From a virus: DNA of 62,050 nucleotides. The first letter of the stretch is position 1; every line of letters begins with the position of its first letter. The position numbers were made by a program, and so were the translations under genes. The notes under the pieces are model-generated. The model saw only the letters and a program-made list of their open reading frames with translations, searched no databases and had not been told where the DNA came from. Location of the stretch: the IMG/VR virus record IMGVR_UViG_3300034082_003330, positions 1 through 62,050 of that record; one strand, given 5' to 3'. This document shows, piece by piece, positions 1-62,050 of this stretch.

Positions 1-5
1 AAACT

Positions 6-36
6 AAAAAGCCACTCAAATGAGTGGCTTTTTTAT
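6..36. terminator. Bidirectional hairpin terminator (CCACTCA stem)
   Basis: The stem GCCACTCA/TGAGTGGC is flanked by an A run on the left and a T run on the right, so it can terminate on both strands. It lies just past the stop of the leftward gene ending at 47 and belongs to a stem family repeated through the window. Confidence 0.85.
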
Positions 37-46
37 TTAGTGTTTA

Positions 47-634
47 TTAAAACTTTCTTTTGAATGTTCTGTTTTTGTAGCTTTTAGACTCTCCAATCTG
101 GTCGATATCTACTGCTTGAGCTTTAAGAGCTTGAGCTTCTGGATCTAAACCTGTTTCAGTTTTATCAGAACCTCTTTCAAACTCACCTTGAGCTTGTGCT
201 CTTTTTTGAGCTTGTGCTTGTACTCTTCTTTCTTTTTTACCTTGAGCTTCTGCTTGAGCTTGTGGGTTGTTAAGGTAATCAACAACTTTTTCAACGTCGT
301 CAGTTTTCAAATCGATTCCGTCTACTCTAAATTGTCCTGTTTCAGATGGTTGATCAATCTCATGTCCATCATGATTGATAACATTTCTTTCAACTGAAGC
401 ACCTAACAATTCTGCTAATCCTTCTAATCCACCTTCTACTGCGTCTACGTCTCCATATGCTAATGGATTGTCTCTTACACCTGGTTCTTCTGTAGGAATA
501 ACAGATGGTCTAGCCGGTCTTGGCGTTGTATCTGGTCTTGTTGGTGCTGGAATCGTCTCAGGAGAAACGCCTGGTCTTGACGGTGCCGGAGCATTTTCAT
601 TTGTTTTTACAAATTGATTATATTTTTTAATCAT
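47..634 (-). CDS. Tagged Pro-rich and AQ-rich protein, function unknown
   Basis: A 195-residue protein that I cannot assign. It begins MIKKYNQFVKTNE, a variant of the N-terminal tag shared by many proteins in this window. Residues 15-55 are a Pro/Thr/Arg-rich linker. The middle is acidic with no clear fold. Residues about 125-175 are rich in Ala-Gln dipeptides, like the Gln-rich repeats of the proteins at 44074-47499 and 55246-55944, and the C-terminus is basic. The ATG is 22 nt downstream of a leftward TTAATATATA box at 657-666. The tag and low complexity suggest a head-internal or structural protein; this is inference. Confidence 0.75.
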   Translation of the reverse strand: MIKKYNQFVKTNENAPAPSRPGVSPETIPAPTRPDTTPRPARPSVIPTEEPGVRDNPLAYGDVDAVEGGLEGLAELLGASVERNVINHDGHEIDQPSETGQFRVDGIDLKTDDVEKVVDYLNNPQAQAEAQGKKERRVQAQAQKRAQAQGEFERGSDKTETGLDPEAQALKAQAVDIDQIGESKSYKNRTFKRKF

Positions 635-656
635 CTTTTTAGACTTATTTTTTTAG

Positions 657-666
657 TATATATTAA
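657..666 (-). promoter_or_regulatory. TTAATATATA promoter box for the gene ending at 47
   Basis: An exact leftward TTAATATATA box stands 22 nt before the ATG at 634. The same decamer precedes many genes on both strands. It is unlike the Bacteroidetes -7 element and is presumably a phage-specific promoter. Confidence 0.7.
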
Positions 667-683
667 AATATTTTTTTCTTTTT

Positions 684-1172
684 TTACTCTTCATCTTGAT
701 TTTCTAACTCACTAACTACATAGTCGATAAAACTATCAAGTTCATATTCATAACCTGAACAAAAGTCAAAGACATCAAAATCTTTTCCGTTTATCTGAAC
801 TCCAAAGTCTGGAGATGTGAATGTTGTTTCTGGATAGTAAACGATTCTTCCTTCAAGTCTTCCACTTATTGTTTTCCCGTTTTCTATAAGATCTGGACAA
901 GTAAGTGTTCCTAAGTAATGTATCTCATCTCCATATTCTTCTATAGAGTCAAATTCAAACTTGAACATTCCAGCATAGTCTTCGAAGACCTTTTCACTTT
1001 CTTCTTTAGTAAGTGCATTATGTACTGCTTCTTCACCGCCGGATTTATGTGCATCCAAAAACTCTTTCTCTAATGAAGTCAATGATTTCATACCATACTT
1101 AGATATTTTGTCTAGTATGTCGTCGACTCGTTGTGCGGTCGAATAACCTTCGTATCTCATTAGATGTCTCAT
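684..1172 (-). CDS. Tagged protein with an ILDKI-type motif, function unknown
   Basis: A 162-residue acidic protein. The start is ATG at 1172, giving MRHLMRYEGYS; the GTG two codons upstream is less likely. The first residues match the shared N-terminal tag. They are followed by ILDKISKYGMKSLTSLEKEF, a motif otherwise found mostly at the C-termini of Bacteroidetes proteins (rhomboid-associated, DUF6576-like from memory) and present in three other proteins here. The remainder, about residues 60-160, has alternating strands and acidic turns with no recognised catalytic motif. A TTAATATATA box at 1183-1192 lies 10 nt upstream. Confidence 0.75.
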   Translation of the reverse strand: MRHLMRYEGYSTAQRVDDILDKISKYGMKSLTSLEKEFLDAHKSGGEEAVHNALTKEESEKVFEDYAGMFKFEFDSIEEYGDEIHYLGTLTCPDLIENGKTISGRLEGRIVYYPETTFTSPDFGVQINGKDFDVFDFCSGYEYELDSFIDYVVSELENQDEE

Positions 1173-1182
1173 AATCACAATG

Positions 1183-1192
1183 TATATATTAA
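1183..1192 (-). promoter_or_regulatory. TTAATATATA promoter box
   Basis: An exact leftward box 10 nt upstream of the ATG at 1172. The position favours that ATG over the GTG at 1178. Confidence 0.65.
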
Positions 1193-1207
1193 ATTAGACA
1201 CTCGTTT

Positions 1208-1555
1208 TTATACAGAACCTTTGATTTCCCACGGATTCCAGTCTTTTATAGGTTCCATTAGTTTCTTTTTAATAGTTTCATATACGGGTATTAGATTGCC
1301 TGATGTCTGGTATATAGCTATGTAATTATTTTGATACTTTTCGGAATCAAAGTCTTCTATTTCTTTATCTTCTAAAACTGAATCTAATCGACTTTGTCTT
1401 TCCCATGCTTTTACTGAGTTTATATAGCTATCTACAAAGAATATAAGAAATCCATTCTCTTCTTTGTGATTACGGATCATATCAAAGTCTATTCCATCAT
1501 AGAAAAAGACATTGGTTCCGTTTATTTCTATATTTTCAATCAAAGTCAAAGCCAT
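1208..1555 (-). CDS. Small hypothetical protein
   Basis: A 115-residue protein from ATG 1555 (MALTLIENIEINGT). An upstream in-frame TTG at 1570 is possible but less likely. Its start overlaps the 3' end of the gene at 1536-1760 by 20 nt, so the two are probably translated from one leftward message. The composition is acidic with aromatic residues, and there is no signal peptide, membrane segment or motif I recognise. The gap to the next gene is about 35 bp without a terminator. Confidence 0.7.
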   Translation of the reverse strand: MALTLIENIEINGTNVFFYDGIDFDMIRNHKEENGFLIFFVDSYINSVKAWERQSRLDSVLEDKEIEDFDSEKYQNNYIAIYQTSGNLIPVYETIKKKLMEPIKDWNPWEIKGSV

Positions 1556-1760
1556 CGAATAAGTCGTCAATCTTTTTATCTCTAAAAGATCCTATTTGTT
1601 TTCCTTCAAATTGTTCATTTTTTTCGACTTTATTTTTGAACTCTTCAAATGCCGCTCTTGATATTTTAGAAAGTGCCATTGCACCTGCTGATATCTTTCC
1701 TTCGTTTAATCTATCTGATAGATAACTTACGAACATTGGGTATAGTCTTTCGTTTTTCAT
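1536..1760 (-). CDS. Small hypothetical protein
   Basis: A 74-residue protein from ATG 1760 (MKNERLYPMFVSYL). The upstream extension begins with TTG and runs through the promoter box, so it is rejected. It looks all-helical: an amphipathic N-terminal half (YLSDRLNEGKISAGAMALSK), then charged residues and an acidic/aromatic tail ending FDGFDFD. A leftward TTTGATATATA box sits 5 nt before the ATG. It is divergent from the nuclease-like gene at 1814, whose promoter has the same short spacing. Function unknown. Confidence 0.65.
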   Translation of the reverse strand: MKNERLYPMFVSYLSDRLNEGKISAGAMALSKISRAAFEEFKNKVEKNEQFEGKQIGSFRDKKIDDLFDGFDFD

Positions 1761-1765
1761 AAAAA

Positions 1766-1776
1766 TATATATCAAA
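1766..1776 (-). promoter_or_regulatory. Promoter box with 5-nt leader
   Basis: Leftward TTTGATATATA ends 5 nt before ATG 1760, one of the short-leader class. Confidence 0.55.
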
Positions 1777-1798
1777 TAACACCTTTCCGAATCGTGGA

Positions 1799-1809
1799 AA
1801 ATATATATA
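1799..1809 (+). promoter_or_regulatory. Promoter box with 4-nt leader
   Basis: AATATATATA followed by CTTT and the ATG at 1814. It forms a divergent promoter pair with the leftward box at 1766-1776. Confidence 0.55.
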
Positions 1810-1813
1810 CTTT

Positions 1814-2545
1814 ATGGAAAAAGATTTAAGCTTAGGACCAGTCCTTACAAGCAAATATGGTGAAACGAATTCAATCGCTTGGTTGAATCAAATGATAATA
1901 AAATACATAACAAGTATTTATGGTCCTTTTGGATATTCTTATAGAGCAGGAAACAAAGACATCAATGTAAACGGAAAGCTGATAAACACAGAGTACATCG
2001 ACAAAATGGTGAACAACTACACAGTTTTCAAAGGAATAATAAACGATCAGGAAATAAACACAGAGGAAGGATTCTACAACTATATGGTTGCAAACTTATT
2101 CGATGTGTATAACTACGGTGGTTCTCATTTTGATAAGATAACCTTACCGGTTCTTATTGCAACCTCTAGACGAGGGAACATTGGTGAACAAAAGGCTTTA
2201 GCGTTTTTTAAAAACGAACTTATGAAAAGAAACGTTGAGTGTGTTATAATACCACCAACTCTTTTAGAAGATGGTCAAGGAATAGATGGTAAGTTTATGT
2301 GGAATGGTAAAGAACTTACTATTCAAGTAAAACCTTATGATAGTATAATGAAAAGAGATGGAATGGTAAATGTTTTTTCTCAAGGATCATTATCTCTTCA
2401 AATAATAGGTGCTGGTAAAAATGTAGACTATCTTGTTCTTTACAATCTTGAAAAGAAAGGATTTGTAATAGTAAGAGCAAGTAATGTTACTATACAAGGA
2501 AATCAGTTTATATTTCCAGAAGACAAACTCATCGCAATGATATAA
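1814..2545 (+). CDS. PD-(D/E)XK-superfamily nuclease-like protein (QxK variant)
   Basis: A 243-residue protein. Residues 121-175 have the layout of a restriction-endonuclease-like fold: a helix starting GNIGEQKALAFF (E125), a strand and loop ending GQGIDGKF (D158), then ELTIQVKPY with Q171 and K173. The Q-x-K form of the catalytic pair is known from Mrr-type and related nucleases. A further strand, NVDYLVLYN, follows near residue 205. The N-terminal 110 residues are unassigned. The gene is monocistronic, with a short-leader promoter and a strong terminator. It could be a recombination or host-DNA-degrading nuclease. The fold is inferred from motif order only. Confidence 0.6.
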   Translation: MEKDLSLGPVLTSKYGETNSIAWLNQMIIKYITSIYGPFGYSYRAGNKDINVNGKLINTEYIDKMVNNYTVFKGIINDQEINTEEGFYNYMVANLFDVYNYGGSHFDKITLPVLIATSRRGNIGEQKALAFFKNELMKRNVECVIIPPTLLEDGQGIDGKFMWNGKELTIQVKPYDSIMKRDGMVNVFSQGSLSLQIIGAGKNVDYLVLYNLEKKGFVIVRASNVTIQGNQFIFPEDKLIAMI

Positions 2546-2546
2546 C

Positions 2547-2578
2547 AAAAAACCCACTCATTTTGAGTGGGTTTTTTT
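2547..2578. terminator. Bidirectional hairpin terminator (CCCACTCA stem)
   Basis: The stem AACCCACTCA/TGAGTGGGTT has a flanking A run and T7 run. It lies between the convergent genes ending at 2545 and 2577. Confidence 0.9.
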
Positions 2579-4001
2579 ATTTTCCAAAGCCGCCGAATAT
2601 ATCCATTACAACAGATAATCTTTCAGTTATCTCAGGCATTCCCAATGGTTCGATAATCTTGTTTATCGGTGCCAAAATACATTTCGCAAACTGAATGTCA
2701 TAATCAATCGCTGGTGCAATCTCAATCGGATAAGAACCTCTAATATAAGCAAAGATATCTCCATTGTTATTGTTTTTACAATAGTAGTATTTAATCTTAG
2801 TTCCAGACTTTACAAATTCGTACTTAGTCTGTAAATACTTGTTCTGATGTAAAAGATAGTTATGATAAGCACTTGCTTTTACTGCGAAGTGAGCACCATT
2901 TACGAACTGAAGTGGTAAAGATTTATCATCTATTACTTTGACATCGTAGTTTGAACAAGAAGACTGCATAGCAATGTCGTCAATATCAGCCAACTCAAAC
3001 TCTTTACGTAGAGCTTTGATTAGTTTAAGTAAATCCTTTATGTTGAATGTGTTCGAATGTTCAAAAAGATACTTCACAATGTTGATAATCTTCTCTCTAG
3101 CGAACAATGGAGTCGAAGATCTTACTAACTCTACTCCTTTAGGGAATAAGTATGTCAATCTATCATAAGGAATTCCATCTTCAAAAGAAACATGTTGAAT
3201 ATATTTCTTCTTAGCCAATGAGATAATAGATTCAGAAATTCTTTCAAGCTCGAAATCTTCTTTGTTTTCTACTCCAAATGTTGCTGCGTAGTCTTCTAAA
3301 CATTGTTTAAAGTATCCACCATATCTAAAATGGTCCATTCCGTGAATGTAATCTACTTCTCTCGACCAGTTCCATTCTACTTCACAAGTAAGTGCTCCAC
3401 TTCCAATAAGTTTCATGAATCCTCTGTCCTTAATGAAAAGTCCGTCAGAGATTATCATCTCATAGTCTGTTGTAAGAAGTTCTTCAAATTCTGCAAGATT
3501 CGCAGCAGTTCCTAAATGATTAGGGTTGTCTGTTTTTATGTTGTTCTGTGAAAGAACTATAAATTTCTTATCAATCGATTTTAGATTTTCAGTACCTAAA
3601 AGAATATCTCTCCAATCAGAGTGGTTTATTGCAGGAAGAAAAGAAACGAATAGTGAATCGGTATCTGCATAGATTGAAACCGGTTCACTTCTATCTATTG
3701 CAGTTACGTTTCTAACACAAAGTCTTTTGTGTAACTCAAAGTCAAAGTGCCATTGGTTGTACCAATAGTCTTCGTTGACTCTATCCATAGTTTGTGTAAG
3801 GTCTCTTCCTTGAGCGGTGATTGTTCCTGCAACGTGGTTGTTGTACAATATGAAGTATGCTGTTGCGAAGGCTCCATAAGATCCATTCAGAACTAATTTT
3901 AGAGCGGTTTGCATCGCATTGTAGTATTCGACGGTCTTCTTAACCTCGATTGCTTGCCTTTTCAGTTCTTCTATCTTTTTAAGCTTTTCTTCCTTTGTCA
4001 T
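2577..4001 (-). CDS. DNA polymerase family B, C-terminal half only (gp43-like)
   Basis: A 474-residue polypeptide with the palm and thumb part of a family B polymerase. Motif B (LKLVLNGSYG) is at residues 34-43 with K35, N39, Y42 and G43. Motif C (YADTDSLF) is at 111-118 with both catalytic Asp residues. A thumb-type segment with KKKY and KGVELVRSSTP follows near residues 265-300. The C-terminus ends MDIFGGFGK, like a clamp-binding peptide. The exonuclease domain and motif A (DxxSLYPS) are absent, and no gene in the window supplies them. T4 gp43 is about 900 residues, so this is a split polymerase whose N-terminal partner must be elsewhere. It is the last gene of a leftward group that includes the sliding clamp. 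Confidence 0.9.
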   Translation of the reverse strand: MTKEEKLKKIEELKRQAIEVKKTVEYYNAMQTALKLVLNGSYGAFATAYFILYNNHVAGTITAQGRDLTQTMDRVNEDYWYNQWHFDFELHKRLCVRNVTAIDRSEPVSIYADTDSLFVSFLPAINHSDWRDILLGTENLKSIDKKFIVLSQNNIKTDNPNHLGTAANLAEFEELLTTDYEMIISDGLFIKDRGFMKLIGSGALTCEVEWNWSREVDYIHGMDHFRYGGYFKQCLEDYAATFGVENKEDFELERISESIISLAKKKYIQHVSFEDGIPYDRLTYLFPKGVELVRSSTPLFAREKIINIVKYLFEHSNTFNIKDLLKLIKALRKEFELADIDDIAMQSSCSNYDVKVIDDKSLPLQFVNGAHFAVKASAYHNYLLHQNKYLQTKYEFVKSGTKIKYYYCKNNNNGDIFAYIRGSYPIEIAPAIDYDIQFAKCILAPINKIIEPLGMPEITERLSVVMDIFGGFGK

Positions 4002-4002
4002 A

Positions 4003-4383
4003 TCATTTTATTATTTTTGTCGTGTCTATTGCTATTACTTTTGTTTCCTTTATTTCTATAATATCTACCTTTGTCTTTGTTGTGTCTTTTATCGGTCTTC
4101 TGAATACCTTCTTAGGTATTATCTCTACAATAGGTACTATCTTTCTACTTTCTTCTAATATCTTTGATATTGAGTCTACTTTGTGTACAAGCTCTATGTT
4201 TTCGGATTTCAACATTTGTTTTTCATCAGATATTTGACTTATATCAGATTTTAGACTTACTATCCAAAAAATTAGAACGATTGTTATAAATACCAGTGTT
4301 ACTATCGAAGATGCACCGTTTGTTGTTTTGTCTCTACTTCCGTAGTTTCTTCTTCTGTTGTCGTATTTGTATCTATTATTCAT
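4003..4383 (-). CDS. Single-pass membrane protein with coiled coil
   Basis: A 126-residue protein with a basic N-terminus rich in Arg, Asn and Tyr. One hydrophobic segment spans about residues 28-44 (VTLVFITIVLIFWIVSL), followed by a coiled coil (about 45-80) and a Lys/Thr/Ile-rich tail. The topology suggests N-in, C-out. It lies between the clamp and the polymerase half, overlapping the clamp gene by 8 nt and ending 1 nt before the polymerase ATG, so the three are cotranscribed. No family recognised. A role in tethering replication to the membrane would be a guess from position only. Confidence 0.7.
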   Translation of the reverse strand: MNNRYKYDNRRRNYGSRDKTTNGASSIVTLVFITIVLIFWIVSLKSDISQISDEKQMLKSENIELVHKVDSISKILEESRKIVPIVEIIPKKVFRRPIKDTTKTKVDIIEIKETKVIAIDTTKIIK

Positions 4384-5164
4384 CTTCTTCTGAAAAATCT
4401 TGTTCGAATGAAAGCATTAGGTTTGAGTCTTCGTGTTTAACAAGCATAAAGTTGTCAAATATGTGAAACTGAATATCATCACTATCATTCACACATCCTA
4501 AGAACTTTTTGTTTAGTATTAAGTTAGAACTTCTGTCCGCGTCGATATTGTCTATCTCCAGCTCCCATGCTGCAGTTTCTGATATCACTACCTTTCCTGC
4601 GTTTACTCCAATCTGAAGTATTTTTTCTCCGTTTATAGAAGAAAGTTTTTTGATATCAGAGAAATCGTTTTTCGCAATCGTAAAAGACCATCTACTGTTT
4701 TTCAGGTGAAGACCTTGTTCTAATTTTTGTTTGTTCATGTCTTTTATCTCGTAGTGTTCACCACCGATCCAGTTCACTTTAAGTTTACCACCAACAATCT
4801 GCAATGCTCTTGCATCCATTATACTATCATCTTCCTGAGACTCTTTGTGAGTTATCTCTATAGTCACCTTATCACTTTCCTTTAGAAAGTTTAGATTCTT
4901 CACGAACTTCTTCGCGTTTAGAATGATGATATCTATACCATATTCCAAGTCATCTTTCATCTCGAAGAGCTCACTTGTAGGTATATTGTAGTTTTTAAAT
5001 GCAAGTACGGTAGCCTTACCTAAGATAGAGTACATCATCGTGTTTCCACTTTCTATCTTAATCTTTATGTTGTCGGATATCTTAGTCAGGTCTTCTAACT
5101 TAGATATAAACTCTGGAAGCTTTTCTGATTTTATTCTGAATTTGTCTTTTCCTGTTTTTGCCAT
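4376..5164 (-). CDS. Sliding clamp, gp45-like
   Basis: A 262-residue protein from ATG 5164 (MAKTGKDKFRIKSEKL); the upstream in-frame extension is rejected because it lacks an ATG with a leader. Length, the alternating strand/helix pattern in two similar halves, and an acidic C-terminus fit a T4 gp45-type processivity clamp, which works as a ring on DNA and binds the polymerase C-terminus. The two halves read as residues 1-115 and about 130-260, each opening with a helix that begins K..F...K (residues about 8-24 and 163-178). Its location upstream of the polymerase half supports the call. No direct motif proves it, since clamps diverge strongly. Confidence 0.75.
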   Translation of the reverse strand: MAKTGKDKFRIKSEKLPEFISKLEDLTKISDNIKIKIESGNTMMYSILGKATVLAFKNYNIPTSELFEMKDDLEYGIDIIILNAKKFVKNLNFLKESDKVTIEITHKESQEDDSIMDARALQIVGGKLKVNWIGGEHYEIKDMNKQKLEQGLHLKNSRWSFTIAKNDFSDIKKLSSINGEKILQIGVNAGKVVISETAAWELEIDNIDADRSSNLILNKKFLGCVNDSDDIQFHIFDNFMLVKHEDSNLMLSFEQDFSEEDE

Positions 5165-5220
5165 AATCAATTTTATTTCTATACATGATATAGAAAAAGT
5201 CAAATTTTGTTTATTTGTTT

Positions 5221-5230
5221 TTAATATATA
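5221..5230 (+). promoter_or_regulatory. TTAATATATA box, 5-nt leader
   Basis: An exact box followed by AAGTC and ATG 5236. It selects this ATG over the TTG at 5215, which lies inside or before the box. Confidence 0.7.
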
Positions 5231-5235
5231 AAGTC

Positions 5236-5763
5236 ATGATAAATAAATGGAATGAATTCATAAGAGAGTTTGTTGAATCAACTGGATTGATTGATGCAAA
5301 AATGCAAGAGCTCAAAGATTTGATAGATGGTATGTCCGATGGACAGAACCTTATATACGAATGGGAGAACAAAGACGACCATCAGTTATTGGTTAATTTT
5401 ACTAGCGGTGATCTTTCTCTTAGATATGAGTTTGACATTGATGATTTACACGTTACAAAAATTGCTGGTGATACTGTAGACTATAAGACTGATGTTGAGT
5501 CTATGGAAGAAGGATTAGATCTTATTGAAAAGGATATTCAATCCATCTTAGGTATTGATGAAAAAAAGACAAATAATATGAAATATTTGAAAAAATTTGA
5601 GTCTTATAATTTTGAAGACTTTACACATTCCGATATGGAAGATGTAAAAGATTTATTAGAAGAAGGGTTAACTGCCGAAGAAATCGCAAATGAATTAGAC
5701 TTTGATGTAAACAAAGTTAAACAAATAATCTCTTCTATTAGAAAGAGTGAAAAATTTAATTAA
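5236..5763 (+). CDS. Two-part protein: unknown N-terminal domain joined to a tagged HTH-like domain
   Basis: A 175-residue protein (MINKWNEFIREF). Residues 1-110 form an acidic mixed alpha/beta domain I do not recognise. Residue 115 is a Met that begins MKYLKKFESYNFEDF, a near-perfect copy of the N-terminal tag seen on separate proteins here. After it comes a short helix-turn-helix-like segment (LLEEGLTAEEIANELDFD, then VNKVKQIISSI). Either two genes have fused, or an internal start produces the C-terminal part separately; see the nested entry. The promoter is a TTAATATATA box 5 nt before the ATG. The next gene starts 10 nt downstream. Confidence 0.75.
   Translation: MINKWNEFIREFVESTGLIDAKMQELKDLIDGMSDGQNLIYEWENKDDHQLLVNFTSGDLSLRYEFDIDDLHVTKIAGDTVDYKTDVESMEEGLDLIEKDIQSILGIDEKKTNNMKYLKKFESYNFEDFTHSDMEDVKDLLEEGLTAEEIANELDFDVNKVKQIISSIRKSEKFN
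5578..5763 (+). CDS. Possible nested product starting at the internal tag
   Basis: The in-frame ATG at 5578 is preceded by an A-rich stretch (GAAAAAAAGACAAATAAT) like the leaders of other genes here. It would yield a 61-residue protein with the tag at its very N-terminus, where the tag sits in other genes, followed by the HTH-like segment. It shares the frame and stop of the longer gene. Whether it is made independently cannot be decided from sequence. Confidence 0.4.
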   Translation: MKYLKKFESYNFEDFTHSDMEDVKDLLEEGLTAEEIANELDFDVNKVKQIISSIRKSEKFN

Positions 5764-5772
5764 AAAAAAGTT

Positions 5773-5982
5773 ATGAAAAATTTATTACTATTTGAAGACT
5801 ACAATGAAGTTCTTATATTAGAAAAAAATATCCCGACTAACCCAGAACTATGGGCAAAGTGCAAAGCTTCTGCCAAATCAAAATATGATGTTTGGCCATC
5901 AGCATATGCATGTGGTTTTGCTGCTAAAAAATATAAAGCAGAAGGTGGTAAATGGAAAAAAGAAAAGAAAAAGAAGAAATAA
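5773..5982 (+). CDS. Small tagged basic protein
   Basis: A 69-residue protein. The N-terminus MKNLLLFEDYNEVLILEK is the shared tag followed by I-L-E, a possible gp21-type cleavage site. Residues 23-62 form a compact Cys/Trp-containing basic module (WAKCKASAKSKYDVWPSAYA, then CGFAAKKYKAEGGKW) that I recall from other large phages and some giant viruses, function unknown. The tail is poly-Lys. It overlaps the next start (TAATG). Probably a DNA-associated or packaged protein (inference). Confidence 0.8.
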   Translation: MKNLLLFEDYNEVLILEKNIPTNPELWAKCKASAKSKYDVWPSAYACGFAAKKYKAEGGKWKKEKKKKK

Positions 5983-6275
5983 TGGAATATTTATTATTAT
6001 TTGAACAATTCATATTAGAAGAAAAGAAACCAAAAGGTGGTCTTGATAAATGGTTCAAAGAAAAGTGGGTTGATATATCTAAGACTAATGCTGATGGAAC
6101 ACATCCACCATGTGGTAGAGATGATGCTGATAAAGGATCTTATCCAAAGTGTAGAAAGGTAAGAGTAGCTGCAAGGATGACTGATAAAGAGAAAAAAGCT
6201 TCAACTAGAAGAAAAAGAAAAGTTGAAAAAGAAGGCTCTAAAGGAAGTGGTAGAAAACCAAATTACGCTAAATAA
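5982..6275 (+). CDS. Small tagged basic protein, DUF5872-like
   Basis: A 97-residue protein from ATG 5982, which overlaps the preceding stop. It begins MEYLLLFEQFILEEKK, the tag with I-L-E directly after it. The rest (GLDKWFKEKWVDISK, a CGR motif, PKCRK, then a long Lys/Arg-rich tail) resembles a small family of phages and giant viruses that I remember as DUF5872. Cys residues could bind metal, and the tail (KKASTRRKRKVEK) would bind nucleic acid. It is translationally coupled to the upstream gene and followed by a strong terminator. Confidence 0.8.
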   Translation: MEYLLLFEQFILEEKKPKGGLDKWFKEKWVDISKTNADGTHPPCGRDDADKGSYPKCRKVRVAARMTDKEKKASTRRKRKVEKEGSKGSGRKPNYAK

Positions 6276-6293
6276 AATTTGATAAAAATAAAA

Positions 6294-6325
6294 TAAAAAA
6301 CCACTCATTTGAGTGGCTTTTTTTA
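6294..6325. terminator. Bidirectional hairpin terminator (CCACTCA stem)
   Basis: The stem CCACTCA/TGAGTGG is flanked by A6 and T7 runs between the convergent genes ending at 6275 and 6323. Confidence 0.9.
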
Positions 6326-7393
6326 TGCGTTATATTTGAAGTTGTGATTCTCTTCTATATTTAGAAGTGTTTGGTAAATCAACTTAACAATACTCTTAAC
6401 ATCGTCTTTGTGAACAGTTTCACAAGTTGTATGCATGTATTTCAAAGGAAGTGAAATCAATACAGAAGGAACTCCACCATTTGAATAAGCGAATGCATCT
6501 GTATCTGTTCCCGTCGATGTTGAACTTGCTGCCAACTGAACAGGAATATCTTTTTTATCAGCAACATCCAATACTAACTTTCTCAATTTGTTGTGTACTG
6601 CAGGTGCTCTTGTGATAACACCACCTTGACCAGCAACGTGTTCACCTTCTTTGCTTGCGGTATAACAAGGTGATGATGTTTCATGACACACGTCTGTTAT
6701 GATTGCTACATTTGGTTTGATTGTTTGAGTAACCATTTGAGCACCTCTCAATCCAATCTCTTCCTGAACAGAGTTCACGATATAAAGTTTGAAAGGAAGT
6801 TTTTTACCTTTCTCTGATAATTTTCTAGCAACTTCTGCAATCATGAATCCACCGATTCTGTTGTCCAATGCTCTTCCTGTGTAATAGTCTGTTCCAAGTT
6901 TCATAAACTCATCTTTAAAAGTGATTACAGTTCCAACATTAATACCCATTTGAAGAACTTCTTCTTTACTTGCAGCACCCACGTCGATAAAGATAGAATC
7001 TAAATCTGCTTCTTTCTTTCTATAAGAAATGTGAATAGCTGGATGTCCAAAGATTCCGTCTATTGGTCCATTATCTCCCCAAAGTGTTACTCTCATAGAA
7101 GGAGCGATTGTAGTATCAGACCCACCGTTTCTGATTACTTTGATATACCCTTTTGAATCGATGTGGTTTACAAACCAACTAATTTCGTCGGCATGTGCCT
7201 CAATAACTACTTTAAAGTCTGAGTCCATGTTTCCCATAATACCATAAGCAGTACCATAGTTGTCAAGTTCTACTTTATCGACATACTTAGAGATATAGTC
7301 CATCCAAACTTTTTGACCACCTAATTCATATTCGAATCCTGTTGGTGCATTGCTGTTTAAATAGCTTTCTAAAAATTTTTCGTCTAATTTCAT
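6323..7393 (-). CDS. M42-family metallo-aminopeptidase
   Basis: A 356-residue protein of normal length for the M42 (glutamyl aminopeptidase / TET) family: di-metal enzymes that trim peptides from the N-terminus, often as dodecamers, in the cytoplasm. The ligand set is complete: H67 in EAHADE, D177 in GRALDNR, the catalytic and metal glutamates E211/E212 in VQEEIG, D234 in ITDVCHE, and H321 in KYMHTTCE. The gene is alone on the leftward strand between a terminator and the divergent gene at 7496. This is a cellular metabolic enzyme and unusual in a phage. It may recycle peptides released by host proteolysis. Base composition resembles its neighbours. Confidence 0.93.
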   Translation of the reverse strand: MKLDEKFLESYLNSNAPTGFEYELGGQKVWMDYISKYVDKVELDNYGTAYGIMGNMDSDFKVVIEAHADEISWFVNHIDSKGYIKVIRNGGSDTTIAPSMRVTLWGDNGPIDGIFGHPAIHISYRKKEADLDSIFIDVGAASKEEVLQMGINVGTVITFKDEFMKLGTDYYTGRALDNRIGGFMIAEVARKLSEKGKKLPFKLYIVNSVQEEIGLRGAQMVTQTIKPNVAIITDVCHETSSPCYTASKEGEHVAGQGGVITRAPAVHNKLRKLVLDVADKKDIPVQLAASSTSTGTDTDAFAYSNGGVPSVLISLPLKYMHTTCETVHKDDVKSIVKLIYQTLLNIEENHNFKYNA

Positions 7394-7466
7394 TTATTTA
7401 AGTTTTTGTTTATATCTTTTTTATATGTTTTTTTTGATTATTGTTTAGAGAACAAAGGTCAATTGG

Positions 7467-7475
7467 TAATATATA
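7467..7475 (+). promoter_or_regulatory. TAATATATA promoter box
   Basis: The box ends 20 nt before ATG 7496 and supports this start over an upstream in-frame start at 7406. Confidence 0.6.
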
Positions 7476-7495
7476 AACAGAGTAAAACTAATAAA

Positions 7496-7852
7496 ATGAT
7501 TAAATTTAGACTAAAAGAAGATTGGTATTTAGAGGATTTCTTTGATAAAGTAAAGATATACGACGCTGGTCATATCTTCTCACCAAAAGAAGACGGCAAA
7601 TACATAATCAATGGACTCAATGGTGGCAAGATGTTGATGTCTTTTGATGATATGTTGAAAGCAACTAACAATGATGTGCTTCTTTTTGAGACAATAAACG
7701 AACAAGAAATAGAGCTTACTATAGAGGAAGTTCCAGAGGATAAAGATAATGAAGTAAAGAACTGGAGAATTCAGTTGGATGTAAAGACATCTCTAAAAAA
7801 TCTTAAAAAAATAGAAGTTTTCATAAAAGAAAACATACAGGAAATGCTATGA
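7496..7852 (+). CDS. Hypothetical protein upstream of the aminotransferase
   Basis: A 118-residue acidic protein from ATG 7496 (MIKFRLKEDWYLED). The longer reading from 7406 would include the promoter box and is rejected. The N-terminal half has a small beta-domain pattern (residues 1-60, with GHIFSPKEDGKYIING), and the C-terminus is a charged helix. Its stop overlaps the aminotransferase ATG by 4 nt (ATGA), so the two are translationally coupled. No family recognised. Confidence 0.75.
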   Translation: MIKFRLKEDWYLEDFFDKVKIYDAGHIFSPKEDGKYIINGLNGGKMLMSFDDMLKATNNDVLLFETINEQEIELTIEEVPEDKDNEVKNWRIQLDVKTSLKNLKKIEVFIKENIQEML

Positions 7853-8934
7853 AGATAAATACAGCAAACGTAACTTATTCTTCTATCGTTCAGATAGGAG
7901 AAAACATCAACAAAATAGAGAAGGAGACTGGTGATAAATATTTGAAACTACACCGAGGTGTGATGGATGTCACTACATTAGATATCGATTCTTTGAATTT
8001 GAATCTTGACCTTAATAATGGAAAGACTCAACAATATAGTGGTAATGATGGAAGTCCTGAATTGATTGAGACTATAAAAGAAGAGTTTGGATTAGAAGGA
8101 CATGTTATTATAACACCTGGTGGAATGGCGGGATTGGATTTACTAATCAACTCTTTAGGTGATGAAACAATCTGGATTCCAAACTATCACTGGGGATCTT
8201 GGAATAAGATACTTACTACACACGGAAAAGAAATAAAAACTTTTGATGATTTTAAAATTGATGAATTCTCACCAAGGTCAGGTACGGTTATGCTTTGTTA
8301 TCCATCAAACCCAACTGGATATTGTCCTGATGTGGAAGTAATCAAAAACTTTTTGGCTAGGTCTAAAGATGTTGGGGTTACTGTTGTGTTGGATCTTCCA
8401 TATTACTATTTGTTTAGTGATATGAATGATAATCTATCTGATTTCTTTTTTGATAACGTGATTGTTGTTTCATCTTTTTCAAAATCTATTGGTCTTTCAG
8501 GATACAGAGTTGGATATATCTCTACTAAAAACGAGGCGTTGTATCAAACATTAAGAATAAGATCGTTGTACAAATACAATTCTATTTCTACTCTTCCACA
8601 GTATATAGTAAACGAACTTCTTAAAGAAAAAGTAGCAATAACTGAATATAGAAAAAAAACGGTAGATAGTATCAAAAAGAATATAATGGTTCTTGAAATG
8701 AATGGTCTATTATTCGATGAGTATCCACAGATACCTACTGGACCTTTCGCGGTTGTGAACATTTCTTATGACGAACTTTTGAAGAATAAGATTTCAAGTG
8801 TTCCTTTAAGTAAGTTTACTTTGAACAAACAACTAAAACATGAAAATTGTAGTAGGATATCGGTGGCGGTCGACCATAAAGTCTTTTGGGAGTATTTTGA
8901 AAAGATGCTTGTAAACGAAAAAATCACTCTTTAA
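7849..8934 (+). CDS. PLP-dependent aminotransferase, class I/II fold type I
   Basis: A 361-residue protein with the class I/II aminotransferase signature: GGMAG at 91-95 for the phosphate loop, SNPTG at 153-157, D182 and Y185 in LDLPYYY for the PLP ring, the Schiff-base lysine K212 in SSFSKSIGLSGYRVGY with R220, and a late Arg in NCSRISVAVD for the substrate carboxylate. The substrate is not evident; the N-terminal arm is short and the C-terminal domain reduced. It is coupled to the upstream gene by a 4-nt overlap. Phage aminotransferases are uncommon; amino-acid supply, nucleotide-base modification or surface-sugar chemistry are all possible. Confidence 0.9.
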   Translation: MKINTANVTYSSIVQIGENINKIEKETGDKYLKLHRGVMDVTTLDIDSLNLNLDLNNGKTQQYSGNDGSPELIETIKEEFGLEGHVIITPGGMAGLDLLINSLGDETIWIPNYHWGSWNKILTTHGKEIKTFDDFKIDEFSPRSGTVMLCYPSNPTGYCPDVEVIKNFLARSKDVGVTVVLDLPYYYLFSDMNDNLSDFFFDNVIVVSSFSKSIGLSGYRVGYISTKNEALYQTLRIRSLYKYNSISTLPQYIVNELLKEKVAITEYRKKTVDSIKKNIMVLEMNGLLFDEYPQIPTGPFAVVNISYDELLKNKISSVPLSKFTLNKQLKHENCSRISVAVDHKVFWEYFEKMLVNEKITL

Positions 8935-8948
8935 GAGTGATTTTTTTA
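8919..8948. terminator. Bidirectional hairpin terminator
   Basis: The stem AATCACTCT/AGAGTGATT overlaps the aminotransferase stop codon and is flanked by A and T runs. The converging leftward gene ends at 8946. Confidence 0.85.
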
Positions 8949-9212
8949 TTTGAATTTAGTTATCATTTTTATCGTTCTGGTCGGAACTGTTATGCGAGGA
9001 TAGCCAGTATTCTCCGGCTTTCTTATATAGGTCATTCCGTCTCTTCTTGAATCCGCCTCCACGCATAGGTATACGGTTCCGTCTTCTAGCTCTACTTTCG
9101 TGTCCACTACATTGAGATCGTAGTTTATTTCACGTACCCATATCCATACGAGCGCCGCGAATATGCACGCACCTATTGTTGCACCTATTGTTCTAAATAT
9201 ATCATTTTCCAT
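8946..9212 (-). CDS. Small membrane-anchored protein
   Basis: An 88-residue protein with one hydrophobic segment near residues 8-27 (IGATIGACIFAALVWIWV) and a hydrophilic domain of about 60 residues after it (strands, one Cys, RITVPTRTIK). It starts 1 nt after the UvsY-like gene stops, so it is cotranscribed with it. Not recognised. Confidence 0.7.
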   Translation of the reverse strand: MENDIFRTIGATIGACIFAALVWIWVREINYDLNVVDTKVELEDGTVYLCVEADSRRDGMTYIRKPENTGYPRITVPTRTIKMITKFK

Positions 9213-9213
9213 A

Positions 9214-9708
9214 TTATCTTCCTAAGTAGTTCATTAGTTCAATCATATTCTTTATAGAATATCCGAATGCTTCTAAGTTTTTTACAGTATCTCTAAGAAA
9301 AGTAATGTAGGATTCAATCAACTCAATACATCTATCATTTTCTGCGATGTGTGCATCGATAAGTATTGCTTTCTCTCCCATATTAGTCTTTACTTGAAAT
9401 CCGATTGCGTAGAATACAAACTTATCTTGTCTCAACTTTTTAATCTTTGTTGTTTCCTTACTTCTTTTGTTTAAGAAGAAATTTATATTTTCGTTTATTT
9501 GTTGTCTAAACGATAAAGCAGTAGATTGTGCCTCTAATATGTATTTAGAATTGGATGGATTTGAAAGATCCGTAGTAAGAGCCTTGAAAAGTGGCTCTAC
9601 TTGTTTATTCCATTCTGCTCTTTTGTCATTGAAAAGTTCTTCCAATCTTTCATTGGTTTCTTTTGTCTTTTGTATTCTGTCTAGTTCTTCTTGATTATAA
9701 AGATTCAT
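9214..9708 (-). CDS. UvsY-like recombination mediator
   Basis: A 164-residue, mostly helical protein. The C-terminus (ESYITFLRDTVKNLEAFGYS, then IKNMIELMNYLGR) matches the pattern at the end of T4 UvsY: an aromatic residue, a helix, then G-[FYW]-x-I-K-[HN]-[IM] and a final short helix ending in Gly. The N-terminal half is charged and coiled-coil-like, as in UvsY (137 residues). UvsY loads UvsX recombinase on gp32-coated single-stranded DNA. Neither UvsX nor gp32 is in the window. It overlaps the upstream gene by 14 nt. The call rests on pattern recognition, not an alignment. Confidence 0.55.
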   Translation of the reverse strand: MNLYNQEELDRIQKTKETNERLEELFNDKRAEWNKQVEPLFKALTTDLSNPSNSKYILEAQSTALSFRQQINENINFFLNKRSKETTKIKKLRQDKFVFYAIGFQVKTNMGEKAILIDAHIAENDRCIELIESYITFLRDTVKNLEAFGYSIKNMIELMNYLGR

Positions 9709-10123
9709 CTTCGTCTGGTAATATTTTTCTCATCTTCCATTCTCTATGGATGTTTTTGTTGAAGCAGCTTGACAAAGAGTTTTCAATCATCTCTCTGAAA
9801 TTAGTCTTTAAGTTATTACTTATATATTCTTCTATGATGTCACACCATTTATCTAAAAGTTCTTTGTCTTCTATGGCTATTGTTGATACATCGGTATTTT
9901 CGGAAGAAAAGAATATACATTCGTTTCTTCTATCAAAATGTATTGAAAGCCTTCCTGATATAGTTCCCCAATGGTTATTTGTTTGTGACTTTGGTTCTGT
10001 ATCTATGTCGAAGCTTATCCAATAGTTTTTATGGCCGTATTTTATGTCTTTTTGTATCGTCACACGCTCATCATCTTTATGTTTCATCATAAAAGTAATG
10101 AACTCATCTATTTCTTCTCTCAT
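9695..10123 (-). CDS. Hypothetical protein cotranscribed with the UvsY-like gene
   Basis: A 142-residue acidic protein with a helical N-terminus (EEIDEFITFMMKHKDDER), a beta-rich middle (residues 30-80) and a helical C-terminus ending DEDESL. No motif or family recognised. It is the first gene of a leftward three-gene unit; an AT-rich region with ATATATA at 10160-10167 may hold its promoter, just beyond the terminator of the previous unit. Confidence 0.65.
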   Translation of the reverse strand: MREEIDEFITFMMKHKDDERVTIQKDIKYGHKNYWISFDIDTEPKSQTNNHWGTISGRLSIHFDRRNECIFFSSENTDVSTIAIEDKELLDKWCDIIEEYISNNLKTNFREMIENSLSSCFNKNIHREWKMRKILPDEDESL

Positions 10124-10180
10124 CGTTCAGATATTTGTTTTTGTACCTTATTGTATAGAAATATATAGTGATTGTTTACA

Positions 10181-10208
10181 AAAAAACCTCTCGATTTGAG
10201 AGGTTTTG
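10181..10208 (-). terminator. Hairpin terminator of the tagged membrane-protein gene
   Basis: The stem AACCTCTC/GAGAGGTT with runs of T on the leftward transcript lies directly after the stop at 10210. Confidence 0.85.
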
Positions 10209-10209
10209 A

Positions 10210-10938
10210 TTATTTGTAGGCTAAATTTATTGTCTCACCTGCGTATTTTCCGGTGAGTGCATTTTGGTACTCTACTATTTTATAGCTCACCATCTTCGAA
10301 CCCTGTTCTGCTAGATTTAACAAATATTGTATTGATTGATTTCTTTCTTCACCAGGTGTCATATTCTTTATCTCTTCTGCGTTCTGCTGAACAACTTTCA
10401 TCGCTGAGTTTGCCAAGTCTGTCACTTGTTTTCCAAAGATTGGATTGTCTACCGATCCTCCTTTTTTCAATTGAAACAAATATGCTTGTGCTTTCATAAG
10501 AAGACCATCATCGTATTTTCCGGATCCTTCGGACTGAAGTCTTTTCAGGAATCCAATTGCGGCATCCATTACTCCTTCCGGTGGTGTAGCTTGTTTAGTC
10601 GCTGCTGCAGAACATAGAACAAAGAATAAAACTATTAGAATAAGTGTTATGATTATAGTTCTAAATAAGGCAGGGTGCTTTTCTTTGAAACTTTTTATCT
10701 TATCCAGTACCTTGTCGAAGAACTTTTTGACGAGACTAAGTGCCATCAATCCTTTCTCCATCAGTGTCAACATAAGATTTCTTATAGAATCGTTTATCTT
10801 TTCAAAGAAGTCTCCTATCTTTTTCATCCAATCCGTAAATCCTTCGTTTATAGAATCAAAATTACATAACTCATCAAGAGCTGCAAAAGTTCTTTGTTCA
10901 TTTATCGAAAAGGATTCAAAATTGTTTAGATGTTTCAT
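10210..10938 (-). CDS. Tagged membrane protein
   Basis: A 242-residue protein. The N-terminus MKHLNNFESFSINEQ is a clear copy of the shared tag, followed by I-N-E. Amphipathic helices fill about residues 35-85, then one strong transmembrane segment near 93-112 (TIIITLILIVLFFVLCSAAA), then a helical, Gln/Met-rich C-terminal domain that ends with small polar residues. If the tag targets the head, this would be a membrane-active protein carried in the capsid, which would fit a role in genome entry; this is speculation. It shares one base with the upstream gene's stop. Confidence 0.75.
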   Translation of the reverse strand: MKHLNNFESFSINEQRTFAALDELCNFDSINEGFTDWMKKIGDFFEKINDSIRNLMLTLMEKGLMALSLVKKFFDKVLDKIKSFKEKHPALFRTIIITLILIVLFFVLCSAAATKQATPPEGVMDAAIGFLKRLQSEGSGKYDDGLLMKAQAYLFQLKKGGSVDNPIFGKQVTDLANSAMKVVQQNAEEIKNMTPGEERNQSIQYLLNLAEQGSKMVSYKIVEYQNALTGKYAGETINLAYK

Positions 10939-11534
10939 TATTTAATATCTTTTGATTCTATTAAAGTATATGTAAATGAGTTACCATGAAGTTTCGCTGC
11001 TTTCTTACAGATTTTCATAAACTCATCAAAGTCTTTAACTCTTTTGAATACTTGACAACCTTCTGACCAGTTTTCAACCCATGTTGAATCTTGTCCAGCT
11101 TTATGAATGTTGATACCATATAAACCTTCTGTGATTTTGTTTTCATCGTAGTTTAAGTCTTTGTTTGCATCTCTGTAAACTTTAACATTTTTAGCTTGAC
11201 CTAATGCTTCGTATTTACCTTGGTGTAATCTGATTGTATGTGAACCTCTATATTGATTTGGTACTAATCTAGCTACTCCGTCTTTGTTATGAAATTCCAT
11301 AACTCCTTTTTTACCTGGATCTGTTGTTGCTGCCCAAATAAAAAACTTCCATTCACCATTTTCTTTAAATGATATTGTAAGATTATCATCAAATACATTT
11401 GTTACTTTTGTTCCTGTAGATGAGTTTCTTACTCCAACGATATTTACATCGTATCCTTTGTTTGCCGCATCGTCGAACCATACATATCCTTTTGATTTAA
11501 CTGCAGCCTCGATTTGTTCTCTTGTATAAGACAT
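10938..11534 (-). CDS. L,D-transpeptidase-like cell-wall enzyme
   Basis: A 198-residue protein. The segment INIHKAG at 141-147 followed by NWSEGCQVF at 155-163 gives His144 and Cys160 in the H-x(12)-S-x-G-C arrangement of the YkuD/L,D-transpeptidase catalytic site, with Gln in place of the usual Arg after Cys. The N-terminal half is beta-rich. Related proteins occur in phages as putative lysis or tail-associated peptidoglycan enzymes. No signal peptide is visible. It is coupled to the downstream tagged membrane protein. Together with the GH19 endolysin at 15219 it gives this phage a second wall-active enzyme. Confidence 0.65.
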   Translation of the reverse strand: MSYTREQIEAAVKSKGYVWFDDAANKGYDVNIVGVRNSSTGTKVTNVFDDNLTISFKENGEWKFFIWAATTDPGKKGVMEFHNKDGVARLVPNQYRGSHTIRLHQGKYEALGQAKNVKVYRDANKDLNYDENKITEGLYGINIHKAGQDSTWVENWSEGCQVFKRVKDFDEFMKICKKAAKLHGNSFTYTLIESKDIK

Positions 11535-11551
11535 TTTTTAAATGTTATTTT

Positions 11552-11911
11552 TTATAGGCTAAAATCTTCAAAGCCTTTTATGTTTTCATCATCTCTATGT
11601 CTAGCATCATGTTCTGAGTGAGATGATTCTGGTCCACCTAATAGTGGTTTTTCTTCGTGATGTTCTTCTTCATGCTCTTCTGAATGACCTGCAAGAAAGT
11701 TGAATACTTCTTCTACATCATCCTTAGATGTTGCAATGTGGTCTAATGCCCAGTTGTGGCCGTTTGTAAGCATAGCGTCAACTTCTGCTTCATCCATTTC
11801 TAACATCTCATCAACTAATCTTTTGATTGTTTTAAGATTACCAAAGAACATATAATTTTGAGGACCACCATCATGGTCTTCTTTAAATAGTTTAAATTTT
11901 TTGATTTCCAT
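11552..11911 (-). CDS. Tagged acidic His-rich protein
   Basis: A 119-residue protein from ATG 11911 (MEIKKFKLFKEDHDGG). The longer reading would start inside the upstream gene and is rejected. The first residues are a variant of the tag. Residues 20-75 contain a helical module (KTIKRLVDEMLEMDEAEVDA, then NGHNWALDHIATSKDDVEEV) that I have seen in phage proteins of unknown function. The C-terminus is extremely rich in His and Glu (HSEEHEEEHHEEK), which could bind divalent metal, and ends KGFEDFSL. It follows the polyphosphate kinase gene by 11 nt, so they are cotranscribed. Confidence 0.75.
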   Translation of the reverse strand: MEIKKFKLFKEDHDGGPQNYMFFGNLKTIKRLVDEMLEMDEAEVDAMLTNGHNWALDHIATSKDDVEEVFNFLAGHSEEHEEEHHEEKPLLGGPESSHSEHDARHRDDENIKGFEDFSL

Positions 11912-11922
11912 ATCGTTTACTT

Positions 11923-13083
11923 TTATTTTAGAATGTTTACTACTTCTGGGTAGTATTTGCATATATTTTGATTCTTTCCTTCATAAGGAATGGCTGAAAG
12001 TGCGTATCTCATAGCATTTAATCTTCCAATCTTTTTGTCGTTTGAGTTTATTATAACCCAAGGTGTAGTCCTACTTGATGTAAGGTTGAACATCTGATTT
12101 TTGTAGTGTCCGATTATCTCCCATTTATCAACAACTTTGGCGTCATTCGGTGAGAACTTCCAGTATTTCAAAGGACTTTGTTGTCTTAAATCGAATCTTT
12201 TTAGTTGTTTTTCTTTGGTAATAGAGAACCAGAACTTAATAAGGTGAAGACCTTGTTTCTTTATCATTTTCTCTTCCCAATCTACCACTTTTTCCATGAA
12301 GTCTTTGTACTGATCTTCTGTACAATAACCCATTGCTGGTTCTACTACTGCTCTGTTGTACCAAGATCTATCAAAGAATACTATTTCTCCTTCTTTAGGC
12401 ATGTGTGCCTCATATCTAGCGAACCAGTTTTCTTTCTCTTCTGGAGTTGGAAGTCCTAAAGCAACTACTCTGAATCCTTTTGGATTTAAGTATTCGACGA
12501 ATCTTTTTATTGTAGAACCTTTTCCTGCAGAGTCTCGTCCTTCGAATACTATAGCTATTCTCTTACCGTTCTTCAGAACCCATTCTTGAAGTTTCATAAG
12601 CTCTACTTGTATCTGATATTTCTCTGATTCGTATTCTTTTCTAGTAAGTATAGATCTCTCACCTTCGAACTCATCAAAGTGTTGAGCCTGAGCACCAGTT
12701 TTAATAACTGATATCCTGTTATCTATAGATTTGGCGAAGTCATCAAACTGTTTTCTTATGTTACTTTTGGTATCTCTTCTTTTGAGTTCCATAAGTTGAT
12801 TTATCTTCCTAAGAAGTGTGTCGATGTTTAAGTCTTGTACGACCTCTGGAGTGAACTCGTTGTTAAGTTCTCTCATTATTATATCTACTTCGATTTTTTC
12901 AAAGGATTTGTATTCTACTTTGTTTGTTTGAAAGTTGTAGACAATATTGTCCAATATAGAACTTTTATACTCTCCAAGTCTTGTCAGTATGTTCCTTTTT
13001 ATCTGTTCGATATTTTCGGGATCCATCTTGTCAATCCTAAGCTCTTCTTTTATAAAATCCAAGAATTTACGTAAATTCTTCAT
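11923..13083 (-). CDS. ppk2: Polyphosphate kinase 2 (PPK2) with N-terminal tag
   Basis: A 386-residue protein. Residues about 150-385 are a PPK2 domain, which transfers phosphate between polyphosphate and nucleotides. The Walker A loop is GRDSAGKGS (182-190), with FFDRSWYNR (236-244) as the Walker B/lid region, then the family motifs FWFSITKEKQLKRF and WKFSPNDAKVVDKW. The N-terminal 140 residues are extra and helical. The start at 13083 follows a TTAATATATA box by 20 nt and gives MKNLRKFLDFIKEE, a good match to the shared tag plus an I-K-E cleavage-like site; the longer reading crosses the promoter and is rejected. A phage PPK2 is unusual. The tag suggests it may travel in the head and act on host polyphosphate after injection. 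Confidence 0.92.
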   Translation of the reverse strand: MKNLRKFLDFIKEELRIDKMDPENIEQIKRNILTRLGEYKSSILDNIVYNFQTNKVEYKSFEKIEVDIIMRELNNEFTPEVVQDLNIDTLLRKINQLMELKRRDTKSNIRKQFDDFAKSIDNRISVIKTGAQAQHFDEFEGERSILTRKEYESEKYQIQVELMKLQEWVLKNGKRIAIVFEGRDSAGKGSTIKRFVEYLNPKGFRVVALGLPTPEEKENWFARYEAHMPKEGEIVFFDRSWYNRAVVEPAMGYCTEDQYKDFMEKVVDWEEKMIKKQGLHLIKFWFSITKEKQLKRFDLRQQSPLKYWKFSPNDAKVVDKWEIIGHYKNQMFNLTSSRTTPWVIINSNDKKIGRLNAMRYALSAIPYEGKNQNICKYYPEVVNILK

Positions 13084-13103
13084 ATATTTAGAATATTTTC
13101 TTT

Positions 13104-13113
13104 TATATATTAA
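13104..13113 (-). promoter_or_regulatory. TTAATATATA box for the PPK2 gene
   Basis: An exact leftward box 20 nt upstream of ATG 13083. It overlaps the 5' side of the region just before the end of the gene at 13124 and fixes the PPK2 start. Confidence 0.7.
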
Positions 13114-13123
13114 AAGTGAAAAG

Positions 13124-14026
13124 CTAAAGTTTTTTCTCAAATAGATAAAGGTCGTATAAAGTATTTCCTTTTACGTTCTTTATACTTTTAAGAACTTGTC
13201 CGGTAACAGAATCAAGCACTTTGAATACTCCTATTTGTTGATTTTTATCAGTCTGAATTTTCACAGTATTTCCTGGTTGACCCAAAGCCCCTAATACTGC
13301 AACATATTTGTTTCCATATACACTTTTTAAAAACGATACTCTTAAAGTATTTGTATCTTTAATGTTGTTTATATAAGCGTTATCCATTACTTTTGTTAAA
13401 TCTAACTGACTTTCAGTTTCTTTTACTACTATGGTCGCGAATTTTCTTTCTTCACCACCTAAAGTAATTTCTTCTCTGTTCTGAATTTTGTTTTGGTTTA
13501 CAAGGTTTTGTTGGTTTCTTCTAATCTCACTAAAATCTGCTTTAGCTATTATACCACCTCTCATACCTTTATCATTCATATTATAACCTGCAGGGGCTAA
13601 TCTGTAGAACGATCCAGTAAAAGTCATAGAAAGTATTCTATCTGTTCTAAAAAGTCTCCAGATCTTGTTTATGTGTCTTTTCTGAGACACCGACCATCCG
13701 TTTAGATGCCAACCTCTCAATAAAGTTTTGCCTTTTGAAGACCTCCCAATCACCATTGGGTATATAACTCGCTCATGGCCAGCAAAATGCGTATCTTCTT
13801 CTCCTTTGTAGTTGAGTAGGAAGATCATTCCGTATTTGATTGCCTTTATCATAGTCTGCTCGTTGTACTTGATAGGTTCGTTGATAGGTATATTGGCGAT
13901 GTCTTTTACATTCTTCAATGAAAATCTAGGTATGAACTCATTGTCCTCTATAAGTTCGTATCGTTCTTTAACGACGAATTCTACAGGCTTTGTATTGTAA
14001 TATGCTTTTGTTTGCGCTAGGTTCAT
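13124..14026 (-). CDS. WYL-like domain protein
   Basis: A 300-residue basic protein. Residues about 60-155 have a WYL-type SH3-barrel pattern: MIFLLNYKGEEDTHFAGHER, then VIYPMVIGRSSKGK, LRGWHLNGWSVS and WRLFRTDRILSMTF, ending FYRLAPAGYN. The last 100 residues form a separate beta-rich domain (GNKYVAVLGALGQPGNTV and on). Bacterial WYL domains bind ligands or nucleic acid in regulators, but proteins of this kind in large phages are often annotated as structural. Two TATATA boxes lie upstream; the nearer (14031-14041) leaves 4 nt before the ATG. Confidence 0.55.
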   Translation of the reverse strand: MNLAQTKAYYNTKPVEFVVKERYELIEDNEFIPRFSLKNVKDIANIPINEPIKYNEQTMIKAIKYGMIFLLNYKGEEDTHFAGHERVIYPMVIGRSSKGKTLLRGWHLNGWSVSQKRHINKIWRLFRTDRILSMTFTGSFYRLAPAGYNMNDKGMRGGIIAKADFSEIRRNQQNLVNQNKIQNREEITLGGEERKFATIVVKETESQLDLTKVMDNAYINNIKDTNTLRVSFLKSVYGNKYVAVLGALGQPGNTVKIQTDKNQQIGVFKVLDSVTGQVLKSIKNVKGNTLYDLYLFEKKL

Positions 14027-14030
14027 AAAG

Positions 14031-14059
14031 TATATATTTAATTATATTCTATATATTAA
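14031..14059 (-). promoter_or_regulatory. Tandem promoter boxes
   Basis: Leftward TTAATATATA at 14050-14059 is followed by TTAAATATATA at 14031-14041, which lies 4 nt before ATG 14026. The pair would give one long-leader and one short-leader transcript. Confidence 0.55.
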
Positions 14060-14078
14060 ATGTGAATGACGCAAAATA

Positions 14079-14113
14079 AAAAAGCGAGGTCACATTTGAT
14101 GTGCCTCGCTTTT
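14079..14113 (-). terminator. Long hairpin terminator of the lipoprotein gene
   Basis: The stem GCGAGG/CCTCGC is extended by CACAT/ATGTG, with flanking A and T runs. It lies after the leftward lipoprotein gene ending at 14144. Confidence 0.85.
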
Positions 14114-14143
14114 CCAACATTCTGTTGTAACCTTCTGTGGTGA

Positions 14144-14314
14144 TTACTTAACTACAGTAGTATCTACTGAAACGGTAGATGCCGGAACAGCTGTAGTATC
14201 TACAGCAGCCTCAACGGCAGTCGTGTCAGTATTTGCAGCTTCTCCCTCAGGAGTCTTGCCACCGCAAGATGCAAGTACCACAGATGTGATTACTAAAAAC
14301 AATGCTTTTTTCAT
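14144..14314 (-). CDS. Small lipoprotein
   Basis: A 56-residue protein from ATG 14314 (MKKALFLVITSVVLASCGGK). It has a short basic n-region, a hydrophobic core and the lipobox LASC, with cleavage expected before Cys17. The mature part is a low-complexity Thr/Val/Ala/Asp tail with repeated TTAV or TTVV units (DTTAVEAAVDTTAV). The upstream reading to 14356 adds nothing convincing. A surface lipoprotein from a phage could serve in superinfection exclusion or as an outer-membrane spanin component; neither is shown. It has its own terminator. Confidence 0.8.
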   Translation of the reverse strand: MKKALFLVITSVVLASCGGKTPEGEAANTDTTAVEAAVDTTAVPASTVSVDTTVVK

Positions 14315-14390
14315 AATTTTCTGTCTTGTTATTTTTTGTGAGATGTATATATCCAATTGAAGATTTTGTTTAGAAAAAGAAAAAATATAT

Positions 14391-14400
14391 TTAATATATA
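14391..14400 (+). promoter_or_regulatory. TTAATATATA promoter box
   Basis: An exact box followed by CATATAC, 26 nt before ATG 14427. Confidence 0.7.
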
Positions 14401-14426
14401 CATATACAAGAAAATAATTCTAAGAA

Positions 14427-15137
14427 ATGTCAATAAAAAGTAGAGAAGATGCAAACAAATATTATCAAATCGTAAACGAGTTGGTAGACGAATACATGTC
14501 AAAGGGTAAAATCAGACCTTCTAATCTTAAAAGATACCTTCAACCAGGTAGTGAGAGATTCAAAAAGTTTTTAATAAGAAACAAGTTGAACGAGATAACA
14601 GGAATAGACAGAGTTCTTTCTGATGTGATTGAAGATAGAGCCAATATGGAATCTGACGGAGTTCTTACATTTGAAAACTTCAAATTCTTTGAATCTGATG
14701 AGTTCAAAATTGCTTCTATGAAACAATGTCTTTATAAAGGTATTGAAAAAGCGGATCTAAATATGGAAAAAGTATTGGCAGACGTTTTTGATACTAACTT
14801 AGGATCGATAGATATAGTAGATCCTGAAAAACATTGTTTTAAAATAGAGGATGAAGAAGAAGTTTTCATTTATTCAAAAGAAGACATTGATATAATAGGA
14901 TTAAATATAATAGATCATCTATATGATGAGCTTTGTAAAAAAGATGTTGTACTTGCAGACGACATATCTATGAATCTTTCTGATTTGGTGGGAAAAGAAG
15001 CTTTTGAGAAAAAGATGCACGATTTTTTCACAGAAGAATTTTTACTAAAACTGATTGGAAAGTTACTTGATTCTGAATACTACAAAGAAGGTGAAAGTGT
15101 CGGAAAAGGAAACTACTTTGTTTGGAAAAAACTCTAA
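14427..15137 (+). CDS. Hypothetical acidic protein with a PGSE motif
   Basis: A 236-residue protein, acidic and mostly helical. Residues 22-62 (KGKIRPSNLKRYLQPGSERF, then KKFLIRNKLNEITGIDRVL) share a spacing pattern, PGSE-x-F-...-L-...-L/I-TG-[IL]-D, with residues about 160-200 of the cysteine-rich protein at 34447-35430, suggesting a common small domain. The C-terminus (GNYFVWKKL) is conserved-looking. No catalytic motif. It is monocistronic, with its own promoter and no obvious terminator before the endolysin promoter. Confidence 0.7.
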   Translation: MSIKSREDANKYYQIVNELVDEYMSKGKIRPSNLKRYLQPGSERFKKFLIRNKLNEITGIDRVLSDVIEDRANMESDGVLTFENFKFFESDEFKIASMKQCLYKGIEKADLNMEKVLADVFDTNLGSIDIVDPEKHCFKIEDEEEVFIYSKEDIDIIGLNIIDHLYDELCKKDVVLADDISMNLSDLVGKEAFEKKMHDFFTEEFLLKLIGKLLDSEYYKEGESVGKGNYFVWKKL

Positions 15138-15218
15138 AAACATGTAACATCATGATATACTAATAACTAATATTTGGTTTTTCTATTTGGATATATAAAT
15201 CAAAATAAAAATATCAGT

Positions 15219-16034
15219 ATGTTACTAAAAGTAGGATCAAAAGGAGATGACGTAAAGTCACTTCAGGAAAAGCTGGGACTTACAGCTGACGGCTCGTTCG
15301 GACCTGGAACAGAGAAAGCCGTAAAAGAATGGCAAGCAAAAAACGGATTGACGGCAGACGGAGTTATCGGTGATAAAAGCTGGCAACTTTTGGCTTTATT
15401 CGGAACAAAAAAAGAAGAGGTTGTAATACCTGCAAGTGAATTTAAGCTTGAGGCATTAAAAGGACATCTTCCGGATTCAGTAATCGCTCAGATTCCTGAC
15501 ACAGCAAAAAAATTCAACATTACAAATGTATTGAGACTATCTCACTTCTTGGCACAATGTGGTCATGAGTCTGGTGGATTCAAAGCGGTTTCTGAAAACC
15601 TAAACTATTCTTCTGACGGATTGAAAAAAATATTCGGAAAGTATTTCCCTGGTGATACTACGGCTTATGCTAGAAACCCGGAAAAGATTGCTTCTAAAGT
15701 TTATGCAAACAGAATGGGTAATGGAGACGAAAGTTCTAAAGAAGGATTCAAATTCAGAGGTAGAGGATATATCCAGTTGACCGGAAAATCAAACTATCAA
15801 GGATTCACAAAATTCATTGGAGAGGATTGCGTAGCAAATCCGGATTTAGTAGCGACTAAATATCCATTGGCTTCTGCGGCATTCTTTTTTGACTCTAATA
15901 AACTATGGTCTATTTGTGATAAAGGTGCAGATGATGCTACCGTAACTGCAGTTACTAAAAGAGTGAATGGTGGTACTATTGGATTACCGGATAGAATAAA
16001 ACATTTCAAAGAGTTTTACAACTTACTTAAATAA
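15219..16034 (+). CDS. Endolysin: peptidoglycan-binding domain plus GH19 lysozyme/chitinase-like domain
   Basis: A 271-residue protein from ATG 15219 (MLLKVGSKGDDVKS); the upstream reading includes the promoter box GGATATATAAAT and is rejected. Residues 3-60 are a PG_binding_1 domain (VKSLQEKLGLTADGSFGPGT). Residues about 80-271 are a glycoside hydrolase 19 domain with the catalytic-acid region CGHESGGF (E117), then FRGRGYIQLTG and the C-terminal NGGTIGLPDR. The enzyme cleaves peptidoglycan for host lysis. There is no signal peptide, so it would need a holin or spanins such as the pair at 54293-55185. Confidence 0.92.
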   Translation: MLLKVGSKGDDVKSLQEKLGLTADGSFGPGTEKAVKEWQAKNGLTADGVIGDKSWQLLALFGTKKEEVVIPASEFKLEALKGHLPDSVIAQIPDTAKKFNITNVLRLSHFLAQCGHESGGFKAVSENLNYSSDGLKKIFGKYFPGDTTAYARNPEKIASKVYANRMGNGDESSKEGFKFRGRGYIQLTGKSNYQGFTKFIGEDCVANPDLVATKYPLASAAFFFDSNKLWSICDKGADDATVTAVTKRVNGGTIGLPDRIKHFKEFYNLLK

Positions 16035-16040
16035 AAAAAG

Positions 16041-16068
16041 AAAAGAGAGCCACAAAGCTCTCTTTTTT
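16041..16068. terminator. Bidirectional hairpin terminator
   Basis: The stem AAAAGAGAGC/GCTCTCTTTT lies between the endolysin and the converging gene ending at 16068. Confidence 0.85.
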
Positions 16069-16730
16069 CATGATAGAATATCTTTTATCTTAGCATCTCT
16101 GATTAGAACCTTTGATAGAATTCCTGATTGTTTGTCAATGGCTTCGAATATCTTTGTTTTTGAAAAGAATCCATTATAGATTGTGTTGAAATCGTCTTTC
16201 ATATGTATAAGTTTCAAAAAAAGATTAGGTTGTAATCTTATAATAAACTTTTCTACATATTTATCTTCTCTCAACTCTAAAATATAAGCTTGTTCCATTT
16301 CTGGTCCAAAATTGAACTCTGATGGTTCAAATCCTAAACTCTTTATAAAATCTAATACGAATGAATACTTTTCATATCGACATTTGAGTTTTGTTTCTGT
16401 GTCGTAGTATGAAAATCTCGAAGGCATCTGATTAAAATCCATTTCGGTTCCTATATGATATGTGTCATTTTCCAATAGTTCCGAAAGATCAGATTCTCTC
16501 CTATCTTCTTTGTTTAAGATATTCTTTTTTTTAACAAAGTGAGATAGCTTAGTATCAAAAAGAAAATGTGTTTCTCCTGTTTCTTCTGCTCTTTTTTCAC
16601 ATTCGTCGATGAAATATTGATCTATCTCAGATCTTTCATATTCCCATGAAGATTCTTCTTGTATAAATCCTTCTGGTTTGCTACCATCGTCTATTTCTAT
16701 AGTACCATCTGGTAATTGTCTAATATTCAT
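16068..16730 (-). CDS. Hypothetical protein, last gene of a four-gene operon
   Basis: A 220-residue acidic protein. The N-terminus (IRQLPDGTIEIDDGSKPEGF) is beta-hairpin-like; the middle is charged and the C-terminus helical. Its start overlaps the stop of the 75-residue gene by 4 nt, so it is translationally coupled. No motif recognised. The operon as a whole (18763 down to 16068) is led by an RNA-repair-type nucleotidyltransferase. Confidence 0.7.
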   Translation of the reverse strand: MNIRQLPDGTIEIDDGSKPEGFIQEESSWEYERSEIDQYFIDECEKRAEETGETHFLFDTKLSHFVKKKNILNKEDRRESDLSELLENDTYHIGTEMDFNQMPSRFSYYDTETKLKCRYEKYSFVLDFIKSLGFEPSEFNFGPEMEQAYILELREDKYVEKFIIRLQPNLFLKLIHMKDDFNTIYNGFFSKTKIFEAIDKQSGILSKVLIRDAKIKDILS

Positions 16731-16954
16731 GCTAAGGCATAGTTTTTTTCGTGGTCGAACCTTTCTTTTGAAAAGTCCAATAGAACTTTACACTTCTCAT
16801 ACTCTTCTCTTTCTTCGAAGTAGTACATTATTTTTTCGATAAAATCTAACGTGTATGGTTTAAAGGATATGTCATAACATTTACCTTTATTGATTCTATC
16901 ATAAGTGCTATTCATCAAATAGCTGTAGTTGTGCATAACAATTTTATCAGTCAT
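16727..16954 (-). CDS. Small hypothetical protein
   Basis: A 75-residue protein, third in the operon, starting 1 nt after the preceding stop. It contains MHNYSYLMNSTYDRINKGKC followed by helices rich in Tyr, Glu and Lys. No signal or motif. A second Met at residue 7 is an alternative start. Confidence 0.6.
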   Translation of the reverse strand: MTDKIVMHNYSYLMNSTYDRINKGKCYDISFKPYTLDFIEKIMYYFEEREEYEKCKVLLDFSKERFDHEKNYALA

Positions 16955-16955
16955 C

Positions 16956-17576
16956 TTATTTATTGCTTTGATTTTTCAAAAAATCTAATTCCTCTTGTGT
17001 TATTTTACTCATTCCGTGTTTACTAATCTTATCTAAGATTGAATCTACATCGAAACGGTCTTCGTTTTCTTCTACTATTCTTTCAATCTCCGTAGTTTCT
17101 TTCTTCATCATTAGGTTGTTCAGTTCCGCTTCTGGGTTTACACTTTCAAAATCTTTTAACTTAGATTCTAATTCCTCTCTAGAGATTGTCACACCCAATA
17201 CTTCTACAACATCATCAATCTGTTTACCATATTGTTCATGTATATTACTTATTATATTTTCATTTAACTTTTTATCGATTGTCTCAGATGTATAGATACA
17301 TTTATTTTCTTTGAAAATACAAACAATACTTTTATCCATAAGATAAACTACGTTTACAATATTGTAGTCTTTCAGTTTGGTATCTAACATTACTGTGTGA
17401 TTTACCCTACTAACAAATACCGCTTGACCTTTTTTAATATTAGATAATATCTCTTCGAATTGTAATATCATATCTTTCAGAAGCTTTTGGTCTTTGAAAT
17501 GTTCTTTTATTTTGTCTACAATCTTCGCATATAGGAAGCCTAATATAAACATAAGTGTTAACGTCATTATACTCAT
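16956..17576 (-). CDS. Membrane-anchored protein with C-terminal ILDKI motif
   Basis: A 206-residue protein. An N-terminal hydrophobic segment (residues 2-17, SIMTLTLMFILGFLYA) is followed by a charged helix, a beta-rich domain (about 45-120), a coiled region and the C-terminal SILDKISKHGMSKITQEELD motif ending FLKNQ. This matches the Bacteroidetes ILDKI..G...LT..E..FL motif, which is normally at the extreme C-terminus as here. Its ATG overlaps the nucleotidyltransferase stop by 4 nt. Function unknown; it may anchor a complex to the membrane. Confidence 0.7.
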   Translation of the reverse strand: MSIMTLTLMFILGFLYAKIVDKIKEHFKDQKLLKDMILQFEEILSNIKKGQAVFVSRVNHTVMLDTKLKDYNIVNVVYLMDKSIVCIFKENKCIYTSETIDKKLNENIISNIHEQYGKQIDDVVEVLGVTISREELESKLKDFESVNPEAELNNLMMKKETTEIERIVEENEDRFDVDSILDKISKHGMSKITQEELDFLKNQSNK

Positions 17577-18763
17577 AGTGTATTATATATATTTTTTCTG
17601 ATTTTGATTAGTATTTCATTGACAAAAGATTCATCTACTTTGTCTGGAAGGTTTGAGTTCGCGAACAGCTCGTCGATTTCTACGATTTCTGCCTCTACTT
17701 GATCAATAAGAGTCTGTAGGTCAATCTTTCCTTTTCTGATGTCGATTAGTTCTTGAGCATTTTCTCTACGAACGTTGATACCAAGACCCAATGCGATTTC
17801 TCTTGCCATATCCATAAGTCTTCGGGAGTGCATCATGTTCTTACCGTCGATTTTTTGACCGTGAGATTTAACATCAACCCATCTTGCATCATTTTTATTT
17901 ACTAACCAATCTTCATAAGACTTATAATCTTTACAGTGTTCGGAATAACCATCTTTATTATAAACAATATTACAGATTGGAGTTTCATCTTTTGGAATAG
18001 AAGAAAGTCTAAGAGCATTTGACTCAGCAACGTTATCACCTTCACCAGTCTTTACAAGTCCTTTATAACCAAATCCCATTGAGTGACCTTCTTCTTTTCT
18101 CCATGCTTTAGCTTTTTCCCTCAAGTCTTCTGGAATCCTTTCATTAAAACAGTTGTTAGCATCTGTATCAAAATAAACAGCATATGAATCTCTAGCATTT
18201 GGTACATTTACAACTCCACAGAACTTTTCTTCAAACCCCTTATCAGAGTTCCATTTTTTCCAAGGAATAGATTTTGGTCCTTCAATCACATAAACAAAGT
18301 CGAGTACATCTTTACGAGTTACTTTATCTTTTTCCCAGTTTTGTTTTTTGTTTTGACCTTTTGCTTTTTGGATTTGCATTTTACCATAACCACCAAAAGA
18401 TTTGGCACACACTTTGGTGATGAATTTATCTCTGTTATCTAAGATAAGGTCGAAGATAGGATCTTTATAGATGATACAATCTTCTGGTGTGTTTAGAAGT
18501 TCTAATACGGTTGGATTATTGCTAGAAAGTAGTTGTAGAAATCTTTTGATTTCATAGATTACGGTATCATTTGTATCGTCGTTGATTTGTTCTTTGTAGT
18601 TGAATCCAAAGATGTCTTCTTGTGATTGAATGAATACACCTGCGTAGTCTGTATCGGATGTTTCAATGTTTGTTCCATATGCATGTGATCCTCTAATAAC
18701 GAGTAGTAGTGGTTTTGCGTTTGGAGACTTTTCTTCGATGAATCTAAATAGTTCTTCTTTCAT
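17573..18763 (-). CDS. Nucleotidyltransferase of the RNA-repair (RlaP/PF10127-like) family
   Basis: A 396-residue protein, the promoter-proximal gene of the operon. The N-terminus carries a polymerase-beta-type active site: LLLVIRGSHAYGT (18-31) with GS, then SDTDYAGVF (36-44) supplying two Asp. This combination and the length match the family called RNA repair pathway DNA polymerase beta (RlaP). The rest is helical with several conserved-looking charged blocks, including an ARWVDVKSHGQ region followed by KNMMHSRRLMDMAREIA. In phages such enzymes could repair tRNAs cut by host anticodon nucleases. A HAD protein of RNA-repair type lies at 53686-54219. A -7-like TACATTTG element is at 18781-18788 on this strand, without a good -33. 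Confidence 0.75.
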   Translation of the reverse strand: MKEELFRFIEEKSPNAKPLLLVIRGSHAYGTNIETSDTDYAGVFIQSQEDIFGFNYKEQINDDTNDTVIYEIKRFLQLLSSNNPTVLELLNTPEDCIIYKDPIFDLILDNRDKFITKVCAKSFGGYGKMQIQKAKGQNKKQNWEKDKVTRKDVLDFVYVIEGPKSIPWKKWNSDKGFEEKFCGVVNVPNARDSYAVYFDTDANNCFNERIPEDLREKAKAWRKEEGHSMGFGYKGLVKTGEGDNVAESNALRLSSIPKDETPICNIVYNKDGYSEHCKDYKSYEDWLVNKNDARWVDVKSHGQKIDGKNMMHSRRLMDMAREIALGLGINVRRENAQELIDIRKGKIDLQTLIDQVEAEIVEIDELFANSNLPDKVDESFVNEILIKIRKNIYNTL

Positions 18764-18827
18764 TTTCTTTATTTATTCTACAAATGTAGTGATTAAAACT
18801 GAAATAAAAATAAAGCAACATTAAAAT

Positions 18828-18837
18828 TTAATATATA
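18828..18837 (+). promoter_or_regulatory. TTAATATATA promoter box
   Basis: An exact box 21 nt before ATG 18859 of the first fibre-like gene. Confidence 0.7.
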
Positions 18838-18858
18838 CCAAAAAAGAATAAAACTCAT

Positions 18859-20007
18859 ATGTCTACACAGAGTTATAATACGGGCAACACAATATATGAT
18901 AGTAATGGTGGTAATCAAAACGTTGTTGCGGACTATGCTTATATTTCAGATTTACTTGCCAATATACCTGATAATAATACAAACTTAATTGATGCAAAAG
19001 ACGTTAGGGATGCGGTTTGGACTTTATGGAATAGAATTGAAGATATAAATATAGGTTTATCCTCTTCTGGAATAAACATATATGCAACTGGATCAGGAAC
19101 ATTTTCGGCAGATTTAAGATATGATAGAACACGTCTATCTAGTGCAGCACCTGTCGGTGGTGTTCCAACTGGATCAACATTTAGTGGAACTCTTCAGGAT
19201 GTTTTTGATAGAATATTTTATCCATATACAGCACCAACGTGTGCTTTGAGTGGTGGTAGTACTAGACAATTTGGTTCGAATACTTCGGTAACATTGAGTT
19301 TCACTCTTAATAAATTTGAAAAGCCTGTGACTGCAGTATCTATACAACTTCTTTCTGGAACATCACCGATAACACCAATACCTTCTGTGATAACTCAGAA
19401 CAATACAAATCCTGCTAGTTTTGGTCCAAGTACTTTGTCTACCACTCCAGCATCTATTGTTACTTATGCTACACATAGTGCAACACCAACATCACTCAGT
19501 GAATCTAATACATACAATCTTACTATAGGTGATGGTCAAGCTTCCGCTGGTGCGTCAACTACCGTTACTTGGATGAACTATTTATATTATGGTACTTTAA
19601 ATTTGAGTACACTTTCGGGTAATCCGAATCCTGATTTAACCGTAAGGCCCGATGGTAGCAATAGTGCAGCCGTTGCATCATCCATAGTGCAGATAACTGC
19701 AGCAATAGATAGCAATACCGTTAAGGCGACTGCCAATACGTATGATAGAGTTTTGGTATCAAAAGTTTTTGCAACCAGTAGAACACTTAGTTTGGCGGAC
19801 TATGCTGCCGGTAATAACTATCTTTTCTTTGCTTGGCCTACATTGTTTGGAACACCTACTTTTAAAATAAATGGATTGTCGAATAGTGCATTTACTAAAG
19901 TTAAAAGTGGTTTTGTATTCACAAATGAAAATGGATTCTCAGGAGTAAATTATGATGTTTGGATAAGTAATACTGTCTATGGAACATCTACAATAAATAT
20001 AAGTTAA
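18859..20007 (+). CDS. Tail-associated adhesin-like structural protein
   Basis: A 382-residue protein. The N-terminus has a virion-attachment style segment (LLANIPDNNTNLIDAKDVRD, then AVWTLWNRIED) that I associate with Bacteroidetes phage structural proteins. The rest is Ser/Thr/Asn-rich beta-sandwich sequence, with an Ig-like unit near residues 120-240 (VTLSFTLNKFEKPVTAVSIQ ... YNLTIGDGQA) and a C-terminal unit (YLFFAWPTLFGTPTF). Cys is almost absent. Probably a fibre or baseplate-attached surface protein. The next gene follows after 19 nt. Confidence 0.7.
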   Translation: MSTQSYNTGNTIYDSNGGNQNVVADYAYISDLLANIPDNNTNLIDAKDVRDAVWTLWNRIEDINIGLSSSGINIYATGSGTFSADLRYDRTRLSSAAPVGGVPTGSTFSGTLQDVFDRIFYPYTAPTCALSGGSTRQFGSNTSVTLSFTLNKFEKPVTAVSIQLLSGTSPITPIPSVITQNNTNPASFGPSTLSTTPASIVTYATHSATPTSLSESNTYNLTIGDGQASAGASTTVTWMNYLYYGTLNLSTLSGNPNPDLTVRPDGSNSAAVASSIVQITAAIDSNTVKATANTYDRVLVSKVFATSRTLSLADYAAGNNYLFFAWPTLFGTPTFKINGLSNSAFTKVKSGFVFTNENGFSGVNYDVWISNTVYGTSTINIS

Positions 20008-20026
20008 AAAAATAAGATAAAGATAT

Positions 20027-21370
20027 ATGCCAACTCAAAACGTAGGTACACTAGTAGGGGCTGCGATAAGGCCAATAGATGATGCAATGCCGATTGCTTC
20101 TGCATTTTCTTTTGAAATAAATGGAGGACATCACCAAGTTGCCACTTTGGTTGCTAGAGATGCCATAATTGTTCAAAGAAGACAATGGGGGATGTTGTGT
20201 ACGGTTTATAACGATTCAACTTCTACAAACAATGCAACATACCAACTTAAATATGGACATAACAATGGTAGTACCAATACTATGGATAACGCAAACTGGG
20301 TAGTTTTCTCAGGTGGTGGCGGTGCCGGTGGAAGTGCAAACTGGGTAGATCCTGTTCTTTCTGTTACAATGAGTACTCCTGGAATTTCGGCAGACGGAGA
20401 TAGATATTTGGTTGGATTGGATGAGACTGCTTCGTTATCTGGTAGTTTTGCCACACTTACTAATACTGGATATGTTGGAAACTTAGTTGGTGGATATATT
20501 GCTGAATATAACTCTAGTATAAGCAATTGGGTAACTACATTACCAACCGATGGGATGACTCTAAGAGTCAATGATCAAGACAACTCATTTTATAGATATG
20601 AAGGAACTTATTCTACTGGTCAATGGTACAAAGAAAGAGTCAATCAAGTAAGATATCTTTCTGCGATTAGTGCAAATGGTGTTGATTATACTATAACCAC
20701 TAATGATTTTTTTGAATACTCTACTGAAGTTGTATATTTAGTTCAGTTTGGAACTGCTAACTCAGGAAGTACAGCTTCATTAAATATAAATGGTTTAGGT
20801 CAAACAAACATGAGAAAACAGAACGCACTTGGACTTTCTGATTTTTCTAAAAACGATTTGAATATTGTTGGAGTTTACAATCTTATATATGATGGAACTA
20901 TTTTTAGAGTTGATCAACAAGCCGGAGAAGGTGGTGCTTTTACTTTAAAGTATAGGATTATCGATTCTGAAAGAATTGAAGTTCCTGCATATTCTGAATA
21001 TTTACTTTATGGTGATTTAGAAGTAAATGGTATATTAGATATCAATGCTACTGGAAAAGTTGTTTTGGTAAATGGTGGATTGAATGTAAATGGTGGTACG
21101 GTTTCTAACTCAGGAAATATAGAATTTGTAACCGTTCCTCAGGCAGCATCGACTGGAGTTGCTGGATATGTTCCAAAATGGGCATCTACTACTGCAATAT
21201 CTGCAACTTCTTCTATACAGGATAGTGGAACAAAAGTTACTTTGAGCTCTGTTTTGAATTTGACACCAAGTAGTCAACCTGCAACTGCTGCGGCTGGAGA
21301 TATATACTTTGATAGTGGTACTAATAAGTTAAGAGCATATGATGGTTCTGGTTGGAACGATCTTTGGTAA
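20027..21370 (+). CDS. Tail-fibre-like protein
   Basis: A 447-residue protein. It has a compact N-terminal domain (about 1-85, ending ANWVVFSGGG), a Gly hinge near residues 98-106, a domain with YRYEGTYSTGQWYKE, a triple-stranded-helix style region of repeated beta turns (DLEVNGILDINATGKVVLVN), and a C-terminal module GDIYFDSGTNKLRAYDGSGW that is common at the ends of phage fibres and bacterial adhesins. Likely a trimeric fibre or host-recognition protein, cotranscribed with the gene at 18859 and closed by a strong terminator. Confidence 0.8.
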   Translation: MPTQNVGTLVGAAIRPIDDAMPIASAFSFEINGGHHQVATLVARDAIIVQRRQWGMLCTVYNDSTSTNNATYQLKYGHNNGSTNTMDNANWVVFSGGGGAGGSANWVDPVLSVTMSTPGISADGDRYLVGLDETASLSGSFATLTNTGYVGNLVGGYIAEYNSSISNWVTTLPTDGMTLRVNDQDNSFYRYEGTYSTGQWYKERVNQVRYLSAISANGVDYTITTNDFFEYSTEVVYLVQFGTANSGSTASLNINGLGQTNMRKQNALGLSDFSKNDLNIVGVYNLIYDGTIFRVDQQAGEGGAFTLKYRIIDSERIEVPAYSEYLLYGDLEVNGILDINATGKVVLVNGGLNVNGGTVSNSGNIEFVTVPQAASTGVAGYVPKWASTTAISATSSIQDSGTKVTLSSVLNLTPSSQPATAAAGDIYFDSGTNKLRAYDGSGWNDLW

Positions 21371-21372
21371 TA

Positions 21373-21403
21373 AAAAAAGTCCTTCATTTGAAGGACTTTT
21401 TTT
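21373..21403. terminator. Bidirectional hairpin terminator
   Basis: The stem AGTCCTTC/GAAGGACT has A7 and T7 flanks, between the fibre gene and the converging gene ending at 21402. Confidence 0.9.
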
Positions 21404-21662
21404 ATGATATTATTTTAATAATATTTTCTAAGGAAAAACCATCTAATGGTTTGCCACCATTTTTAAGGTAGTCTCCATAGATGTTGTTATAGTCATCTAT
21501 AGTATAGAACTTTGAATCTAAGTCACAAAATATAACTGTAGTATCGTGTGCATTCACCGTTTTATTCTGAAGTCCTGTCTCTCCGTATCCTGGTCCCATA
21601 GGTCCAATCAGTTCGGTTCCGTTTACTTCTTCTTTTATGAAATCTTCAAATCTTTTAATCAT
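21402..21662 (-). CDS. Small tagged protein
   Basis: An 86-residue protein. From ATG 21662 it begins MIKRFEDFIKEEVNG, the tag with I-K-E in the cleavage-site position, very like T4 internal-protein N-termini. Two further in-frame ATGs directly upstream (21665 and 21671) are possible starts. The remainder has a Gly-rich loop (GPMGPGYGETG) and a short alpha/beta stretch. It overlaps the upstream gene by 8 nt. Candidate head-internal protein. Confidence 0.75.
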   Translation of the reverse strand: MIKRFEDFIKEEVNGTELIGPMGPGYGETGLQNKTVNAHDTTVIFCDLDSKFYTIDDYNNIYGDYLKNGGKPLDGFSLENIIKIIS

Positions 21663-22119
21663 CATCCCCATTACTTGCTTCTATTTTTTCAAAGTATTCG
21701 TCTTGTTCTTGAAGAGAATATTCGTCTTTTTTGATATTGTATATTATGTTGTACAAAAATCTGTCATCTAATCTATGTTTTTCACCACCTTTCATTGTTA
21801 TGGTACATACATCGTCTTCAAAAACATTTTCAATCTTACTTATTTGAAGTCCAAACTTTCCATATTTGTCGTGAAGATTACATATAACTATTCTTTTTTC
21901 CTTTAAAAGGTCGTCTATTCTAGAATATGTCGAATTCTTTGATAGATACATGAAATCTTTCATGTAGTCCTCTCTTGTATGCTGATAGAGGTTCAGGAAA
22001 TTTATTTCCTTATCAGAAAGCTTCTTGCTGCTGTTTATCTTATCTAAGATACGGTTCAGCTCTATTTCTTTAATAGATTCGCCGAGAAGGTAATACTTTA
22101 TGAGTTTTTTTATTTTCAT
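21655..22119 (-). CDS. Protein with ILDKI motif, function unknown
   Basis: A 154-residue protein. The start is placed at ATG 22119 (MKIKKLIKYYLLGES) because the ATG at 22140 lies on the edge of the promoter box. The N-terminus is tag-like but weaker. Residues 24-43 (ILDKINSSKKLSDKEINFLN) are a variant of the ILDKI motif. A beta-rich domain follows (about 75-125, VICNLHDKYGKFGLQISKIE), then an acidic tail. Similar architecture to the gene at 684-1172, which suggests the two are paralogues. Confidence 0.7.
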   Translation of the reverse strand: MKIKKLIKYYLLGESIKEIELNRILDKINSSKKLSDKEINFLNLYQHTREDYMKDFMYLSKNSTYSRIDDLLKEKRIVICNLHDKYGKFGLQISKIENVFEDDVCTITMKGGEKHRLDDRFLYNIIYNIKKDEYSLQEQDEYFEKIEASNGDDD

Positions 22120-22139
22120 GTCGCTATTATTTTCTATCA

Positions 22140-22149
22140 TATATATTAA
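22140..22149 (-). promoter_or_regulatory. TTAATATATA promoter box
   Basis: A leftward box whose last base coincides with the ATG at 22140; this rules that ATG out and supports ATG 22119, 20 nt downstream. Confidence 0.7.
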
Positions 22150-22199
22150 GAAGTGTAAACGATTTTTATATATAGTTTATACTAAAATTATATAATCTA

Positions 22200-25100
22200 A
22201 TGGATCAAAAGTTACTTAGTGCATTAAACAATTTATCCGAAGGCCTGGAGGCCATCGCAGAGGCACTTAAAGAAAGTGGGGGTAGTGGTAATAAATCTGC
22301 CACTACTTCCGCACTACAAGGTGGAAGTTTTACTAAAGAGATTCAGGAAATAAATGTTGGTGTCAAGCAATTGATGAAAGATTCTAAACAGATTCTGAAG
22401 AACCAAGAAACTATAATAAGTTTATCTAAGAAGTCTGCAGGTGATAAAAAGAGTGACTTTGAAAAGGCGGGTGGTGATAAGAAGAAAGAAAGCCAGATTA
22501 AAAAAGGTATTGGAACTATATTGCTTATTGCAGTTGCTGTACTTGCCATAGGAATGGCATTTAAACTTGTTGGTAAAATTGATTTTCTATCGGTTGTAGG
22601 TTTAGGATTAGCCATGTTGATAATGTCTGAGGCGTTTGTAAAAATAGCCAAAACAAAAATGACTATAAAAGAGGCTGCTATTGCATCACTTGCAATGGTT
22701 ATGATGGCAATTGCCGTTACTCTTTCATCATGGGTATTAAAAATGATTAGTCCAATCGGAATAGCACAGTTACTAACGGGTATTGCAATAACTGCAATGT
22801 TTTATATTATGGCTCCTAAATTCGCGATGTTATTGAATGCTGTTAATAATAGCTTCAAAAAAGTGAGTTATGCAGACATAATCAAAGTTACTGTAATCTT
22901 AGTTGCTATGTCTGTGGCGATAACTCTTTCATCATGGGTATTGAGATTAATCACACCATTGAGTCTTGGACAGATTATAACGGGTATTGGTATAACCGTG
23001 ATGTTCTATGTTGTGTCTAACTTTTTACCTAAGCTTGCCATTTCGGTAATCGCGGTTAGTAAAATAATGAGTAAAAAAGACTTGGCGTTGTTGCCAATCA
23101 TGTTGGTTGCATTTTCTATTGCGATAACACTTTCGTCATGGATATTGAGAATGATTGCACCAATGTCGTTTGGACAAATAATAACAGGGATTGCAATAAC
23201 TGCGATGTTCTGGATTGTATCTAACTTCTTGCCTAAGCTTGCACTTGCTGTAATCGCGGTTAGTAAAATAATGAGTAAAAAGGACTTAGTTTTACTACCA
23301 CTTATGATGGTTGCATTTTCTATCGCGATTATGCTTTCTTCTTTAATATTAAAATTGATTCAACCACTATCGTTTGGTCAGATAATAACAACAATAGTTG
23401 TTACTGCAGTATTTTGGGCAATTTCGATGTTTTTAACAGATATCGCAATTGGTGTTATTATGGTTGATAAAATATTGGGTAAAAATAAAATATGGATGAT
23501 TCCATTGGTTTATGTTGCGATATCTGCTGCCATAATGGTTGCCGGTTTCCTTTTCTCGATGACTCCAGAATTGGGTTGGAAACAAATGGTTGGTATTCTA
23601 TTGATTGGTTTGATATTTGCTGGATTGGCTTATGTTATGCCTGATATGGCGATTGGTCTTGTTATCATGGAGAAGGCCTTGGGTAAAGGTAAAATGTGGT
23701 TGATTCCTTTGGTTTATGTTGCGATTGCTGCTGCCATAATGGTTTCGTCTCACATTCTTAATGCTAGTGCTGAAATACCTTGGATGAAGCTACTTAACAT
23801 ATTGGTATTCTCTGTTGTATTAGTGATTGCAGTTGCTTTAATCGGATTACTATCTTTACTTTTAGTCAAAGTTATTGGATTAACCACTATACTAAAAGGA
23901 TCTCTTTGTATTGTGGCTATAGCCACTTCAATAATGTTGGCATCATGGCTTCTTACTAAGGGTAGTTATAAAAAATATCCTGATTGGAAATGGGTACTTT
24001 TTGCAGCATTGGCAATTGTGGTATTTGGTTTAATAGGATGGTTATTGATGAAGATTGGTAGTCTCAGTACGTATATAAAGGGTGGTATTGCCATATTGGC
24101 GGTTGCTACTACTATTATGTTGACTTCGCATATAATAAATGCTGGAAACTATAAAAAATATCCTAAACTGGCTTGGTCTCTAGGTGTTGGTGCTGCATTG
24201 TTGGCATTTGGTTTGGCTGCGGTTGGATTGGGGTTAGTGATGATGTTTGATGGTGGTTTATCTCTTTTATTAGGTTCTCTTGGTATTTTAGGAGTATCTG
24301 CAACTATAGTTGCTGCCTCACACATACTTGCTCAGGGTAAATATGGTAAATTTCCTTCACTTGGATGGTCTGTTTCTGTTGGTTTAGCATTGGCTGCCTT
24401 TGGTGGTGGAATGGTTCTTTTGGGTGGTCTTATAATAGCATCTTTTGGTATTGGTGGTCTTATGCTTGCAGCAGGTGCTAAGGCTGTTTTGAAGGTCGCA
24501 GAAACTATAGTAAAGTCATCACACATATTAGCCAAAGGAAATTGGAAAAAGGGTCCTACGGTTGAATGGGCATCGGGAGTTGCAATTGCACTTGGTGCTT
24601 TTGCACCAATCTATAGTATGTTGTTGGAAAACGCACCTGGACTTTTCAGTGCGGGTGGTGGTGTTGGTCCAGACGATTTTGCAAGGGCCATAGTAACCGT
24701 TAGTAAGGGTATAATGACTGCAGCGGCTGAATTCGCCTCTCCTAAGAATAAAAGTGTTTGGAAAGGTGGACCTACACAAGCTTGGGCGACTGGTGTTGGT
24801 ATAGCATTAGGTGCATTCGCCCCAGTTTATATGATGTTGCTTAACAATGCACCTGGTATATTCAGTAAGGGTGGTGGTGTCGGACCTGAAGATTTTGCAA
24901 AGGCAGTTATGACGGTTTCTAGAGGTATAATAGCAGCTGCTGGAGTATTTGCGTTAAATACCGCACAATTCGAAGAAGGTAAATATCCTTCTGTTAAATG
25001 GGGTCAAGGTGTAGGTGCTGCACTTAATGCCTTTGCTCCTGTATTTACCGCGTTGAGTAAAGATACTGGTTGGTTTACATCGGGTGATGAGGTTATAACC

Positions 25101-26366
25101 AACATGGTAAGTGGTGTCATTAGACTAGCGGGTGCCATCGTCACAGTTGCACAAATATTCGAATGGGCTAAGATGAAGTGGGATTCAGCTCCTAGTAAAA
25201 ATTGGTCATGGAATGTCGGAGTTGCCGTTAGGTCATATGCAAAATTGGCTTCTGATATAAGTAAAAATACGGACTTTTTTGGTATAGGATTGTCTTTGCC
25301 TGTTAAAATCGTATCTTCAATTATTTCTGTAGGACATATTATACAAAAAAACAAAAAGGCACTAACAAGTTATTTGAATCCTGCATTTGTGCCTATTTTG
25401 GCAGTAAGTGTTAGGGGTTATGTTAGGTTAACTGACTTTGTTGCAAAAAGTGCTGGTATGTTAATGAACGAAAGTGGTGTTAGAACCGTTGCTGTTCAGA
25501 TGGCCACTACTGCCAAAATATTAGAAAAAAACAAAAAGTATTTCTCTTATTTGATTCCGAGAAACTTTATAGCCAATTTGGCACCTAACTTATTAGGGTA
25601 TGCTACAATGGCAAGGGCTTTGGAGAAGATGATGACGATTACCGAAAAGAAATTCATACCTTTAAGTGCATTGGGTGGAACCGACGTTAGTTATAAGACT
25701 ACTAGACCTGCAGATATTTCTATTGTCAATAGAGTTGCTGCACAGATGTCTTTGACTGCAGCTATTATTGGTAAGAATGCTAAATATTTCAATACTAAAA
25801 TAGATCCTAACTTCATGAAATCGGTAGGGTCAAATCTTTTCTATTATATGACTATTGCTAAAAAACTACAATCACAACAAAGTTTTGGATCTATGATAAA
25901 AAGTGCTTTTGGTCTTGATCCTATGAGTCAAATGGCAAATGGTATGATTAAACTTGCCAAAGGATATGATAGTCTTGCATCTTCCATAAAAAAGATGGGT
26001 TCTGCAATGAGCCAAATCAACGACAAGAAGCTTTCACAGATGGAAAGAATGGCTAGACTGGGTAGAAGTCAGAACCAAAGTAAAGGATTCTTAGGTTCTC
26101 TTGGTGAGGCTGCTGGTTCTGTTGTTGGTGCTGTGGGTGGACTTGTTGGTGGTGCTCTCAATATGGTTACTCCTGGTGGTGGTCCTGGATCTAAATCAAG
26201 TAGTAGAGAAAAGGAAAAAGTTGGTAAATATGGTAATGTTAACAAACAGAATGATATGATTATAGAACTACTTATGGAATTGAATAGTAAGATTGGTGCA
26301 GGTTCAAATATCGATACTGCTATGTTGAAAAAGTTGAACGAGAAAAAAGATTCTAAACTTCAGTAA
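22200..26366 (+). CDS. Tape-measure-like protein with hydrophobic repeats
   Basis: A 1388-residue protein, the best tape-measure candidate by size and position among tail genes. Residues 1-100 are polar with coiled coil. About 100-760 consist of some ten hydrophobic repeats of roughly 60-70 residues, each with two helices (for example AFSIAITLSSWILRMIAPMS, then GQIITGIAITAMFWIVS). About 760-960 hold a second repeat family (GVAIALGAFAPIYSMLLENA, GGGVGPDDFARAI). The C-terminal 250 residues are polar, with a Gly-rich linker and a coiled coil at the end. Tape measures set tail length and carry membrane-active segments. The amount of predicted membrane helix is exceptional. Confidence 0.65.
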   Translation: MDQKLLSALNNLSEGLEAIAEALKESGGSGNKSATTSALQGGSFTKEIQEINVGVKQLMKDSKQILKNQETIISLSKKSAGDKKSDFEKAGGDKKKESQIKKGIGTILLIAVAVLAIGMAFKLVGKIDFLSVVGLGLAMLIMSEAFVKIAKTKMTIKEAAIASLAMVMMAIAVTLSSWVLKMISPIGIAQLLTGIAITAMFYIMAPKFAMLLNAVNNSFKKVSYADIIKVTVILVAMSVAITLSSWVLRLITPLSLGQIITGIGITVMFYVVSNFLPKLAISVIAVSKIMSKKDLALLPIMLVAFSIAITLSSWILRMIAPMSFGQIITGIAITAMFWIVSNFLPKLALAVIAVSKIMSKKDLVLLPLMMVAFSIAIMLSSLILKLIQPLSFGQIITTIVVTAVFWAISMFLTDIAIGVIMVDKILGKNKIWMIPLVYVAISAAIMVAGFLFSMTPELGWKQMVGILLIGLIFAGLAYVMPDMAIGLVIMEKALGKGKMWLIPLVYVAIAAAIMVSSHILNASAEIPWMKLLNILVFSVVLVIAVALIGLLSLLLVKVIGLTTILKGSLCIVAIATSIMLASWLLTKGSYKKYPDWKWVLFAALAIVVFGLIGWLLMKIGSLSTYIKGGIAILAVATTIMLTSHIINAGNYKKYPKLAWSLGVGAALLAFGLAAVGLGLVMMFDGGLSLLLGSLGILGVSATIVAASHILAQGKYGKFPSLGWSVSVGLALAAFGGGMVLLGGLIIASFGIGGLMLAAGAKAVLKVAETIVKSSHILAKGNWKKGPTVEWASGVAIALGAFAPIYSMLLENAPGLFSAGGGVGPDDFARAIVTVSKGIMTAAAEFASPKNKSVWKGGPTQAWATGVGIALGAFAPVYMMLLNNAPGIFSKGGGVGPEDFAKAVMTVSRGIIAAAGVFALNTAQFEEGKYPSVKWGQGVGAALNAFAPVFTALSKDTGWFTSGDEVITNMVSGVIRLAGAIVTVAQIFEWAKMKWDSAPSKNWSWNVGVAVRSYAKLASDISKNTDFFGIGLSLPVKIVSSIISVGHIIQKNKKALTSYLNPAFVPILAVSVRGYVRLTDFVAKSAGMLMNESGVRTVAVQMATTAKILEKNKKYFSYLIPRNFIANLAPNLLGYATMARALEKMMTITEKKFIPLSALGGTDVSYKTTRPADISIVNRVAAQMSLTAAIIGKNAKYFNTKIDPNFMKSVGSNLFYYMTIAKKLQSQQSFGSMIKSAFGLDPMSQMANGMIKLAKGYDSLASSIKKMGSAMSQINDKKLSQMERMARLGRSQNQSKGFLGSLGEAAGSVVGAVGGLVGGALNMVTPGGGPGSKSSSREKEKVGKYGNVNKQNDMIIELLMELNSKIGAGSNIDTAMLKKLNEKKDSKLQ
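22880..24540 (+). repeat. Diverged internal repeats in the tape-measure-like gene
   Basis: Repeats of about 190-210 bp encode hydrophobic two-helix units. Two adjacent units (around 22980-23280) are nearly identical, including the shared block encoding AVIAVSKIMSKKDL twice. Later units diverge but keep the spacing. Confidence 0.65.
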
Positions 26367-26395
26367 ACAATTTGATTGTTATTCATATAATAGAT

Positions 26396-26830
26396 ATGAA
26401 TAAAAATGTTTCCATCTTTAAAAAGATTAGACTTTTCTCTTTTTATAAAAAAGTTATCAAAGAAAATAGTGAAGAGCTTGAGAGAAACTTTGGCCTTAGA
26501 GTTGATAAGGCACAAAGGTTATATACCGTTCTAAACATTCCTGAAGAAATAATAGGAGAGTCTTTTTCTCTTAAAAAATCTGATATCGATCGTATATCAG
26601 AAAACTATATAAAAGAGTATAACACCGAAGTAAACCGTATATTAAATGCAAAGGGACTTGGAGAGCTTTTTGGTCTTTATGAGGTTAAAAAGGTTGATAA
26701 GTACTCATATTTGGTGGTTATCGGATATTCACTTTTCAAAAGTAATGAGTATTATAATAAACTATATTGGAGAGTATATCCTATTATTGGGATAGTATCA
26801 ATCATTACTACAATTTTACTACTTGTTTAG
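26396..26830 (+). CDS. Small protein with C-terminal membrane segment
   Basis: A 144-residue protein from ATG 26396 (MNKNVSIFKKIRLF). The first 110 residues are basic and helical. The last about 20 (VYPIIGIVSIITTILLLV) are a clear transmembrane tail, giving a tail-anchored topology. It follows the tape-measure-like gene by 29 nt. Not recognised. Given position, a holin or tail accessory role is possible but unsupported. Confidence 0.65.
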   Translation: MNKNVSIFKKIRLFSFYKKVIKENSEELERNFGLRVDKAQRLYTVLNIPEEIIGESFSLKKSDIDRISENYIKEYNTEVNRILNAKGLGELFGLYEVKKVDKYSYLVVIGYSLFKSNEYYNKLYWRVYPIIGIVSIITTILLLV

Positions 26831-26882
26831 TAAACTTTTAATCAAAAATGTATTATAAATAAAAATTCAAAATATAAAAATT

Positions 26883-27329
26883 ATGGCAAAAGAAACAGCA
26901 GAAGCATTCTATGAGTTAGATGAGACAACAGAAGAGCTTTTTATGGATGTCTTCAACAAGAAGTCGTTTCCGGTTAATGTTAACTTTCAATTTATTGGGA
27001 GCTCTAAACAAAAGCAATTGATAAAAGTAGCTAAAATCGCGGATGATTTTGCCTTTGTTCTTAAAAAAGAACTTAAAGTTATCATCAATGAAGATCTTTT
27101 AAACGTATTTGATGAAGAGTCTATAACTATTCTTATCGAGCAAGAGATTGATAAAATCAATATCAATATGGAAAGTGGTAAGATTAAGTTGGTAGGAACA
27201 GATTTAAACACATTTTCTTCTATTGTAAACAAATATGGTGTTGAGAAAGTAGCAAGAGCTAACAAAGTTGAAGAACTTTATAGTGAACAACAAAAAGATG
27301 CTAAGACAGACGAAGAATTTATTATCTAA
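26883..27329 (+). CDS. Hypothetical phage protein
   Basis: A 148-residue acidic protein. Its core (ELKVIINEDLLNVFDEESIT, then ILIEQEIDKININ) resembles a family I recall in several large phages, in which a predicted-metallopeptidase-like helix is degenerate; no HExxH is present here, so activity is unlikely. The leader contains TTATAAATA, like a T4 late promoter core. First of three closely spaced genes (gaps 2 and 25 nt). Confidence 0.65.
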   Translation: MAKETAEAFYELDETTEELFMDVFNKKSFPVNVNFQFIGSSKQKQLIKVAKIADDFAFVLKKELKVIINEDLLNVFDEESITILIEQEIDKININMESGKIKLVGTDLNTFSSIVNKYGVEKVARANKVEELYSEQQKDAKTDEEFII

Positions 27330-27331
27330 TC

Positions 27332-27589
27332 ATGAGTATTATAACTAAAAAATACGTATCTGCGCTTCAAAAAAGATACGAAGCTGAGATGGCTGAGGCA
27401 GAAGCAAACATAGCACTTTATCTATCTGGTCATAATCTTGCAGCAATCGGAGAGCACTCTGATTTGATGGAAGAACAAGATAAGTGGATCGAAAAATATA
27501 CGAATGCTAAAGATAAATTGGAAACTTTAAAATCTTTGGATTTGAATGATTCGGATTTAGATAAAAAGTCGGAAAGAATTAACAGCTAG
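27332..27589 (+). CDS. Small coiled-coil protein
   Basis: An 85-residue, fully helical protein (YEAEMAEAEANIALYLSGHN ... EEQDKWIEKYTNAKDKLETL). Starts 2 nt after the preceding stop. Possibly a tail chaperone or assembly factor given the neighbourhood; no family recognised. Confidence 0.65.
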   Translation: MSIITKKYVSALQKRYEAEMAEAEANIALYLSGHNLAAIGEHSDLMEEQDKWIEKYTNAKDKLETLKSLDLNDSDLDKKSERINS

Positions 27590-27614
27590 GCTGTACAAAA
27601 ATAAAAACAAAAAT

Positions 27615-28301
27615 ATGTCAAATATTGAAACAAACGTAGTAAAACCAGAGATTAAATTCTTTGAAAATAACACTGAGAATTTAGTTATTGATCCTATCAA
27701 TGAAGTTATTTTAGATAGTAAAATCAAATCTATCGAAGACTATATGGTCAACAATGATGGAACTAATAAAAGTGATGAAGAAAAAGATAATCTTTATAAA
27801 GTATCACAAGGATTTTGGAAAGAGTATACTGATGCTTTAAGAGATGCTAAATACAACTTCCATCTTAATAGAGTTCAATGGAAATTCTTAACAGATTTAA
27901 TCTTACAAAAATTAGAGTATGATGTAAACACTGTTTTCTTCGCAATCGAATTAACTGAGTTATTGGGAACAATGAGAGATGTTAAATATACAAACGATGA
28001 TGAGTTAATCGCTTTCCCTGTTAATGCAACAGAAATCACTTACATCTACCATTTAATATCAAAACATAAAGTTAAAGGTCTTACTAAAGATTCTTATACA
28101 TTCTCTAAAGTTTTGATGAGAATAGGAACTATTAGTAAACTTTTCAACTATTACGATTCTTATGCAAAAAGTTTATCTACAGATATCCAGGATTGGGTTG
28201 CTTCTTTTGAAGAAGGTATCATTGCAGAAGGTGTTGAGAAAAAGAAAAGAAAATCAGAAACAGTTGAAGCTACGGTAATCGAACCAAGTTCAAACAACTA
28301 A
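27615..28301 (+). CDS. Hypothetical helical protein
   Basis: A 228-residue protein. The N-terminal 60 residues are polar and acidic, the middle (70-195) is a helical bundle with many aromatics (SQGFWKEYTDALRDAKYNFH), and the C-terminus is charged and disordered (KKKRKSETVEATV). It closes the tape-measure transcription unit before a strong terminator. Unknown. Confidence 0.65.
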   Translation: MSNIETNVVKPEIKFFENNTENLVIDPINEVILDSKIKSIEDYMVNNDGTNKSDEEKDNLYKVSQGFWKEYTDALRDAKYNFHLNRVQWKFLTDLILQKLEYDVNTVFFAIELTELLGTMRDVKYTNDDELIAFPVNATEITYIYHLISKHKVKGLTKDSYTFSKVLMRIGTISKLFNYYDSYAKSLSTDIQDWVASFEEGIIAEGVEKKKRKSETVEATVIEPSSNN

Positions 28302-28318
28302 TCATTGATTTAGTTTAA

Positions 28319-28354
28319 TAAAAAAGCCTTTAGATTTTCTAAAGGCTTTTCTTT
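28319..28354. terminator. Bidirectional hairpin terminator
   Basis: A thirteen-base stem, AAAAGCCTTTAGA/TCTAAAGGCTTTT, between the convergent genes ending at 28301 and 28354. Confidence 0.9.
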
Positions 28355-31300
28355 TAATATACTGGCTCAATCGGAGTAAATGGTCCGATTATGTCTCTCA
28401 TTCCTGAAGAATCAACTAAATCTTTTATTCCACGTATTTCGTAGTTTTTTCTGTCTCTATAAACTGCCCCATATCCATTTTCTGAAGATATCTCTATTAC
28501 AATGAATGGATCTATGTTAGAATCTAACGCAAAGTTGAATGGTGCTATTATTGGTGTTTTATGTGGACCATTTTCTTTCATAGAAATAATAGAATGTGTT
28601 GCACCGACTTTTGGTGGTGGAAGTATTCTTCTATATTCGTCTATTGTCTGTACCGGTTCTAAATCTATTTCTAACCACTCTGTTATATTCAACCAATTTT
28701 GGTCATCTCCTTGGTCTAATACCGGTGGTATTGCAGAATAAGTTGCACCAAGTCCACTATAAACAAACATCTCTCTATTATATTTTACTATGTTTGTTAC
28801 TCCATATGTTCCATTTGCATCCCAATCTTCCACATCTTCATTTTTTCTTGGACTTTTAACCTTATTGTTGTCTTGTGCAGACTCATATATCTTTCCATAA
28901 TAAGTTACTTTATCACCTTTCATATAGTTTGTAAATGGTGCCCATTCTTTATATGTTTTATATGTTCTAATCTTTATAGTAAAGTATTCTGGTAGAACCA
29001 TATTTTCTTTAAACTCATAATATGGTCTTGGTGGTGGAACTAAACCTGTTGGATTTTTGTCTGCACCTACTCCATCTACTATAGTATAGAAGTCTAATAC
29101 ACAGTTGTAGACGGTAGATCCACTATTAACCGGCATCAAATAAGCTTCGTTTAGTTTAAATGATATTGGTGTCATACTTTCTCTTATGTTGACTATTCTC
29201 ATATCATGAACTCTATGAGTAATCTGTGTACCACCTGTAAAGTAAGCTCTTCCTGTTATGTCTAGTATTTTGTGAGTTAGTGGAATTATATTACTTTTCA
29301 ACCAGAATTTTAATCCTTGTAGTTTTATCGTTATATCATCTATACTATATCCAAGTAAATTGTTTCCTTCTTTGTCTGTTATAAAGTATGTTAGATTGAA
29401 TAGGTTTGTCTCTTCAAAGTTCTCGTTTGGAAAAGTATGCTTTACAAAGTCGTTTTCTGTCCATCCTTCCACAGAGTTGTCAAATATATCTGGTATTTCT
29501 ACTTTGAATAGTTTTAAAAAGTTTTCTGAAGTAGTATTTATATTTCTATAGTATTCGTTTAGTTGTAAATCGTTGTATCCAAAGAAGTTTATTGCGTTTA
29601 TTATGGATTTGTATGATCCAATATAAGGATATATCAAATGCTTCATCATCAAAAGTTCTTTTCTCTTCATGTTTAAGAAGTTCCAATCTACACCACCTTC
29701 TAATATGTCATAATCTTTAAATATGAATATCTCATTATGACCTATATTTTTTCCTACATTTCCTAATTCTATTTTGAATCTTGGATCTTCTATTTCAGTC
29801 TGTCCTATTGTTTTAAATCTAGCAATCTCTCTATCTGTAACAAATAAAGTTGTTTTTAGGTATGTAGTTGTTCCTGATTTTGGATAGTCGGTTATTACAG
29901 TTTTTTCACTTTCAAAGAAGTCTAAATCTATGTTAAAGAAATCTACTATTATAGTTTTGTTGTAGATTTCTGATATCTTAACTACATATCCACTATTTGT
30001 TGATATGTACTGATTTTTAGTATTTGTTATATCCTTTATTTCGATTCCTAAATATTGTCCTACTTTCAAACCTTTACCTATAAAAGTCTCTTCTGACATC
30101 ATGTTGAGTTTTATTTGTCCTCTTTTGTATCCGTCTGAAGTAAGTGTGTCAAATGATATAATAGTGTCATTTGTAGGAGTACTGGTGATACTAAACTCTA
30201 CTTCTTCTCTTTTATAAAGTTGTAAAAATGAACTATATGCACCTTCTTCGGGTGCTTTAAATCCTAAGAATAGTTGAAGTGGTGTTGGCTCTGTAGAAAC
30301 ATCATCTTGGTCATCTATGTAACTAAGTTCATATTCAACACTATCAAAAACGATTTGTTGATATTCAGGTAAATCCACTTTGTTTATGTCTCTGTTAGGA
30401 TATTTGTTTAAAGGAACATCTTTGAATGGTTTTGGTCCTTTATATGTATAAGGACCTGTCTTTTCAAGTTGCTCTCCGCTCAAATCATATATGAAGAATT
30501 CTGGATTTTCATCTGTCAACCATCTCCAATAGTATTTTACTGCAACATCACCTTCAAAGTTTTCTCTTGGTCTTCTGACACATTCATATGCCTTTACCCA
30601 AAGTTCTGTTGGTTTTACGTAATTTGGATTTAAAGTACCAAATTGTCCTTCGTCTATCGAACTTCCTGTTACTCCAATTATGTCAACTATACTATTTACG
30701 GTTGGTTTTATTACAAAAACATTTGCCATCGATGGTTGTAAAGTCCATATAGATTTGTCTTCTGGGTTGTATAGTATTCTTTTACTTATGGCTGGCGTCG
30801 TTTCTGTATGAACCACTACTCCATTTGCAGAATCCACAACACAAACTGTGCTTGTTGTATCCGATGCTAAATATACACCACCATCATATTGGTTTAGTGC
30901 CATTCTACCATATATTGATGGATTTCTATCTATGTTTATGGTATTGTCTGTAAGATTCAAAGATCTGAATCTAAAAGTCTTGTCAGAAACGTTCATCTCG
31001 CCTGTAAGGTTGTTGTAAATTACATCCACAAACTCACTCATGGTCATTCCTGGTACTGATGCAGTCAGTCCATTATCTATTCTCCAAAGTTGTGCATCTG
31101 CATAAACATATACAGATTCGTTTACTGGTTCATAGAATATAGAAGATTGTGCAAGATCAGGAATATTGTAAGATGTTTGTATATCTCTCGTTGCACCATT
31201 TACTCTAATCAATAAATCTGCGTCGGTAGTTATGTATATGTCTTTTTCAAACTCGTTGTATACCATTTTCCCTGTTTTTGTGTCTGTAGGTGATGGTGTT

Positions 31301-34300
31301 GTGAGATTTGTTATTAAAACGTTTTTATAACTGAATATTGATATTGTCGGGCTATTTTCGTAAGTAACGTAGATATCACCGTTGTCTGTGTTTATCAACA
31401 TGTCCGCTGCCGTGTTGGTTAATGTTATAGATGTTACTATTATGTTTAATACAGGATCGACAACCCATAATTTGGTTTTTGATAGACAATATAGGAAGCT
31501 ATTGAAAGTATTGAATTCTATCTCTATACTATCAGTGTTTCCTGTAAGATATATTGTAGATAGATATACTCCGGTATATGCATCCATTGCACTAAGATTG
31601 TCTCCTAACACAAAAACAGAGTTGGATAGCTGTATGTATTTCATATCAATAAGATTTGAAACTCCAGGCTGTCCACTTATGTTATAGTTTATTGTTTCGT
31701 AGTCGTTGAAGTTATAGTTTACACCAAACATCTCTTGATTATGTTGTATAGGGTTGAATGGCCCTCCTTGTCCTGTTGGTCCTACCGCAGGATCACACGT
31801 AGTCTGTCCAAATCCTATAGTGAATGCTAAAGTTATGAATCCAGATGATCTACAAGGTGCACTTTCTAATCCCCAGAAAGGTCCTTGGTAGTTAAGACTC
31901 ATAATCTTTGGATCAACACTAAGAAGATTATATTTTACGTCTTGTAAAGGATGAGGTGTACTATTTACACCAATTACTCTTCCTGTTCCAAACCCCGCAT
32001 CTTCAAAAGATGAATTTGCATCGGATTTTATTAGTCTTACTTCATTTCCAGTAACAATAGTTCCTTTGTTTCCTTTAATCTTTTTAGTTATCACATAGTC
32101 TGTCTGACCAGGTAGCATAATCTTACCGGTCTTTATGGTATAGTCAAGTCTTCTGTCTGTTCTTTTGACATCAAACTTCAATAGATTATTTATACTTTTA
32201 ACTATTATTCCGTATGTTTCTAATACTGGAGCATGTTCTTCTGTCCATGCTACCAATGTTGCGGGAATATCCGGTAATTTCACGGTTGCGGTTGATGATG
32301 TTGATGATACGGTCGCACCTGTGTTGTCAAGGAAGGTTCCGTATATTGTCTGCATCTCATATGGTTTGCTGTTTATTGTAAACGATAGATTTCCACCTAT
32401 TTCATTGAATAAAACTTTAGAGTGTTCTATATGATAATCTGCGGTTGTTCCTACTTCTATTCGATTTATTTCTATAGGTATGTTAGGATATTCCGATCTT
32501 ATTACAATGGCGTTGTAGAATGGTGAAACATAACTTCCTAAGTATTCTAAATCTGCTGTGATTCCTAATGCACGAAGTCTGACAAAGTTTCTAGATAACC
32601 AGTTTCTTAGAGTTCTATCTATAGTTCTTTGCATATCTGGTGCCGCACCTGAATATATCCAAGCCACTTCTTCTTCATATACTTGTTTGTTGATTACTAA
32701 CTTTATTCCAAACTCATCTATATCTGTAAAGACTATATTATATTTGTAGTTTTCTGAGTAGTCGTAGTTTAACTCTTGTGTGAACTTTTCTTTTATCTCA
32801 ATAAGTCTTTCATTAGTTTGAAATTGCTTACCTATCAAATAAGAGCTACAATTTGCGACCTCTGTATCGTATAGATTTGATAGAAACAAATAGTTATTTG
32901 ATGGTATAGAACTCGATGATGATAAATCTGGTGGCATCGAAAAAAGTTCTATTGCTTTTCTAATGATGAATGCTTCTCTATCTCCTAAATTTGCCAAACA
33001 TGTACTTACGGTCTCTGTGTGGTAGAAATTAACTTCTGCATACTTACTTGGATACATCAAATCTGCTTTCAGTACTCCCTTATTTAAGTATAAATCTATA
33101 TTTAATGAACTAAAATCGTCTTTATATTTTTCTGCAGCCATTGCTAATGTAACAGAACTACTTTGTGTATATCCCTGTTCAAAATATAGTCTATCTGTTG
33201 TTAAATAGATTTGACAATTGTTTACTATTTCATCAGTAAGTACTTGATCAACTGAAATATATGTTGGTTTTCCCCAATACTCTTTTGAGTTGGCGGGAGT
33301 GACAAATTGTGTGTTTACATTTGAATAGTCTTGTGTGTATGCCTTTATACATTGGTATACGTTGTTGTTATATAAAACCTGAGACTTTTCTGTATACACA
33401 ACAAGTTCTGTTATGTTAGCAAAGTTGGGTACGTTACTAACTGTAAGAAAGTTTGTATTTAATGTAGATCCAATTATTTTAAACTCTCTACCCGATTTTA
33501 ATATTTTTGGAAATGCATTCAGATTTTTGAATGTTATTCTACCATTTGCAATGGTTATTCCTCCGTCGTATATTTTAGGAACATCGGTTTTAGATATAAG
33601 TTCAATAAGAAGATTTTTATCAGTCTCAATATTTTTAAGGTAGTATTCAAAATGTACTGCATCAGTCACTTCGTTTTCTTTAACTGTATAGACACCATCA
33701 TTTTTTTCACTATTTACTATATTTAGTTTTTTACCTGCGTAGTATTTGTCGTAAAAGTTTGGTTCGTTCCATTCCGAAAGGTTGTTTTTGTAGTCTGCGT
33801 CTATATAGTTGTATATTCCTAAGAGATTTGAACCTCTAAGTGTTACATCTTTTATCGATCCATTTGTGTATTCGACATAGTACATTGATTCAAACGTCGC
33901 GTTATCTACGTCTGTTAGTATCATTACTGCACCTTTTTTAGAACCGATTACTGCATAAGTCTTTTTAGTATCTTGAAACTCCAAAAACTCACTATCAAAC
34001 ATTATAAAAGTTCCAATAGGGAAAAATCTTTCAAAATCCACACCGTATATCCATTTAGAATAGAAGCTTGGATCATTATTTACAGGTTCTATTGCAGCCA
34101 TAGAAAATGTTCCTAATCTTGCTCCATAGAAGTGCATTCCCCATTCGTTGAATATCTGAAACTTACTTAGAGTTAAATCTCCAGAAACTGCATATTCAAA
34201 TGCCGGAAGATATTCCATTGTATATAGACCAATTGTCTTATAGATGTCTGATGAACTTTGGTGAAAAAGTAAATCTCCTTCGAATCTATCGACAGTGTTG

Positions 34301-34365
34301 TTGTACTTTATGTTTAGGTAATCGCCTTCCTTATTGAAGAAAACTAAGCTTTTATGGTTAGACAT
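28354..34365 (-). CDS. Giant baseplate protein with beta-propeller and chitin-binding-like modules (gp7/gpI-like)
   Basis: A 2003-residue protein, the largest here. Residues about 905-1215 look like a YVTN/NHL-type beta-propeller, with repeated strands of the form [FL]xxxxxxVYVxxDxxLWRIDxG and GGVYLASD. Around 1570 the segment LIYPYIGSYKSIINAINFFG resembles the conserved core of P2 gpI / T4 gp7 baseplate wedge proteins. Residues about 1805-1890 hold two modules of the type W-x-Y-x-x-GD-x-V-x-Y-x-GK-x-Y-x-S, as in chitin-binding domains; a similar unit occurs near 330. This suggests a wedge protein carrying receptor-binding domains. A TTAATATATA box (34386-34395) lies upstream. Confidence 0.65.
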   Translation of the reverse strand: MSNHKSLVFFNKEGDYLNIKYNNTVDRFEGDLLFHQSSSDIYKTIGLYTMEYLPAFEYAVSGDLTLSKFQIFNEWGMHFYGARLGTFSMAAIEPVNNDPSFYSKWIYGVDFERFFPIGTFIMFDSEFLEFQDTKKTYAVIGSKKGAVMILTDVDNATFESMYYVEYTNGSIKDVTLRGSNLLGIYNYIDADYKNNLSEWNEPNFYDKYYAGKKLNIVNSEKNDGVYTVKENEVTDAVHFEYYLKNIETDKNLLIELISKTDVPKIYDGGITIANGRITFKNLNAFPKILKSGREFKIIGSTLNTNFLTVSNVPNFANITELVVYTEKSQVLYNNNVYQCIKAYTQDYSNVNTQFVTPANSKEYWGKPTYISVDQVLTDEIVNNCQIYLTTDRLYFEQGYTQSSSVTLAMAAEKYKDDFSSLNIDLYLNKGVLKADLMYPSKYAEVNFYHTETVSTCLANLGDREAFIIRKAIELFSMPPDLSSSSSIPSNNYLFLSNLYDTEVANCSSYLIGKQFQTNERLIEIKEKFTQELNYDYSENYKYNIVFTDIDEFGIKLVINKQVYEEEVAWIYSGAAPDMQRTIDRTLRNWLSRNFVRLRALGITADLEYLGSYVSPFYNAIVIRSEYPNIPIEINRIEVGTTADYHIEHSKVLFNEIGGNLSFTINSKPYEMQTIYGTFLDNTGATVSSTSSTATVKLPDIPATLVAWTEEHAPVLETYGIIVKSINNLLKFDVKRTDRRLDYTIKTGKIMLPGQTDYVITKKIKGNKGTIVTGNEVRLIKSDANSSFEDAGFGTGRVIGVNSTPHPLQDVKYNLLSVDPKIMSLNYQGPFWGLESAPCRSSGFITLAFTIGFGQTTCDPAVGPTGQGGPFNPIQHNQEMFGVNYNFNDYETINYNISGQPGVSNLIDMKYIQLSNSVFVLGDNLSAMDAYTGVYLSTIYLTGNTDSIEIEFNTFNSFLYCLSKTKLWVVDPVLNIIVTSITLTNTAADMLINTDNGDIYVTYENSPTISIFSYKNVLITNLTTPSPTDTKTGKMVYNEFEKDIYITTDADLLIRVNGATRDIQTSYNIPDLAQSSIFYEPVNESVYVYADAQLWRIDNGLTASVPGMTMSEFVDVIYNNLTGEMNVSDKTFRFRSLNLTDNTINIDRNPSIYGRMALNQYDGGVYLASDTTSTVCVVDSANGVVVHTETTPAISKRILYNPEDKSIWTLQPSMANVFVIKPTVNSIVDIIGVTGSSIDEGQFGTLNPNYVKPTELWVKAYECVRRPRENFEGDVAVKYYWRWLTDENPEFFIYDLSGEQLEKTGPYTYKGPKPFKDVPLNKYPNRDINKVDLPEYQQIVFDSVEYELSYIDDQDDVSTEPTPLQLFLGFKAPEEGAYSSFLQLYKREEVEFSITSTPTNDTIISFDTLTSDGYKRGQIKLNMMSEETFIGKGLKVGQYLGIEIKDITNTKNQYISTNSGYVVKISEIYNKTIIVDFFNIDLDFFESEKTVITDYPKSGTTTYLKTTLFVTDREIARFKTIGQTEIEDPRFKIELGNVGKNIGHNEIFIFKDYDILEGGVDWNFLNMKRKELLMMKHLIYPYIGSYKSIINAINFFGYNDLQLNEYYRNINTTSENFLKLFKVEIPDIFDNSVEGWTENDFVKHTFPNENFEETNLFNLTYFITDKEGNNLLGYSIDDITIKLQGLKFWLKSNIIPLTHKILDITGRAYFTGGTQITHRVHDMRIVNIRESMTPISFKLNEAYLMPVNSGSTVYNCVLDFYTIVDGVGADKNPTGLVPPPRPYYEFKENMVLPEYFTIKIRTYKTYKEWAPFTNYMKGDKVTYYGKIYESAQDNNKVKSPRKNEDVEDWDANGTYGVTNIVKYNREMFVYSGLGATYSAIPPVLDQGDDQNWLNITEWLEIDLEPVQTIDEYRRILPPPKVGATHSIISMKENGPHKTPIIAPFNFALDSNIDPFIVIEISSENGYGAVYRDRKNYEIRGIKDLVDSSGMRDIIGPFTPIEPVY

Positions 34366-34385
34366 TTATATTGAATACTTTTTGA

Positions 34386-34395
34386 TATATATTAA
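34386..34395 (-). promoter_or_regulatory. TTAATATATA promoter box for the giant baseplate gene
   Basis: An exact leftward box 20 nt before ATG 34365, in a divergent region whose rightward box is at 34414-34422. Confidence 0.7.
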
Positions 34396-34413
34396 AAATG
34401 TGTTTCTTGATAA

Positions 34414-34422
34414 TAATATATA
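34414..34422 (+). promoter_or_regulatory. TAATATATA promoter box
   Basis: Rightward TAATATATA followed by GAGTATAAAAA, 24 nt before ATG 34447. Confidence 0.6.
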
Positions 34423-34446
34423 GAGTATAAAAATCTTAAATAAATT

Positions 34447-35430
34447 ATGGCCAAAATAGATAAAGTGGAAAAATTCTTAAAAGAAGAAAAACCAAAGAAA
34501 ATAAAAAATCTTGAAGTAGGTTTTGACATAGATTCTTTTGAAAAAGAAGAAGATACGGATACTCTTGGATTTAGATCAGAGTTTGAACCAATCGCTAAAG
34601 GTAAAGAAAAAACTCTTAAAAAAGAAATACAAGTTACTACACCAGGATTAAAAAAATCTATCAAAAAGTTTGAGGATTTCAAGATTTCTATTTCTATTGA
34701 TGAAGTAGAACCAGAAGAAGGTGTTCTTATGGGTGGTTTAACACCTAATGATGATGAAACTTGTTCAGATTGTGAATCTAATCCATGTGGGTGTGGATGT
34801 TCTGATTGTGATTGTGATCCTTGCGAATGTGGTGTTGGTGAAGAAGATGTTGCAAAGTTTTCTAACTTTAATGATGTCATTGGAGACTTATTTTCAGAGA
34901 GTTTAAAGTATCATTTGAAAAATAATAAACCAATCACTGAAAACATATTTAGACCAGGTTCTGAGGCTTTCTATGATGTTCTTAAAGAAGCTAGAACACA
35001 TTTTGATTCTAATAGAGTAAATCTAACGGGATTGGATAAAGATTTGTTTGAGTCTACTGAAATAGGAAAGTTTGCTAAGTTCAATGGTGAGATAGTTCCT
35101 TTGGATCTTCCAATGGAAACGATTGAAGAAATGAATGAGGCCGAATACAAAGGTAGAGAAGTTGAGTTGAATCATCCAATGAGAGGTGGTACTAAGAAGT
35201 ATCATGTTTATGTTAAGAATCCTAAAACAGGTAATGTTAAAAAGATTGCGTTTGGTGATGTTCACGGTGGATTGACCGCAAAGGTTAGTGATCCTAAGGC
35301 TAGAAAGTCTTTTGCTGCTAGGCACAAATGTGATATGAAGAAAGATAAGACTAAGGCCGGATATTGGGCTTGTAGAATAAACAAATACGGACATCTTTGG
35401 GGTGGAAAAACTTATCCTGGATACTGGTAA
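34447..35430 (+). CDS. Multidomain protein with Cys cluster and C-terminal basic phage domain
   Basis: A 327-residue protein. The N-terminal 75 residues are Lys/Glu-rich. Residues about 76-90 (KSIKKFEDFKISI) look like an internal copy of the tag. Residues about 108-136 are a Cys cluster (CSDCESNPCGCGCSDCDCDP and CECG) with eleven Cys, probably metal-binding or disulfide-rich. About 160-200 has the PGSEAF module shared with the gene at 14427. The C-terminal 90 residues (VYVKNPKTGNVKKIAFGD, DPKARKSFAARHKCD, AGYWACRI) form a basic Cys-containing domain recurrent in T4-like and jumbo phages, function unknown (DUF6321 from memory). Probably a head-associated protein. Confidence 0.75.
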   Translation: MAKIDKVEKFLKEEKPKKIKNLEVGFDIDSFEKEEDTDTLGFRSEFEPIAKGKEKTLKKEIQVTTPGLKKSIKKFEDFKISISIDEVEPEEGVLMGGLTPNDDETCSDCESNPCGCGCSDCDCDPCECGVGEEDVAKFSNFNDVIGDLFSESLKYHLKNNKPITENIFRPGSEAFYDVLKEARTHFDSNRVNLTGLDKDLFESTEIGKFAKFNGEIVPLDLPMETIEEMNEAEYKGREVELNHPMRGGTKKYHVYVKNPKTGNVKKIAFGDVHGGLTAKVSDPKARKSFAARHKCDMKKDKTKAGYWACRINKYGHLWGGKTYPGYW

Positions 35431-35433
35431 AAT

Positions 35434-35703
35434 ATGACACTTCCATATAAAGAAACTAAAATAAGTGATAATACATTTATCAGAGAATTTAGTCAAGATA
35501 CTGACTCTGGTGAGTTTATGTGGCATCGTGATAGGGAAGATAGAATAATCGAATCTATCGACGAAACTGATTGGATGGTGCAGATAGACAACGAACTACC
35601 AAAGAAGATAGAAGGTGAAGTTTTTATACCGATGGGTATTTATCATCGGTTGATAAAGGGAACTAACAATCTTAAAGTAAAGGTAATAAAGTTAAAAAAA
35701 TGA
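35434..35703 (+). CDS. Small cupin-like protein
   Basis: An 89-residue protein whose pattern, EFMWHRDREDRIIE with H31 and E35/D36, then IDNELPKKIEGEVFIPMG and YHRLIKGTNNL with H71, matches a small cupin-type family seen in phages. H31, the acidic residues and H71 could form a metal site. Starts 3 nt after the preceding stop. A hydroxylase or sugar-binding role is possible; the substrate is not evident. Confidence 0.7.
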   Translation: MTLPYKETKISDNTFIREFSQDTDSGEFMWHRDREDRIIESIDETDWMVQIDNELPKKIEGEVFIPMGIYHRLIKGTNNLKVKVIKLKK

Positions 35704-35711
35704 TTTTTTTT

Positions 35712-35721
35712 TTAATATATA
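35712..35721 (+). promoter_or_regulatory. TTAATATATA promoter box
   Basis: An exact box followed by CTCTATA, 21 nt before ATG 35743. The extended form recurs at 60551. Confidence 0.75.
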
Positions 35722-35742
35722 CTCTATAAAAAAATACTAAAT

Positions 35743-36126
35743 ATGAAACACTTAAAAAAATTTAATGAAGGATTCTTTTCGAATCTTTTTAAAGGAAAAG
35801 AAGATGAAACACCAGTAACTCCTGAAGAAGTTAAATCAAAATCAACATCAGGTTCGGCTTTTGATAGAGATGAATTAAAAATTGAAGCGGAAGAAAAATT
35901 TAATTCTCTAGTAAAAGAATTAGATAGTAAGTTAAGAAATACAACTGAAAATTATATTGAAGTAAAACAAAATCCTGCCTTTAAAACCAAAAGTACAAAA
36001 TCGGTAAACTCTTTTTTATTGAAAATGATTGAAGATCATTATACACAAAGAGGATTTATAACCAATAGATCGTATGATGGTAGAGATAATGCTAAACATG
36101 ATTGGTTTAGAATAATCGCTGACTAA
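35743..36126 (+). CDS. Tagged protein, function unknown
   Basis: A 127-residue protein that starts MKHLKKFNEGFFSNLFKG, a good match to the tag. Residues 20-45 are a polar linker; residues 45-127 form a mixed helix/strand domain (EKFNSLVKELDSKLRNTTEN, then FLLKMIEDHYTQRGFITNRS). It has its own promoter and terminator, so it is a single-gene unit. Candidate packaged protein. Confidence 0.75.
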   Translation: MKHLKKFNEGFFSNLFKGKEDETPVTPEEVKSKSTSGSAFDRDELKIEAEEKFNSLVKELDSKLRNTTENYIEVKQNPAFKTKSTKSVNSFLLKMIEDHYTQRGFITNRSYDGRDNAKHDWFRIIAD

Positions 36127-36145
36127 ACAATACTAAAATAAAGTA

Positions 36146-36180
36146 ATAAAAAAACCACTCTAATGAGTGGTTTTCTTTTT
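36146..36180. terminator. Bidirectional hairpin terminator (CCACTC stem)
   Basis: The stem AAAACCACTC/GAGTGGTTTT lies between the convergent genes ending at 36126 and 36180. Confidence 0.9.
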
Positions 36181-37304
36181 TAGTCAATCTTTGACTTATA
36201 GTTTTCGTTGTAGAGTCTGATTACTTCGTCATACTCGCTTAGTATTCCATCTTTGAAATCAGAGTTCTCATATTTCTGTCTATCAATATATTCTCTGATA
36301 TAAGTTTCATATTCAAGCTTTATAGAGATGTCCATAGATTCTTCATCTATCTCAACTGCTTCTGAGATAATATCTTCTCCATCTTCATTCTTTTGTACTA
36401 TGTCGTCTATATACTCAACAGATGCGAAATTACCTTTCTCTAACATCATTTCAAGCTTTCTACGAAGCTTTCTATTATTGATAAGTAGATTGTTTGATAT
36501 GGCTAAATCTATGTAGTCCTTCGTGTCCTTAATCTCATCTAATCTATCAATATCCTCTTCAGTTATTACTCTGAACTTTCTGAATACTGGTGAGTAGTTG
36601 TTTGCATGAAAAGATACTTCATTTGTATCTAAATCTAATATAGTGATTCCTTTTTGGTCTCCCGTATCGTTTCTATCCATTTGGTACAAAGACCCTATGA
36701 ATCTAAAATTTTTGTTCTGTTGAACAAGATGAATATGGCCCGAAAATACATCTTTGTATCCACTAAAGTTCTCTACATCAATCTTATCTGCGTTTCTATG
36801 TGCAACAGAGTTTAGGTGCATTTTACAACCATTTAAGTCTGAGTGGCAAAATAGATAGTCTCCTGGATTACTACCAAGTTCTTTAATCATATCGAGTCTT
36901 TTCTCTACCCATGGTATTAGAACAAGCTTTTGATTGTTTACTTCGATTGTGGTAGTTTTTTCATATACGGTTATGTTTTTGTTCATATAACTGAACAATC
37001 TAACAGAGTTGACTTCGTTTGATCCTTTGTTAAATAAATCGTGGTTTCCAACCATTATATGAATTGGTATAATATCAGAGATATCTTTAAGTATTTTTTC
37101 CACTTTATTTGATATGTTTATAGGAATGGATGTTCTATTATCGAATAAATCACCTAAGTGAATCAGTATGTCACCAGGCTTCGCGTTTTCTTTTAGATAG
37201 GGGATTACATAGTTATAGAATGTTGATTCCATCATATTCATCCATTTATCTAGGTTGTTTAGATAGATACCAAAATGGGTATCTGTTATCATATATACTT
37301 TCAT
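36180..37304 (-). CDS. gp47/SbcD-like recombination nuclease subunit
   Basis: A 374-residue calcineurin-type phosphoesterase with the full metal site: D8 and H10 (ITDTHFG), GDLFD (51-55), GNHD (86-89), H154 (FCHSDLNG) and GHIH (189-192). This is the Mre11/SbcD/gp47 nuclease pattern; with gp46/Rad50 it processes DNA ends for recombination-dependent replication. The C-terminal 130 residues are helical, as expected for the region that binds the ATPase. No gp46 partner is present in the window. The gene stands alone between a terminator and the tail-tube promoter region. Confidence 0.88.
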   Translation of the reverse strand: MKVYMITDTHFGIYLNNLDKWMNMMESTFYNYVIPYLKENAKPGDILIHLGDLFDNRTSIPINISNKVEKILKDISDIIPIHIMVGNHDLFNKGSNEVNSVRLFSYMNKNITVYEKTTTIEVNNQKLVLIPWVEKRLDMIKELGSNPGDYLFCHSDLNGCKMHLNSVAHRNADKIDVENFSGYKDVFSGHIHLVQQNKNFRFIGSLYQMDRNDTGDQKGITILDLDTNEVSFHANNYSPVFRKFRVITEEDIDRLDEIKDTKDYIDLAISNNLLINNRKLRRKLEMMLEKGNFASVEYIDDIVQKNEDGEDIISEAVEIDEESMDISIKLEYETYIREYIDRQKYENSDFKDGILSEYDEVIRLYNENYKSKID

Positions 37305-37394
37305 TGAAAATGATAATTTTTTGTATGATTTATATGATTTTTATGTATTTAAGTTTAAATAAGTGAAAATGGAAAAAAATTGCTTTTTTAATAT

Positions 37395-37461
37395 AATATA
37401 TACATTATAGTTAAGCCTTTAAAAAAACAGAAGGTAAAAAAATATTAATATATACATTATA
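37395..37461 (+). promoter_or_regulatory. Tandem promoter boxes upstream of the tail tube gene
   Basis: The string AATATATACATTATA occurs twice, at 37395-37409 and 37447-37461, 52 bp apart; the second sits in TTAATATATA (37445-37454), 45 nt before ATG 37500. The 195-bp intergenic stretch (37305-37499) holds no other feature I can see. Two promoters suit a high-copy structural protein. Confidence 0.7.
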
Positions 37462-37499
37462 ATTGTTTACCAATTACATAAAAAATAAATAAAAAAAAT

Positions 37500-38123
37500 A
37501 TGCCATTACCACATTATACGCAGATTTCCAATGTTGGTTCTCCAGGTGGACCTGGAACACTACCAGATGAAGTAGTATACCTAAACTTGTTTGAGGTAAC
37601 ATTCGTGTTACCAGTTATCTTACAGGCACAAAAAAGAGATGCTCTTTTATTGTTAGAAAACGCTACTAAAATAAGTTTAGCAAACTTAACAGAGTTTGAT
37701 ACTGCTGCCAAAGAGCAAAGATTCAAATACTCTACAAGAGTTTTTCAAACAACTCCTACTAAGACTAGTGGTACGTTGGCAATACCTTTCCAGGTAAATG
37801 TTAATAACAATGGTTCTATGGAAGTTTGGAATACTTTGAAAGCTTGGTATGACTTACTTTTTAACTCTCAAAATGGTTCTCTTCACTACAAAAGTGATAT
37901 GATTGGAACTATTATCGTAAATCAACATGATAAAAAGGGTGTTGTATTGAGAAGGGTTACTTTCCAAAACTGTCAAATGTCGAAACTTGCAGGTTACGAA
38001 CTTGATTGGGCATCAAATGATATCATTCCAACAGTTAGTGCTGATTTTGTATATGATTACTTCATTGATGAATACATTGACTCAGGATTCTCTATTAATC
38101 CTCCACTTATTTCAGGATATTAA
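37500..38123 (+). CDS. Tail tube protein, gp19-like
   Basis: A 207-residue protein with the length and pattern of a T4-type tail tube: an N-terminal strand with EVVYLNLFEVTFVLPVIL, a central KFSTR-type strand pair (KEQRFKYSTRVF, KTSGTLAIPFQVN), the helix-turn EVWNTLKAWYDLLFNSQNGS and a C-terminal strand series ending TVSADFVYDYFIDEYID. It polymerises inside the sheath as the DNA conduit. A single-gene unit with tandem promoters and two terminators, suggesting strong expression. Confidence 0.85.
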   Translation: MPLPHYTQISNVGSPGGPGTLPDEVVYLNLFEVTFVLPVILQAQKRDALLLLENATKISLANLTEFDTAAKEQRFKYSTRVFQTTPTKTSGTLAIPFQVNVNNNGSMEVWNTLKAWYDLLFNSQNGSLHYKSDMIGTIIVNQHDKKGVVLRRVTFQNCQMSKLAGYELDWASNDIIPTVSADFVYDYFIDEYIDSGFSINPPLISGY

Positions 38124-38130
38124 TACTAAA

Positions 38131-38163
38131 TATAAAAACCCACTCAATCGAGTGGGTTTTTTT
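38131..38163. terminator. Bidirectional hairpin terminator, first of two
   Basis: The stem AAAACCCACTC/GAGTGGGTTTT directly follows the tail tube gene. Confidence 0.9.
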
Positions 38164-38181
38164 ATGTCTATTTTTATAACT

Positions 38182-38214
38182 AAAAAACCCACTCAAAATT
38201 TGAGTGGGTTTTTC
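38182..38214. terminator. Bidirectional hairpin terminator, second of two
   Basis: The stem AAACCCACTCA/TGAGTGGGTTT is only about 25 bp from the previous hairpin and uses almost the same stem. It faces the leftward gene ending at 38217. Confidence 0.9.
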
Positions 38215-38216
38215 TA

Positions 38217-38435
38217 TTAGAATTTTGGCATGCTTATATTGCTTGTCATACTCGATGCGTTCTTCATCATCGAACCTGTATCTGGCATTCCTTTTTGTTG
38301 CTCTCCTTCGTCTTTCTTTCTTTGATTGTCTTCTTCTTCGACAATTTCGTTAACAAGTTTGATGTTTTCTTCAAACATCCAGAAAGGCCAATCATCCATT
38401 GACACTTCCTGTGTGTGAAAGTGTTTTTGGAGCAT
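38217..38435 (-). CDS. Small protein coupled to the gp26-like gene
   Basis: A 72-residue protein from ATG 38435 (MLQKHFHTQEVSMDDWPFW), which lies 4 nt after the upstream stop (TAAATTAATG), indicating translational coupling. A longer open frame reaches 38534 over the end of the upstream gene but would need a +1 frameshift. The motif DDWPFWMFEENIKLV is followed by a Gln/Lys/Glu-rich linker and a Met/Ser-rich tail. Possibly a baseplate hub or tail-assembly chaperone partner; unconfirmed. Confidence 0.6.
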   Translation of the reverse strand: MLQKHFHTQEVSMDDWPFWMFEENIKLVNEIVEEEDNQRKKDEGEQQKGMPDTGSMMKNASSMTSNISMPKF

Positions 38436-38439
38436 TAAT

Positions 38440-39381
38440 TTATTCTTTAATATATGCTTCAAAGGCATCATGAATAACGAAAATACTTGAGGCTCCGTTG
38501 GGAAATTGCATATCTGTGTGGACCTCCTCACCACACTGGCATAACTTTTTAAGTTCTTTTATTCCAAATGTCATCTTGCCCACAGCTGCATTCAAAAATT
38601 GAAATGAGATATCATCCATTTCTTCAAATTCTTTAACTTTTGCTTTTACTCCGTCATATGTTATAGAAGTTCTACCATTCATCATAAAAGGAATGATTTT
38701 TAAGAAAGCTAAATTAGGATTTCTTTTTTCATTATTTTCTTTCATAATGTATTCTGTGAAAGCCTTTTGAAGTCCAATGTTAGGTGGAGTCAATTCAAAG
38801 GCTTTACCATTAACTGTTTTGAAATGATATGATCCTGAATTTCTGTTGTAGAATCTTTCAAGTTTTTCATCTATTTCATGGAAAACAAAGTTTTCTTTGT
38901 TTAGTGAGATTGCCACTTCTTCGCCACAACTACATTTTGCATTTACTGATAATGAATTTCCTGATTGGAAAGTAAGTTCTCTGATAAGAAAAACTAAGAA
39001 TAGTCTATCTTGATCTTTGATATCTAAATAAGATCCTATTTTACCATCAGAATATTTAACTCTAACACATGATTGTAAAATATCATTCATTTTTTCCACT
39101 ATGTCGTAGAAGTTCTGGTCGTCTACCATAGAGTATGCTTGAATCTCTTTTACTTGTGCTGGTCTTACCATGAAAAGAGTTCCTGTTGGATAGAATTGTC
39201 CACAAGGTAATTCTCTGATATCGAAGTTGAAGTATTGTAAGTCACTTACTCTAGTTCCCTCTACTACAGGTTTTTGTGCGGTTGTATTGTCATTAAAGTT
39301 GTTCTGATTCTTACTTGGATCGATATCGTTTAGATGTCTCTTTAGGTAGTCCTCTTCACTCATTTCTTGTTCTTTAGACAT
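38440..39381 (-). CDS. Baseplate hub / tail assembly protein, gp26-like with zinc motifs
   Basis: A 313-residue protein. Residues about 45-130 (FNFDIRELPCGQFYPTGTLF, then VRPAQVKEIQAYSM and LIRELTFQSGNSLSV) resemble the T4_baseplate (gp26) family, where the entry is a short proline/glycine segment, then a helix facing ...REL. Two CxCGEE motifs (SCGEEV near 155, QCGEEV near 288) each carry a Cys pair and together may form a zinc ribbon. A TTAATATATA-like box (CTAATATATA, 39405-39414) precedes it. Followed by a coupled small gene. The family call is tentative. Confidence 0.6.
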   Translation of the reverse strand: MSKEQEMSEEDYLKRHLNDIDPSKNQNNFNDNTTAQKPVVEGTRVSDLQYFNFDIRELPCGQFYPTGTLFMVRPAQVKEIQAYSMVDDQNFYDIVEKMNDILQSCVRVKYSDGKIGSYLDIKDQDRLFLVFLIRELTFQSGNSLSVNAKCSCGEEVAISLNKENFVFHEIDEKLERFYNRNSGSYHFKTVNGKAFELTPPNIGLQKAFTEYIMKENNEKRNPNLAFLKIIPFMMNGRTSITYDGVKAKVKEFEEMDDISFQFLNAAVGKMTFGIKELKKLCQCGEEVHTDMQFPNGASSIFVIHDAFEAYIKE

Positions 39382-39404
39382 AATGTTATTTGTTATTTTT
39401 TAAA

Positions 39405-39414
39405 TATATATTAG
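39405..39414 (-). promoter_or_regulatory. CTAATATATA promoter box
   Basis: A leftward box, one base from consensus, 23 nt before ATG 39381. Confidence 0.6.
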
Positions 39415-39465
39415 ATATATCTCTCTTCCTTATATCTTCAAATAACTATAAAGTTTTCATAAAAC

Positions 39466-39498
39466 AAAAAAACCTCAAATTTCTTTGAGGTTTTTTTA
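39466..39498 (-). terminator. Hairpin terminator of the sheath gene
   Basis: The stem AACCTCAAA/TTTGAGGTT has T and A runs on either side, just beyond the leftward stop at 39512. Confidence 0.85.
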
Positions 39499-39511
39499 TT
39501 TTTAGTGTATA

Positions 39512-42500
39512 TTATGCGAATCCACCTGCTGCAATAGCTCCTGTTCTTAGTATAGTTACATTGTTAACAATGATTCCCATACCTTTGATAGGTTCTACGT
39601 AAGTATCAAGTACACCGATTTGGTTATCGATAATCTCAGTCGTATTGTTTTCCTCATCCATTTTATTGAAGTAGTTGTACAATCCATTTTTACTTACATA
39701 TGTTTCACAGATTACGTCAGCTCTAAGTTTGATTTCAGCTCTGATGTCTGGTGTGTTATATCTCCATTGGAAGTCTAACAACATTCTTGATAACTCTCTT
39801 TCAAGCTCGATAAGTACCTCTCTAACGTGAATGTAAGAAAGTGCCGATTTGTAAAGAGTTTGTGCTGTATTCTCAGTCTCAATAACGTTTCCTCTATTTC
39901 TTTTGAAAACGATTGGGTTGATTTGAGCACCATTTAACCACTCTATGTCAGATGGAGTAAAGTCCATTTCTAATCCAGCGATGTTTGTGATTCTACCGTT
40001 AGTAACACCCGCTGCGATTGTCCAAGGAGTAATAGATCCAACATTTGATGTATGTTTTCTCATATACGTTGTTGCTGCATGAGATGCTGGTGGCATATCT
40101 AATGGTCTTCCATTGTCATTTACTGTTAAGTAAGGCATGAAGTAACCAACACAAGTTGTACCTGCTCCGTCACCGAATGAGTAAAGGAATGCTGGTCCAC
40201 TTTCAGGATCTCCACCTTTGGCAATAAACTCTGCTTGAAGAACTCCTTCTGCGTTTACGAATGTTGGAGAGCTTGAGTTTTTGAATGACTTCATAGAAGG
40301 CATATTCAAGAATCCAAATGCGTCTAATCTATCTCCACAGATGTCAACTAATTGTTGTTTAGATCTTTCTGTCAATCCTAATCCAAATGAATCGATTAAG
40401 TATCTGAAGTCTAAAGCTTCTTTGTTAGTTATTGCTTTGAACAATGGTGTTCCTTTTGAAACAAGATTTAATACTGCATTTTGTCTAGCTTCAGTTCCAT
40501 CAGGTAATGATGCTTCTCTTACTCTGAATCCTTTTAAAGAGATTGCTTTGTAAGTTGTTGCATAGTTATCAACAGTTTTGTATCTTGTTGTTTGCCAGTC
40601 TCCACTAAAATTAACCTTTTTGATTTCAGAATCACAAGTTATTTCAACTAAGTCTGCGTTTCCAGTGTATTGTCTTTTTGAAACAATTCTTGTTAGTTTT
40701 CTTGGATATTGACCAATGTTTAGTGTTAGTTCATTATACTTAGCCTCTAAGAAGTCTCCAACTTTTACTTCAGTATATCTAGCTCCCGCTACAAGAACTT
40801 TGTTAGGAACTTCAACATATCCAGCAGGATACTCAATCTCTAAAGATTGTTTGTAGTTTGTTATTGCAGAGTTTATTTCGAATGTTCCTGCTGTTTCGAT
40901 ATCTACATCCTCATATGAATTAAATGTTTCATCCATAAAAGATACATTTAAAACTTCTCCATCAACATACATTTTAAGGTAGTGTTTAGTGTTGAAGTCT
41001 GATATTATAGAAACGTTTTGTACTCTTTCGTAAGAAGTTTCTTCGTTTACTTTATATACGTGTGTGAATATTCCAGCACCATTATCCATAGTACCAAAAA
41101 GATTATCTGATATGATTGTGAAAGTTCCTGTGTTTGTAACCGCACCTTTTATAGAAATCACGTCGTATAAAGAAAGCTCGTCTAAATCTGCTGCGTTAAA
41201 TGCGATATAATCGTATCCTGCTGCAGAAGAAGTAGGTCCTACGTTTACTCCAGCAGTTAATCCAAATACAGTAACTGCAGATTCACCATCAAAGAAGTAA
41301 ACATCAGATATGTATTCAGCACCCGCTACATAAGGAGTTGCATTTGCTTTTTCTAATATTGTTTTAGATGTTTTGTTTGCATAGAAGAAATCTCCAGTGT
41401 TTACAACACCATCATAGTATCTTCCGTATAGTTTAGAGTATTTTCCAACTACACCAAAACTATTTCCATCAGCAACTTCTACTTGTGTTTTTACACCTTT
41501 GGCACCTAATATAAATTCGTTATCTACTGTATAGAATACTAAGAAACCTTTTAAGATGTCTTGTAAATCTGCTAGTTCGAAAGGAAGTTTAAGTTCGAAA
41601 GATTTATCTTGTGTAGAAGAAGTAACAATATTTGATATTGAAACGTCTGCTAAACTAATCTTATCTCCTTTGTAGTTGTTAAGACCTTTTTTAAAGCTTT
41701 TAAGCATTGCCATTTTAACTTTGTTAGGACTATCGATTAGATCAACAAGTCTGTTAAACATTTTGAATCTTCTGTATTGTGCGTAGTCTTTAACGTTTAT
41801 AGAAGAGTCTGTATCTGTAAAGGTTACTTTAATAGATCCTGTTGCTCCAGTTACTGCTTCTATGAAGTAGTCTGCACCTGATGCCGTACCAAATACGAAG
41901 TTGTTAAATCCACCTTGTTTAAGGTTTACGTTTGTCCAAACTGGAGTTCCTGTTATTTGTTGTTCTAATACTCTGAACTTAACAGATGCTAATACAGTAT
42001 CTGTAGATGCTACTGAAGGATTGTTTGCGTTTGTACTATTTACAACTTTAAATTTTCCTGTAGAGTCTACTACGAATGCAGATGAATATGTTGCTGCAGT
42101 TGAACTGTATACGTAGTTACTTCCTAATATACTAAGTGTTGCAGTTCCTGAAATAGGTACTTGTTTGTCTCCAACAACAACAAATGCGTCATAGTCTGGA
42201 TACATAAGTGAGTAAGTAGCTACGATTGATGCAGTTGAATAACTAAATGTTGCAGCAAGTTCTACGTTATAGATATATCCTTCTGAGAAGTATGATGTTC
42301 TTTCATCACCATTAGTAACCCATCCTTTTACTTTAGGAGTTTCATATGCGTGGTGTGTTCCAGTCTCATATGCCCAAGATGCTGAACCACCTAATAAAGC
42401 AGTTACGTTTCCTGGTAAATCTAATGGATTTGAAACGATTTCAATCTCTTCTGATATTACTTCTTGGTAAGAAAGGAAATCAATATTAGTTTCATTTTTA

Positions 42501-43444
42501 CCTGCGATTGTATGGCCGATTAAGTCAAGTCTTCCGTTGAAGAAGTCTGTTTCTACTAAGTCACTATTAAACGCACAAAATATACCAGTTCTGTCTGTAT
42601 CTCTATTTACTACTGTTTCGATGAAGACGTTTCTACCGTTTGCATCTCTAAAATATGGAATTAAAGAAAGTCCTTCGTAGAATGCTAAAAGCGTAATGTT
42701 TCTATCATTTGCGAATTCTCTAACTTTGTCTTTTCTAAGTCCTGTAGCATTGAAGTAAGCACTCCATCTAGAATCTACTGCTAAAGTTTTGTAGTCTGAC
42801 CAATCACCACCAACTACAACAACATCAACCATATAGTCAGATGCGTAATCATTAGTGCTAACATAAGGAGGCATTTTTTCTGCCGAACCATACCATTCGA
42901 TAAGAGTTCTGTCAAATCCAGCTACTGCTGATTTGAAAACAAATACAGTTACGAATTTATCAGATAAGTTTGTTAAACTGAATGCTCTTTCAGAGTATCC
43001 TGTGTTATTTTTAGTAAGATTTATGAAAGACTCAGTGTCTCTTTTCCAGAAACCTGTAGTGTCAAAAAATCTTCTATAAGGACCAGTTCTTTCCACGTCG
43101 TTTAAAGTATCTGCAGAAGTAGATAGAGACTTATATTCAATAACGTCTAAATTATCGTCTGTAAGAAGCAAGTTTATTGCATAAACTGGGGCTGTCTCCA
43201 ACATTTTAGAAACTGTTCTATGAAAGAACGAACCCTTTCTCTCCAATCCTCTATCCAATTGACCGAATATTGCTTCTAAGTCAGTTGTGTTACTAACCAT
43301 TATCGGTGTATTGACAGGTCCTTTTTTAGACACGCCTATTACCAAGTTTGTAAGTCCTTCAACAACTGGAGTCGCGATAACGGAGTTATCATATTCCTCT
43401 AGGAATATTCCTGGTCTTTTGTATTTTCCAATTTGAATTGCCAT
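39512..43444 (-). CDS. Tail sheath protein, gp18-like, oversized
   Basis: A 1310-residue protein, about twice T4 gp18 (659). The N-terminus (YKRPGIFLEEYDNSVIATPV, then VEGLTNLVIGVSKKGPVNTP) is a classic sheath start. The C-terminal 330 residues are the conserved sheath core: LDFRYLIDSFGLGLTERSKQ, MPPASHAATTYMRKHTSNVG, TIAAGVTNGRITNI, and the last arm EPIKGMGIIVNNVTILRTGA. Between them, about residues 150-980, lie several inserted beta-rich domains that would face outward. The promoter region has TTTTATATATAC at 43474-43485. Single-gene unit. Contractile tail of myovirus type. Confidence 0.93.
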   Translation of the reverse strand: MAIQIGKYKRPGIFLEEYDNSVIATPVVEGLTNLVIGVSKKGPVNTPIMVSNTTDLEAIFGQLDRGLERKGSFFHRTVSKMLETAPVYAINLLLTDDNLDVIEYKSLSTSADTLNDVERTGPYRRFFDTTGFWKRDTESFINLTKNNTGYSERAFSLTNLSDKFVTVFVFKSAVAGFDRTLIEWYGSAEKMPPYVSTNDYASDYMVDVVVVGGDWSDYKTLAVDSRWSAYFNATGLRKDKVREFANDRNITLLAFYEGLSLIPYFRDANGRNVFIETVVNRDTDRTGIFCAFNSDLVETDFFNGRLDLIGHTIAGKNETNIDFLSYQEVISEEIEIVSNPLDLPGNVTALLGGSASWAYETGTHHAYETPKVKGWVTNGDERTSYFSEGYIYNVELAATFSYSTASIVATYSLMYPDYDAFVVVGDKQVPISGTATLSILGSNYVYSSTAATYSSAFVVDSTGKFKVVNSTNANNPSVASTDTVLASVKFRVLEQQITGTPVWTNVNLKQGGFNNFVFGTASGADYFIEAVTGATGSIKVTFTDTDSSINVKDYAQYRRFKMFNRLVDLIDSPNKVKMAMLKSFKKGLNNYKGDKISLADVSISNIVTSSTQDKSFELKLPFELADLQDILKGFLVFYTVDNEFILGAKGVKTQVEVADGNSFGVVGKYSKLYGRYYDGVVNTGDFFYANKTSKTILEKANATPYVAGAEYISDVYFFDGESAVTVFGLTAGVNVGPTSSAAGYDYIAFNAADLDELSLYDVISIKGAVTNTGTFTIISDNLFGTMDNGAGIFTHVYKVNEETSYERVQNVSIISDFNTKHYLKMYVDGEVLNVSFMDETFNSYEDVDIETAGTFEINSAITNYKQSLEIEYPAGYVEVPNKVLVAGARYTEVKVGDFLEAKYNELTLNIGQYPRKLTRIVSKRQYTGNADLVEITCDSEIKKVNFSGDWQTTRYKTVDNYATTYKAISLKGFRVREASLPDGTEARQNAVLNLVSKGTPLFKAITNKEALDFRYLIDSFGLGLTERSKQQLVDICGDRLDAFGFLNMPSMKSFKNSSSPTFVNAEGVLQAEFIAKGGDPESGPAFLYSFGDGAGTTCVGYFMPYLTVNDNGRPLDMPPASHAATTYMRKHTSNVGSITPWTIAAGVTNGRITNIAGLEMDFTPSDIEWLNGAQINPIVFKRNRGNVIETENTAQTLYKSALSYIHVREVLIELERELSRMLLDFQWRYNTPDIRAEIKLRADVICETYVSKNGLYNYFNKMDEENNTTEIIDNQIGVLDTYVEPIKGMGIIVNNVTILRTGAIAAGGFA

Positions 43445-43474
43445 ATTTTTTAGTTTAATTTTTTATAGTTAAAG

Positions 43475-43485
43475 TATATATAAAA
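43475..43485 (-). promoter_or_regulatory. TTTTATATATA promoter box for the sheath gene
   Basis: A leftward box, weaker than consensus, followed by CTTTAACTATAAAA and then ATG 43444; the second TATA element is typical of the long-leader class. Confidence 0.55.
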
Positions 43486-43513
43486 TGTAAAAAGCGATAT
43501 TTTTCTCTTTTTT

Positions 43514-44056
43514 TTAAAAGGAGGTTATTTTTTTAGAAGAATCTTGCATTTCTTTTTTTATTTCCTCCATTTTCTTTTTTTGTTCTGCGGTTGCAGTCAA
43601 TAGGGCTTTTTTTAAATCGACAATCTCCTGAGTCTTTATCTTTTGATTAGATTTTATGTCGTTTACGGTCTTTAATTTGGCGGAAGTGTCTACTTTCTGA
43701 CTTGATAGTTGCTTTAAATCTTCTTCGTTTTTATAAAGATCATCATTGTACTTCATCAACTCATCTTGAACATACTTTATTTTCATTTGAAGGTTCATCA
43801 TTCGTGTGTACTCTTCTATGAATGGATTATTCAAAAACTTTTTATTTATTTCCTCTATCTTTTTATTTAATAACTCATTGTCTTTGTCACTTTTTAGATT
43901 CATGAAAGCTTTATCAAGTTCTGCCTTTACTGCAGGAAAATCTTTTAAACTTTTTTCAAGGTTATTAGTTTCTTCTTTGGCAAGTTTTACGTCAGGCTCA
44001 TCAGTTATTTCGACTTCCACGTTTTCAAAACGTTTAAAATTCTTTAGATATTTCAT
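43514..44056 (-). CDS. Tagged coiled-coil protein
   Basis: A 180-residue protein that begins MKYLKNFKRFENVEVEI, a full tag match. The rest is almost continuous charged coiled coil (EEINKKFLNNPFIEEY, QMKIKYVQDELMKYND, KKALLTATAEQKKKMEEIKK). It starts 17 nt after the stop of the large tagged protein at 44074-47499, so the two are cotranscribed. T4 prohead core (scaffold) proteins have similar composition; a scaffold role is a reasonable inference. Confidence 0.75.
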   Translation of the reverse strand: MKYLKNFKRFENVEVEITDEPDVKLAKEETNNLEKSLKDFPAVKAELDKAFMNLKSDKDNELLNKKIEEINKKFLNNPFIEEYTRMMNLQMKIKYVQDELMKYNDDLYKNEEDLKQLSSQKVDTSAKLKTVNDIKSNQKIKTQEIVDLKKALLTATAEQKKKMEEIKKEMQDSSKKITSF

Positions 44057-44073
44057 TTTTTAAACACTTTTAT

Positions 44074-47000
44074 TTAAGCTCTGGTGATTTCAACTTTGCT
44101 CGCGTCACTTCCGTTAATCATATTTACGATCGTGGAAATTCCCGCCACTTTGGCTATCTGCTTGTTTAGTTTTTCGACCTTCTCTTTGTCTTTACCTATT
44201 TCTTTTCCAAATTCTATCGCGTTGAAAAGAACGTTTTTGCCATCCACCTCTTTTGTGATCCAATATGCTCCGATCACTTCTATTTTTTCGGTGGTGATTT
44301 TTTTCTGACCGTCCGCACTCATCATTCCGACTTCTATAGTACCTGGTGATAATAACAATTTCAAGAAATCATCTCTTTTAACTTTGGTGAAATGTGAAAG
44401 TGCTTTAGATTCTTTTACCTGTAAATCACCACCTACTAAATTATTAGCATGTCCTAAAACAGAGGCGTCTAGAAGAGGATTGAATGTGCCAAAGTTTTTA
44501 CTACACTGCATATATGCATATGCACCATCTATCTCTTGAATGTAGAATGCTCTCTGTGCCTCGTTGCCATCTTTGTCTTTTATCTTCAATACAAAAAACG
44601 TGTATTTTACAGGATAAACGGCTTTTTTACCATCGTCACTAACCGCGTTTTCACTTTTTGTGGCCTTTATCTTAGTAGCGCTTGCTTCTATCCCTTCTAC
44701 AATCTCTTGGTTATTTTCTTCATCTTTTTCCAAAAATGTTCCTCCTTTGTTGATTGCAGTACCTATCTTCTCGTCCGGTTTTCCAAAGTATTCGTCTAAA
44801 AGCTCTGCTTGTTTTCCTCTTCCTGAATCACCATATCCACTTTTAGATTTGTAAAGACTATCACCATCTAACATATCGGTCATGAACTTTCTCAGATTGG
44901 CACCACCGTTTGGTCTGATTTCGTTTCCTACTCTTAGGTTTGTCTTCGGGTCGAAGATGAATTCGTATTTTCTATCTTTCATTAAATCCAAAACTGCATT
45001 TTCCCAAACATCGAATATTTTGTCGTTTCTATAAGGACCTTTGTCTCCAAACGAAGTATATTCTGCTTCGGTACTTACACCAGGTCCGGTACTTCTTTTT
45101 GTTATGTATTTTGCCATATAAAGCTTGTATGCTCTGTTGAACAATTTCAATATCTCGATTATTGGATCGTATCCGTCTATTATGAATCCGTCTTTGTCTT
45201 TTTCTAACTTTTCGAAGTTTGCTCTAACTTTCTCAAACTCTGTTTTATCCATTGTGTAGTCTTTTACATTTCTACACTTTCTCTCAAAGTAGTCTTGTAT
45301 CCTTTCGACTCTAGACATACTAGATCTTGGATCACTTGCACTTGTACTTCCTTGAGTTTCTGTTGACTCTGGAGTCTCTTCTGTAGTCACTGGTTCTTCT
45401 GCTTCTTTTATGTAAGACATGAATCTGTCGAATTTAAGCAATCTTCCTACAGGTTTACTACTGCTCTTCAATGCTTCGTTTAATTCCAACATAATAACAC
45501 GCATTCCAGCTTGTATCTCCATTAATTTTGAGATATAAACACTTTCGTTTACCGATTCGTCAAGCTTGTCCAGGTCGGCTTTCATTTTATCTATGTTTGC
45601 TAGTATCTTCGCTTTTTTTGGGTTATCTTTTTTAAGTTCCAATGCTTTTTTAGTCGCACTTTCTATATCTTTTATAAGCTCGTCCTTTTTATATTTGGTC
45701 TCTCTTGCCTTTTGGTCTACATAAGGTGAAAGATCTGATTTTGAAACTCCAAAAGAAATTTTCGAATCGTCGTACACAACAGATAGTGTATCTTCCTTTG
45801 GAAGTTTTCCACCTTCTGCGTCGTCTTTAGTTGCCCACTTTTTATCATCGCCCATTTTCATTACATGAGTCTTCGAAACCAAAGTCACAACTCTCTTATC
45901 GCCTTTTCCGTCTGTGTATATGTATTTTTGACCAACGTTGTATTTGCTTTCCTTTTTCTTTTCCTCGCTTTGCTCTGAATACTCTGTCTTAACATTGACA
46001 ATTGGATTTTTCATCAAAACCTTTAATGTCTCAACAAACTTTTTAAGCGGATCTGCCAATTCTCCTAAACCACCATAAAGATTCTTCCCATCAAACTGTA
46101 AAGCTCTCTTTGCGAATCTTGCGATTTTTTCCGCAACAACTTCAATCTTACCACCATTTGGATTTTTCTCACTTCTTGGCATTAGATATTCGTAAGACTC
46201 TTTATATAAAGAATCTTTTTCTTGAATCGTTTGCTTTTTGTCACCTACCAAATACCTATTTATATTGTCGTATAAGGCCATTATGAGTGTATCGTTTTTA
46301 CCATCTTTATGTTTGGCTAATAGTATTCTGACAAACTCTTCACTTATTGGTAGCTTTTGGTCTTTTGTATCTATAAGAGATGTTATATCTTTTGTTAATT
46401 TTCCAAATGCTTGAGTCAAATGATCTTCTTCTTTATAGACATTATTTCCATCTACACTATTTCCTTGTTTCTCTAATACTAATTCAAGTCCTGCTTTTAA
46501 AGTTATCTTTTCCTTTTTAGTGTTAAGTTTCGTAGCAGCAGCGAGTGTTGCTTTCAATTCTAGTTCGTTTTTGGCAAAAATTTTATCAATATTTGCACTT
46601 GAAAAAGTAACTCCTTTGTTTATATCGGAGTTGTTCAGTATCGATGTTAATGTGTCACCTGCTACAGTTACATAAGGAACTGGTTTCTTTGCATCTGCCT
46701 CTTCTTTTTTGTTGAAGTTTAAAAGATTTACACTTTTGTAATTTTTTAAGATATAGTAAAGTGCACTTAGATTCTTAATCATGGTTGGAAGGCTTTCTTC
46801 TAACTTTGAATATTTATCCTCATTCTCTTCAGAATCTTCTTCACTTTGACCCTGTCCTTGACCCTGTCCTTGACCTTGTGCTTGACCCTGTCCTTGACCT
46901 TGTGCTTGACCTTGTGCTTGACCTTGTGCTTGACCCTGTGCTTGACCCTGTGCTTCTATTTTTTTTAGTTCCTCTAAGAAACCCTCAAGTTCTTCAAGTA

Positions 47001-47499
47001 ATTTAGCCTTTACTGTAGTATCAATATCGGTTTCTTTCATCTCTTCTGTTGCTGTGATTGCACTTTCTGTAAGATTTATTATAATATTAGTCTCAGAACC
47101 ATTTTCAACGGCCTCGTTCAATGCAAAAAAGAATGAATACAAAATACTTTTTGCATAAAGTTTCTTATCTTCAGGATTCATGTTGTATGCAAATCCAGAT
47201 GCTGCTATCCTATCAAATTCACCTTCTAGTCTTGAGATTAATGGCTTTATTCTTCTAAGGTTGTTAGCGACTTTTGCTTTTCTAACAAGGTGATTTAAAA
47301 ACCTACCTACTAATGAATCATGCCATCCAATATCATTCGCCATTGGTCCTGATCCGTGGTTGCTGGCATATTCACTTTCTTTTATAAGTTCTTGATATAG
47401 TTCATTTCCTGATATTTTTGCGTCTCTTAGAAATTCAGATTTTTCGTCTAATCTTTTGGCTTCTCTTAAAAAGTCATTTCTTTTAATAAGATATTTCAT
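44074..47499 (-). CDS. Large tagged protein with Gln-rich repeat; possible polyprotein
   Basis: A 1141-residue protein. It begins MKYLIKRNDFLREAKRLDE, the tag followed by L-R-E. Residues 1-170 are helical. Residues about 180-222 are an (Ala/Gly)-Gln dipeptide repeat. A LysM-like stretch lies near 270-340 (VTVAGDTLTSILNNSD ... LKAGLELVLEKQG). Near residues 680-695 (GRLLKFDRFMSYIKEAEE) a second tag-like segment with an I-K-E site is followed by a Thr/Glu linker, as if a second tagged protein had been fused. The C-terminal 400 residues are a mixed alpha/beta domain. Two internal sites suggest processing by a prohead protease. A TTAATATATA box (47522-47531) drives it. Confidence 0.75.
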   Translation of the reverse strand: MKYLIKRNDFLREAKRLDEKSEFLRDAKISGNELYQELIKESEYASNHGSGPMANDIGWHDSLVGRFLNHLVRKAKVANNLRRIKPLISRLEGEFDRIAASGFAYNMNPEDKKLYAKSILYSFFFALNEAVENGSETNIIINLTESAITATEEMKETDIDTTVKAKLLEELEGFLEELKKIEAQGQAQGQAQGQAQGQAQGQGQGQAQGQGQGQGQGQSEEDSEENEDKYSKLEESLPTMIKNLSALYYILKNYKSVNLLNFNKKEEADAKKPVPYVTVAGDTLTSILNNSDINKGVTFSSANIDKIFAKNELELKATLAAATKLNTKKEKITLKAGLELVLEKQGNSVDGNNVYKEEDHLTQAFGKLTKDITSLIDTKDQKLPISEEFVRILLAKHKDGKNDTLIMALYDNINRYLVGDKKQTIQEKDSLYKESYEYLMPRSEKNPNGGKIEVVAEKIARFAKRALQFDGKNLYGGLGELADPLKKFVETLKVLMKNPIVNVKTEYSEQSEEKKKESKYNVGQKYIYTDGKGDKRVVTLVSKTHVMKMGDDKKWATKDDAEGGKLPKEDTLSVVYDDSKISFGVSKSDLSPYVDQKARETKYKKDELIKDIESATKKALELKKDNPKKAKILANIDKMKADLDKLDESVNESVYISKLMEIQAGMRVIMLELNEALKSSSKPVGRLLKFDRFMSYIKEAEEPVTTEETPESTETQGSTSASDPRSSMSRVERIQDYFERKCRNVKDYTMDKTEFEKVRANFEKLEKDKDGFIIDGYDPIIEILKLFNRAYKLYMAKYITKRSTGPGVSTEAEYTSFGDKGPYRNDKIFDVWENAVLDLMKDRKYEFIFDPKTNLRVGNEIRPNGGANLRKFMTDMLDGDSLYKSKSGYGDSGRGKQAELLDEYFGKPDEKIGTAINKGGTFLEKDEENNQEIVEGIEASATKIKATKSENAVSDDGKKAVYPVKYTFFVLKIKDKDGNEAQRAFYIQEIDGAYAYMQCSKNFGTFNPLLDASVLGHANNLVGGDLQVKESKALSHFTKVKRDDFLKLLLSPGTIEVGMMSADGQKKITTEKIEVIGAYWITKEVDGKNVLFNAIEFGKEIGKDKEKVEKLNKQIAKVAGISTIVNMINGSDASKVEITRA
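46848..46955 (-). repeat. Hexanucleotide repeat encoding (A/G)Q dipeptides
   Basis: A tandem 6-bp unit, on the leftward strand GCACAA, GGACAG or GGTCAA, gives an AQGQ run. The same units recur in the rightward gene at 55246-55944. Confidence 0.9.
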
Positions 47500-47521
47500 G
47501 TAGTTATGATTATATTTTGTT

Positions 47522-47531
47522 TATATATTAA
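47522..47531 (-). promoter_or_regulatory. TTAATATATA promoter box
   Basis: An exact leftward box 22 nt before ATG 47499. Confidence 0.75.
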
Positions 47532-47604
47532 AAGTGTAATCTCTATTTTATTTGTATTTTTGTATCTGAAAGATTGATATTAGTATAAATAAAAGATAGA
47601 ATAA

Positions 47605-47636
47605 TTTGTGTGAATAGAATAAATGTCTTATATTTG
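47605..47636 (+). promoter_or_regulatory. Bacteroidetes host-type promoter (-33/-7)
   Basis: TTTG at 47605-47608 and TATATTTG at 47629-47636 are separated by 20 bases, matching the Bacteroidetes primary sigma consensus TTTG-N19-21-TAnnTTTG. Transcription would begin a few bases after 47636, so translation must start at ATG 47662 rather than 47623. A possible early gene signal, distinct from the TTAATATATA boxes. Confidence 0.65.
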
Positions 47637-47661
47637 TAAAACAAACAAACAAACAGAAACT

Positions 47662-48198
47662 ATGAAAATCAACTTCGATAAAATAATCTGCATAAACTTG
47701 ACATCATTGAGCTCTCAACAACTATTTGCAGTATGTGAGACTTACTTTATAGGTTTTGAAGAACTTTATAGAAGAAAAACAGAAACAAAAGTATCTATGT
47801 ACTGGATTTCAGAAGGTAAAATTGTTGCTTTTATTATCGGTGGTTTCTTTCGTTTAGGTACAGACTTTGCTTCTCTTTCTAAAGAAGATCAAGATAAAAT
47901 AAAAGCCATCAAACCGGTGAAAACTCCAAAGATGCCAAAAACTGAACAAACTCTTAGAAACTACAAAGCTTTTTTAGCAGAAGGTTATGACATACGAACT
48001 CCATCTATGGATTCAAAGTTGTATAACTTAGAGTCTCGAAAAGATTCTGTTTATGTTAAAGATGTTGTTAAAGATGTTGTTGAAGTTAAACAAGATTTAC
48101 CTGTTGTTTTAGAAGTAGATGCAATCTTAGAAAAAATATTCAAATACGGAATAGCTTCTATCACTGCAGAAGAAAAAGATTTATTAGATAATCAATAA
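47662..48198 (+). CDS. Protein with C-terminal ILDKI-type motif, possible early gene
   Basis: A 178-residue protein. The start at 47662 is chosen because the host-type promoter overlaps the upstream ATG (47623). The leader ACAAACAAACAAACAGAAAC is typical of Bacteroidetes. Residues 1-85 form an alpha/beta domain (SQQLFAVCETYFIGFEELYR ... GKIVAFIIGGFFRLGTDFAS). A Lys/Pro linker and a Val/Asp/Lys-rich stretch follow, and the last residues (AILEKIFKYGIASITAEEKD, LLDNQ) are the ILDKI motif at its normal C-terminal place. Function unknown. Followed by a terminator. Confidence 0.75.
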   Translation: MKINFDKIICINLTSLSSQQLFAVCETYFIGFEELYRRKTETKVSMYWISEGKIVAFIIGGFFRLGTDFASLSKEDQDKIKAIKPVKTPKMPKTEQTLRNYKAFLAEGYDIRTPSMDSKLYNLESRKDSVYVKDVVKDVVEVKQDLPVVLEVDAILEKIFKYGIASITAEEKDLLDNQ

Positions 48199-48219
48199 TA
48201 TAACTTTGTTTGTGTGTGT

Positions 48220-48247
48220 GCCTCGGATAAATCCGAGGCTTTTTTAT
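48220..48247 (+). terminator. Hairpin terminator
   Basis: The stem GCCTCGGAT/ATCCGAGGC followed by T6. The rest of the 199-bp gap to 48398 is AT-rich with only the next promoter visible. Confidence 0.9.
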
Positions 48248-48363
48248 TTAGCAAATATTTAATACCATTTTTCTCTTTAGAATCAACACTTTTAAATTTT
48301 ATTTTTTTGGTAGTTTAAAAAATCCGCCATTAAATCGATTTCGGTTTTTTTCCTTACCTAAAA

Positions 48364-48375
48364 TTAAATATATAA
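48364..48375 (+). promoter_or_regulatory. TTAAATATATAA promoter box
   Basis: The box is followed by CGTATAAAA and ends 22 nt before ATG 48398. Confidence 0.65.
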
Positions 48376-48397
48376 CGTATAAAAAAAATCTCCAAAC

Positions 48398-48682
48398 ATG
48401 AGATACCTAGAGTTGAAACAAAATGGTAAGGTCTTTACCAATGAAAGAGAAATAAATCAAATATTACTATCTAACAAATTTTACTGGCTTATAGATTCCG
48501 AATTTGAGAACGCAGTTCTTGAGTTGAAAAAAGAAACTATAATTTGGCATAGTGGTGACTTCTATTCCGGAAATTGGCATTATGGCATATTCAAAGGTGG
48601 GTCTTTCCATGGGACCTGGGAAAACGGAATTTTCGAAAACGGAAACTTCACCGGTGAATGGAAAGACGGCATCAAATTATGA
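48398..48682 (+). CDS. Small protein with W/G/F repeats (MORN- or pentapeptide-like)
   Basis: A 94-residue protein. The C-terminal half is a short repeat of about 5-6 residues: WHSGDFYSGNWHYGIFKGGS, then FHGTWENGIFENGNFTGEW, each with W/F alternating with G. It probably forms a small beta-solenoid. The N-terminus (MRYLELKQNG) is a weak match to the tag. Four nt after its ATG-overlapping stop region the next unit begins. Repeats of this kind occur in phage and bacterial proteins of unknown role. Confidence 0.7.
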   Translation: MRYLELKQNGKVFTNEREINQILLSNKFYWLIDSEFENAVLELKKETIIWHSGDFYSGNWHYGIFKGGSFHGTWENGIFENGNFTGEWKDGIKL

Positions 48683-48709
48683 GTGACGACAAAAAATAAA
48701 ATAACAACT

Positions 48710-49165
48710 ATGAAAAGGAGAAAACTAGCTCTAAAATCAGTAGGCAAAAACGATGTTTATAACAACGGTATTGTGAGAGTAACAAAAGAAGAAGATTCAT
48801 ACTTCTTTGAAATTGGAAACGAACTAACCAGTGATATCGCCGAAGCAGTTGCCTTGTTGATGAGAAAAGTGGATTGGAATGATGGAATATGGGATATGGA
48901 ATTGGAAGATATAAATATAGATAACATCACACCTGAGAAATCATTGTTTTGGTTAACTGGTGGATATACAGAATGGAGAACATTAGAAAACTATAACAAG
49001 CCTTGGTGTGACTGTTACCTTGATTTTCAAGAAGAGTTTGGAATGTTAATATTCAACATAGTAAAAAGAAACAAAAAACTAAAAGAAATAAGAAGCAACT
49101 ACTATAAATACTTAAACTTACCGATACTTTATGATTTTGCGTTAAGTAAGAACATGATAAAATAA
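48710..49165 (+). CDS. Hypothetical protein
   Basis: A 151-residue protein from ATG 48710 (MKRRKLALKSVGK); the GTG at 48683 is in frame but has no leader. Features are VTKEEDSYFFEIGNELTSDI and Trp-rich turns (WNDGIWDMELEDINI, TEWRTLENYNKPWCDC). Helical C-terminus. No family recognised. Confidence 0.65.
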   Translation: MKRRKLALKSVGKNDVYNNGIVRVTKEEDSYFFEIGNELTSDIAEAVALLMRKVDWNDGIWDMELEDINIDNITPEKSLFWLTGGYTEWRTLENYNKPWCDCYLDFQEEFGMLIFNIVKRNKKLKEIRSNYYKYLNLPILYDFALSKNMIK

Positions 49166-49167
49166 AA

Positions 49168-49200
49168 AGAAAACCCATCATTTGATGGGTTTTCTTTTTT
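49168..49200 (+). terminator. Hairpin terminator (CCCATCA stem)
   Basis: The stem AAACCCATCA/TGATGGGTTT followed by a T-rich tract that runs straight into the next promoter box. Confidence 0.85.
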
Positions 49201-49208
49201 TATATATA
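49201..49208 (+). promoter_or_regulatory. TATATATA box, 4-nt leader
   Basis: The T-run of the terminator leads into TATATATACTAT and ATG 49213, one of the short-leader class. Confidence 0.5.
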
Positions 49209-49212
49209 CTAT

Positions 49213-49452
49213 ATGGAAAAATTAATGAACGTTTGTAAGAGTCCTTGGTGTAAGGCACATTTCGAATATTTTGAAAATGAGATTACAATTGTTGATGGTA
49301 ATGGAGTAGTACCCAAAACATGTCCAAAATGTAGAAGCTTTGATACAGAGCTTAGTGGTGGTGTCACCTGGACCGACAAAGAATATGAAGGTAGTAGATT
49401 TGACGGAAAACCACATGAGATAAAATACAAAATAACGAATTTTAAACTATGA
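49213..49452 (+). CDS. Small zinc-ribbon protein
   Basis: A 79-residue protein. Two Cys pairs, VCKSPWC (C8, C13) and TCPKC (C36, C39), form a probable zinc ribbon, followed by a beta-rich tail (GGVTWTDKEYEGSRFDGKPH). A second ATG at residue 5 (MNVCKSPWC) is an alternative start. It overlaps the next ATG by 4 nt. Similar small proteins occur in other large phages; function unknown. Confidence 0.7.
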   Translation: MEKLMNVCKSPWCKAHFEYFENEITIVDGNGVVPKTCPKCRSFDTELSGGVTWTDKEYEGSRFDGKPHEIKYKITNFKL

Positions 49453-50294
49453 GAGCACACTTCTTCGATATAGAAACCATTTTAGTCATGGATAGTAAAG
49501 TCTGGATAGTAGATAAATCAAATCCAAAAGTACCTATTATGAAAATATCTAGATCAGATTTTAATCTGATAAAGAGTGGAATATACAAAAGTCAAAATAA
49601 TTCTATTTATTTTGGTGGTGCCACCTATTGGGTTCCTGAAAAACTGATGAACACTCTAAAGATTAAATGTAAGAATCTAAAAATAGATATTACAAAACTT
49701 ATATTTTCTATGCAGGAATACATGAATCCTGAGATAATAGAAACACTTGACTATGATATAAACATAGAAAACTTACAACATCTTAAAAACACGACTGATG
49801 ACATATACTTTATTTGCTCAAAGAACACTAAAAACAACTATGAGAAGATAATAAAGAAAATAGAGGAAAAGCTTGAGAAGATAGGATTGACTGTTAAAAA
49901 ATACTATTTCATATCTGATACTTTTTACAATAGAGACTTAGATGAAGTTTCTCATAAAAAAGTAAGACTTCTTCTTCAACATCTTATTGGTATGAAAACA
50001 GAAGGTGATAAGTTTATAGAAGAAGAACTTCAAAAATATGATGAGATTGAATTCTATGAAGATGATGAAAAGACTATTAGTCTTGCAATAGATTGTAATA
50101 AACTACTTCAACTTCTTATAGATAATAGTGAGTCTAGTATAAAGTCTAATCTAAAAAATCTTCTTAAATCAGAAACTCTACTTTATGTAAACTTTGTGAG
50201 TCCTAATAAGGTTAAAAGATTTTCTAAAACAAAAGTCGTGGTTGAATATCACAATCTTATAAAGACTTTTGAAAGATTTAACTTCAAAAAGTAG
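49449..50294 (+). CDS. Hypothetical protein, HAD-like N-terminus
   Basis: A 281-residue protein. The opening HFFDIETILVMDSKVWIVDK has the look of a HAD-type first strand, though the second Asp of DxD is Glu. The next part (PIMKISRSDFNLIKSGIYKS, then QNNSIYFGGATYWVPEKL) is a conserved-looking block I recall from other large phages. The C-terminus is Lys/Leu-rich and helical. It ends 1 nt before the converging terminase small subunit candidate with no terminator between them. Confidence 0.6.
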   Translation: MRAHFFDIETILVMDSKVWIVDKSNPKVPIMKISRSDFNLIKSGIYKSQNNSIYFGGATYWVPEKLMNTLKIKCKNLKIDITKLIFSMQEYMNPEIIETLDYDINIENLQHLKNTTDDIYFICSKNTKNNYEKIIKKIEEKLEKIGLTVKKYYFISDTFYNRDLDEVSHKKVRLLLQHLIGMKTEGDKFIEEELQKYDEIEFYEDDEKTISLAIDCNKLLQLLIDNSESSIKSNLKNLLKSETLLYVNFVSPNKVKRFSKTKVVVEYHNLIKTFERFNFKK

Positions 50295-50295
50295 T

Positions 50296-50916
50296 TTATT
50301 TAATCTTATCCTGAGCTTTGTTCAACATTGCCTGCTTTATCATCTCGTTCAATTCTCGATTTGTTGTAACTTCACCTTCTGGACTTTTATTTTCCGATTC
50401 AATAGGTAGTGCTTCCTGTTCTATTTCGTTGTATCCTAAGTCTTTTCTGAGTGTCTTATAGAACTTTTCAAGTTCCGTCTTTTGGCCTGATAAAAATTTA
50501 GCATTTTCTCTAATTTGACCGACTGTCTGATTAACTACTTCATGCATTCTTGCAGAGTTATCACCATTATCTACCTGTCTCATCTGTGTAAGAAGGTTCT
50601 TTCTTGTCATCTTAGTCAGAAATATAGCTTCGGCGTAAACCATAGCATCTTCTTTCATCTTGCTTTTTATATAAGGGTGTTCTTTTAACTTAGGTACGTC
50701 ACCTAGGTATAGATCCACAAGTGGTTCTAATACGTCCATTGCTTGTTGACTGGCTACAGTTAGATCTGAGTCATAGTCATATATTTCAATCTCACCTAAA
50801 TCCGGTAAGTCTTCTGGTCTGGCTAGATGTTTAGAAAAATCAAAGTCTCCGTTTTCCGATTGTATTTCATCGAACTCGTATTTTATTCTGTTTTTTTCGT
50901 TTTCTTCTTTAGACAT
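50296..50916 (-). CDS. Candidate small terminase subunit
   Basis: A 206-residue, acidic, helical protein. The middle (AMDVLEPLVDLYLGDVPKLK, then HPYIKSKMKEDAMVYAEAIF) followed by a coiled segment (LLTQMRQVDNGDNSARMHEV) matches the layout of T4-like small terminases and their relatives, and it lies beside the large subunit, although on the opposite strand. Small terminases recognise phage DNA and stimulate gp17. Evidence is position and secondary structure only. Confidence 0.4.
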   Translation of the reverse strand: MSKEENEKNRIKYEFDEIQSENGDFDFSKHLARPEDLPDLGEIEIYDYDSDLTVASQQAMDVLEPLVDLYLGDVPKLKEHPYIKSKMKEDAMVYAEAIFLTKMTRKNLLTQMRQVDNGDNSARMHEVVNQTVGQIRENAKFLSGQKTELEKFYKTLRKDLGYNEIEQEALPIESENKSPEGEVTTNRELNEMIKQAMLNKAQDKIK

Positions 50917-50918
50917 GT

Positions 50919-51101
50919 TTAAACATAATTATTTTTGGTAAGTTTGGCGTCTTCTCTTTCCAAGAAGCCTTTTAATATCTTGTCTATTAGTTTAGACTTG
51001 TTTATAGAGTTCTCTTCGCAATACTGCTCGAACTCTTTATAGGTCTCTATATCAATAGAGAAACCTACTTTTAGCTTGTTGACACCTGATTTCCTTCCCA
51101 T
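50919..51101 (-). CDS. Ribbon-helix-helix DNA-binding protein
   Basis: A 60-residue protein with the Arc/MetJ pattern: a strand KVGFSIDIETY, helix KEFEQYCEEN, turn SINKSK, helix LIDKILKGFL, then a basic tail. It is transcribed divergently from the large terminase with a 79-bp shared region holding two promoter boxes, and it is cotranscribed with the candidate small terminase. Likely an autoregulator or regulator of packaging genes. Confidence 0.75.
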   Translation of the reverse strand: MGRKSGVNKLKVGFSIDIETYKEFEQYCEENSINKSKLIDKILKGFLEREDAKLTKNNYV

Positions 51102-51105
51102 ATAG

Positions 51106-51116
51106 TATATATAAAT
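51106..51116 (-). promoter_or_regulatory. TATATATA box, 4-nt leader, for the RHH gene
   Basis: Leftward ATTTATATATA followed by CTAT and ATG 51101. Confidence 0.55.
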
Positions 51117-51147
51117 AGAAAAAAATGTATTTTTTCCACTTTTACCC

Positions 51148-51159
51148 TTTTATATATAC
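51148..51159 (+). promoter_or_regulatory. TTTTATATATAC box for the large terminase
   Basis: Rightward box TTTTATATATAC ending 21 nt before ATG 51181. It is divergent from the RHH promoter. Confidence 0.55.
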
Positions 51160-51180
51160 AAAAAACAAAAAATACTATAT

Positions 51181-53334
51181 ATGGCTGTAAAAGCAAACGA
51201 AACCGAAAGGCAGATGATTTTTACCACCAAATTTGTCGATGAGGCAACTGATAAGATAAACGACGGTATAGTCGTCAAAAGATATCAGAATCCTTGGATG
51301 AAGAGCGAAGTCGGTATCAGAAGAGCAGGCGTCTCTTTTAGAATGACTCCCGAAGAACAACAAGAATACGTAAGATGTGCATTAGATATACATTACTTTA
51401 CTGAGAAGTATTGTAAGACAAAAAGAGAAGATGGTTCTGTTGGTTCGATAACTCTTAGAGATTACCAAAAAGAAATCTTAGACAACTTTGTCAACAACAG
51501 ATTCAATATACTTATGGCATCGAGACAGGTTGGTAAAACCGTGTCTTCTGCTATTTTCATACTACATACGATATTATTCAGTAATGATAAGAACTGTATG
51601 ATTGTTGCCAACAAAGGTGATACTGCAATTGAGATTGTGGATAAAGTAAAATCGATATACACACTTCTTCCATTCTTCTTAAAACCAGGTGTAAAGACTT
51701 GGAATCAAAAATCTCTTACATTTGAGAATGGTTGTAGAATAAAAACATCTGCAAGATCTAAGACTCCTGCGATTGGTTTTACCATTGACGTTCTTTACTT
51801 AGATGAGTTTGCACATATTCCATCGAATATCATCGAACCATACTATACCGCTGCGTTTCCGACCGTTTCTGCGGTACAAAACTCAAAGATTATCATTACA
51901 TCAACACCAAATGGTATGAACTTATTTCATAGGTTATTAACAGATGCTGAAAGACCTGATGGTGATCCAATGAAGAATAACTACAAACCTATGAGGGTTT
52001 ACTGGTATCAGGTTCCTGGTAGGTTTGTGACTTATATAAGATTGAATCCACACAAACTTTATGAATATGGTGTTACAAAAGACGACATATTTAAATTAGT
52101 ACAAGATACGTTTGGTGAAGTCACAAAGACAAAGATTGAGTTTAACTTAGACCAGCAGAAAGATGTTATTCATGTATTTAACAATGAAAAGTGTACAGAT
52201 GAAGAAGTTAAATCACTTCATTTTATAGACAAAAATGGATTTGAGACTTCTATATTAGCCATTGCAGAGATGACAACGTGGAAAGACGAAGCTGTGAAGG
52301 ATATTGGTGGAGAAGATGCGTTCAATCAAGAGTATGGACTTAGATTTATTAACTCAAGTAAGTCTCTTTTGAATGAGGCCATAATAGATGAACTTTTAAA
52401 ATCTAAAAAGAACTATATCTATGAAGAAATATTTGAGTTTAAGAACAAACTGAGGTTTATGTATGAAGACTTAAAATGGATTGATGATGATGAAGTACAT
52501 ATGCCATTAAAAAGAAAAGAATATAAATATGTTCTTTCTGTCGATATATCCGAAGGTTTAGGACAAGATTACTCTATCATAAACATATTTAAAGTTTCTG
52601 AAAAACCTGTAGATTTAATAGAAACACAAAAACACAAATACAAGGCCATTACTGATTTCTTCAGACTTGAACAGGTTGGATTATACAGAAACAACTTTGT
52701 TTCTGTCAAACAATTAGCAGAACTTCTTTATCTTCTTGTTTTTGAATATTTGAATCCTGATAATGTAAGAGTAGTTCTTGAGTTAAACAACTATGGAAAC
52801 ACACTATTGGCGGAGATGCCGCACGTTTTTGATGGTAACAACAACTATGGTTCATCGGTGTTTGTTAGGTATAAACATAGAATAGATTCGACTGAAGAAA
52901 AACTTGGACTAAAAGTTGGTGAGAATAAAAACATGATGGTTAAAGACTATCAAGAACTTATGTATAGTAGAGGATTTCATATTACAAATGAGGATAATAT
53001 TAGAGAAATAACAACTTTTGTTAAGCATGTCACTACCGCAGGTAACGTAAGATATGCAGCAGACGTAGGACATGATGATACGGTTATGACCGTGGTCAAT
53101 GCCACTTCTATTTTTGCCAAATCAGAATTCAAAGAGATGGTCGAAGAGTGGGGTAATAAATATAGTCCTAAAGAGTTTATGGCTTATGTCAACGACTGTA
53201 TGAAAAACATGGATTATGTACAAGGAATTGACTATAGTCAGGTTCTTAGTGTTAGAAGACAGGTTATGTCACGAAATAAAGTGTCTAATGTAGGATCTAA
53301 TCCGAATGGAATAAACTGGTTCAATAGACCTTAA
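51181..53334 (+). CDS. Large terminase subunit, gp17-like
   Basis: A 717-residue protein. The ATPase has Walker A SRQVGKT (114-120), Walker B VLYLDEF (204-210) and the coupling motif ITSTPNG (239-245). The RNase H-like nuclease domain has its three acidic residues near VDISEGLG (about 452), VVLELNNYG (about 530) and DVGHDDTV (about 629). It packages and cuts concatemeric DNA at the portal. It is longer than T4 gp17 (610), mainly through the extended N-terminus. The start follows an A-rich leader. A strong terminator follows. Confidence 0.95.
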   Translation: MAVKANETERQMIFTTKFVDEATDKINDGIVVKRYQNPWMKSEVGIRRAGVSFRMTPEEQQEYVRCALDIHYFTEKYCKTKREDGSVGSITLRDYQKEILDNFVNNRFNILMASRQVGKTVSSAIFILHTILFSNDKNCMIVANKGDTAIEIVDKVKSIYTLLPFFLKPGVKTWNQKSLTFENGCRIKTSARSKTPAIGFTIDVLYLDEFAHIPSNIIEPYYTAAFPTVSAVQNSKIIITSTPNGMNLFHRLLTDAERPDGDPMKNNYKPMRVYWYQVPGRFVTYIRLNPHKLYEYGVTKDDIFKLVQDTFGEVTKTKIEFNLDQQKDVIHVFNNEKCTDEEVKSLHFIDKNGFETSILAIAEMTTWKDEAVKDIGGEDAFNQEYGLRFINSSKSLLNEAIIDELLKSKKNYIYEEIFEFKNKLRFMYEDLKWIDDDEVHMPLKRKEYKYVLSVDISEGLGQDYSIINIFKVSEKPVDLIETQKHKYKAITDFFRLEQVGLYRNNFVSVKQLAELLYLLVFEYLNPDNVRVVLELNNYGNTLLAEMPHVFDGNNNYGSSVFVRYKHRIDSTEEKLGLKVGENKNMMVKDYQELMYSRGFHITNEDNIREITTFVKHVTTAGNVRYAADVGHDDTVMTVVNATSIFAKSEFKEMVEEWGNKYSPKEFMAYVNDCMKNMDYVQGIDYSQVLSVRRQVMSRNKVSNVGSNPNGINWFNRP

Positions 53335-53345
53335 TGATTGAAAAT

Positions 53346-53378
53346 AAAAAATCCACTCATTGAGTGGATTTTTTTTAT
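53346..53378. terminator. Bidirectional hairpin terminator (CCACTCA stem)
   Basis: The stem AATCCACTCA/TGAGTGGATT lies between the terminase and the converging ClpS gene. Confidence 0.9.
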
Positions 53379-53656
53379 TAGTTAGCTTCCATTGTTACTG
53401 AAAGTCCTGCAGTTTTTAGTTTTTCTTTCATTGTAGAGATTGTATCGTAGTCTCCATATTTCACATCACATTTACCTCTAAAGTGAACTATATGTGCACA
53501 CTGATTTGCTTGTTCCTGCTCATGTTTACATATTTTCATAAGACACGTTATTACCCAATCAAACGAGTTGTAGTCATCATTGTGAAGGTCTAATCGATAA
53601 GGCTTTGACAGAATTTCTTCAACTTTCGATTCTACTTGTTCTTTAATTTTACCCAT
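53378..53656 (-). CDS. clpS: ClpS-like N-degron adaptor
   Basis: A 92-residue protein. The core LDLHNDDYNSFDWVI (22-36) is the ClpS signature with N26, D27 and D28, and H58 in HIVHFRGKCDVK is the equivalent of the second N-degron contact. These are the residues that bind the alpha-amino group of destabilising N-terminal residues in cellular ClpS. The QANQCAHIVHFRGKC form is like Bacteroidetes ClpS. The N-terminal extension (about 18 residues) is short, as in cellular ClpS. It would bind host ClpA/ClpC and redirect the protease. Cotranscription with the HAD gene upstream (53686) is possible. Confidence 0.85.
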   Translation of the reverse strand: MGKIKEQVESKVEEILSKPYRLDLHNDDYNSFDWVITCLMKICKHEQEQANQCAHIVHFRGKCDVKYGDYDTISTMKEKLKTAGLSVTMEAN

Positions 53657-53685
53657 AGTGTATTATCTTATTTTTTGATTATATA

Positions 53686-54219
53686 TTATATACTAGATCC
53701 TTGAATAGTTGTTTCTGTTTTGTTAACAACGTCTACTATTGTACTTTTGATATCTTGCTCTTTTGCCCATTCTACGAATTTAGGCAAGTGTGCTTCTCTA
53801 TCGTCGTAGAACTTCAATTCTTTCACTCCTAATTTTTTGATTGTTCTTTCTAATAAGTTGCATTTGAAAATAAATGTGTCACTTCCCCAGTTTAAGTGAA
53901 CTTCATCAAATTCTATGTTGTTGTCTCTTAGAATCTTTTCAACGCCTTCTCTCATACCGGGAACTTTGTCTAATCTACCAGTTGCTAAAATTACATAAGC
54001 GTCTGGGTCAGCTATTGCTTCCAGATATTTTTGGTAAGTCCATTCGTTTCTTGGAATGTTGAATATCTCATCATCGATAGATTCTGGTTTACCCCACCAA
54101 CCTCTATGTGGCCAATCTGTTCCTGTTTTTTCTTTCCAAACTACTTTTCCATCTTCTGGAAGTGGAGTGTGAAATAATGTGTCGTCAAAATCAAAACAGA
54201 TAAGTCTTTTATACTGCAT
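53686..54219 (-). CDS. HAD-superfamily protein, RNA-repair (HAD_SAK-like)
   Basis: A 177-residue protein. Motif I is CFDFDDTLFHTPLP (D10, D12), the FDFDDTLF-x-TP form I associate with the Swiss Army Knife RNA-repair HAD family. Motif II is ATGRLD (about 79), and the final acidic motif is FYDDREAHL (about 137). A central WWGKPESID block fits the same family. Likely a phosphatase acting on nucleic-acid ends or nucleotides. Together with the nucleotidyltransferase at 17573 it may give RNA repair capacity. A -7-like element (TATATTTG, 54243-54250 on this strand) lies upstream without a clear -33. Confidence 0.75.
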   Translation of the reverse strand: MQYKRLICFDFDDTLFHTPLPEDGKVVWKEKTGTDWPHRGWWGKPESIDDEIFNIPRNEWTYQKYLEAIADPDAYVILATGRLDKVPGMREGVEKILRDNNIEFDEVHLNWGSDTFIFKCNLLERTIKKLGVKELKFYDDREAHLPKFVEWAKEQDIKSTIVDVVNKTETTIQGSSI

Positions 54220-54260
54220 AATGGTTCGTTTTATTTTATGTACAAATATATATATAATAT

Positions 54261-54273
54261 TTTGATATATAAA
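54261..54273 (+). promoter_or_regulatory. TTTGATATATAAA promoter box
   Basis: A rightward box variant 19 nt before ATG 54293. Confidence 0.5.
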
Positions 54274-54292
54274 TTAAAATAGAAGAAAAATT

Positions 54293-54703
54293 ATGAAAAT
54301 AGATTTAAAAAAGACACTTTTGTATTTTATCGGTGCTTGTTTATTAGTTTCTGTGTTTCTAAACTTCAAAGGTTGTAACAGAGAATCTTTTGATAAATTG
54401 GAGGAAAAAAACAGATTGTTAGAGAAGACAAGAGATTCTCTTAAATATACAAACCAAAATCTTAAAAAAGAATTTGATAATATTCAAGTGATTATTGATA
54501 AAAGAGATGCACGTATAGCAGATCTACAGATACAGATAGAAGTATCTAAGCAAAATGTTATGGATTATAAGAATCGCGCGGATAAAGCAAACAAAGATTT
54601 GATAGAAACGAATAAAAAACTTGAAAATCTTAGAAAGAACCCAATCAAAAGAGACGATGATGACCTTATCAACTCTTTCAAAAACAAACTTAAAACCCCA
54701 TGA
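54293..54703 (+). CDS. Rz-like inner-membrane spanin candidate
   Basis: A 136-residue protein with an N-terminal transmembrane segment (about 8-24, LLYFIGACLLVSVFLNF), then a long periplasmic coiled coil (KLEEKNRLLEKTRDSLKYTN through KDLIETNKKLENLRK) and a charged C-terminus. This is the type of topology seen in i-spanins, which link to an outer-membrane partner. Its stop overlaps the next start by 4 nt, as in many Rz/Rz1 pairs. Confidence 0.55.
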   Translation: MKIDLKKTLLYFIGACLLVSVFLNFKGCNRESFDKLEEKNRLLEKTRDSLKYTNQNLKKEFDNIQVIIDKRDARIADLQIQIEVSKQNVMDYKNRADKANKDLIETNKKLENLRKNPIKRDDDDLINSFKNKLKTP

Positions 54704-55185
54704 AAATAATATTGAGTATAATGCTTGTTCTTATTTCTTTCCTATCGTATTCTCAGGAATATCCTAAGATTGAACTAAATCAAAAAGGTGAGAAAGTTGT
54801 CATCTTCACTTTAAGTCAGGCACAAAAAATAGACAACGATTTAGAAATACTAAATATTTTAGAAAAGTCTAAAATACAATGTGATAGTTTAAATGTTTCC
54901 TATATTAAGATAGTTGATGCACAGAACCATCAGATAGTATTACTTGAAAAAAACGTTTCTGAACTAAATTTACAAGTAAATGATAAAGACTCTCAAATAA
55001 ACAACCTATCTACTCAGGTAAAAAATCTTGAAGAAAGTAATAAGATATGTGATGAGCAGAAATGTATAAAAGATAAGCAGATGGATGGTCTCAAAGATGA
55101 TTTGAAAAAAGAGAAGATTAAAAAGTGGTTATTTGGAGGTGTAGGTCTCGCGGTCGGAATATTGGCAATCTTAATAGCACATTAA
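54700..55185 (+). CDS. Exported coiled-coil protein, candidate spanin partner
   Basis: A 161-residue protein. It has an N-terminal signal peptide (IILSIMLVLISFLSYSQ), a long coiled coil (NISELNLQVNDKDSQINNLS type, residues about 85-125) with two Cys (ICDEQKC), and a C-terminal hydrophobic segment (about 140-160, LFGGVGLAVGILAILIA). Signal at one end and membrane anchor at the other would let it span the periplasm. Similar exported proteins are common in Bacteroidetes phages. Translationally coupled to the preceding gene. A lysis role is inferred. Confidence 0.55.
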   Translation: MKIILSIMLVLISFLSYSQEYPKIELNQKGEKVVIFTLSQAQKIDNDLEILNILEKSKIQCDSLNVSYIKIVDAQNHQIVLLEKNVSELNLQVNDKDSQINNLSTQVKNLEESNKICDEQKCIKDKQMDGLKDDLKKEKIKKWLFGGVGLAVGILAILIAH

Positions 55186-55210
55186 AAGTGTAAAAAATGA
55201 TATTTTTTAC

Positions 55211-55220
55211 TTAATATATA
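55211..55220 (+). promoter_or_regulatory. TTAATATATA promoter box
   Basis: An exact box followed by ACTATATAAAA, 25 nt before ATG 55246. Confidence 0.75.
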
Positions 55221-55245
55221 ACTATATAAAAAATTAAACCAAAAC

Positions 55246-55944
55246 ATGAAACATATCAGACAATTTGAAAGTTTTAGAGTTCAGAAAAACAGACAAGAAA
55301 TAATCAGCGAAGCTGTTCTTCAAGTGAACGATATCTATAAGGTTAAAACTATGATCGATATTCCACAATCTTTAATCAATTCTTATGTTAAGAAAGTTAA
55401 AGATACTACAGGAAAAAATCTTCGTCAGTTTTTCGGTGATGTTGACATCGCGGAAGAGATTGTAAAATACATAACTCTTAACAATACAGACGTTGAGAAG
55501 ATTCCTGGAAACGCTTTAATGGGCGGTGCACAAGGACAAGTTCAAGGACAGGGTCAAGGACAGGTTCAAGTTCAAACTGAAGGTGAGGCACAAACTCAAG
55601 GACAGGAACAAGCTCAACCACAAGCTCAACCACAGGGTCAAGGTCAAGAACAAGCTCAACCACAAGGACAGGGTCAAGAACAAGCTCAACCACAAGCACA
55701 ATCACAAGAAGGTGATTTTGAAGAGCCACAAGCTCAACCACAAGGACAAGGACAGGAACAAGCTCAACCACAGGCACAAGGACAAGCTCAAACTGGTCAA
55801 GGACAAGCTCAAGGACAGGGTCAAGGACAAGCTCAAGGACAGGGTCAAGGACAAGGACAGGGACAACCACAAGGACAGGGTCAAGCTCAAGGACAAGGAC
55901 AGGGTCAAGAAGAAGATGAAGATGAAGAAGAACTTCCAGCTTAA
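55246..55944 (+). CDS. Tagged Gln-rich repeat protein
   Basis: A 232-residue protein. It begins MKHIRQFESFRVQKNRQEII, the tag followed by I-S-E at residues about 20-22. Residues 25-90 form a helical domain (INSYVKKVKDTTGKNLRQFF). Residues about 95-222 are almost entirely dipeptides XQ with X mainly A, G, P or V. The C-terminus is acidic (EEDEDEEELPA). Repeats make every reading frame open, so overlapping frames are not genes. It may be a head-internal filler or DNA-condensation protein (inference). Followed by a terminator. Confidence 0.8.
   Translation: MKHIRQFESFRVQKNRQEIISEAVLQVNDIYKVKTMIDIPQSLINSYVKKVKDTTGKNLRQFFGDVDIAEEIVKYITLNNTDVEKIPGNALMGGAQGQVQGQGQGQVQVQTEGEAQTQGQEQAQPQAQPQGQGQEQAQPQGQGQEQAQPQAQSQEGDFEEPQAQPQGQGQEQAQPQAQGQAQTGQGQAQGQGQGQAQGQGQGQGQGQPQGQGQAQGQGQGQEEDEDEEELPA
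55528..55912 (+). repeat. Hexanucleotide repeat encoding XQ dipeptides
   Basis: A tandem 6-bp unit of the type CAAGGA, CAGGGT, CAAGCT or CAACCA runs for nearly 390 bp and is interrupted once (around 55708-55728). It shares units with 46848-46955. Confidence 0.9.
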
Positions 55945-55969
55945 TCAAAAATACTAGTATCTAGAAATT

Positions 55970-55999
55970 AAAAACCTATCAGAAATGATGGGTTTTTTT
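55970..55999 (+). terminator. Hairpin terminator
   Basis: The stem AACCTATCA/TGATGGGTT, with one G-T wobble, a GAAA loop and T7, lies just upstream of the next promoter. Confidence 0.8.
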
Positions 56000-56001
56000 A
56001 T

Positions 56002-56011
56002 TTAATATATA
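56002..56011 (+). promoter_or_regulatory. TTAATATATA box, 4-nt leader
   Basis: An exact box followed by AAAT and ATG 56016. The box overlaps the preceding terminator T-run by proximity, leaving no room for an ordinary leader. Confidence 0.7.
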
Positions 56012-56015
56012 AAAT

Positions 56016-56663
56016 ATGAAAAAAATCATTACATGGGAAGAGTTTAATGAATCTTATAATAAACCAAGAGTAGGTGGTAAAAAGAGATGGTCTGTTAAAT
56101 ATAAAAAAACAATAGACTGTAATAATCCTAAAGGTTTTTCACAAAAACAATATTGTAAGAGAAAAAGAAAAGGTGGTAATTATAAGTCTGTTAAAGAAAA
56201 CTTTGGTCTATCTGACCAAGAAATAGAAAATAAGATAATGGAAGTATGGAAAGTAGATCCATATGAGTTTAAAGACTACATTACTTCATCTATGGATCAT
56301 GGTGACTTATATGGAAGTTGTAATTTGACTTTTGTTCTTTGGTATCCTTATCCAGATTCTAATGTCGAACCATGTGCCATATTTATGTTAGAAGATAACG
56401 AATGGAAGAAAGGACCTTGGTATGACAATATGGATGCTATATTGAAAAGTGAAAGATATGAAGTTGGTATAGAAGCTTGGGTTCCGGATGTTGGTGGTAA
56501 TCATGAAAAGATAGAGAAGTTTTACAACTACGCAAACAGAGTTCTACAGGAAGCGGATATACCATACATTGCATCTTATCCAGATGTTCGACACGAAGGA
56601 AAGATACTTTTAGAGTATGGCTATACCTGGGGTTATAAAACAAAATTCATTGGCGACGAATAA
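56016..56663 (+). CDS. Tagged protein with basic Cys module
   Basis: A 215-residue protein. It begins MKKIITWEEFNESYNK, a tag variant. Residues 20-60 (GGKKRWSVKYKKTIDCNNPK, then GFSQKQYCKRKRKGGN) contain a basic module with two Cys that recurs in unrelated phages and is probably nucleic-acid- or metal-binding. The C-terminal 140 residues form a mixed alpha/beta domain with many Trp/Tyr (VLWYPYPDSNVEPCAIFMLE), not recognised. Possible packaged protein. Confidence 0.75.
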   Translation: MKKIITWEEFNESYNKPRVGGKKRWSVKYKKTIDCNNPKGFSQKQYCKRKRKGGNYKSVKENFGLSDQEIENKIMEVWKVDPYEFKDYITSSMDHGDLYGSCNLTFVLWYPYPDSNVEPCAIFMLEDNEWKKGPWYDNMDAILKSERYEVGIEAWVPDVGGNHEKIEKFYNYANRVLQEADIPYIASYPDVRHEGKILLEYGYTWGYKTKFIGDE

Positions 56664-56678
56664 ATCTAAATGAGAAAA

Positions 56679-56687
56679 TAATATATA
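56679..56687 (+). promoter_or_regulatory. TAATATATA box, 4-nt leader
   Basis: TAATATATA followed by GTAA and ATG 56692. Confidence 0.6.
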
Positions 56688-56691
56688 GTAA

Positions 56692-57342
56692 ATGAGATAC
56701 CTAAAAACGTTCGAAAGCCACAGCAGTAAAGACATTCTTATTGTTGTTGATGTTCAAAAATCATTCAAAAAATTCTTCAATGAGATTTATCTTCATGAGT
56801 TGAAAAAGTATTGTAATGAGTTCAGTAAGGTATATCAAATCTGGGACAACCACGTAGATGGAAAGAACGTCGATAAAGACTATCTATATGATGAAGATCC
56901 TGAAATACCTGTTCATAAAGATCTTTATCACTTTCCTAACCAAACTGACTTGATTGAGAAAAGATACAACTATGACGTTGATGCAGACTTCTATAAAAAA
57001 GTTCTTACACCGGAAACCTATGAAGAAGTTAAGACTAAAGAAGATGCAAACGAATTGAAAAAGGGAGATTTCTTTCCTACAGAAGAAGGAACTCTTATTA
57101 TATATGTCGGAAATAACCACAAATGGTATCATATGCCAAAGAAACTTCACGAACTTTTTACAGAAGTTGCAGAGGCACAAAATATGAATGAAGGATTGAG
57201 TGAGGTTAAAGATGTGATTCTTGTAGGTGGTGCAGATGGAGAATGTCTTACAGATGTTGAAACTGCAGCAGAGGCAATGGGTGTAAAACTGAGACTTAAT
57301 CACAAATATATCTATAGTGCTAGCCACTGTCCAATAAAATAA
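56692..57342 (+). CDS. Tagged cysteine hydrolase (isochorismatase/nicotinamidase superfamily)
   Basis: A 216-residue protein. It begins MRYLKTFESHSSKDI, a full tag match. The catalytic triad of the cysteine-hydrolase superfamily is intact: D20 in IVVDVQKSF, K90 in LIEKRYNYDVDADF, and C185 in GGADGECLTDVETAA. The substrate could be an amide or isochorismate-like compound; nicotinamide is the most plausible in a phage context, but the metal-ligand set of nicotinamidases is not obvious. The tag suggests that the enzyme may be packaged and injected. Confidence 0.85.
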   Translation: MRYLKTFESHSSKDILIVVDVQKSFKKFFNEIYLHELKKYCNEFSKVYQIWDNHVDGKNVDKDYLYDEDPEIPVHKDLYHFPNQTDLIEKRYNYDVDADFYKKVLTPETYEEVKTKEDANELKKGDFFPTEEGTLIIYVGNNHKWYHMPKKLHELFTEVAEAQNMNEGLSEVKDVILVGGADGECLTDVETAAEAMGVKLRLNHKYIYSASHCPIK

Positions 57343-57351
57343 GATTTATAT

Positions 57352-57732
57352 ATGAGACTTATATTAGAGTTTGATAAATATAGTGTTATTGAAGATGTTG
57401 TTGCTGAGATGTCTAAGATATTTCCTCATGTGAAAATGAAAGGAAGTGTTCTATATGCTTCTTCTATTTTAGACAAAGGTGGAAATCCTCTTGTGAGAAT
57501 AGACTCAAAACAACCATTGATGGCACTTTTGATTCAATTTATTGGTGATCATATTGTTATAAAATCATTTGTAAACTCTGTAAGAGAACCTAACTTCTCA
57601 AAAAGATTTATGGATGGTCTTTCAAATGTTTTAGAACCAAAATATACCATAGTAGTTGATCAAGATGTGAGTCAAGGATATTGGGACCATATAATCGAAA
57701 AGTATCCTCAATTTAATTGGATTAAAAAATAG
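57352..57732 (+). CDS. Tagged protein, function unknown
   Basis: A 126-residue protein that begins MRLILEFDKYSVIEDVV, a divergent tag. Mixed alpha/beta pattern (FPHVKMKGSVLYASSILDKG, LMALLIQFIGDHIVIKSFVN, PKYTIVVDQDVSQGYWDHII). It starts 9 nt after the cysteine hydrolase, so they share a message. No family recognised. Confidence 0.7.
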   Translation: MRLILEFDKYSVIEDVVAEMSKIFPHVKMKGSVLYASSILDKGGNPLVRIDSKQPLMALLIQFIGDHIVIKSFVNSVREPNFSKRFMDGLSNVLEPKYTIVVDQDVSQGYWDHIIEKYPQFNWIKK

Positions 57733-57741
57733 TTTCATTTC

Positions 57742-57948
57742 ATGCCAGCAAAGTCAAAACAACAATTCAAATATGTTTACGCAATGCGTAATAAATATGG
57801 TTCTAAGAAAAAGGCTCCTAAAAACATGAAGTGGGTATTCAACAAAGAATGGACTGATGTGAGTTTTAAAGATTTACCCAAGAAAATAAAGGAAAAGTGT
57901 ATATATGATTATGTAAACTTTTTGAATGAAGTGTATTTCAAATACTAA
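57742..57948 (+). CDS. Small conserved phage protein (MPAKSKxQ type)
   Basis: A 68-residue basic protein (MPAKSKQQFKYVYAMRNKYG, KKKAPKNMKWVFNKEW). The MPAKSKxQ-F opening and WVFxxEW are typical of a small protein I recall in many large phages, role unknown. Its stop overlaps the stop of the converging gp25-like gene by 4 nt, with no terminator between them. Confidence 0.75.
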   Translation: MPAKSKQQFKYVYAMRNKYGSKKKAPKNMKWVFNKEWTDVSFKDLPKKIKEKCIYDYVNFLNEVYFKY

Positions 57949-58322
57949 CCAACCACCAAATATACATCTAAGTCTCTTATCTGGAAAAATACTTCCATGT
58001 ATTCTTGATATCTTTCTGGATCTTCAAAAAATGATACAGTTAATGTATATTCTATTCCGTTTATTTCTGGAATATAGCTACCAATCTGTTGTTTAAGATC
58101 ACTTTCTATACTATCCGAAGAAAGTCTCGTCTGGTGAAGATAGAAAGGAAGGTCTCCTCCGAATTCAGTATCAAAAAAAACCTCACCTTTGTTCGTAAAT
58201 AGAATCATCTCCCATTTTTGAACGATTACTCTTATTACATCGTCTTCTATGAGATCTAATGCTCTGAATCTTGGATGTCCAGGATATCCTAAATAAAAGT
58301 CTGTGAAATTAAAGTTCGCCAT
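57945..58322 (-). CDS. Baseplate wedge protein, gp25-like
   Basis: A 125-residue protein of gp25/GPW family length. The family core is visible as VQKWEMILFTNKGEVFFDTE followed by FGGDLPFYLHQTR, where the N-x-G-E...D-x-E-FG-x-x-L pattern is diagnostic, and the C-terminus is the expected strand pair (LDVYLVVG). It joins the sheath initiator to the baseplate. A TTAATATATA box at 58327-58336 lies 4 nt from the ATG. Convergent with the small gene at 57742. Confidence 0.85.
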   Translation of the reverse strand: MANFNFTDFYLGYPGHPRFRALDLIEDDVIRVIVQKWEMILFTNKGEVFFDTEFGGDLPFYLHQTRLSSDSIESDLKQQIGSYIPEINGIEYTLTVSFFEDPERYQEYMEVFFQIRDLDVYLVVG

Positions 58323-58326
58323 GAGT

Positions 58327-58336
58327 TATATATTAA
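58327..58336 (-). promoter_or_regulatory. TTAATATATA box, 4-nt leader
   Basis: An exact leftward box followed by ACTC and ATG 58322. Confidence 0.7.
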
Positions 58337-58350
58337 CTTTGGCATATCCT

Positions 58351-59310
58351 TTATTTTAAAATATCTCTAAACTTCCCTATTATCGTCATACCTAATACAA
58401 TCGGATCTGTGTTTGTTTCCAGCTTACTTGTATAGTCTGCTATGACATAGTTACATTCAAACAGTTTATCGATATTTTTACCATTTTCAATAGACCAGTC
58501 TATGAATGGCTTACCTAATAACTTAATCATTGAATCAATCTTCTCTGCACCAAAGTTTGACATAAGAAAATGATAAACACTTTCATAGTTTCCACTTTCA
58601 TAGATAAAGTTGTACAAATCTTTTTTTACTTTATTGGATACGTTACTTACTCCATTGTTTATATCTCCTGTCTCTAAAAAATCCTGTACTTCTACAAGAA
58701 TACCTCTAAAGTCTGGGAACTTTTTGTTTATTATAGAAACTAAATTTTCTTTAGATATTTCTCGTTCTTCTTTTGGTAAAATAGTGTCTTGTATTCTTTT
58801 GTACAACTCCATTTTTAGATGTTTTTCTTCTTCCACATCTATACAATCAAAGTTTACAGTCTTTATTCTAGACTTTAATCCGTCTGAAATTTTGTTGATG
58901 TGATTCGTCGTGATTATAAATCTTACACTATTGTTATATTTTTCTATGAATGCTTTGAATGCGTCTTGGAATTGTGCAGAAACTCTTTCAAACTCATCTA
59001 AAAAAACATATTTTATATCGGAACTTGACTCAAACATTGGAGTGAACTTACAGAAATTCTGTATTTCTTCTCTAAGAACATCTATAGAAGTATCTAAAGA
59101 ACAGTTAAGTTCTAAGTATGGTGTTTCTTTTGTATATTTTCCAACAAGTATTCTTGCCAAACTGGTTTTCCCAGTTCCATAGTGACCATAGAAAATATAA
59201 TGTTGGTTGATACCGTTTTCGAATTGTTTCTTTATTCGTGGAAGAAGTATGATGTCTTCTAGACGTTTTGGTCTCCATTTCTCCCAAAGCAATAAGTTTT
59301 TAACTGACAT
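58351..59310 (-). CDS. Clamp-loader ATPase subunit, gp44-like
   Basis: A 319-residue AAA+ ATPase: Walker A GHYGTGKT (42-49), Walker B VFLDEFER (102-109), sensor 1 FIITTNHIN (131-139), and the SR finger in GLKSRIKTVNFD (144-155). Domain layout matches T4 gp44/RFC small subunits, which open the sliding clamp. The WEKWRPKRLEDI opening is typical of this family. The gp62 partner is not in the window. Cellular RFC or DnaX would be longer or differ in motifs. Confidence 0.9.
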   Translation of the reverse strand: MSVKNLLLWEKWRPKRLEDIILLPRIKKQFENGINQHYIFYGHYGTGKTSLARILVGKYTKETPYLELNCSLDTSIDVLREEIQNFCKFTPMFESSSDIKYVFLDEFERVSAQFQDAFKAFIEKYNNSVRFIITTNHINKISDGLKSRIKTVNFDCIDVEEEKHLKMELYKRIQDTILPKEEREISKENLVSIINKKFPDFRGILVEVQDFLETGDINNGVSNVSNKVKKDLYNFIYESGNYESVYHFLMSNFGAEKIDSMIKLLGKPFIDWSIENGKNIDKLFECNYVIADYTSKLETNTDPIVLGMTIIGKFRDILK

Positions 59311-59360
59311 ATTAAAGTTTTTTTACACATGATATATTGTCGGGTAGAAAGAAAGTTTAT

Positions 59361-59370
59361 TTAATATATA
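59361..59370 (+). promoter_or_regulatory. TTAATATATA box, 5-nt leader
   Basis: An exact box followed by TTGAT and ATG 59376; it excludes the upstream TTG at 59337 as a start. Confidence 0.7.
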
Positions 59371-59375
59371 TTGAT

Positions 59376-60524
59376 ATGATTGGAGATAGTTTTAATTTCG
59401 AAGATGTCTTTTTTAGAGACCTTACCGTCTGCGTATTAGATACGCTTGAGGGACAAATAAAGTGGACAAATCGATTCACATCAGGTGATGTGTTTGTTCA
59501 GGTTCCTATATACTACTCTCTTACAGGAGATGAAAGGTTCTTATTGGACTCATTTTCAGATGATATTGTTTCCGAAAACAGGTTCATTGAGTTAAATACT
59601 GATTTGATACCAAGAGGTCATCTTACTATGACAAGCTTTAATATAAAGTCTGACGAATTTGCCAATCCAAATGTTTGGCTTAGAATGGTTGTTGAGAATG
59701 ATTTTGAAATAAGAAAGGTTCTTGGAAAAGTTAGAGCTATTCCAATAACGGTCAACTACGACTTAGAAATCACACTATCAAGTGAGATTGATACATTCAA
59801 ATGTAGTCAAGCTATATTAGATACTCTTTGGATTTATAAGTTTATGTACTTCGAGCACAACTTCATGAACATAGATGCTGTTCTTGTTATGCCAGATTCC
59901 AACACAATAGAGATGAGTAGAGATAAGAACTTGACGAGTGATAACAATATCAAATTGAAATGTTCCTTTACCGTTGAGACTTACTATCCGGCTTTTAGAA
60001 GAGATAGAGTAACATCTACTGGATATCCAAGAGAATATGGATCTGGTATGAAAGATGGTAATGGTTTTGCACTTACGGGTGGAGTATCTGACTATTTTGA
60101 ACAACCGAGTCAGGGTGGAACTATAAATACGGGTAGTGTAAATACAAATGAAACTGTTGGTGTTGATCCAAATTCACCAAATGGTGGAGGTGGTGCTTCA
60201 AGACCGGTCTTTCCATCCACAGGACCTGCAGGAACTACTACAGGACCTAATACCGGACCTAATGGTAAACCATGGATAAATGGACCATTTAATCCAAACA
60301 ATCCATTACCTGGATATGGTCAGACTGGTACTTTTAACAATACTGGAGGTAGCACGAACCCTTCGGATCCTTACGGAACTTTTGGTCAAGACGGATATGC
60401 AATAGAGCCAAAAAGAACAAGATGGTTCAATAATATACTTAGATCTAGAGAGAGAGCGGGTGGTAGTTCGACTGATCCAGTAACCGGACAACAGAATGTA
60501 ACACCTCGTACGCCAAATCAATAA
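59376..60524 (+). CDS. Tail sheath stabiliser / completion protein, gp15-like, with Gly/Pro-rich tail
   Basis: A 382-residue protein from ATG 59376 (MIGDSFNFEDVFFRD). Residues about 15-215 follow T4 gp15: QIKWTNRFTSGDVFVQVPIY matches the IK...SGD-x-F-x-x-VPI-x-Y segment, NTDLIPRGHLTMTSFNIKSD matches the LPR-x-x-L-x-x-x-x-F-x-Y segment, and PITVNYDLEITLSSEIDTFK matches the P-I-x-x-x-Y-x-L-x-I segment. The C-terminal 150 residues are an extra low-complexity Gly/Asn/Pro/Thr-rich tail without a fold. gp15 closes the sheath and tube end for head joining. Confidence 0.7.
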   Translation: MIGDSFNFEDVFFRDLTVCVLDTLEGQIKWTNRFTSGDVFVQVPIYYSLTGDERFLLDSFSDDIVSENRFIELNTDLIPRGHLTMTSFNIKSDEFANPNVWLRMVVENDFEIRKVLGKVRAIPITVNYDLEITLSSEIDTFKCSQAILDTLWIYKFMYFEHNFMNIDAVLVMPDSNTIEMSRDKNLTSDNNIKLKCSFTVETYYPAFRRDRVTSTGYPREYGSGMKDGNGFALTGGVSDYFEQPSQGGTINTGSVNTNETVGVDPNSPNGGGGASRPVFPSTGPAGTTTGPNTGPNGKPWINGPFNPNNPLPGYGQTGTFNNTGGSTNPSDPYGTFGQDGYAIEPKRTRWFNNILRSRERAGGSSTDPVTGQQNVTPRTPNQ

Positions 60525-60550
60525 AAATAGAAAAAAATGGCTTTTTGTAG

Positions 60551-60560
60551 TTAATATATA
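60551..60560 (+). promoter_or_regulatory. TTAATATATA promoter box
   Basis: An exact box followed by CTCTATA, 29 nt before ATG 60590, like the promoter at 35712. Confidence 0.75.
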
Positions 60561-60589
60561 CTCTATACATAAAAAAAATATCAAAAAAT

Positions 60590-61873
60590 ATGAAGAATCT
60601 TAAACTTGAATTGTTTAACTTTAAAAAGAATCTTTCTCTAGAACAAGATGAGATTTCTACGATAGTTGAGGGACACATGAATGCTTGTAATGAAGCTTCT
60701 GAAAAATCCATCGTAATTTCGTTAAACGAAAGACTTAAACCTTATACTTACGATAAAAGCGTTAAATCTCTTTTAGAGGGATTGAATGATGACATGAAGA
60801 ACTTTGAGTTACTTTATGAGTTGAAAAACCTTTATAATGTTCTTAATACTAAAAATAGTGGTGAACTTTATAGACAACCTATCAACGTACTTTTACAAAC
60901 TATCAACCTTGAGACTGATCAAGACAGAATGTCTAAAGTTTTGAACGAACTTGCTATTTATGACTGGGTTCCTGAAATCAAATTATTCGTACATAACTTA
61001 ACAAAATCACCTGAGCAAAGAACAAACTTATTAAGTGGTGGTAAAGGTGAATCTATCTTTACAATCGTTGAGTCTGTTGAAGATGGACACATTGCTTTGG
61101 TTAGAGATTCTTGGTTTCTTTTAAGTGAAAACGTAATCGAAAAAACATTGGTTGAAAACCACGTTAAAGACGAAGAGTCTTTAAAATCATTGAGAATGTT
61201 AGAAACTGCAATGAAATATGCTTCTGTAACAGAAGATAGAGTTAACTTCAGAATTTCTGAATATTTAACAATCGGATTATCTGTTGCTAAAAAAGGTAAA
61301 GTATTCATCAATGATGATGAAATGAATGACGAAACTACATTAGAAAGTTTATTTAACTCTCCAATCGTTCCAATCGTTAACAAAAACTTTTATCCAATCT
61401 TACTTGAGGTTTCTAAAAACTTAGATAAGTTTGTTGAGTTAGACGTAGTTAAAAGAGTAAACAACTTGATTAATCCATTTTTAGAGTGTTTTGCATTCAA
61501 CTATAAAAAAGCTACTTTCTTATACAGATGTGACGAAAGATATGGTAACTCATTCTTCAAATACGAATCTGCTTTAGAGTTAGTAAACGAGGTAAGAAAC
61601 GAGCTTAACTATGACTTGACTTACTTCTTCGAAAATAAATTAGGAAAAGAATTAGTTGTTAAAAGAAAGTTAGAAGACAAAGAAAGAGAAATCACACTTA
61701 AATTAGAAGACGTTAGTTTCAACATTGAAAAACTTAAAGGATCTATGAAGATGATTGGAGAATCTGAAGTATTGACAACGGCACTTAAAAACTTAGAAAA
61801 AAGAAAAACGGTTTTAGACGCAGAATTATATGGTGTTAAAGAAGTACAGTATAAAGAAAGATTAAGATCTTAA
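60590..61873 (+). CDS. Probable structural protein
   Basis: A 427-residue, mostly helical protein. Its opening (MKNLKLELFNFKKNLSLEQD) is loosely tag-like. Residues 30-180 include ELKNLYNVLNTKNSGELYRQ; residues 180-330 a mixed domain with FRISEYLTIGLSVAKKGKVF; and residues about 365-410 a coiled coil. Its more conservative codon choice (frequent AAC, GTT, TTA) and strong promoter-terminator pair suggest high expression. I recall similar proteins in large phages as unassigned virion proteins. Not a portal or major capsid by motif. Confidence 0.7.
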   Translation: MKNLKLELFNFKKNLSLEQDEISTIVEGHMNACNEASEKSIVISLNERLKPYTYDKSVKSLLEGLNDDMKNFELLYELKNLYNVLNTKNSGELYRQPINVLLQTINLETDQDRMSKVLNELAIYDWVPEIKLFVHNLTKSPEQRTNLLSGGKGESIFTIVESVEDGHIALVRDSWFLLSENVIEKTLVENHVKDEESLKSLRMLETAMKYASVTEDRVNFRISEYLTIGLSVAKKGKVFINDDEMNDETTLESLFNSPIVPIVNKNFYPILLEVSKNLDKFVELDVVKRVNNLINPFLECFAFNYKKATFLYRCDERYGNSFFKYESALELVNEVRNELNYDLTYFFENKLGKELVVKRKLEDKEREITLKLEDVSFNIEKLKGSMKMIGESEVLTTALKNLEKRKTVLDAELYGVKEVQYKERLRS

Positions 61874-61892
61874 TATTTATTTATTGATAATT

Positions 61893-61922
61893 TTTAAAAA
61901 TCCCCTTTATGGGGATTTTTTG
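61893..61922 (+). terminator. Hairpin terminator
   Basis: The stem AAAAATCCCC/GGGGATTTTT with T run. The remaining 128 bases to the window end are AT-rich with nothing I can call. Confidence 0.85.
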
Positions 61923-62050
61923 TTTTATAAACTTTTTCATGTTCGATGTCTATAACATGAAAGCATGAAAATCCTTTATGGATACCAAAAAATAAATGCT
62001 TATTAATGTACTTAAATAATAGAGAACTTTACATAGAATTAGTAGTCAGC

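Follow-up and report, generated by a model that had tools for sequence, protein, structure and literature searches.

A mobile N-terminal peptide on unrelated proteins of huge phages, likely a capsid-targeting tag of the T4 type

The T4 internal proteins IPII and IPIII start with MKTYQEFIAEA and IPI with a variant of it. This capsid-targeting sequence (CTS), reported for two proteins (PMC9958956), can carry foreign cargo into the core (PMC9958956, PMC3012670); the T4 protease gp21 trims nine N-terminal residues from itself (PMC9958956), and IPI is injected and counters restriction (PMC3012670). The giant phages phiKZ and SPN3US pack many injected proteins, and some of these ejection proteins are matured by gp245, which cuts after Glu with Ser favoured at P1'; 13 of 14 mapped cuts take N-terminal propeptides off eight head proteins, two of the propeptides being as short as 20 and 24 residues, against 111-254 residues for the others (PMC10052503). 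Maturation protease and scaffold are made as one chain in some phages, e.g., lambda C/Nu3.

We analysed a stretch of 62,050 nucleotides (hereafter the window), a piece of a huge-phage genome with a terminase sharing 76-77% identity with those of the LR756502 (642 kb) and LR745206 (635 kb) genomes, and find that many of its unrelated proteins open with one short peptide. We consider it likely, with a probability of roughly 0.73, that this peptide targets proteins to the capsid as in T4, that a protease takes it off, and that it has expanded from a few carriers to 71-177 per genome; core binding, cleavage, packaging and injection are all inferred. Like the T4 CTS, the tag comprises about ten N-terminal residues with a Met-basic start and aromatics, then I-x-E before a small residue; its carriers have unrelated bodies, and a cognate S77 protease gene lies near the capsid gene. 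It differs from the T4 CTS, known from two proteins, in its abundance and in the many enzymes among its cargo, in the different spacing of its MKHL type, in its lineage dialects, and in that protease and scaffold form one polypeptide. The likeness to MKTYQEFIAEA in layout and core is offered as an observation only, and it counts against a capsid-targeting reading that T4's three internal proteins match none of our regular expressions (T4 was sampled as three stretches, ~149 of 169 kb). The phages considered here would resemble phiKZ and SPN3US as giant phages packing many injected proteins, but for the latter no common short tag is reported in the relevant sections of PMC10052503; unlike lambda C/Nu3, the huge-phage protease is S77-like and is followed by 11 tandem 14-residue repeats (three genomes or contigs).

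Tagged N-termini in the window

The preliminary description had inferred a probable capsid-packaging tag on many unrelated proteins, naming 16 N-termini (15 gene starts and an internal one at 5578), all of which are present, each from an ATG. Its pattern, M-[KRE]-x-[LI]-x-x-[FWY]-x-x-[FY], is met exactly by 10 of the 16 (1172, 5578, 5773, 5982, 10938, 13083, 44056, 55246, 56016 and 57352), the other six being looser variants (634, 11911, 21662, 35743, 47499 and 56692), and one clear tagged start, MINKWNEFIREF at 5236, had been overlooked. Its statement that several continue with I/L-x-E holds for 8/16 within residues 8-30, or 9/16 if V-x-E is counted (57352). With gene calls and start sites from our own script, 6 of 69 called N-termini match the pattern (W permitted in last place), and 9 of 69 with alternative starts, compared with 0.39 expected from internal methionines (2/350) and 0.05 from shuffles. 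The presence of the tag is thereby confirmed, and its interpretation is supported by the checks described below, with packaging and cleavage themselves inferred, not shown.

Table 1. Tagged genes of the window and the terminase landmark (a slash marks a predicted cut)
Coordinates	Strand	N-terminus	Description
47..634	-	MIKKYNQF...	tagged; 195 aa, Pro/Ala/Gln-rich
684..1172	-	MRHLMRYEGY	tagged; 162 aa, DUF6576 match; tagged orthologs in LR756502 and LR745206
5236..5763	+	MINKWNEFIREF	tagged; second, internal tag MKYLKKFESY at 5578
5773..5982	+	MKNLLLFEDY	tagged; 69 aa, Lys-rich tail; DUF5872 positions 1-46, 0.1 bit below curated cut-off
5982..6275	+	MEYLLLFEQFILEE	tagged; 97 aa; DUF5872 positions 48-109, below cut-off
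10210..10938	-	MKHLNNFESFSINE/Q	tagged; 242 aa
11552..11911	-	MEIKKFKLF	tagged; 119 aa
11923..13083	-	MKNLRKFLDFIKE/E	tagged; polyphosphate kinase 2 (PPK2), Pfam E 1e-75
21402..21662	-	MIKRFEDFIKE/E	tagged; 86 aa
34447..35430	+	MAKIDKVEKFLKE/E	possible variant; matches none of the regular expressions, left out of counts
35743..36126	+	MKHLKKFNEGF	tagged; 127 aa
43514..44056	-	MKYLKNFKRF	tagged; 180 aa, adjoins tail sheath
44074..47499	-	MKYLIKRNDFLREA...LIKE/S	1141 aa
51181..53334	+		terminase large subunit; untagged, used for placing the phage
55246..55944	+	MKHIRQFESF...IISE/AVLQV	tagged; Gln-rich
56016..56663	+	MKKIITWEEF	tagged; 215 aa
56692..57342	+	MRYLKTFESH	tagged; 216 aa, isochorismatase/nicotinamidase-like fold, weak match
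57352..57732	+	MRLILEFDKYSVIE/D	tagged; 126 aa

For the doubly tagged ORF at 5236, LR745206 encodes a tagged ortholog of the first half as a protein of its own, and the second half, by eye, resembles another separate tagged protein of that genome; the two genes that follow it are possibly two halves of the DUF5872 family, each with its own tag. All 15 distinct sequences found for the protein adjoining the tail sheath, counting that of the window, have tag-like N-termini, and in the Gln-rich protein at 55246 residues I20 and E22 are invariant across 17 aligned sequences. Around residue 690 the 1141-aa protein has another tag-like stretch, LLKFDRFMSYIKE/A, inside the chain, and its orthologs in LR756502 and LR745206 also have internal [ILV]xE sites after aromatics. 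The tag of the isochorismatase-like protein is predicted to be disordered, and PDB sequence searches with this protein gave nothing significant; the protein at 47..634 matches neither a Pfam nor a PHROG family at E 0.01.

Frequency and mobility of the tag in huge phages

The four largest genomes compared are of 642 kb (LR756502), 635 kb (LR745206), 636 kb and 735 kb, and values are given in that order; the last is present twice in the collection (LR756501, LR756503) and was counted once. The pattern fixed on the window and applied unchanged to genomes not used in making it finds 77 N-termini among 931 for the 642-kb genome (0.63 expected from internal methionines), 51 of 924 for the 635-kb genome (0.66 expected) and 34 of 886 for the 636-kb genome (internal methionines, 0/2416). 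For the 735-kb genome, where a variant form of the tag is common, its signal is weak (6/948 vs 0.8 expected). Taken over all patterns used, the search of related genomes that the preliminary description had proposed brings up such N-termini on hundreds of proteins. A broader union rule gives 173/931, 156/924, 71/886 and 117/948 against 5.3, 7.9, 6.6 and 8.5 expected, placing the tag on 8-19% of genes, or about 71-177 per genome; the tag and its excess over chance are shown by sequence. The tag was not found in the cultured relatives PTm1 (3/301 by the union rule vs 1.3 expected) and PAU (1/285 vs 1.0), nor in MA9V-1, MaF61 and pT24, sampled at ~41 kb each; counts for LR756500 and Lak-A2 cover 180 of 462 kb and 200 of 541 kb. 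PTm1 and PAU had been considered as cultured relatives for which virion proteomics might exist, but they lack the tag; literature searches gave nothing of use on that point, no virion proteomics for the uncultured phages themselves, and nothing relevant on PPK2 in virions.

Tagged bodies match unrelated Pfam folds, among them PPK2, T4-type RNA ligase, polyA/CCA polymerase, Nudix, lysozyme and methyltransferase, and when 59 long tagged proteins of the 642-kb genome are aligned, MKxIKxYxxF is the only consensus run. These family scans were limited to tagged proteins of ≥190 aa (642- and 635-kb genomes) or ≥150 aa (636- and 735-kb genomes), and omitted genes spanning 20-kb chunk borders (2/61, 0/62, 1/42 and 3/83). 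The profile match of two tagged RNA ligases begins only at residues 27 and 23. Ortholog pairs between the 642- and 735-kb genomes comprise 10 with both members tagged, 14 with one and 129 with neither (Fisher p 2e-7), and tag forms are swapped on homologous bodies (MKYLRTYEGF vs MIIKKYIKFINEEF; MGIINFKNFQLNE/K vs MKYIKPYSNFSINE/A). As for proteins of the window, PPK2 and its orthologs bear re-written tags in four different spellings, and the sole other distinct ortholog found for 56016..56663 has a different tag and is without the basic insert. The tag is naturally gained, lost and swapped among orthologs, although functional transfer has not been shown. Synonymous codons within the tag resemble those of other N-termini, and sequence shows selection on the tag as a peptide, not as DNA.

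A predicted cut site and a protease-scaffold fusion

The motif [ILV]xE occurs at residues 8-26 of 59, 58, 59 and 53% of tagged proteins and 27, 29, 30 and 32% of untagged ones, an enrichment of about two-fold, with small P1' residues favoured after it in the tagged proteins of all four genomes (odds ratio 3.3-8.5). This excess is shown; cleavage is predicted, and this part of the original claim is less general than the tag, as 41-47% of tagged proteins lack the motif in that interval. When orthologs were compared across the predicted cut, conservation did not step up there.

The preliminary description had suggested looking outside the window for a gp21-type protease, and a Peptidase_S77-like gene is indeed present ~9.9 kb past its right end, on a contig (G004) that is 99.998% identical to the window and extends beyond it. 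This gp21-like protease-scaffold fusion ORF adjoins the major capsid gene and, in the 642- and 635-kb genomes, lies directly upstream of the gp23-type capsid gene. Peptidase_S77 (PF03420) scores are 20.1-24.7 bits in the four genomes (E 4e-6 to 1e-4), below the curated 27-bit cut-off, which is exceeded in PTm1, PAU, LR756500 and Lak-A2. In an alignment with T4 gp21, PTm1 and PAU, H72, S127 and D149 are invariant, and we take these to be the active-site His, Ser and Asp of Peptidase_S77. With T4 left out of the protease profile, T4 gp21 is recovered from the PDB at no better than E 0.26, ranked below a ribosomal protein; a match at E 7e-70 was discounted as circular, T4 gp21 having been included in that profile. 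In five of five genomes or contigs tested, the fusion ORF has the highest I/L-x-E density of all proteins of ≥300 aa, and its N-terminus reads KPVLIVE/N where T4 gp21 has LLIE/T. Its scaffold part has 12 matches to the repeat N-I-x-Y-S-E-Y-I-A-E-N-L-D-K in each of the 642-kb genome, the 635-kb genome and G004, 11 of them consecutive every 14 residues, and most repeats contain a predicted cut site. The cut motif is also present in the capsid gene product, and its occurrence in both genes is shown by sequence; an alignment of capsid proteins left unresolved whether INE/N of these phages matches T4's mapped cut position.

In the mechanism that we propose, the basic, amphipathic tag, in the form M-K-x-L/I-x-x-F/Y-x-x-F/Y or M-I-x-K-Y-x-x-F-I-N-E, would bring its carrier into the prohead inner core during head assembly, a core that would be built from the gp21-like protease fused to its long repeat-rich scaffold. 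The protease would cut after I/L/V-x-E, releasing the mature protein within the head, and this protein would enter the host with the injected DNA. Roles inferred for the cargo are early counter-defence, RNA/tRNA repair, and nucleotide and NAD metabolism. Besides the mismatch of the T4 internal proteins, the points against this mechanism are the lack of virion proteomics, the missing tag in the cultured relatives sampled, the tagged proteins without the cut motif, the absence of a conservation step, tagged bodies that are not basic, and the weak matches of the protease domain.

Alternative readings and significance

An unlikely alternative is that the peptide sorts its carriers elsewhere (a replication compartment, the membrane, nucleic acid or ribosomes), the I/L-x-E excess being incidental. 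In its favour, many partners are conceivable for a basic aromatic helix, packaging has not been demonstrated, the cut motif is missing from a large minority of tags, and Al-Shayeb et al. described phage S21 proteins with N-terminal extensions, both basic and aromatic, that are presumed to bind RNA (PMC7162821). Against this stand the enrichment of cut motif and small P1' in tagged proteins of four genomes, the peak of that motif in the head protease-scaffold ORF, the shared layout of the T4 precedent, and the absence of any such tag on the ribosomal protein S21 of the four huge phages checked. Scaffold mimicry, a sub-mechanism of the preferred reading in which the tag would be a 14-residue scaffold repeat copied and set free, letting cargo co-polymerise with the core, is likewise improbable. 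Tag and repeat share aromatic-x-x-aromatic-I/L-x-E, as does T4 YQEFIAE, but a repeat-derived matrix places 4, 5, 0 and 0 N-termini in its top 20 (642-kb genome, 635-kb genome, G004 and window; ~5-6% expected), a mild excess or none at all, and with a matrix built from the tags the scaffold comes only 21st in the 642-kb genome and outside the top 30 in the 635-kb genome. Position matrices in both directions leave this idea unsupported beyond the common cut-site core, and the common part may be only the protease site.

Two further readings are very unlikely and already contradicted. One multiplying gene family, its copies diverged past recognition beyond the first residues, would have refuted the preliminary description; in its favour, a DILxELxDxG segment recurs in 34 of 282 tagged proteins (one large family modelled), and 10 of 19 members first scored as untagged match a later 7-residue rule. 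Tag rules were altered during the work, and this family count rests on an earlier rule than the ortholog comparison and the union-rule counts. But the bodies match unrelated folds, the 282 proteins fall into 214 blastp clusters (a count that includes both the window and the near-identical G004), and orthologs occur with and without the tag and with swapped tag types. A DNA or RNA signal, i.e., a translation-start or leader element incidentally encoding MKHLK, draws on the AT-richness of all these genomes and on A-rich upstream stretches in the 642-kb genome. Yet codon choice at synonymous sites is as variable as at the starts of other genes, in the 642-kb genome tagged and untagged genes have no clearly different consensus upstream, and the 735-kb genome retains the aromatic spacing but not MKHLK. 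A basic, DNA-condensing cargo was also considered and rejected, as tagged bodies are not basic and are slightly more acidic than the rest in the 642- and 635-kb genomes.

Returning to the capsid-targeting reading, a bolder form of it, which we regard as no better than a coin toss, is a general head-loading system in which any gene joins the injected proteome via a 10-20 residue tag. With the same balance of doubt, the virion of the 640-735 kb class would deliver ~70-180 kinds of protein, a starter toolkit rather than DNA alone, comprising RNA ligase, polyA/CCA-type polymerase, Nudix/NAD enzymes, anti-CBASS-like proteins, PPK2, lysozyme and many unknowns. On this bolder reading the tag spelling drifts genome-wide as a dialect, and therefore would co-evolve with one core receptor per lineage. 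The central prediction of the capsid-targeting reading as a whole is that virion N-termini start right after I/L/V-x-E.

These phages are without cultures, and most of the ~900 genes in each have no known function; from sequence alone, the tag singles out the proteins predicted to arrive in the cell together with the DNA, ahead of phage gene expression. Because counter-defence and first-minute takeover proteins are expected among entering proteins, hundreds of unknown genes could be ranked for testing, and many natural tag-cargo pairs are supplied for protein-delivery engineering. The tag also bears on the retention of such large heads, and may connect gigantism with protein delivery.

Tag frequency in the window and in huge phage genomes

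The window, a linear virus fragment of 62,050 bases recorded in IMG/VR, is matched over its entire length by the longer contig G004 (113,293 bases, found via locus L011). The window terminase is 76–77% identical to those of two uncultured phage genomes, LR756502 (W01, 642,428 bp) and LR745206 (W02, 634,780 bp), and ~41% identical to those of LR756504 (W03, 636 kb) and LR756501 (W04, 735 kb). From their lengths, we infer that W01–W04 are the largest four complete phage genomes of Al-Shayeb et al. 2020 (634, 636, 642 and 735 kb; PMC7162821); the Mahaphage clade of that work takes in genomes >634 kb, with Bacteroidetes hosts predicted. Genes were called with our own script in the window, W01–W04, G004, the cultured relatives PTm1 and PAU, and T4.

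The preliminary description had listed 16 N-termini sharing a short peptide tag; all are present in the window, 10 fitting its pattern, M-[KRE]-x-[LI]-x-x-[FWY]-x-x-[FY], exactly and six more loosely, and one clear tag was overlooked (MINKWNEFIREF at 5236). This pattern was set on the window alone, so the large genomes serve as an independent test: it matches 77/931, 51/924, 34/886 and 6/948 N-termini in W01–W04, with 0.63, 0.66, 0 and 0.82 expected from internal methionines, and 200 shuffles of the N-termini give at most 3 (W01) and 4 (W02). A general spacing rule, fixed on W01 (129/931) and W02 (113/924) before W03 and W04 were fetched, finds 62/886 (6.2 expected) and 115/948 (7.9 expected) out of sample. 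The union of three rules tags 173/931 proteins in W01 (5.3 expected), 156/924 in W02 (7.9), 71/886 in W03 (6.6), 117/948 in W04 (8.5), 18/118 in G004 (0.9), 12/69 in the window (0.6) and 11/272 in the portion used of the 462-kb LR756500 (1.3); with alternative starts permitted, the counts rise to 177 (W01) and 161 (W02). The tag's excess over expectation is shown by sequence. The union rule is at or near chance in Lak-A2 (partial; 3/230), PTm1 (3/301), PAU (1/285) and T4 (1/193), and the original pattern finds 0/40, 0/31 and 0/27 in stretches of MA9V-1, MaF61 and pT24. Tag density in LR756502 is greatest at one end (0–100 kb; 38/106 genes in the first 50-kb bin and 26/90 in the second).

Tags are carried by unrelated proteins and move between them

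The claim that the tagged proteins are unrelated held: the N-termini are a tag and not one protein family. With 14 N-terminal residues removed, blastp sorts 282 tagged proteins (W01, W02, G004 and the window) into 214 clusters, and M-K-x-I-K-x-Y-x-x-F is the sole run of consensus when 59 long tagged proteins of W01 are aligned. A DILxELxDxG segment marks one true paralog group, with 34 of the 282 and 19 more members first scored untagged, 10 of which fit a later 7-residue rule; this group, of unknown function, has 53 members in LR756502 and LR745206. A Pfam scan, restricted to long tagged proteins (59 in W01, 62 in W02, 41 in W03, 80 in W04), identifies unrelated folds: PPK2, polyA polymerase, T4-type RNA ligase, Nudix, phage lysozyme, GH108, HNH, ankyrin, DHH, methyltransferases, guanylate cyclase, RNase T, Acb1/2'-5' RNA ligase-like, SMODS-associated Nudix, CoaE, NADAR, DegT aminotransferase, radical SAM, GNAT and deaminase. 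By family counts, the majority of scanned proteins have no Pfam family at E 1e-4, and the NCBIfam names returned (PcnB/CCA-enzyme and RnlA) are below curated cut-offs where singly inspected. Structure prediction for window protein 56692 gives pLDDT <50 at residues 1–11 and a folded body (mean 81.9, pTM 0.80); the structures it matches best are those of cysteine hydrolases and nicotinamidases, a name that remains tentative because none is stronger than E 0.0056.

We also show that tags move between proteins. Reciprocal best hits between W01 and W02 carry a tag in both members in 42 cases, in one only in 25 and in neither in 339 (Fisher p 6e-35), with 10, 14 and 129 for W01–W04 (p 2e-7). W01 and W02 have a tagged RNA ligase, with the profile match starting at residues 27 and 23; in its best hits in W03 and W04 the shared domain begins almost at the protein start. 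PPK2 has a tag in four genomes, spelled differently in each (MKNLRKFLDFIKEE, MINNFIKFINEE, MPVYNFHKFINEE, MISNYDNFMNES); different tag types stand on homologous bodies in W01 and W02; for window protein 56016, only one more distinct ortholog came up, differently tagged and without the basic insert; and two window genes, each tagged, match the halves of DUF5872, both below the curated cut-off. Small tagged proteins of LR756502 (gene 545) and LR745206 (gene 495) have near-identical bodies, different tag types and a weak DnaG-primase (Toprim-region) match far below the curated cut-off.

Tag spelling is lineage-wide: an MK[HYFNW][LI] start is found in 105/177 W01 tags vs 0/117 in W04, where an MI-x-K-aromatic type is common (56/117). 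This would be expected if one receptor serves all tags of a genome. Synonymous codons in tags resemble those of untagged gene starts, and selection therefore acts on the peptide.

Predicted cleavage motif and protease-scaffold gene

T4 internal proteins lose N-terminal peptides to gp21 (PMC3012670), and T4 IPII and IPIII start MKTYQEFIAEA. The corresponding cut motif is present here: [ILV]xE occurs at residues 8–26 in 102/173, 90/156, 42/71 and 62/117 tagged proteins of W01–W04, vs 206/758, 220/768, 242/815 and 266/831 untagged. Directly after the motif stands S, A, G, N or T in 58/102, 50/90, 30/42 and 34/62 tagged proteins vs 57/206, 60/220, 55/242 and 70/266 untagged ones, which gives odds ratios of 3.3–8.5. 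At such a site in window protein 55246, I20 and E22 do not vary among 17 aligned sequences, and the site is kept in an ortholog with a nine-residue insertion just ahead of it.

The protease-scaffold and capsid genes are likewise shown. All 10 records searched, plus LR756500 and Lak-A2, have a gp21-like (Peptidase_S77) match at E ≤0.1; in W01, W02 and G004 it lies at the start of a ~700-aa ORF immediately before a gp23-like capsid gene. His72, Ser127 and Asp149 align with T4 gp21, a relation we consider distant because all four huge genomes miss the Pfam cut-off and a profile built without T4 recovers T4 gp21 at E 0.26 only. The remainder of the ORF resembles a scaffold: the pattern [YFHD]-x-x-[YF]-[ILV]-[AGS]-[ED] matches 12 times in each of W01, W02 and G004, 11 of the 12 consecutive with a period of 14 residues. 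The ORF ranks first in I/L-x-E density among proteins of ≥300 aa in each of the five genomes or contigs tested (of 154, 171, 163, 204 and 39 such proteins). In the capsid protein, INE|N (W01, W02), IHE|N (W03) or MNE|N (W04) stands 42–44 residues from the start.

Features and their coordinates
Feature	Sequence	Coordinates	Remark
Match to entire window	G004	38,258–100,307	99.998% identity
Protease-scaffold ORF	G004	110,172–112,274	~9.9 kb beyond the right edge of the window (G004 extends the window sequence)
Low-complexity repeat protein	window	47–634	
Low-complexity repeat protein	window	44074–47499	1141 aa, adjoins tail sheath; Gln-rich
Low-complexity repeat protein	window	55246–55944	conserved EEELP at C-terminal end
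Low-complexity repeats	W04 protease-scaffold		
Apparent in-frame fusion	window	5236–5763	two proteins, separate tagged genes in LR745206
Very long protein	window	22200–26366	1388 aa; no PHROG match found at E 0.001
Very long protein	window	28354–34365	2003 aa

The low-complexity repeats, seen in several predicted head proteins, are QAQGQGQ-type or Ala/Gln/Pro-rich. The 1141-aa protein has a second tag-like stretch and cut motif near residue 690, its orthologs in LR756502 and LR745206 have internal sites too, and it is possibly a polyprotein. For the apparent fusion, the match of the first half is by reciprocal best hit, that of the second by comparison by eye. A free-standing 66-aa protein of LR745206 (gene 629) has three scaffold-like repeats (MNYEDYIAESLEKNISYSEYISENL...) apart from the protease-scaffold gene.

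Proposed packaging and delivery of tagged proteins

The most likely reading, to which we assign a probability of roughly 0.73, is T4-type capsid targeting; docking, cutting, packaging and delivery are all inferred by analogy to T4. Tagged proteins would dock by the tag on the protease-scaffold core while the prohead grows, a cut after I/L/V-x-E would free them as the core is digested, and they would exit the head with the DNA at infection. Two results count against cleavage: 41–47% of tagged proteins in W01–W04 lack [ILV]xE at residues 8–26, and ortholog conservation has no step at the predicted cut site. The idea that the tag copies the scaffold repeat finds only weak support from position matrices compared in both directions.

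T4-type targeting is itself already known; the putative system of the huge phages differs from it in the scale of tagging, the dialects, the enzyme cargo and the fusion of protease to a scaffold with site-rich repeats, and these features are new. The literature searched (subscription papers and outside preprints excluded) yielded no description of capsid targeting in jumbo, huge or mega phages or Mahaphage; a 2026 jumbo-phage review mentions co-injected phiKZ proteins, and a term search of it finds neither 'capsid targeting' nor 'internal protein' (PMC13282480). As inferred from sequence alone, the cargo that can be named (RNA ligase, polyA/CCA-type polymerase, Nudix and NAD-related enzymes, Acb1-like, HNH and PPK2) would fit a first-minute kit for countering host defence.
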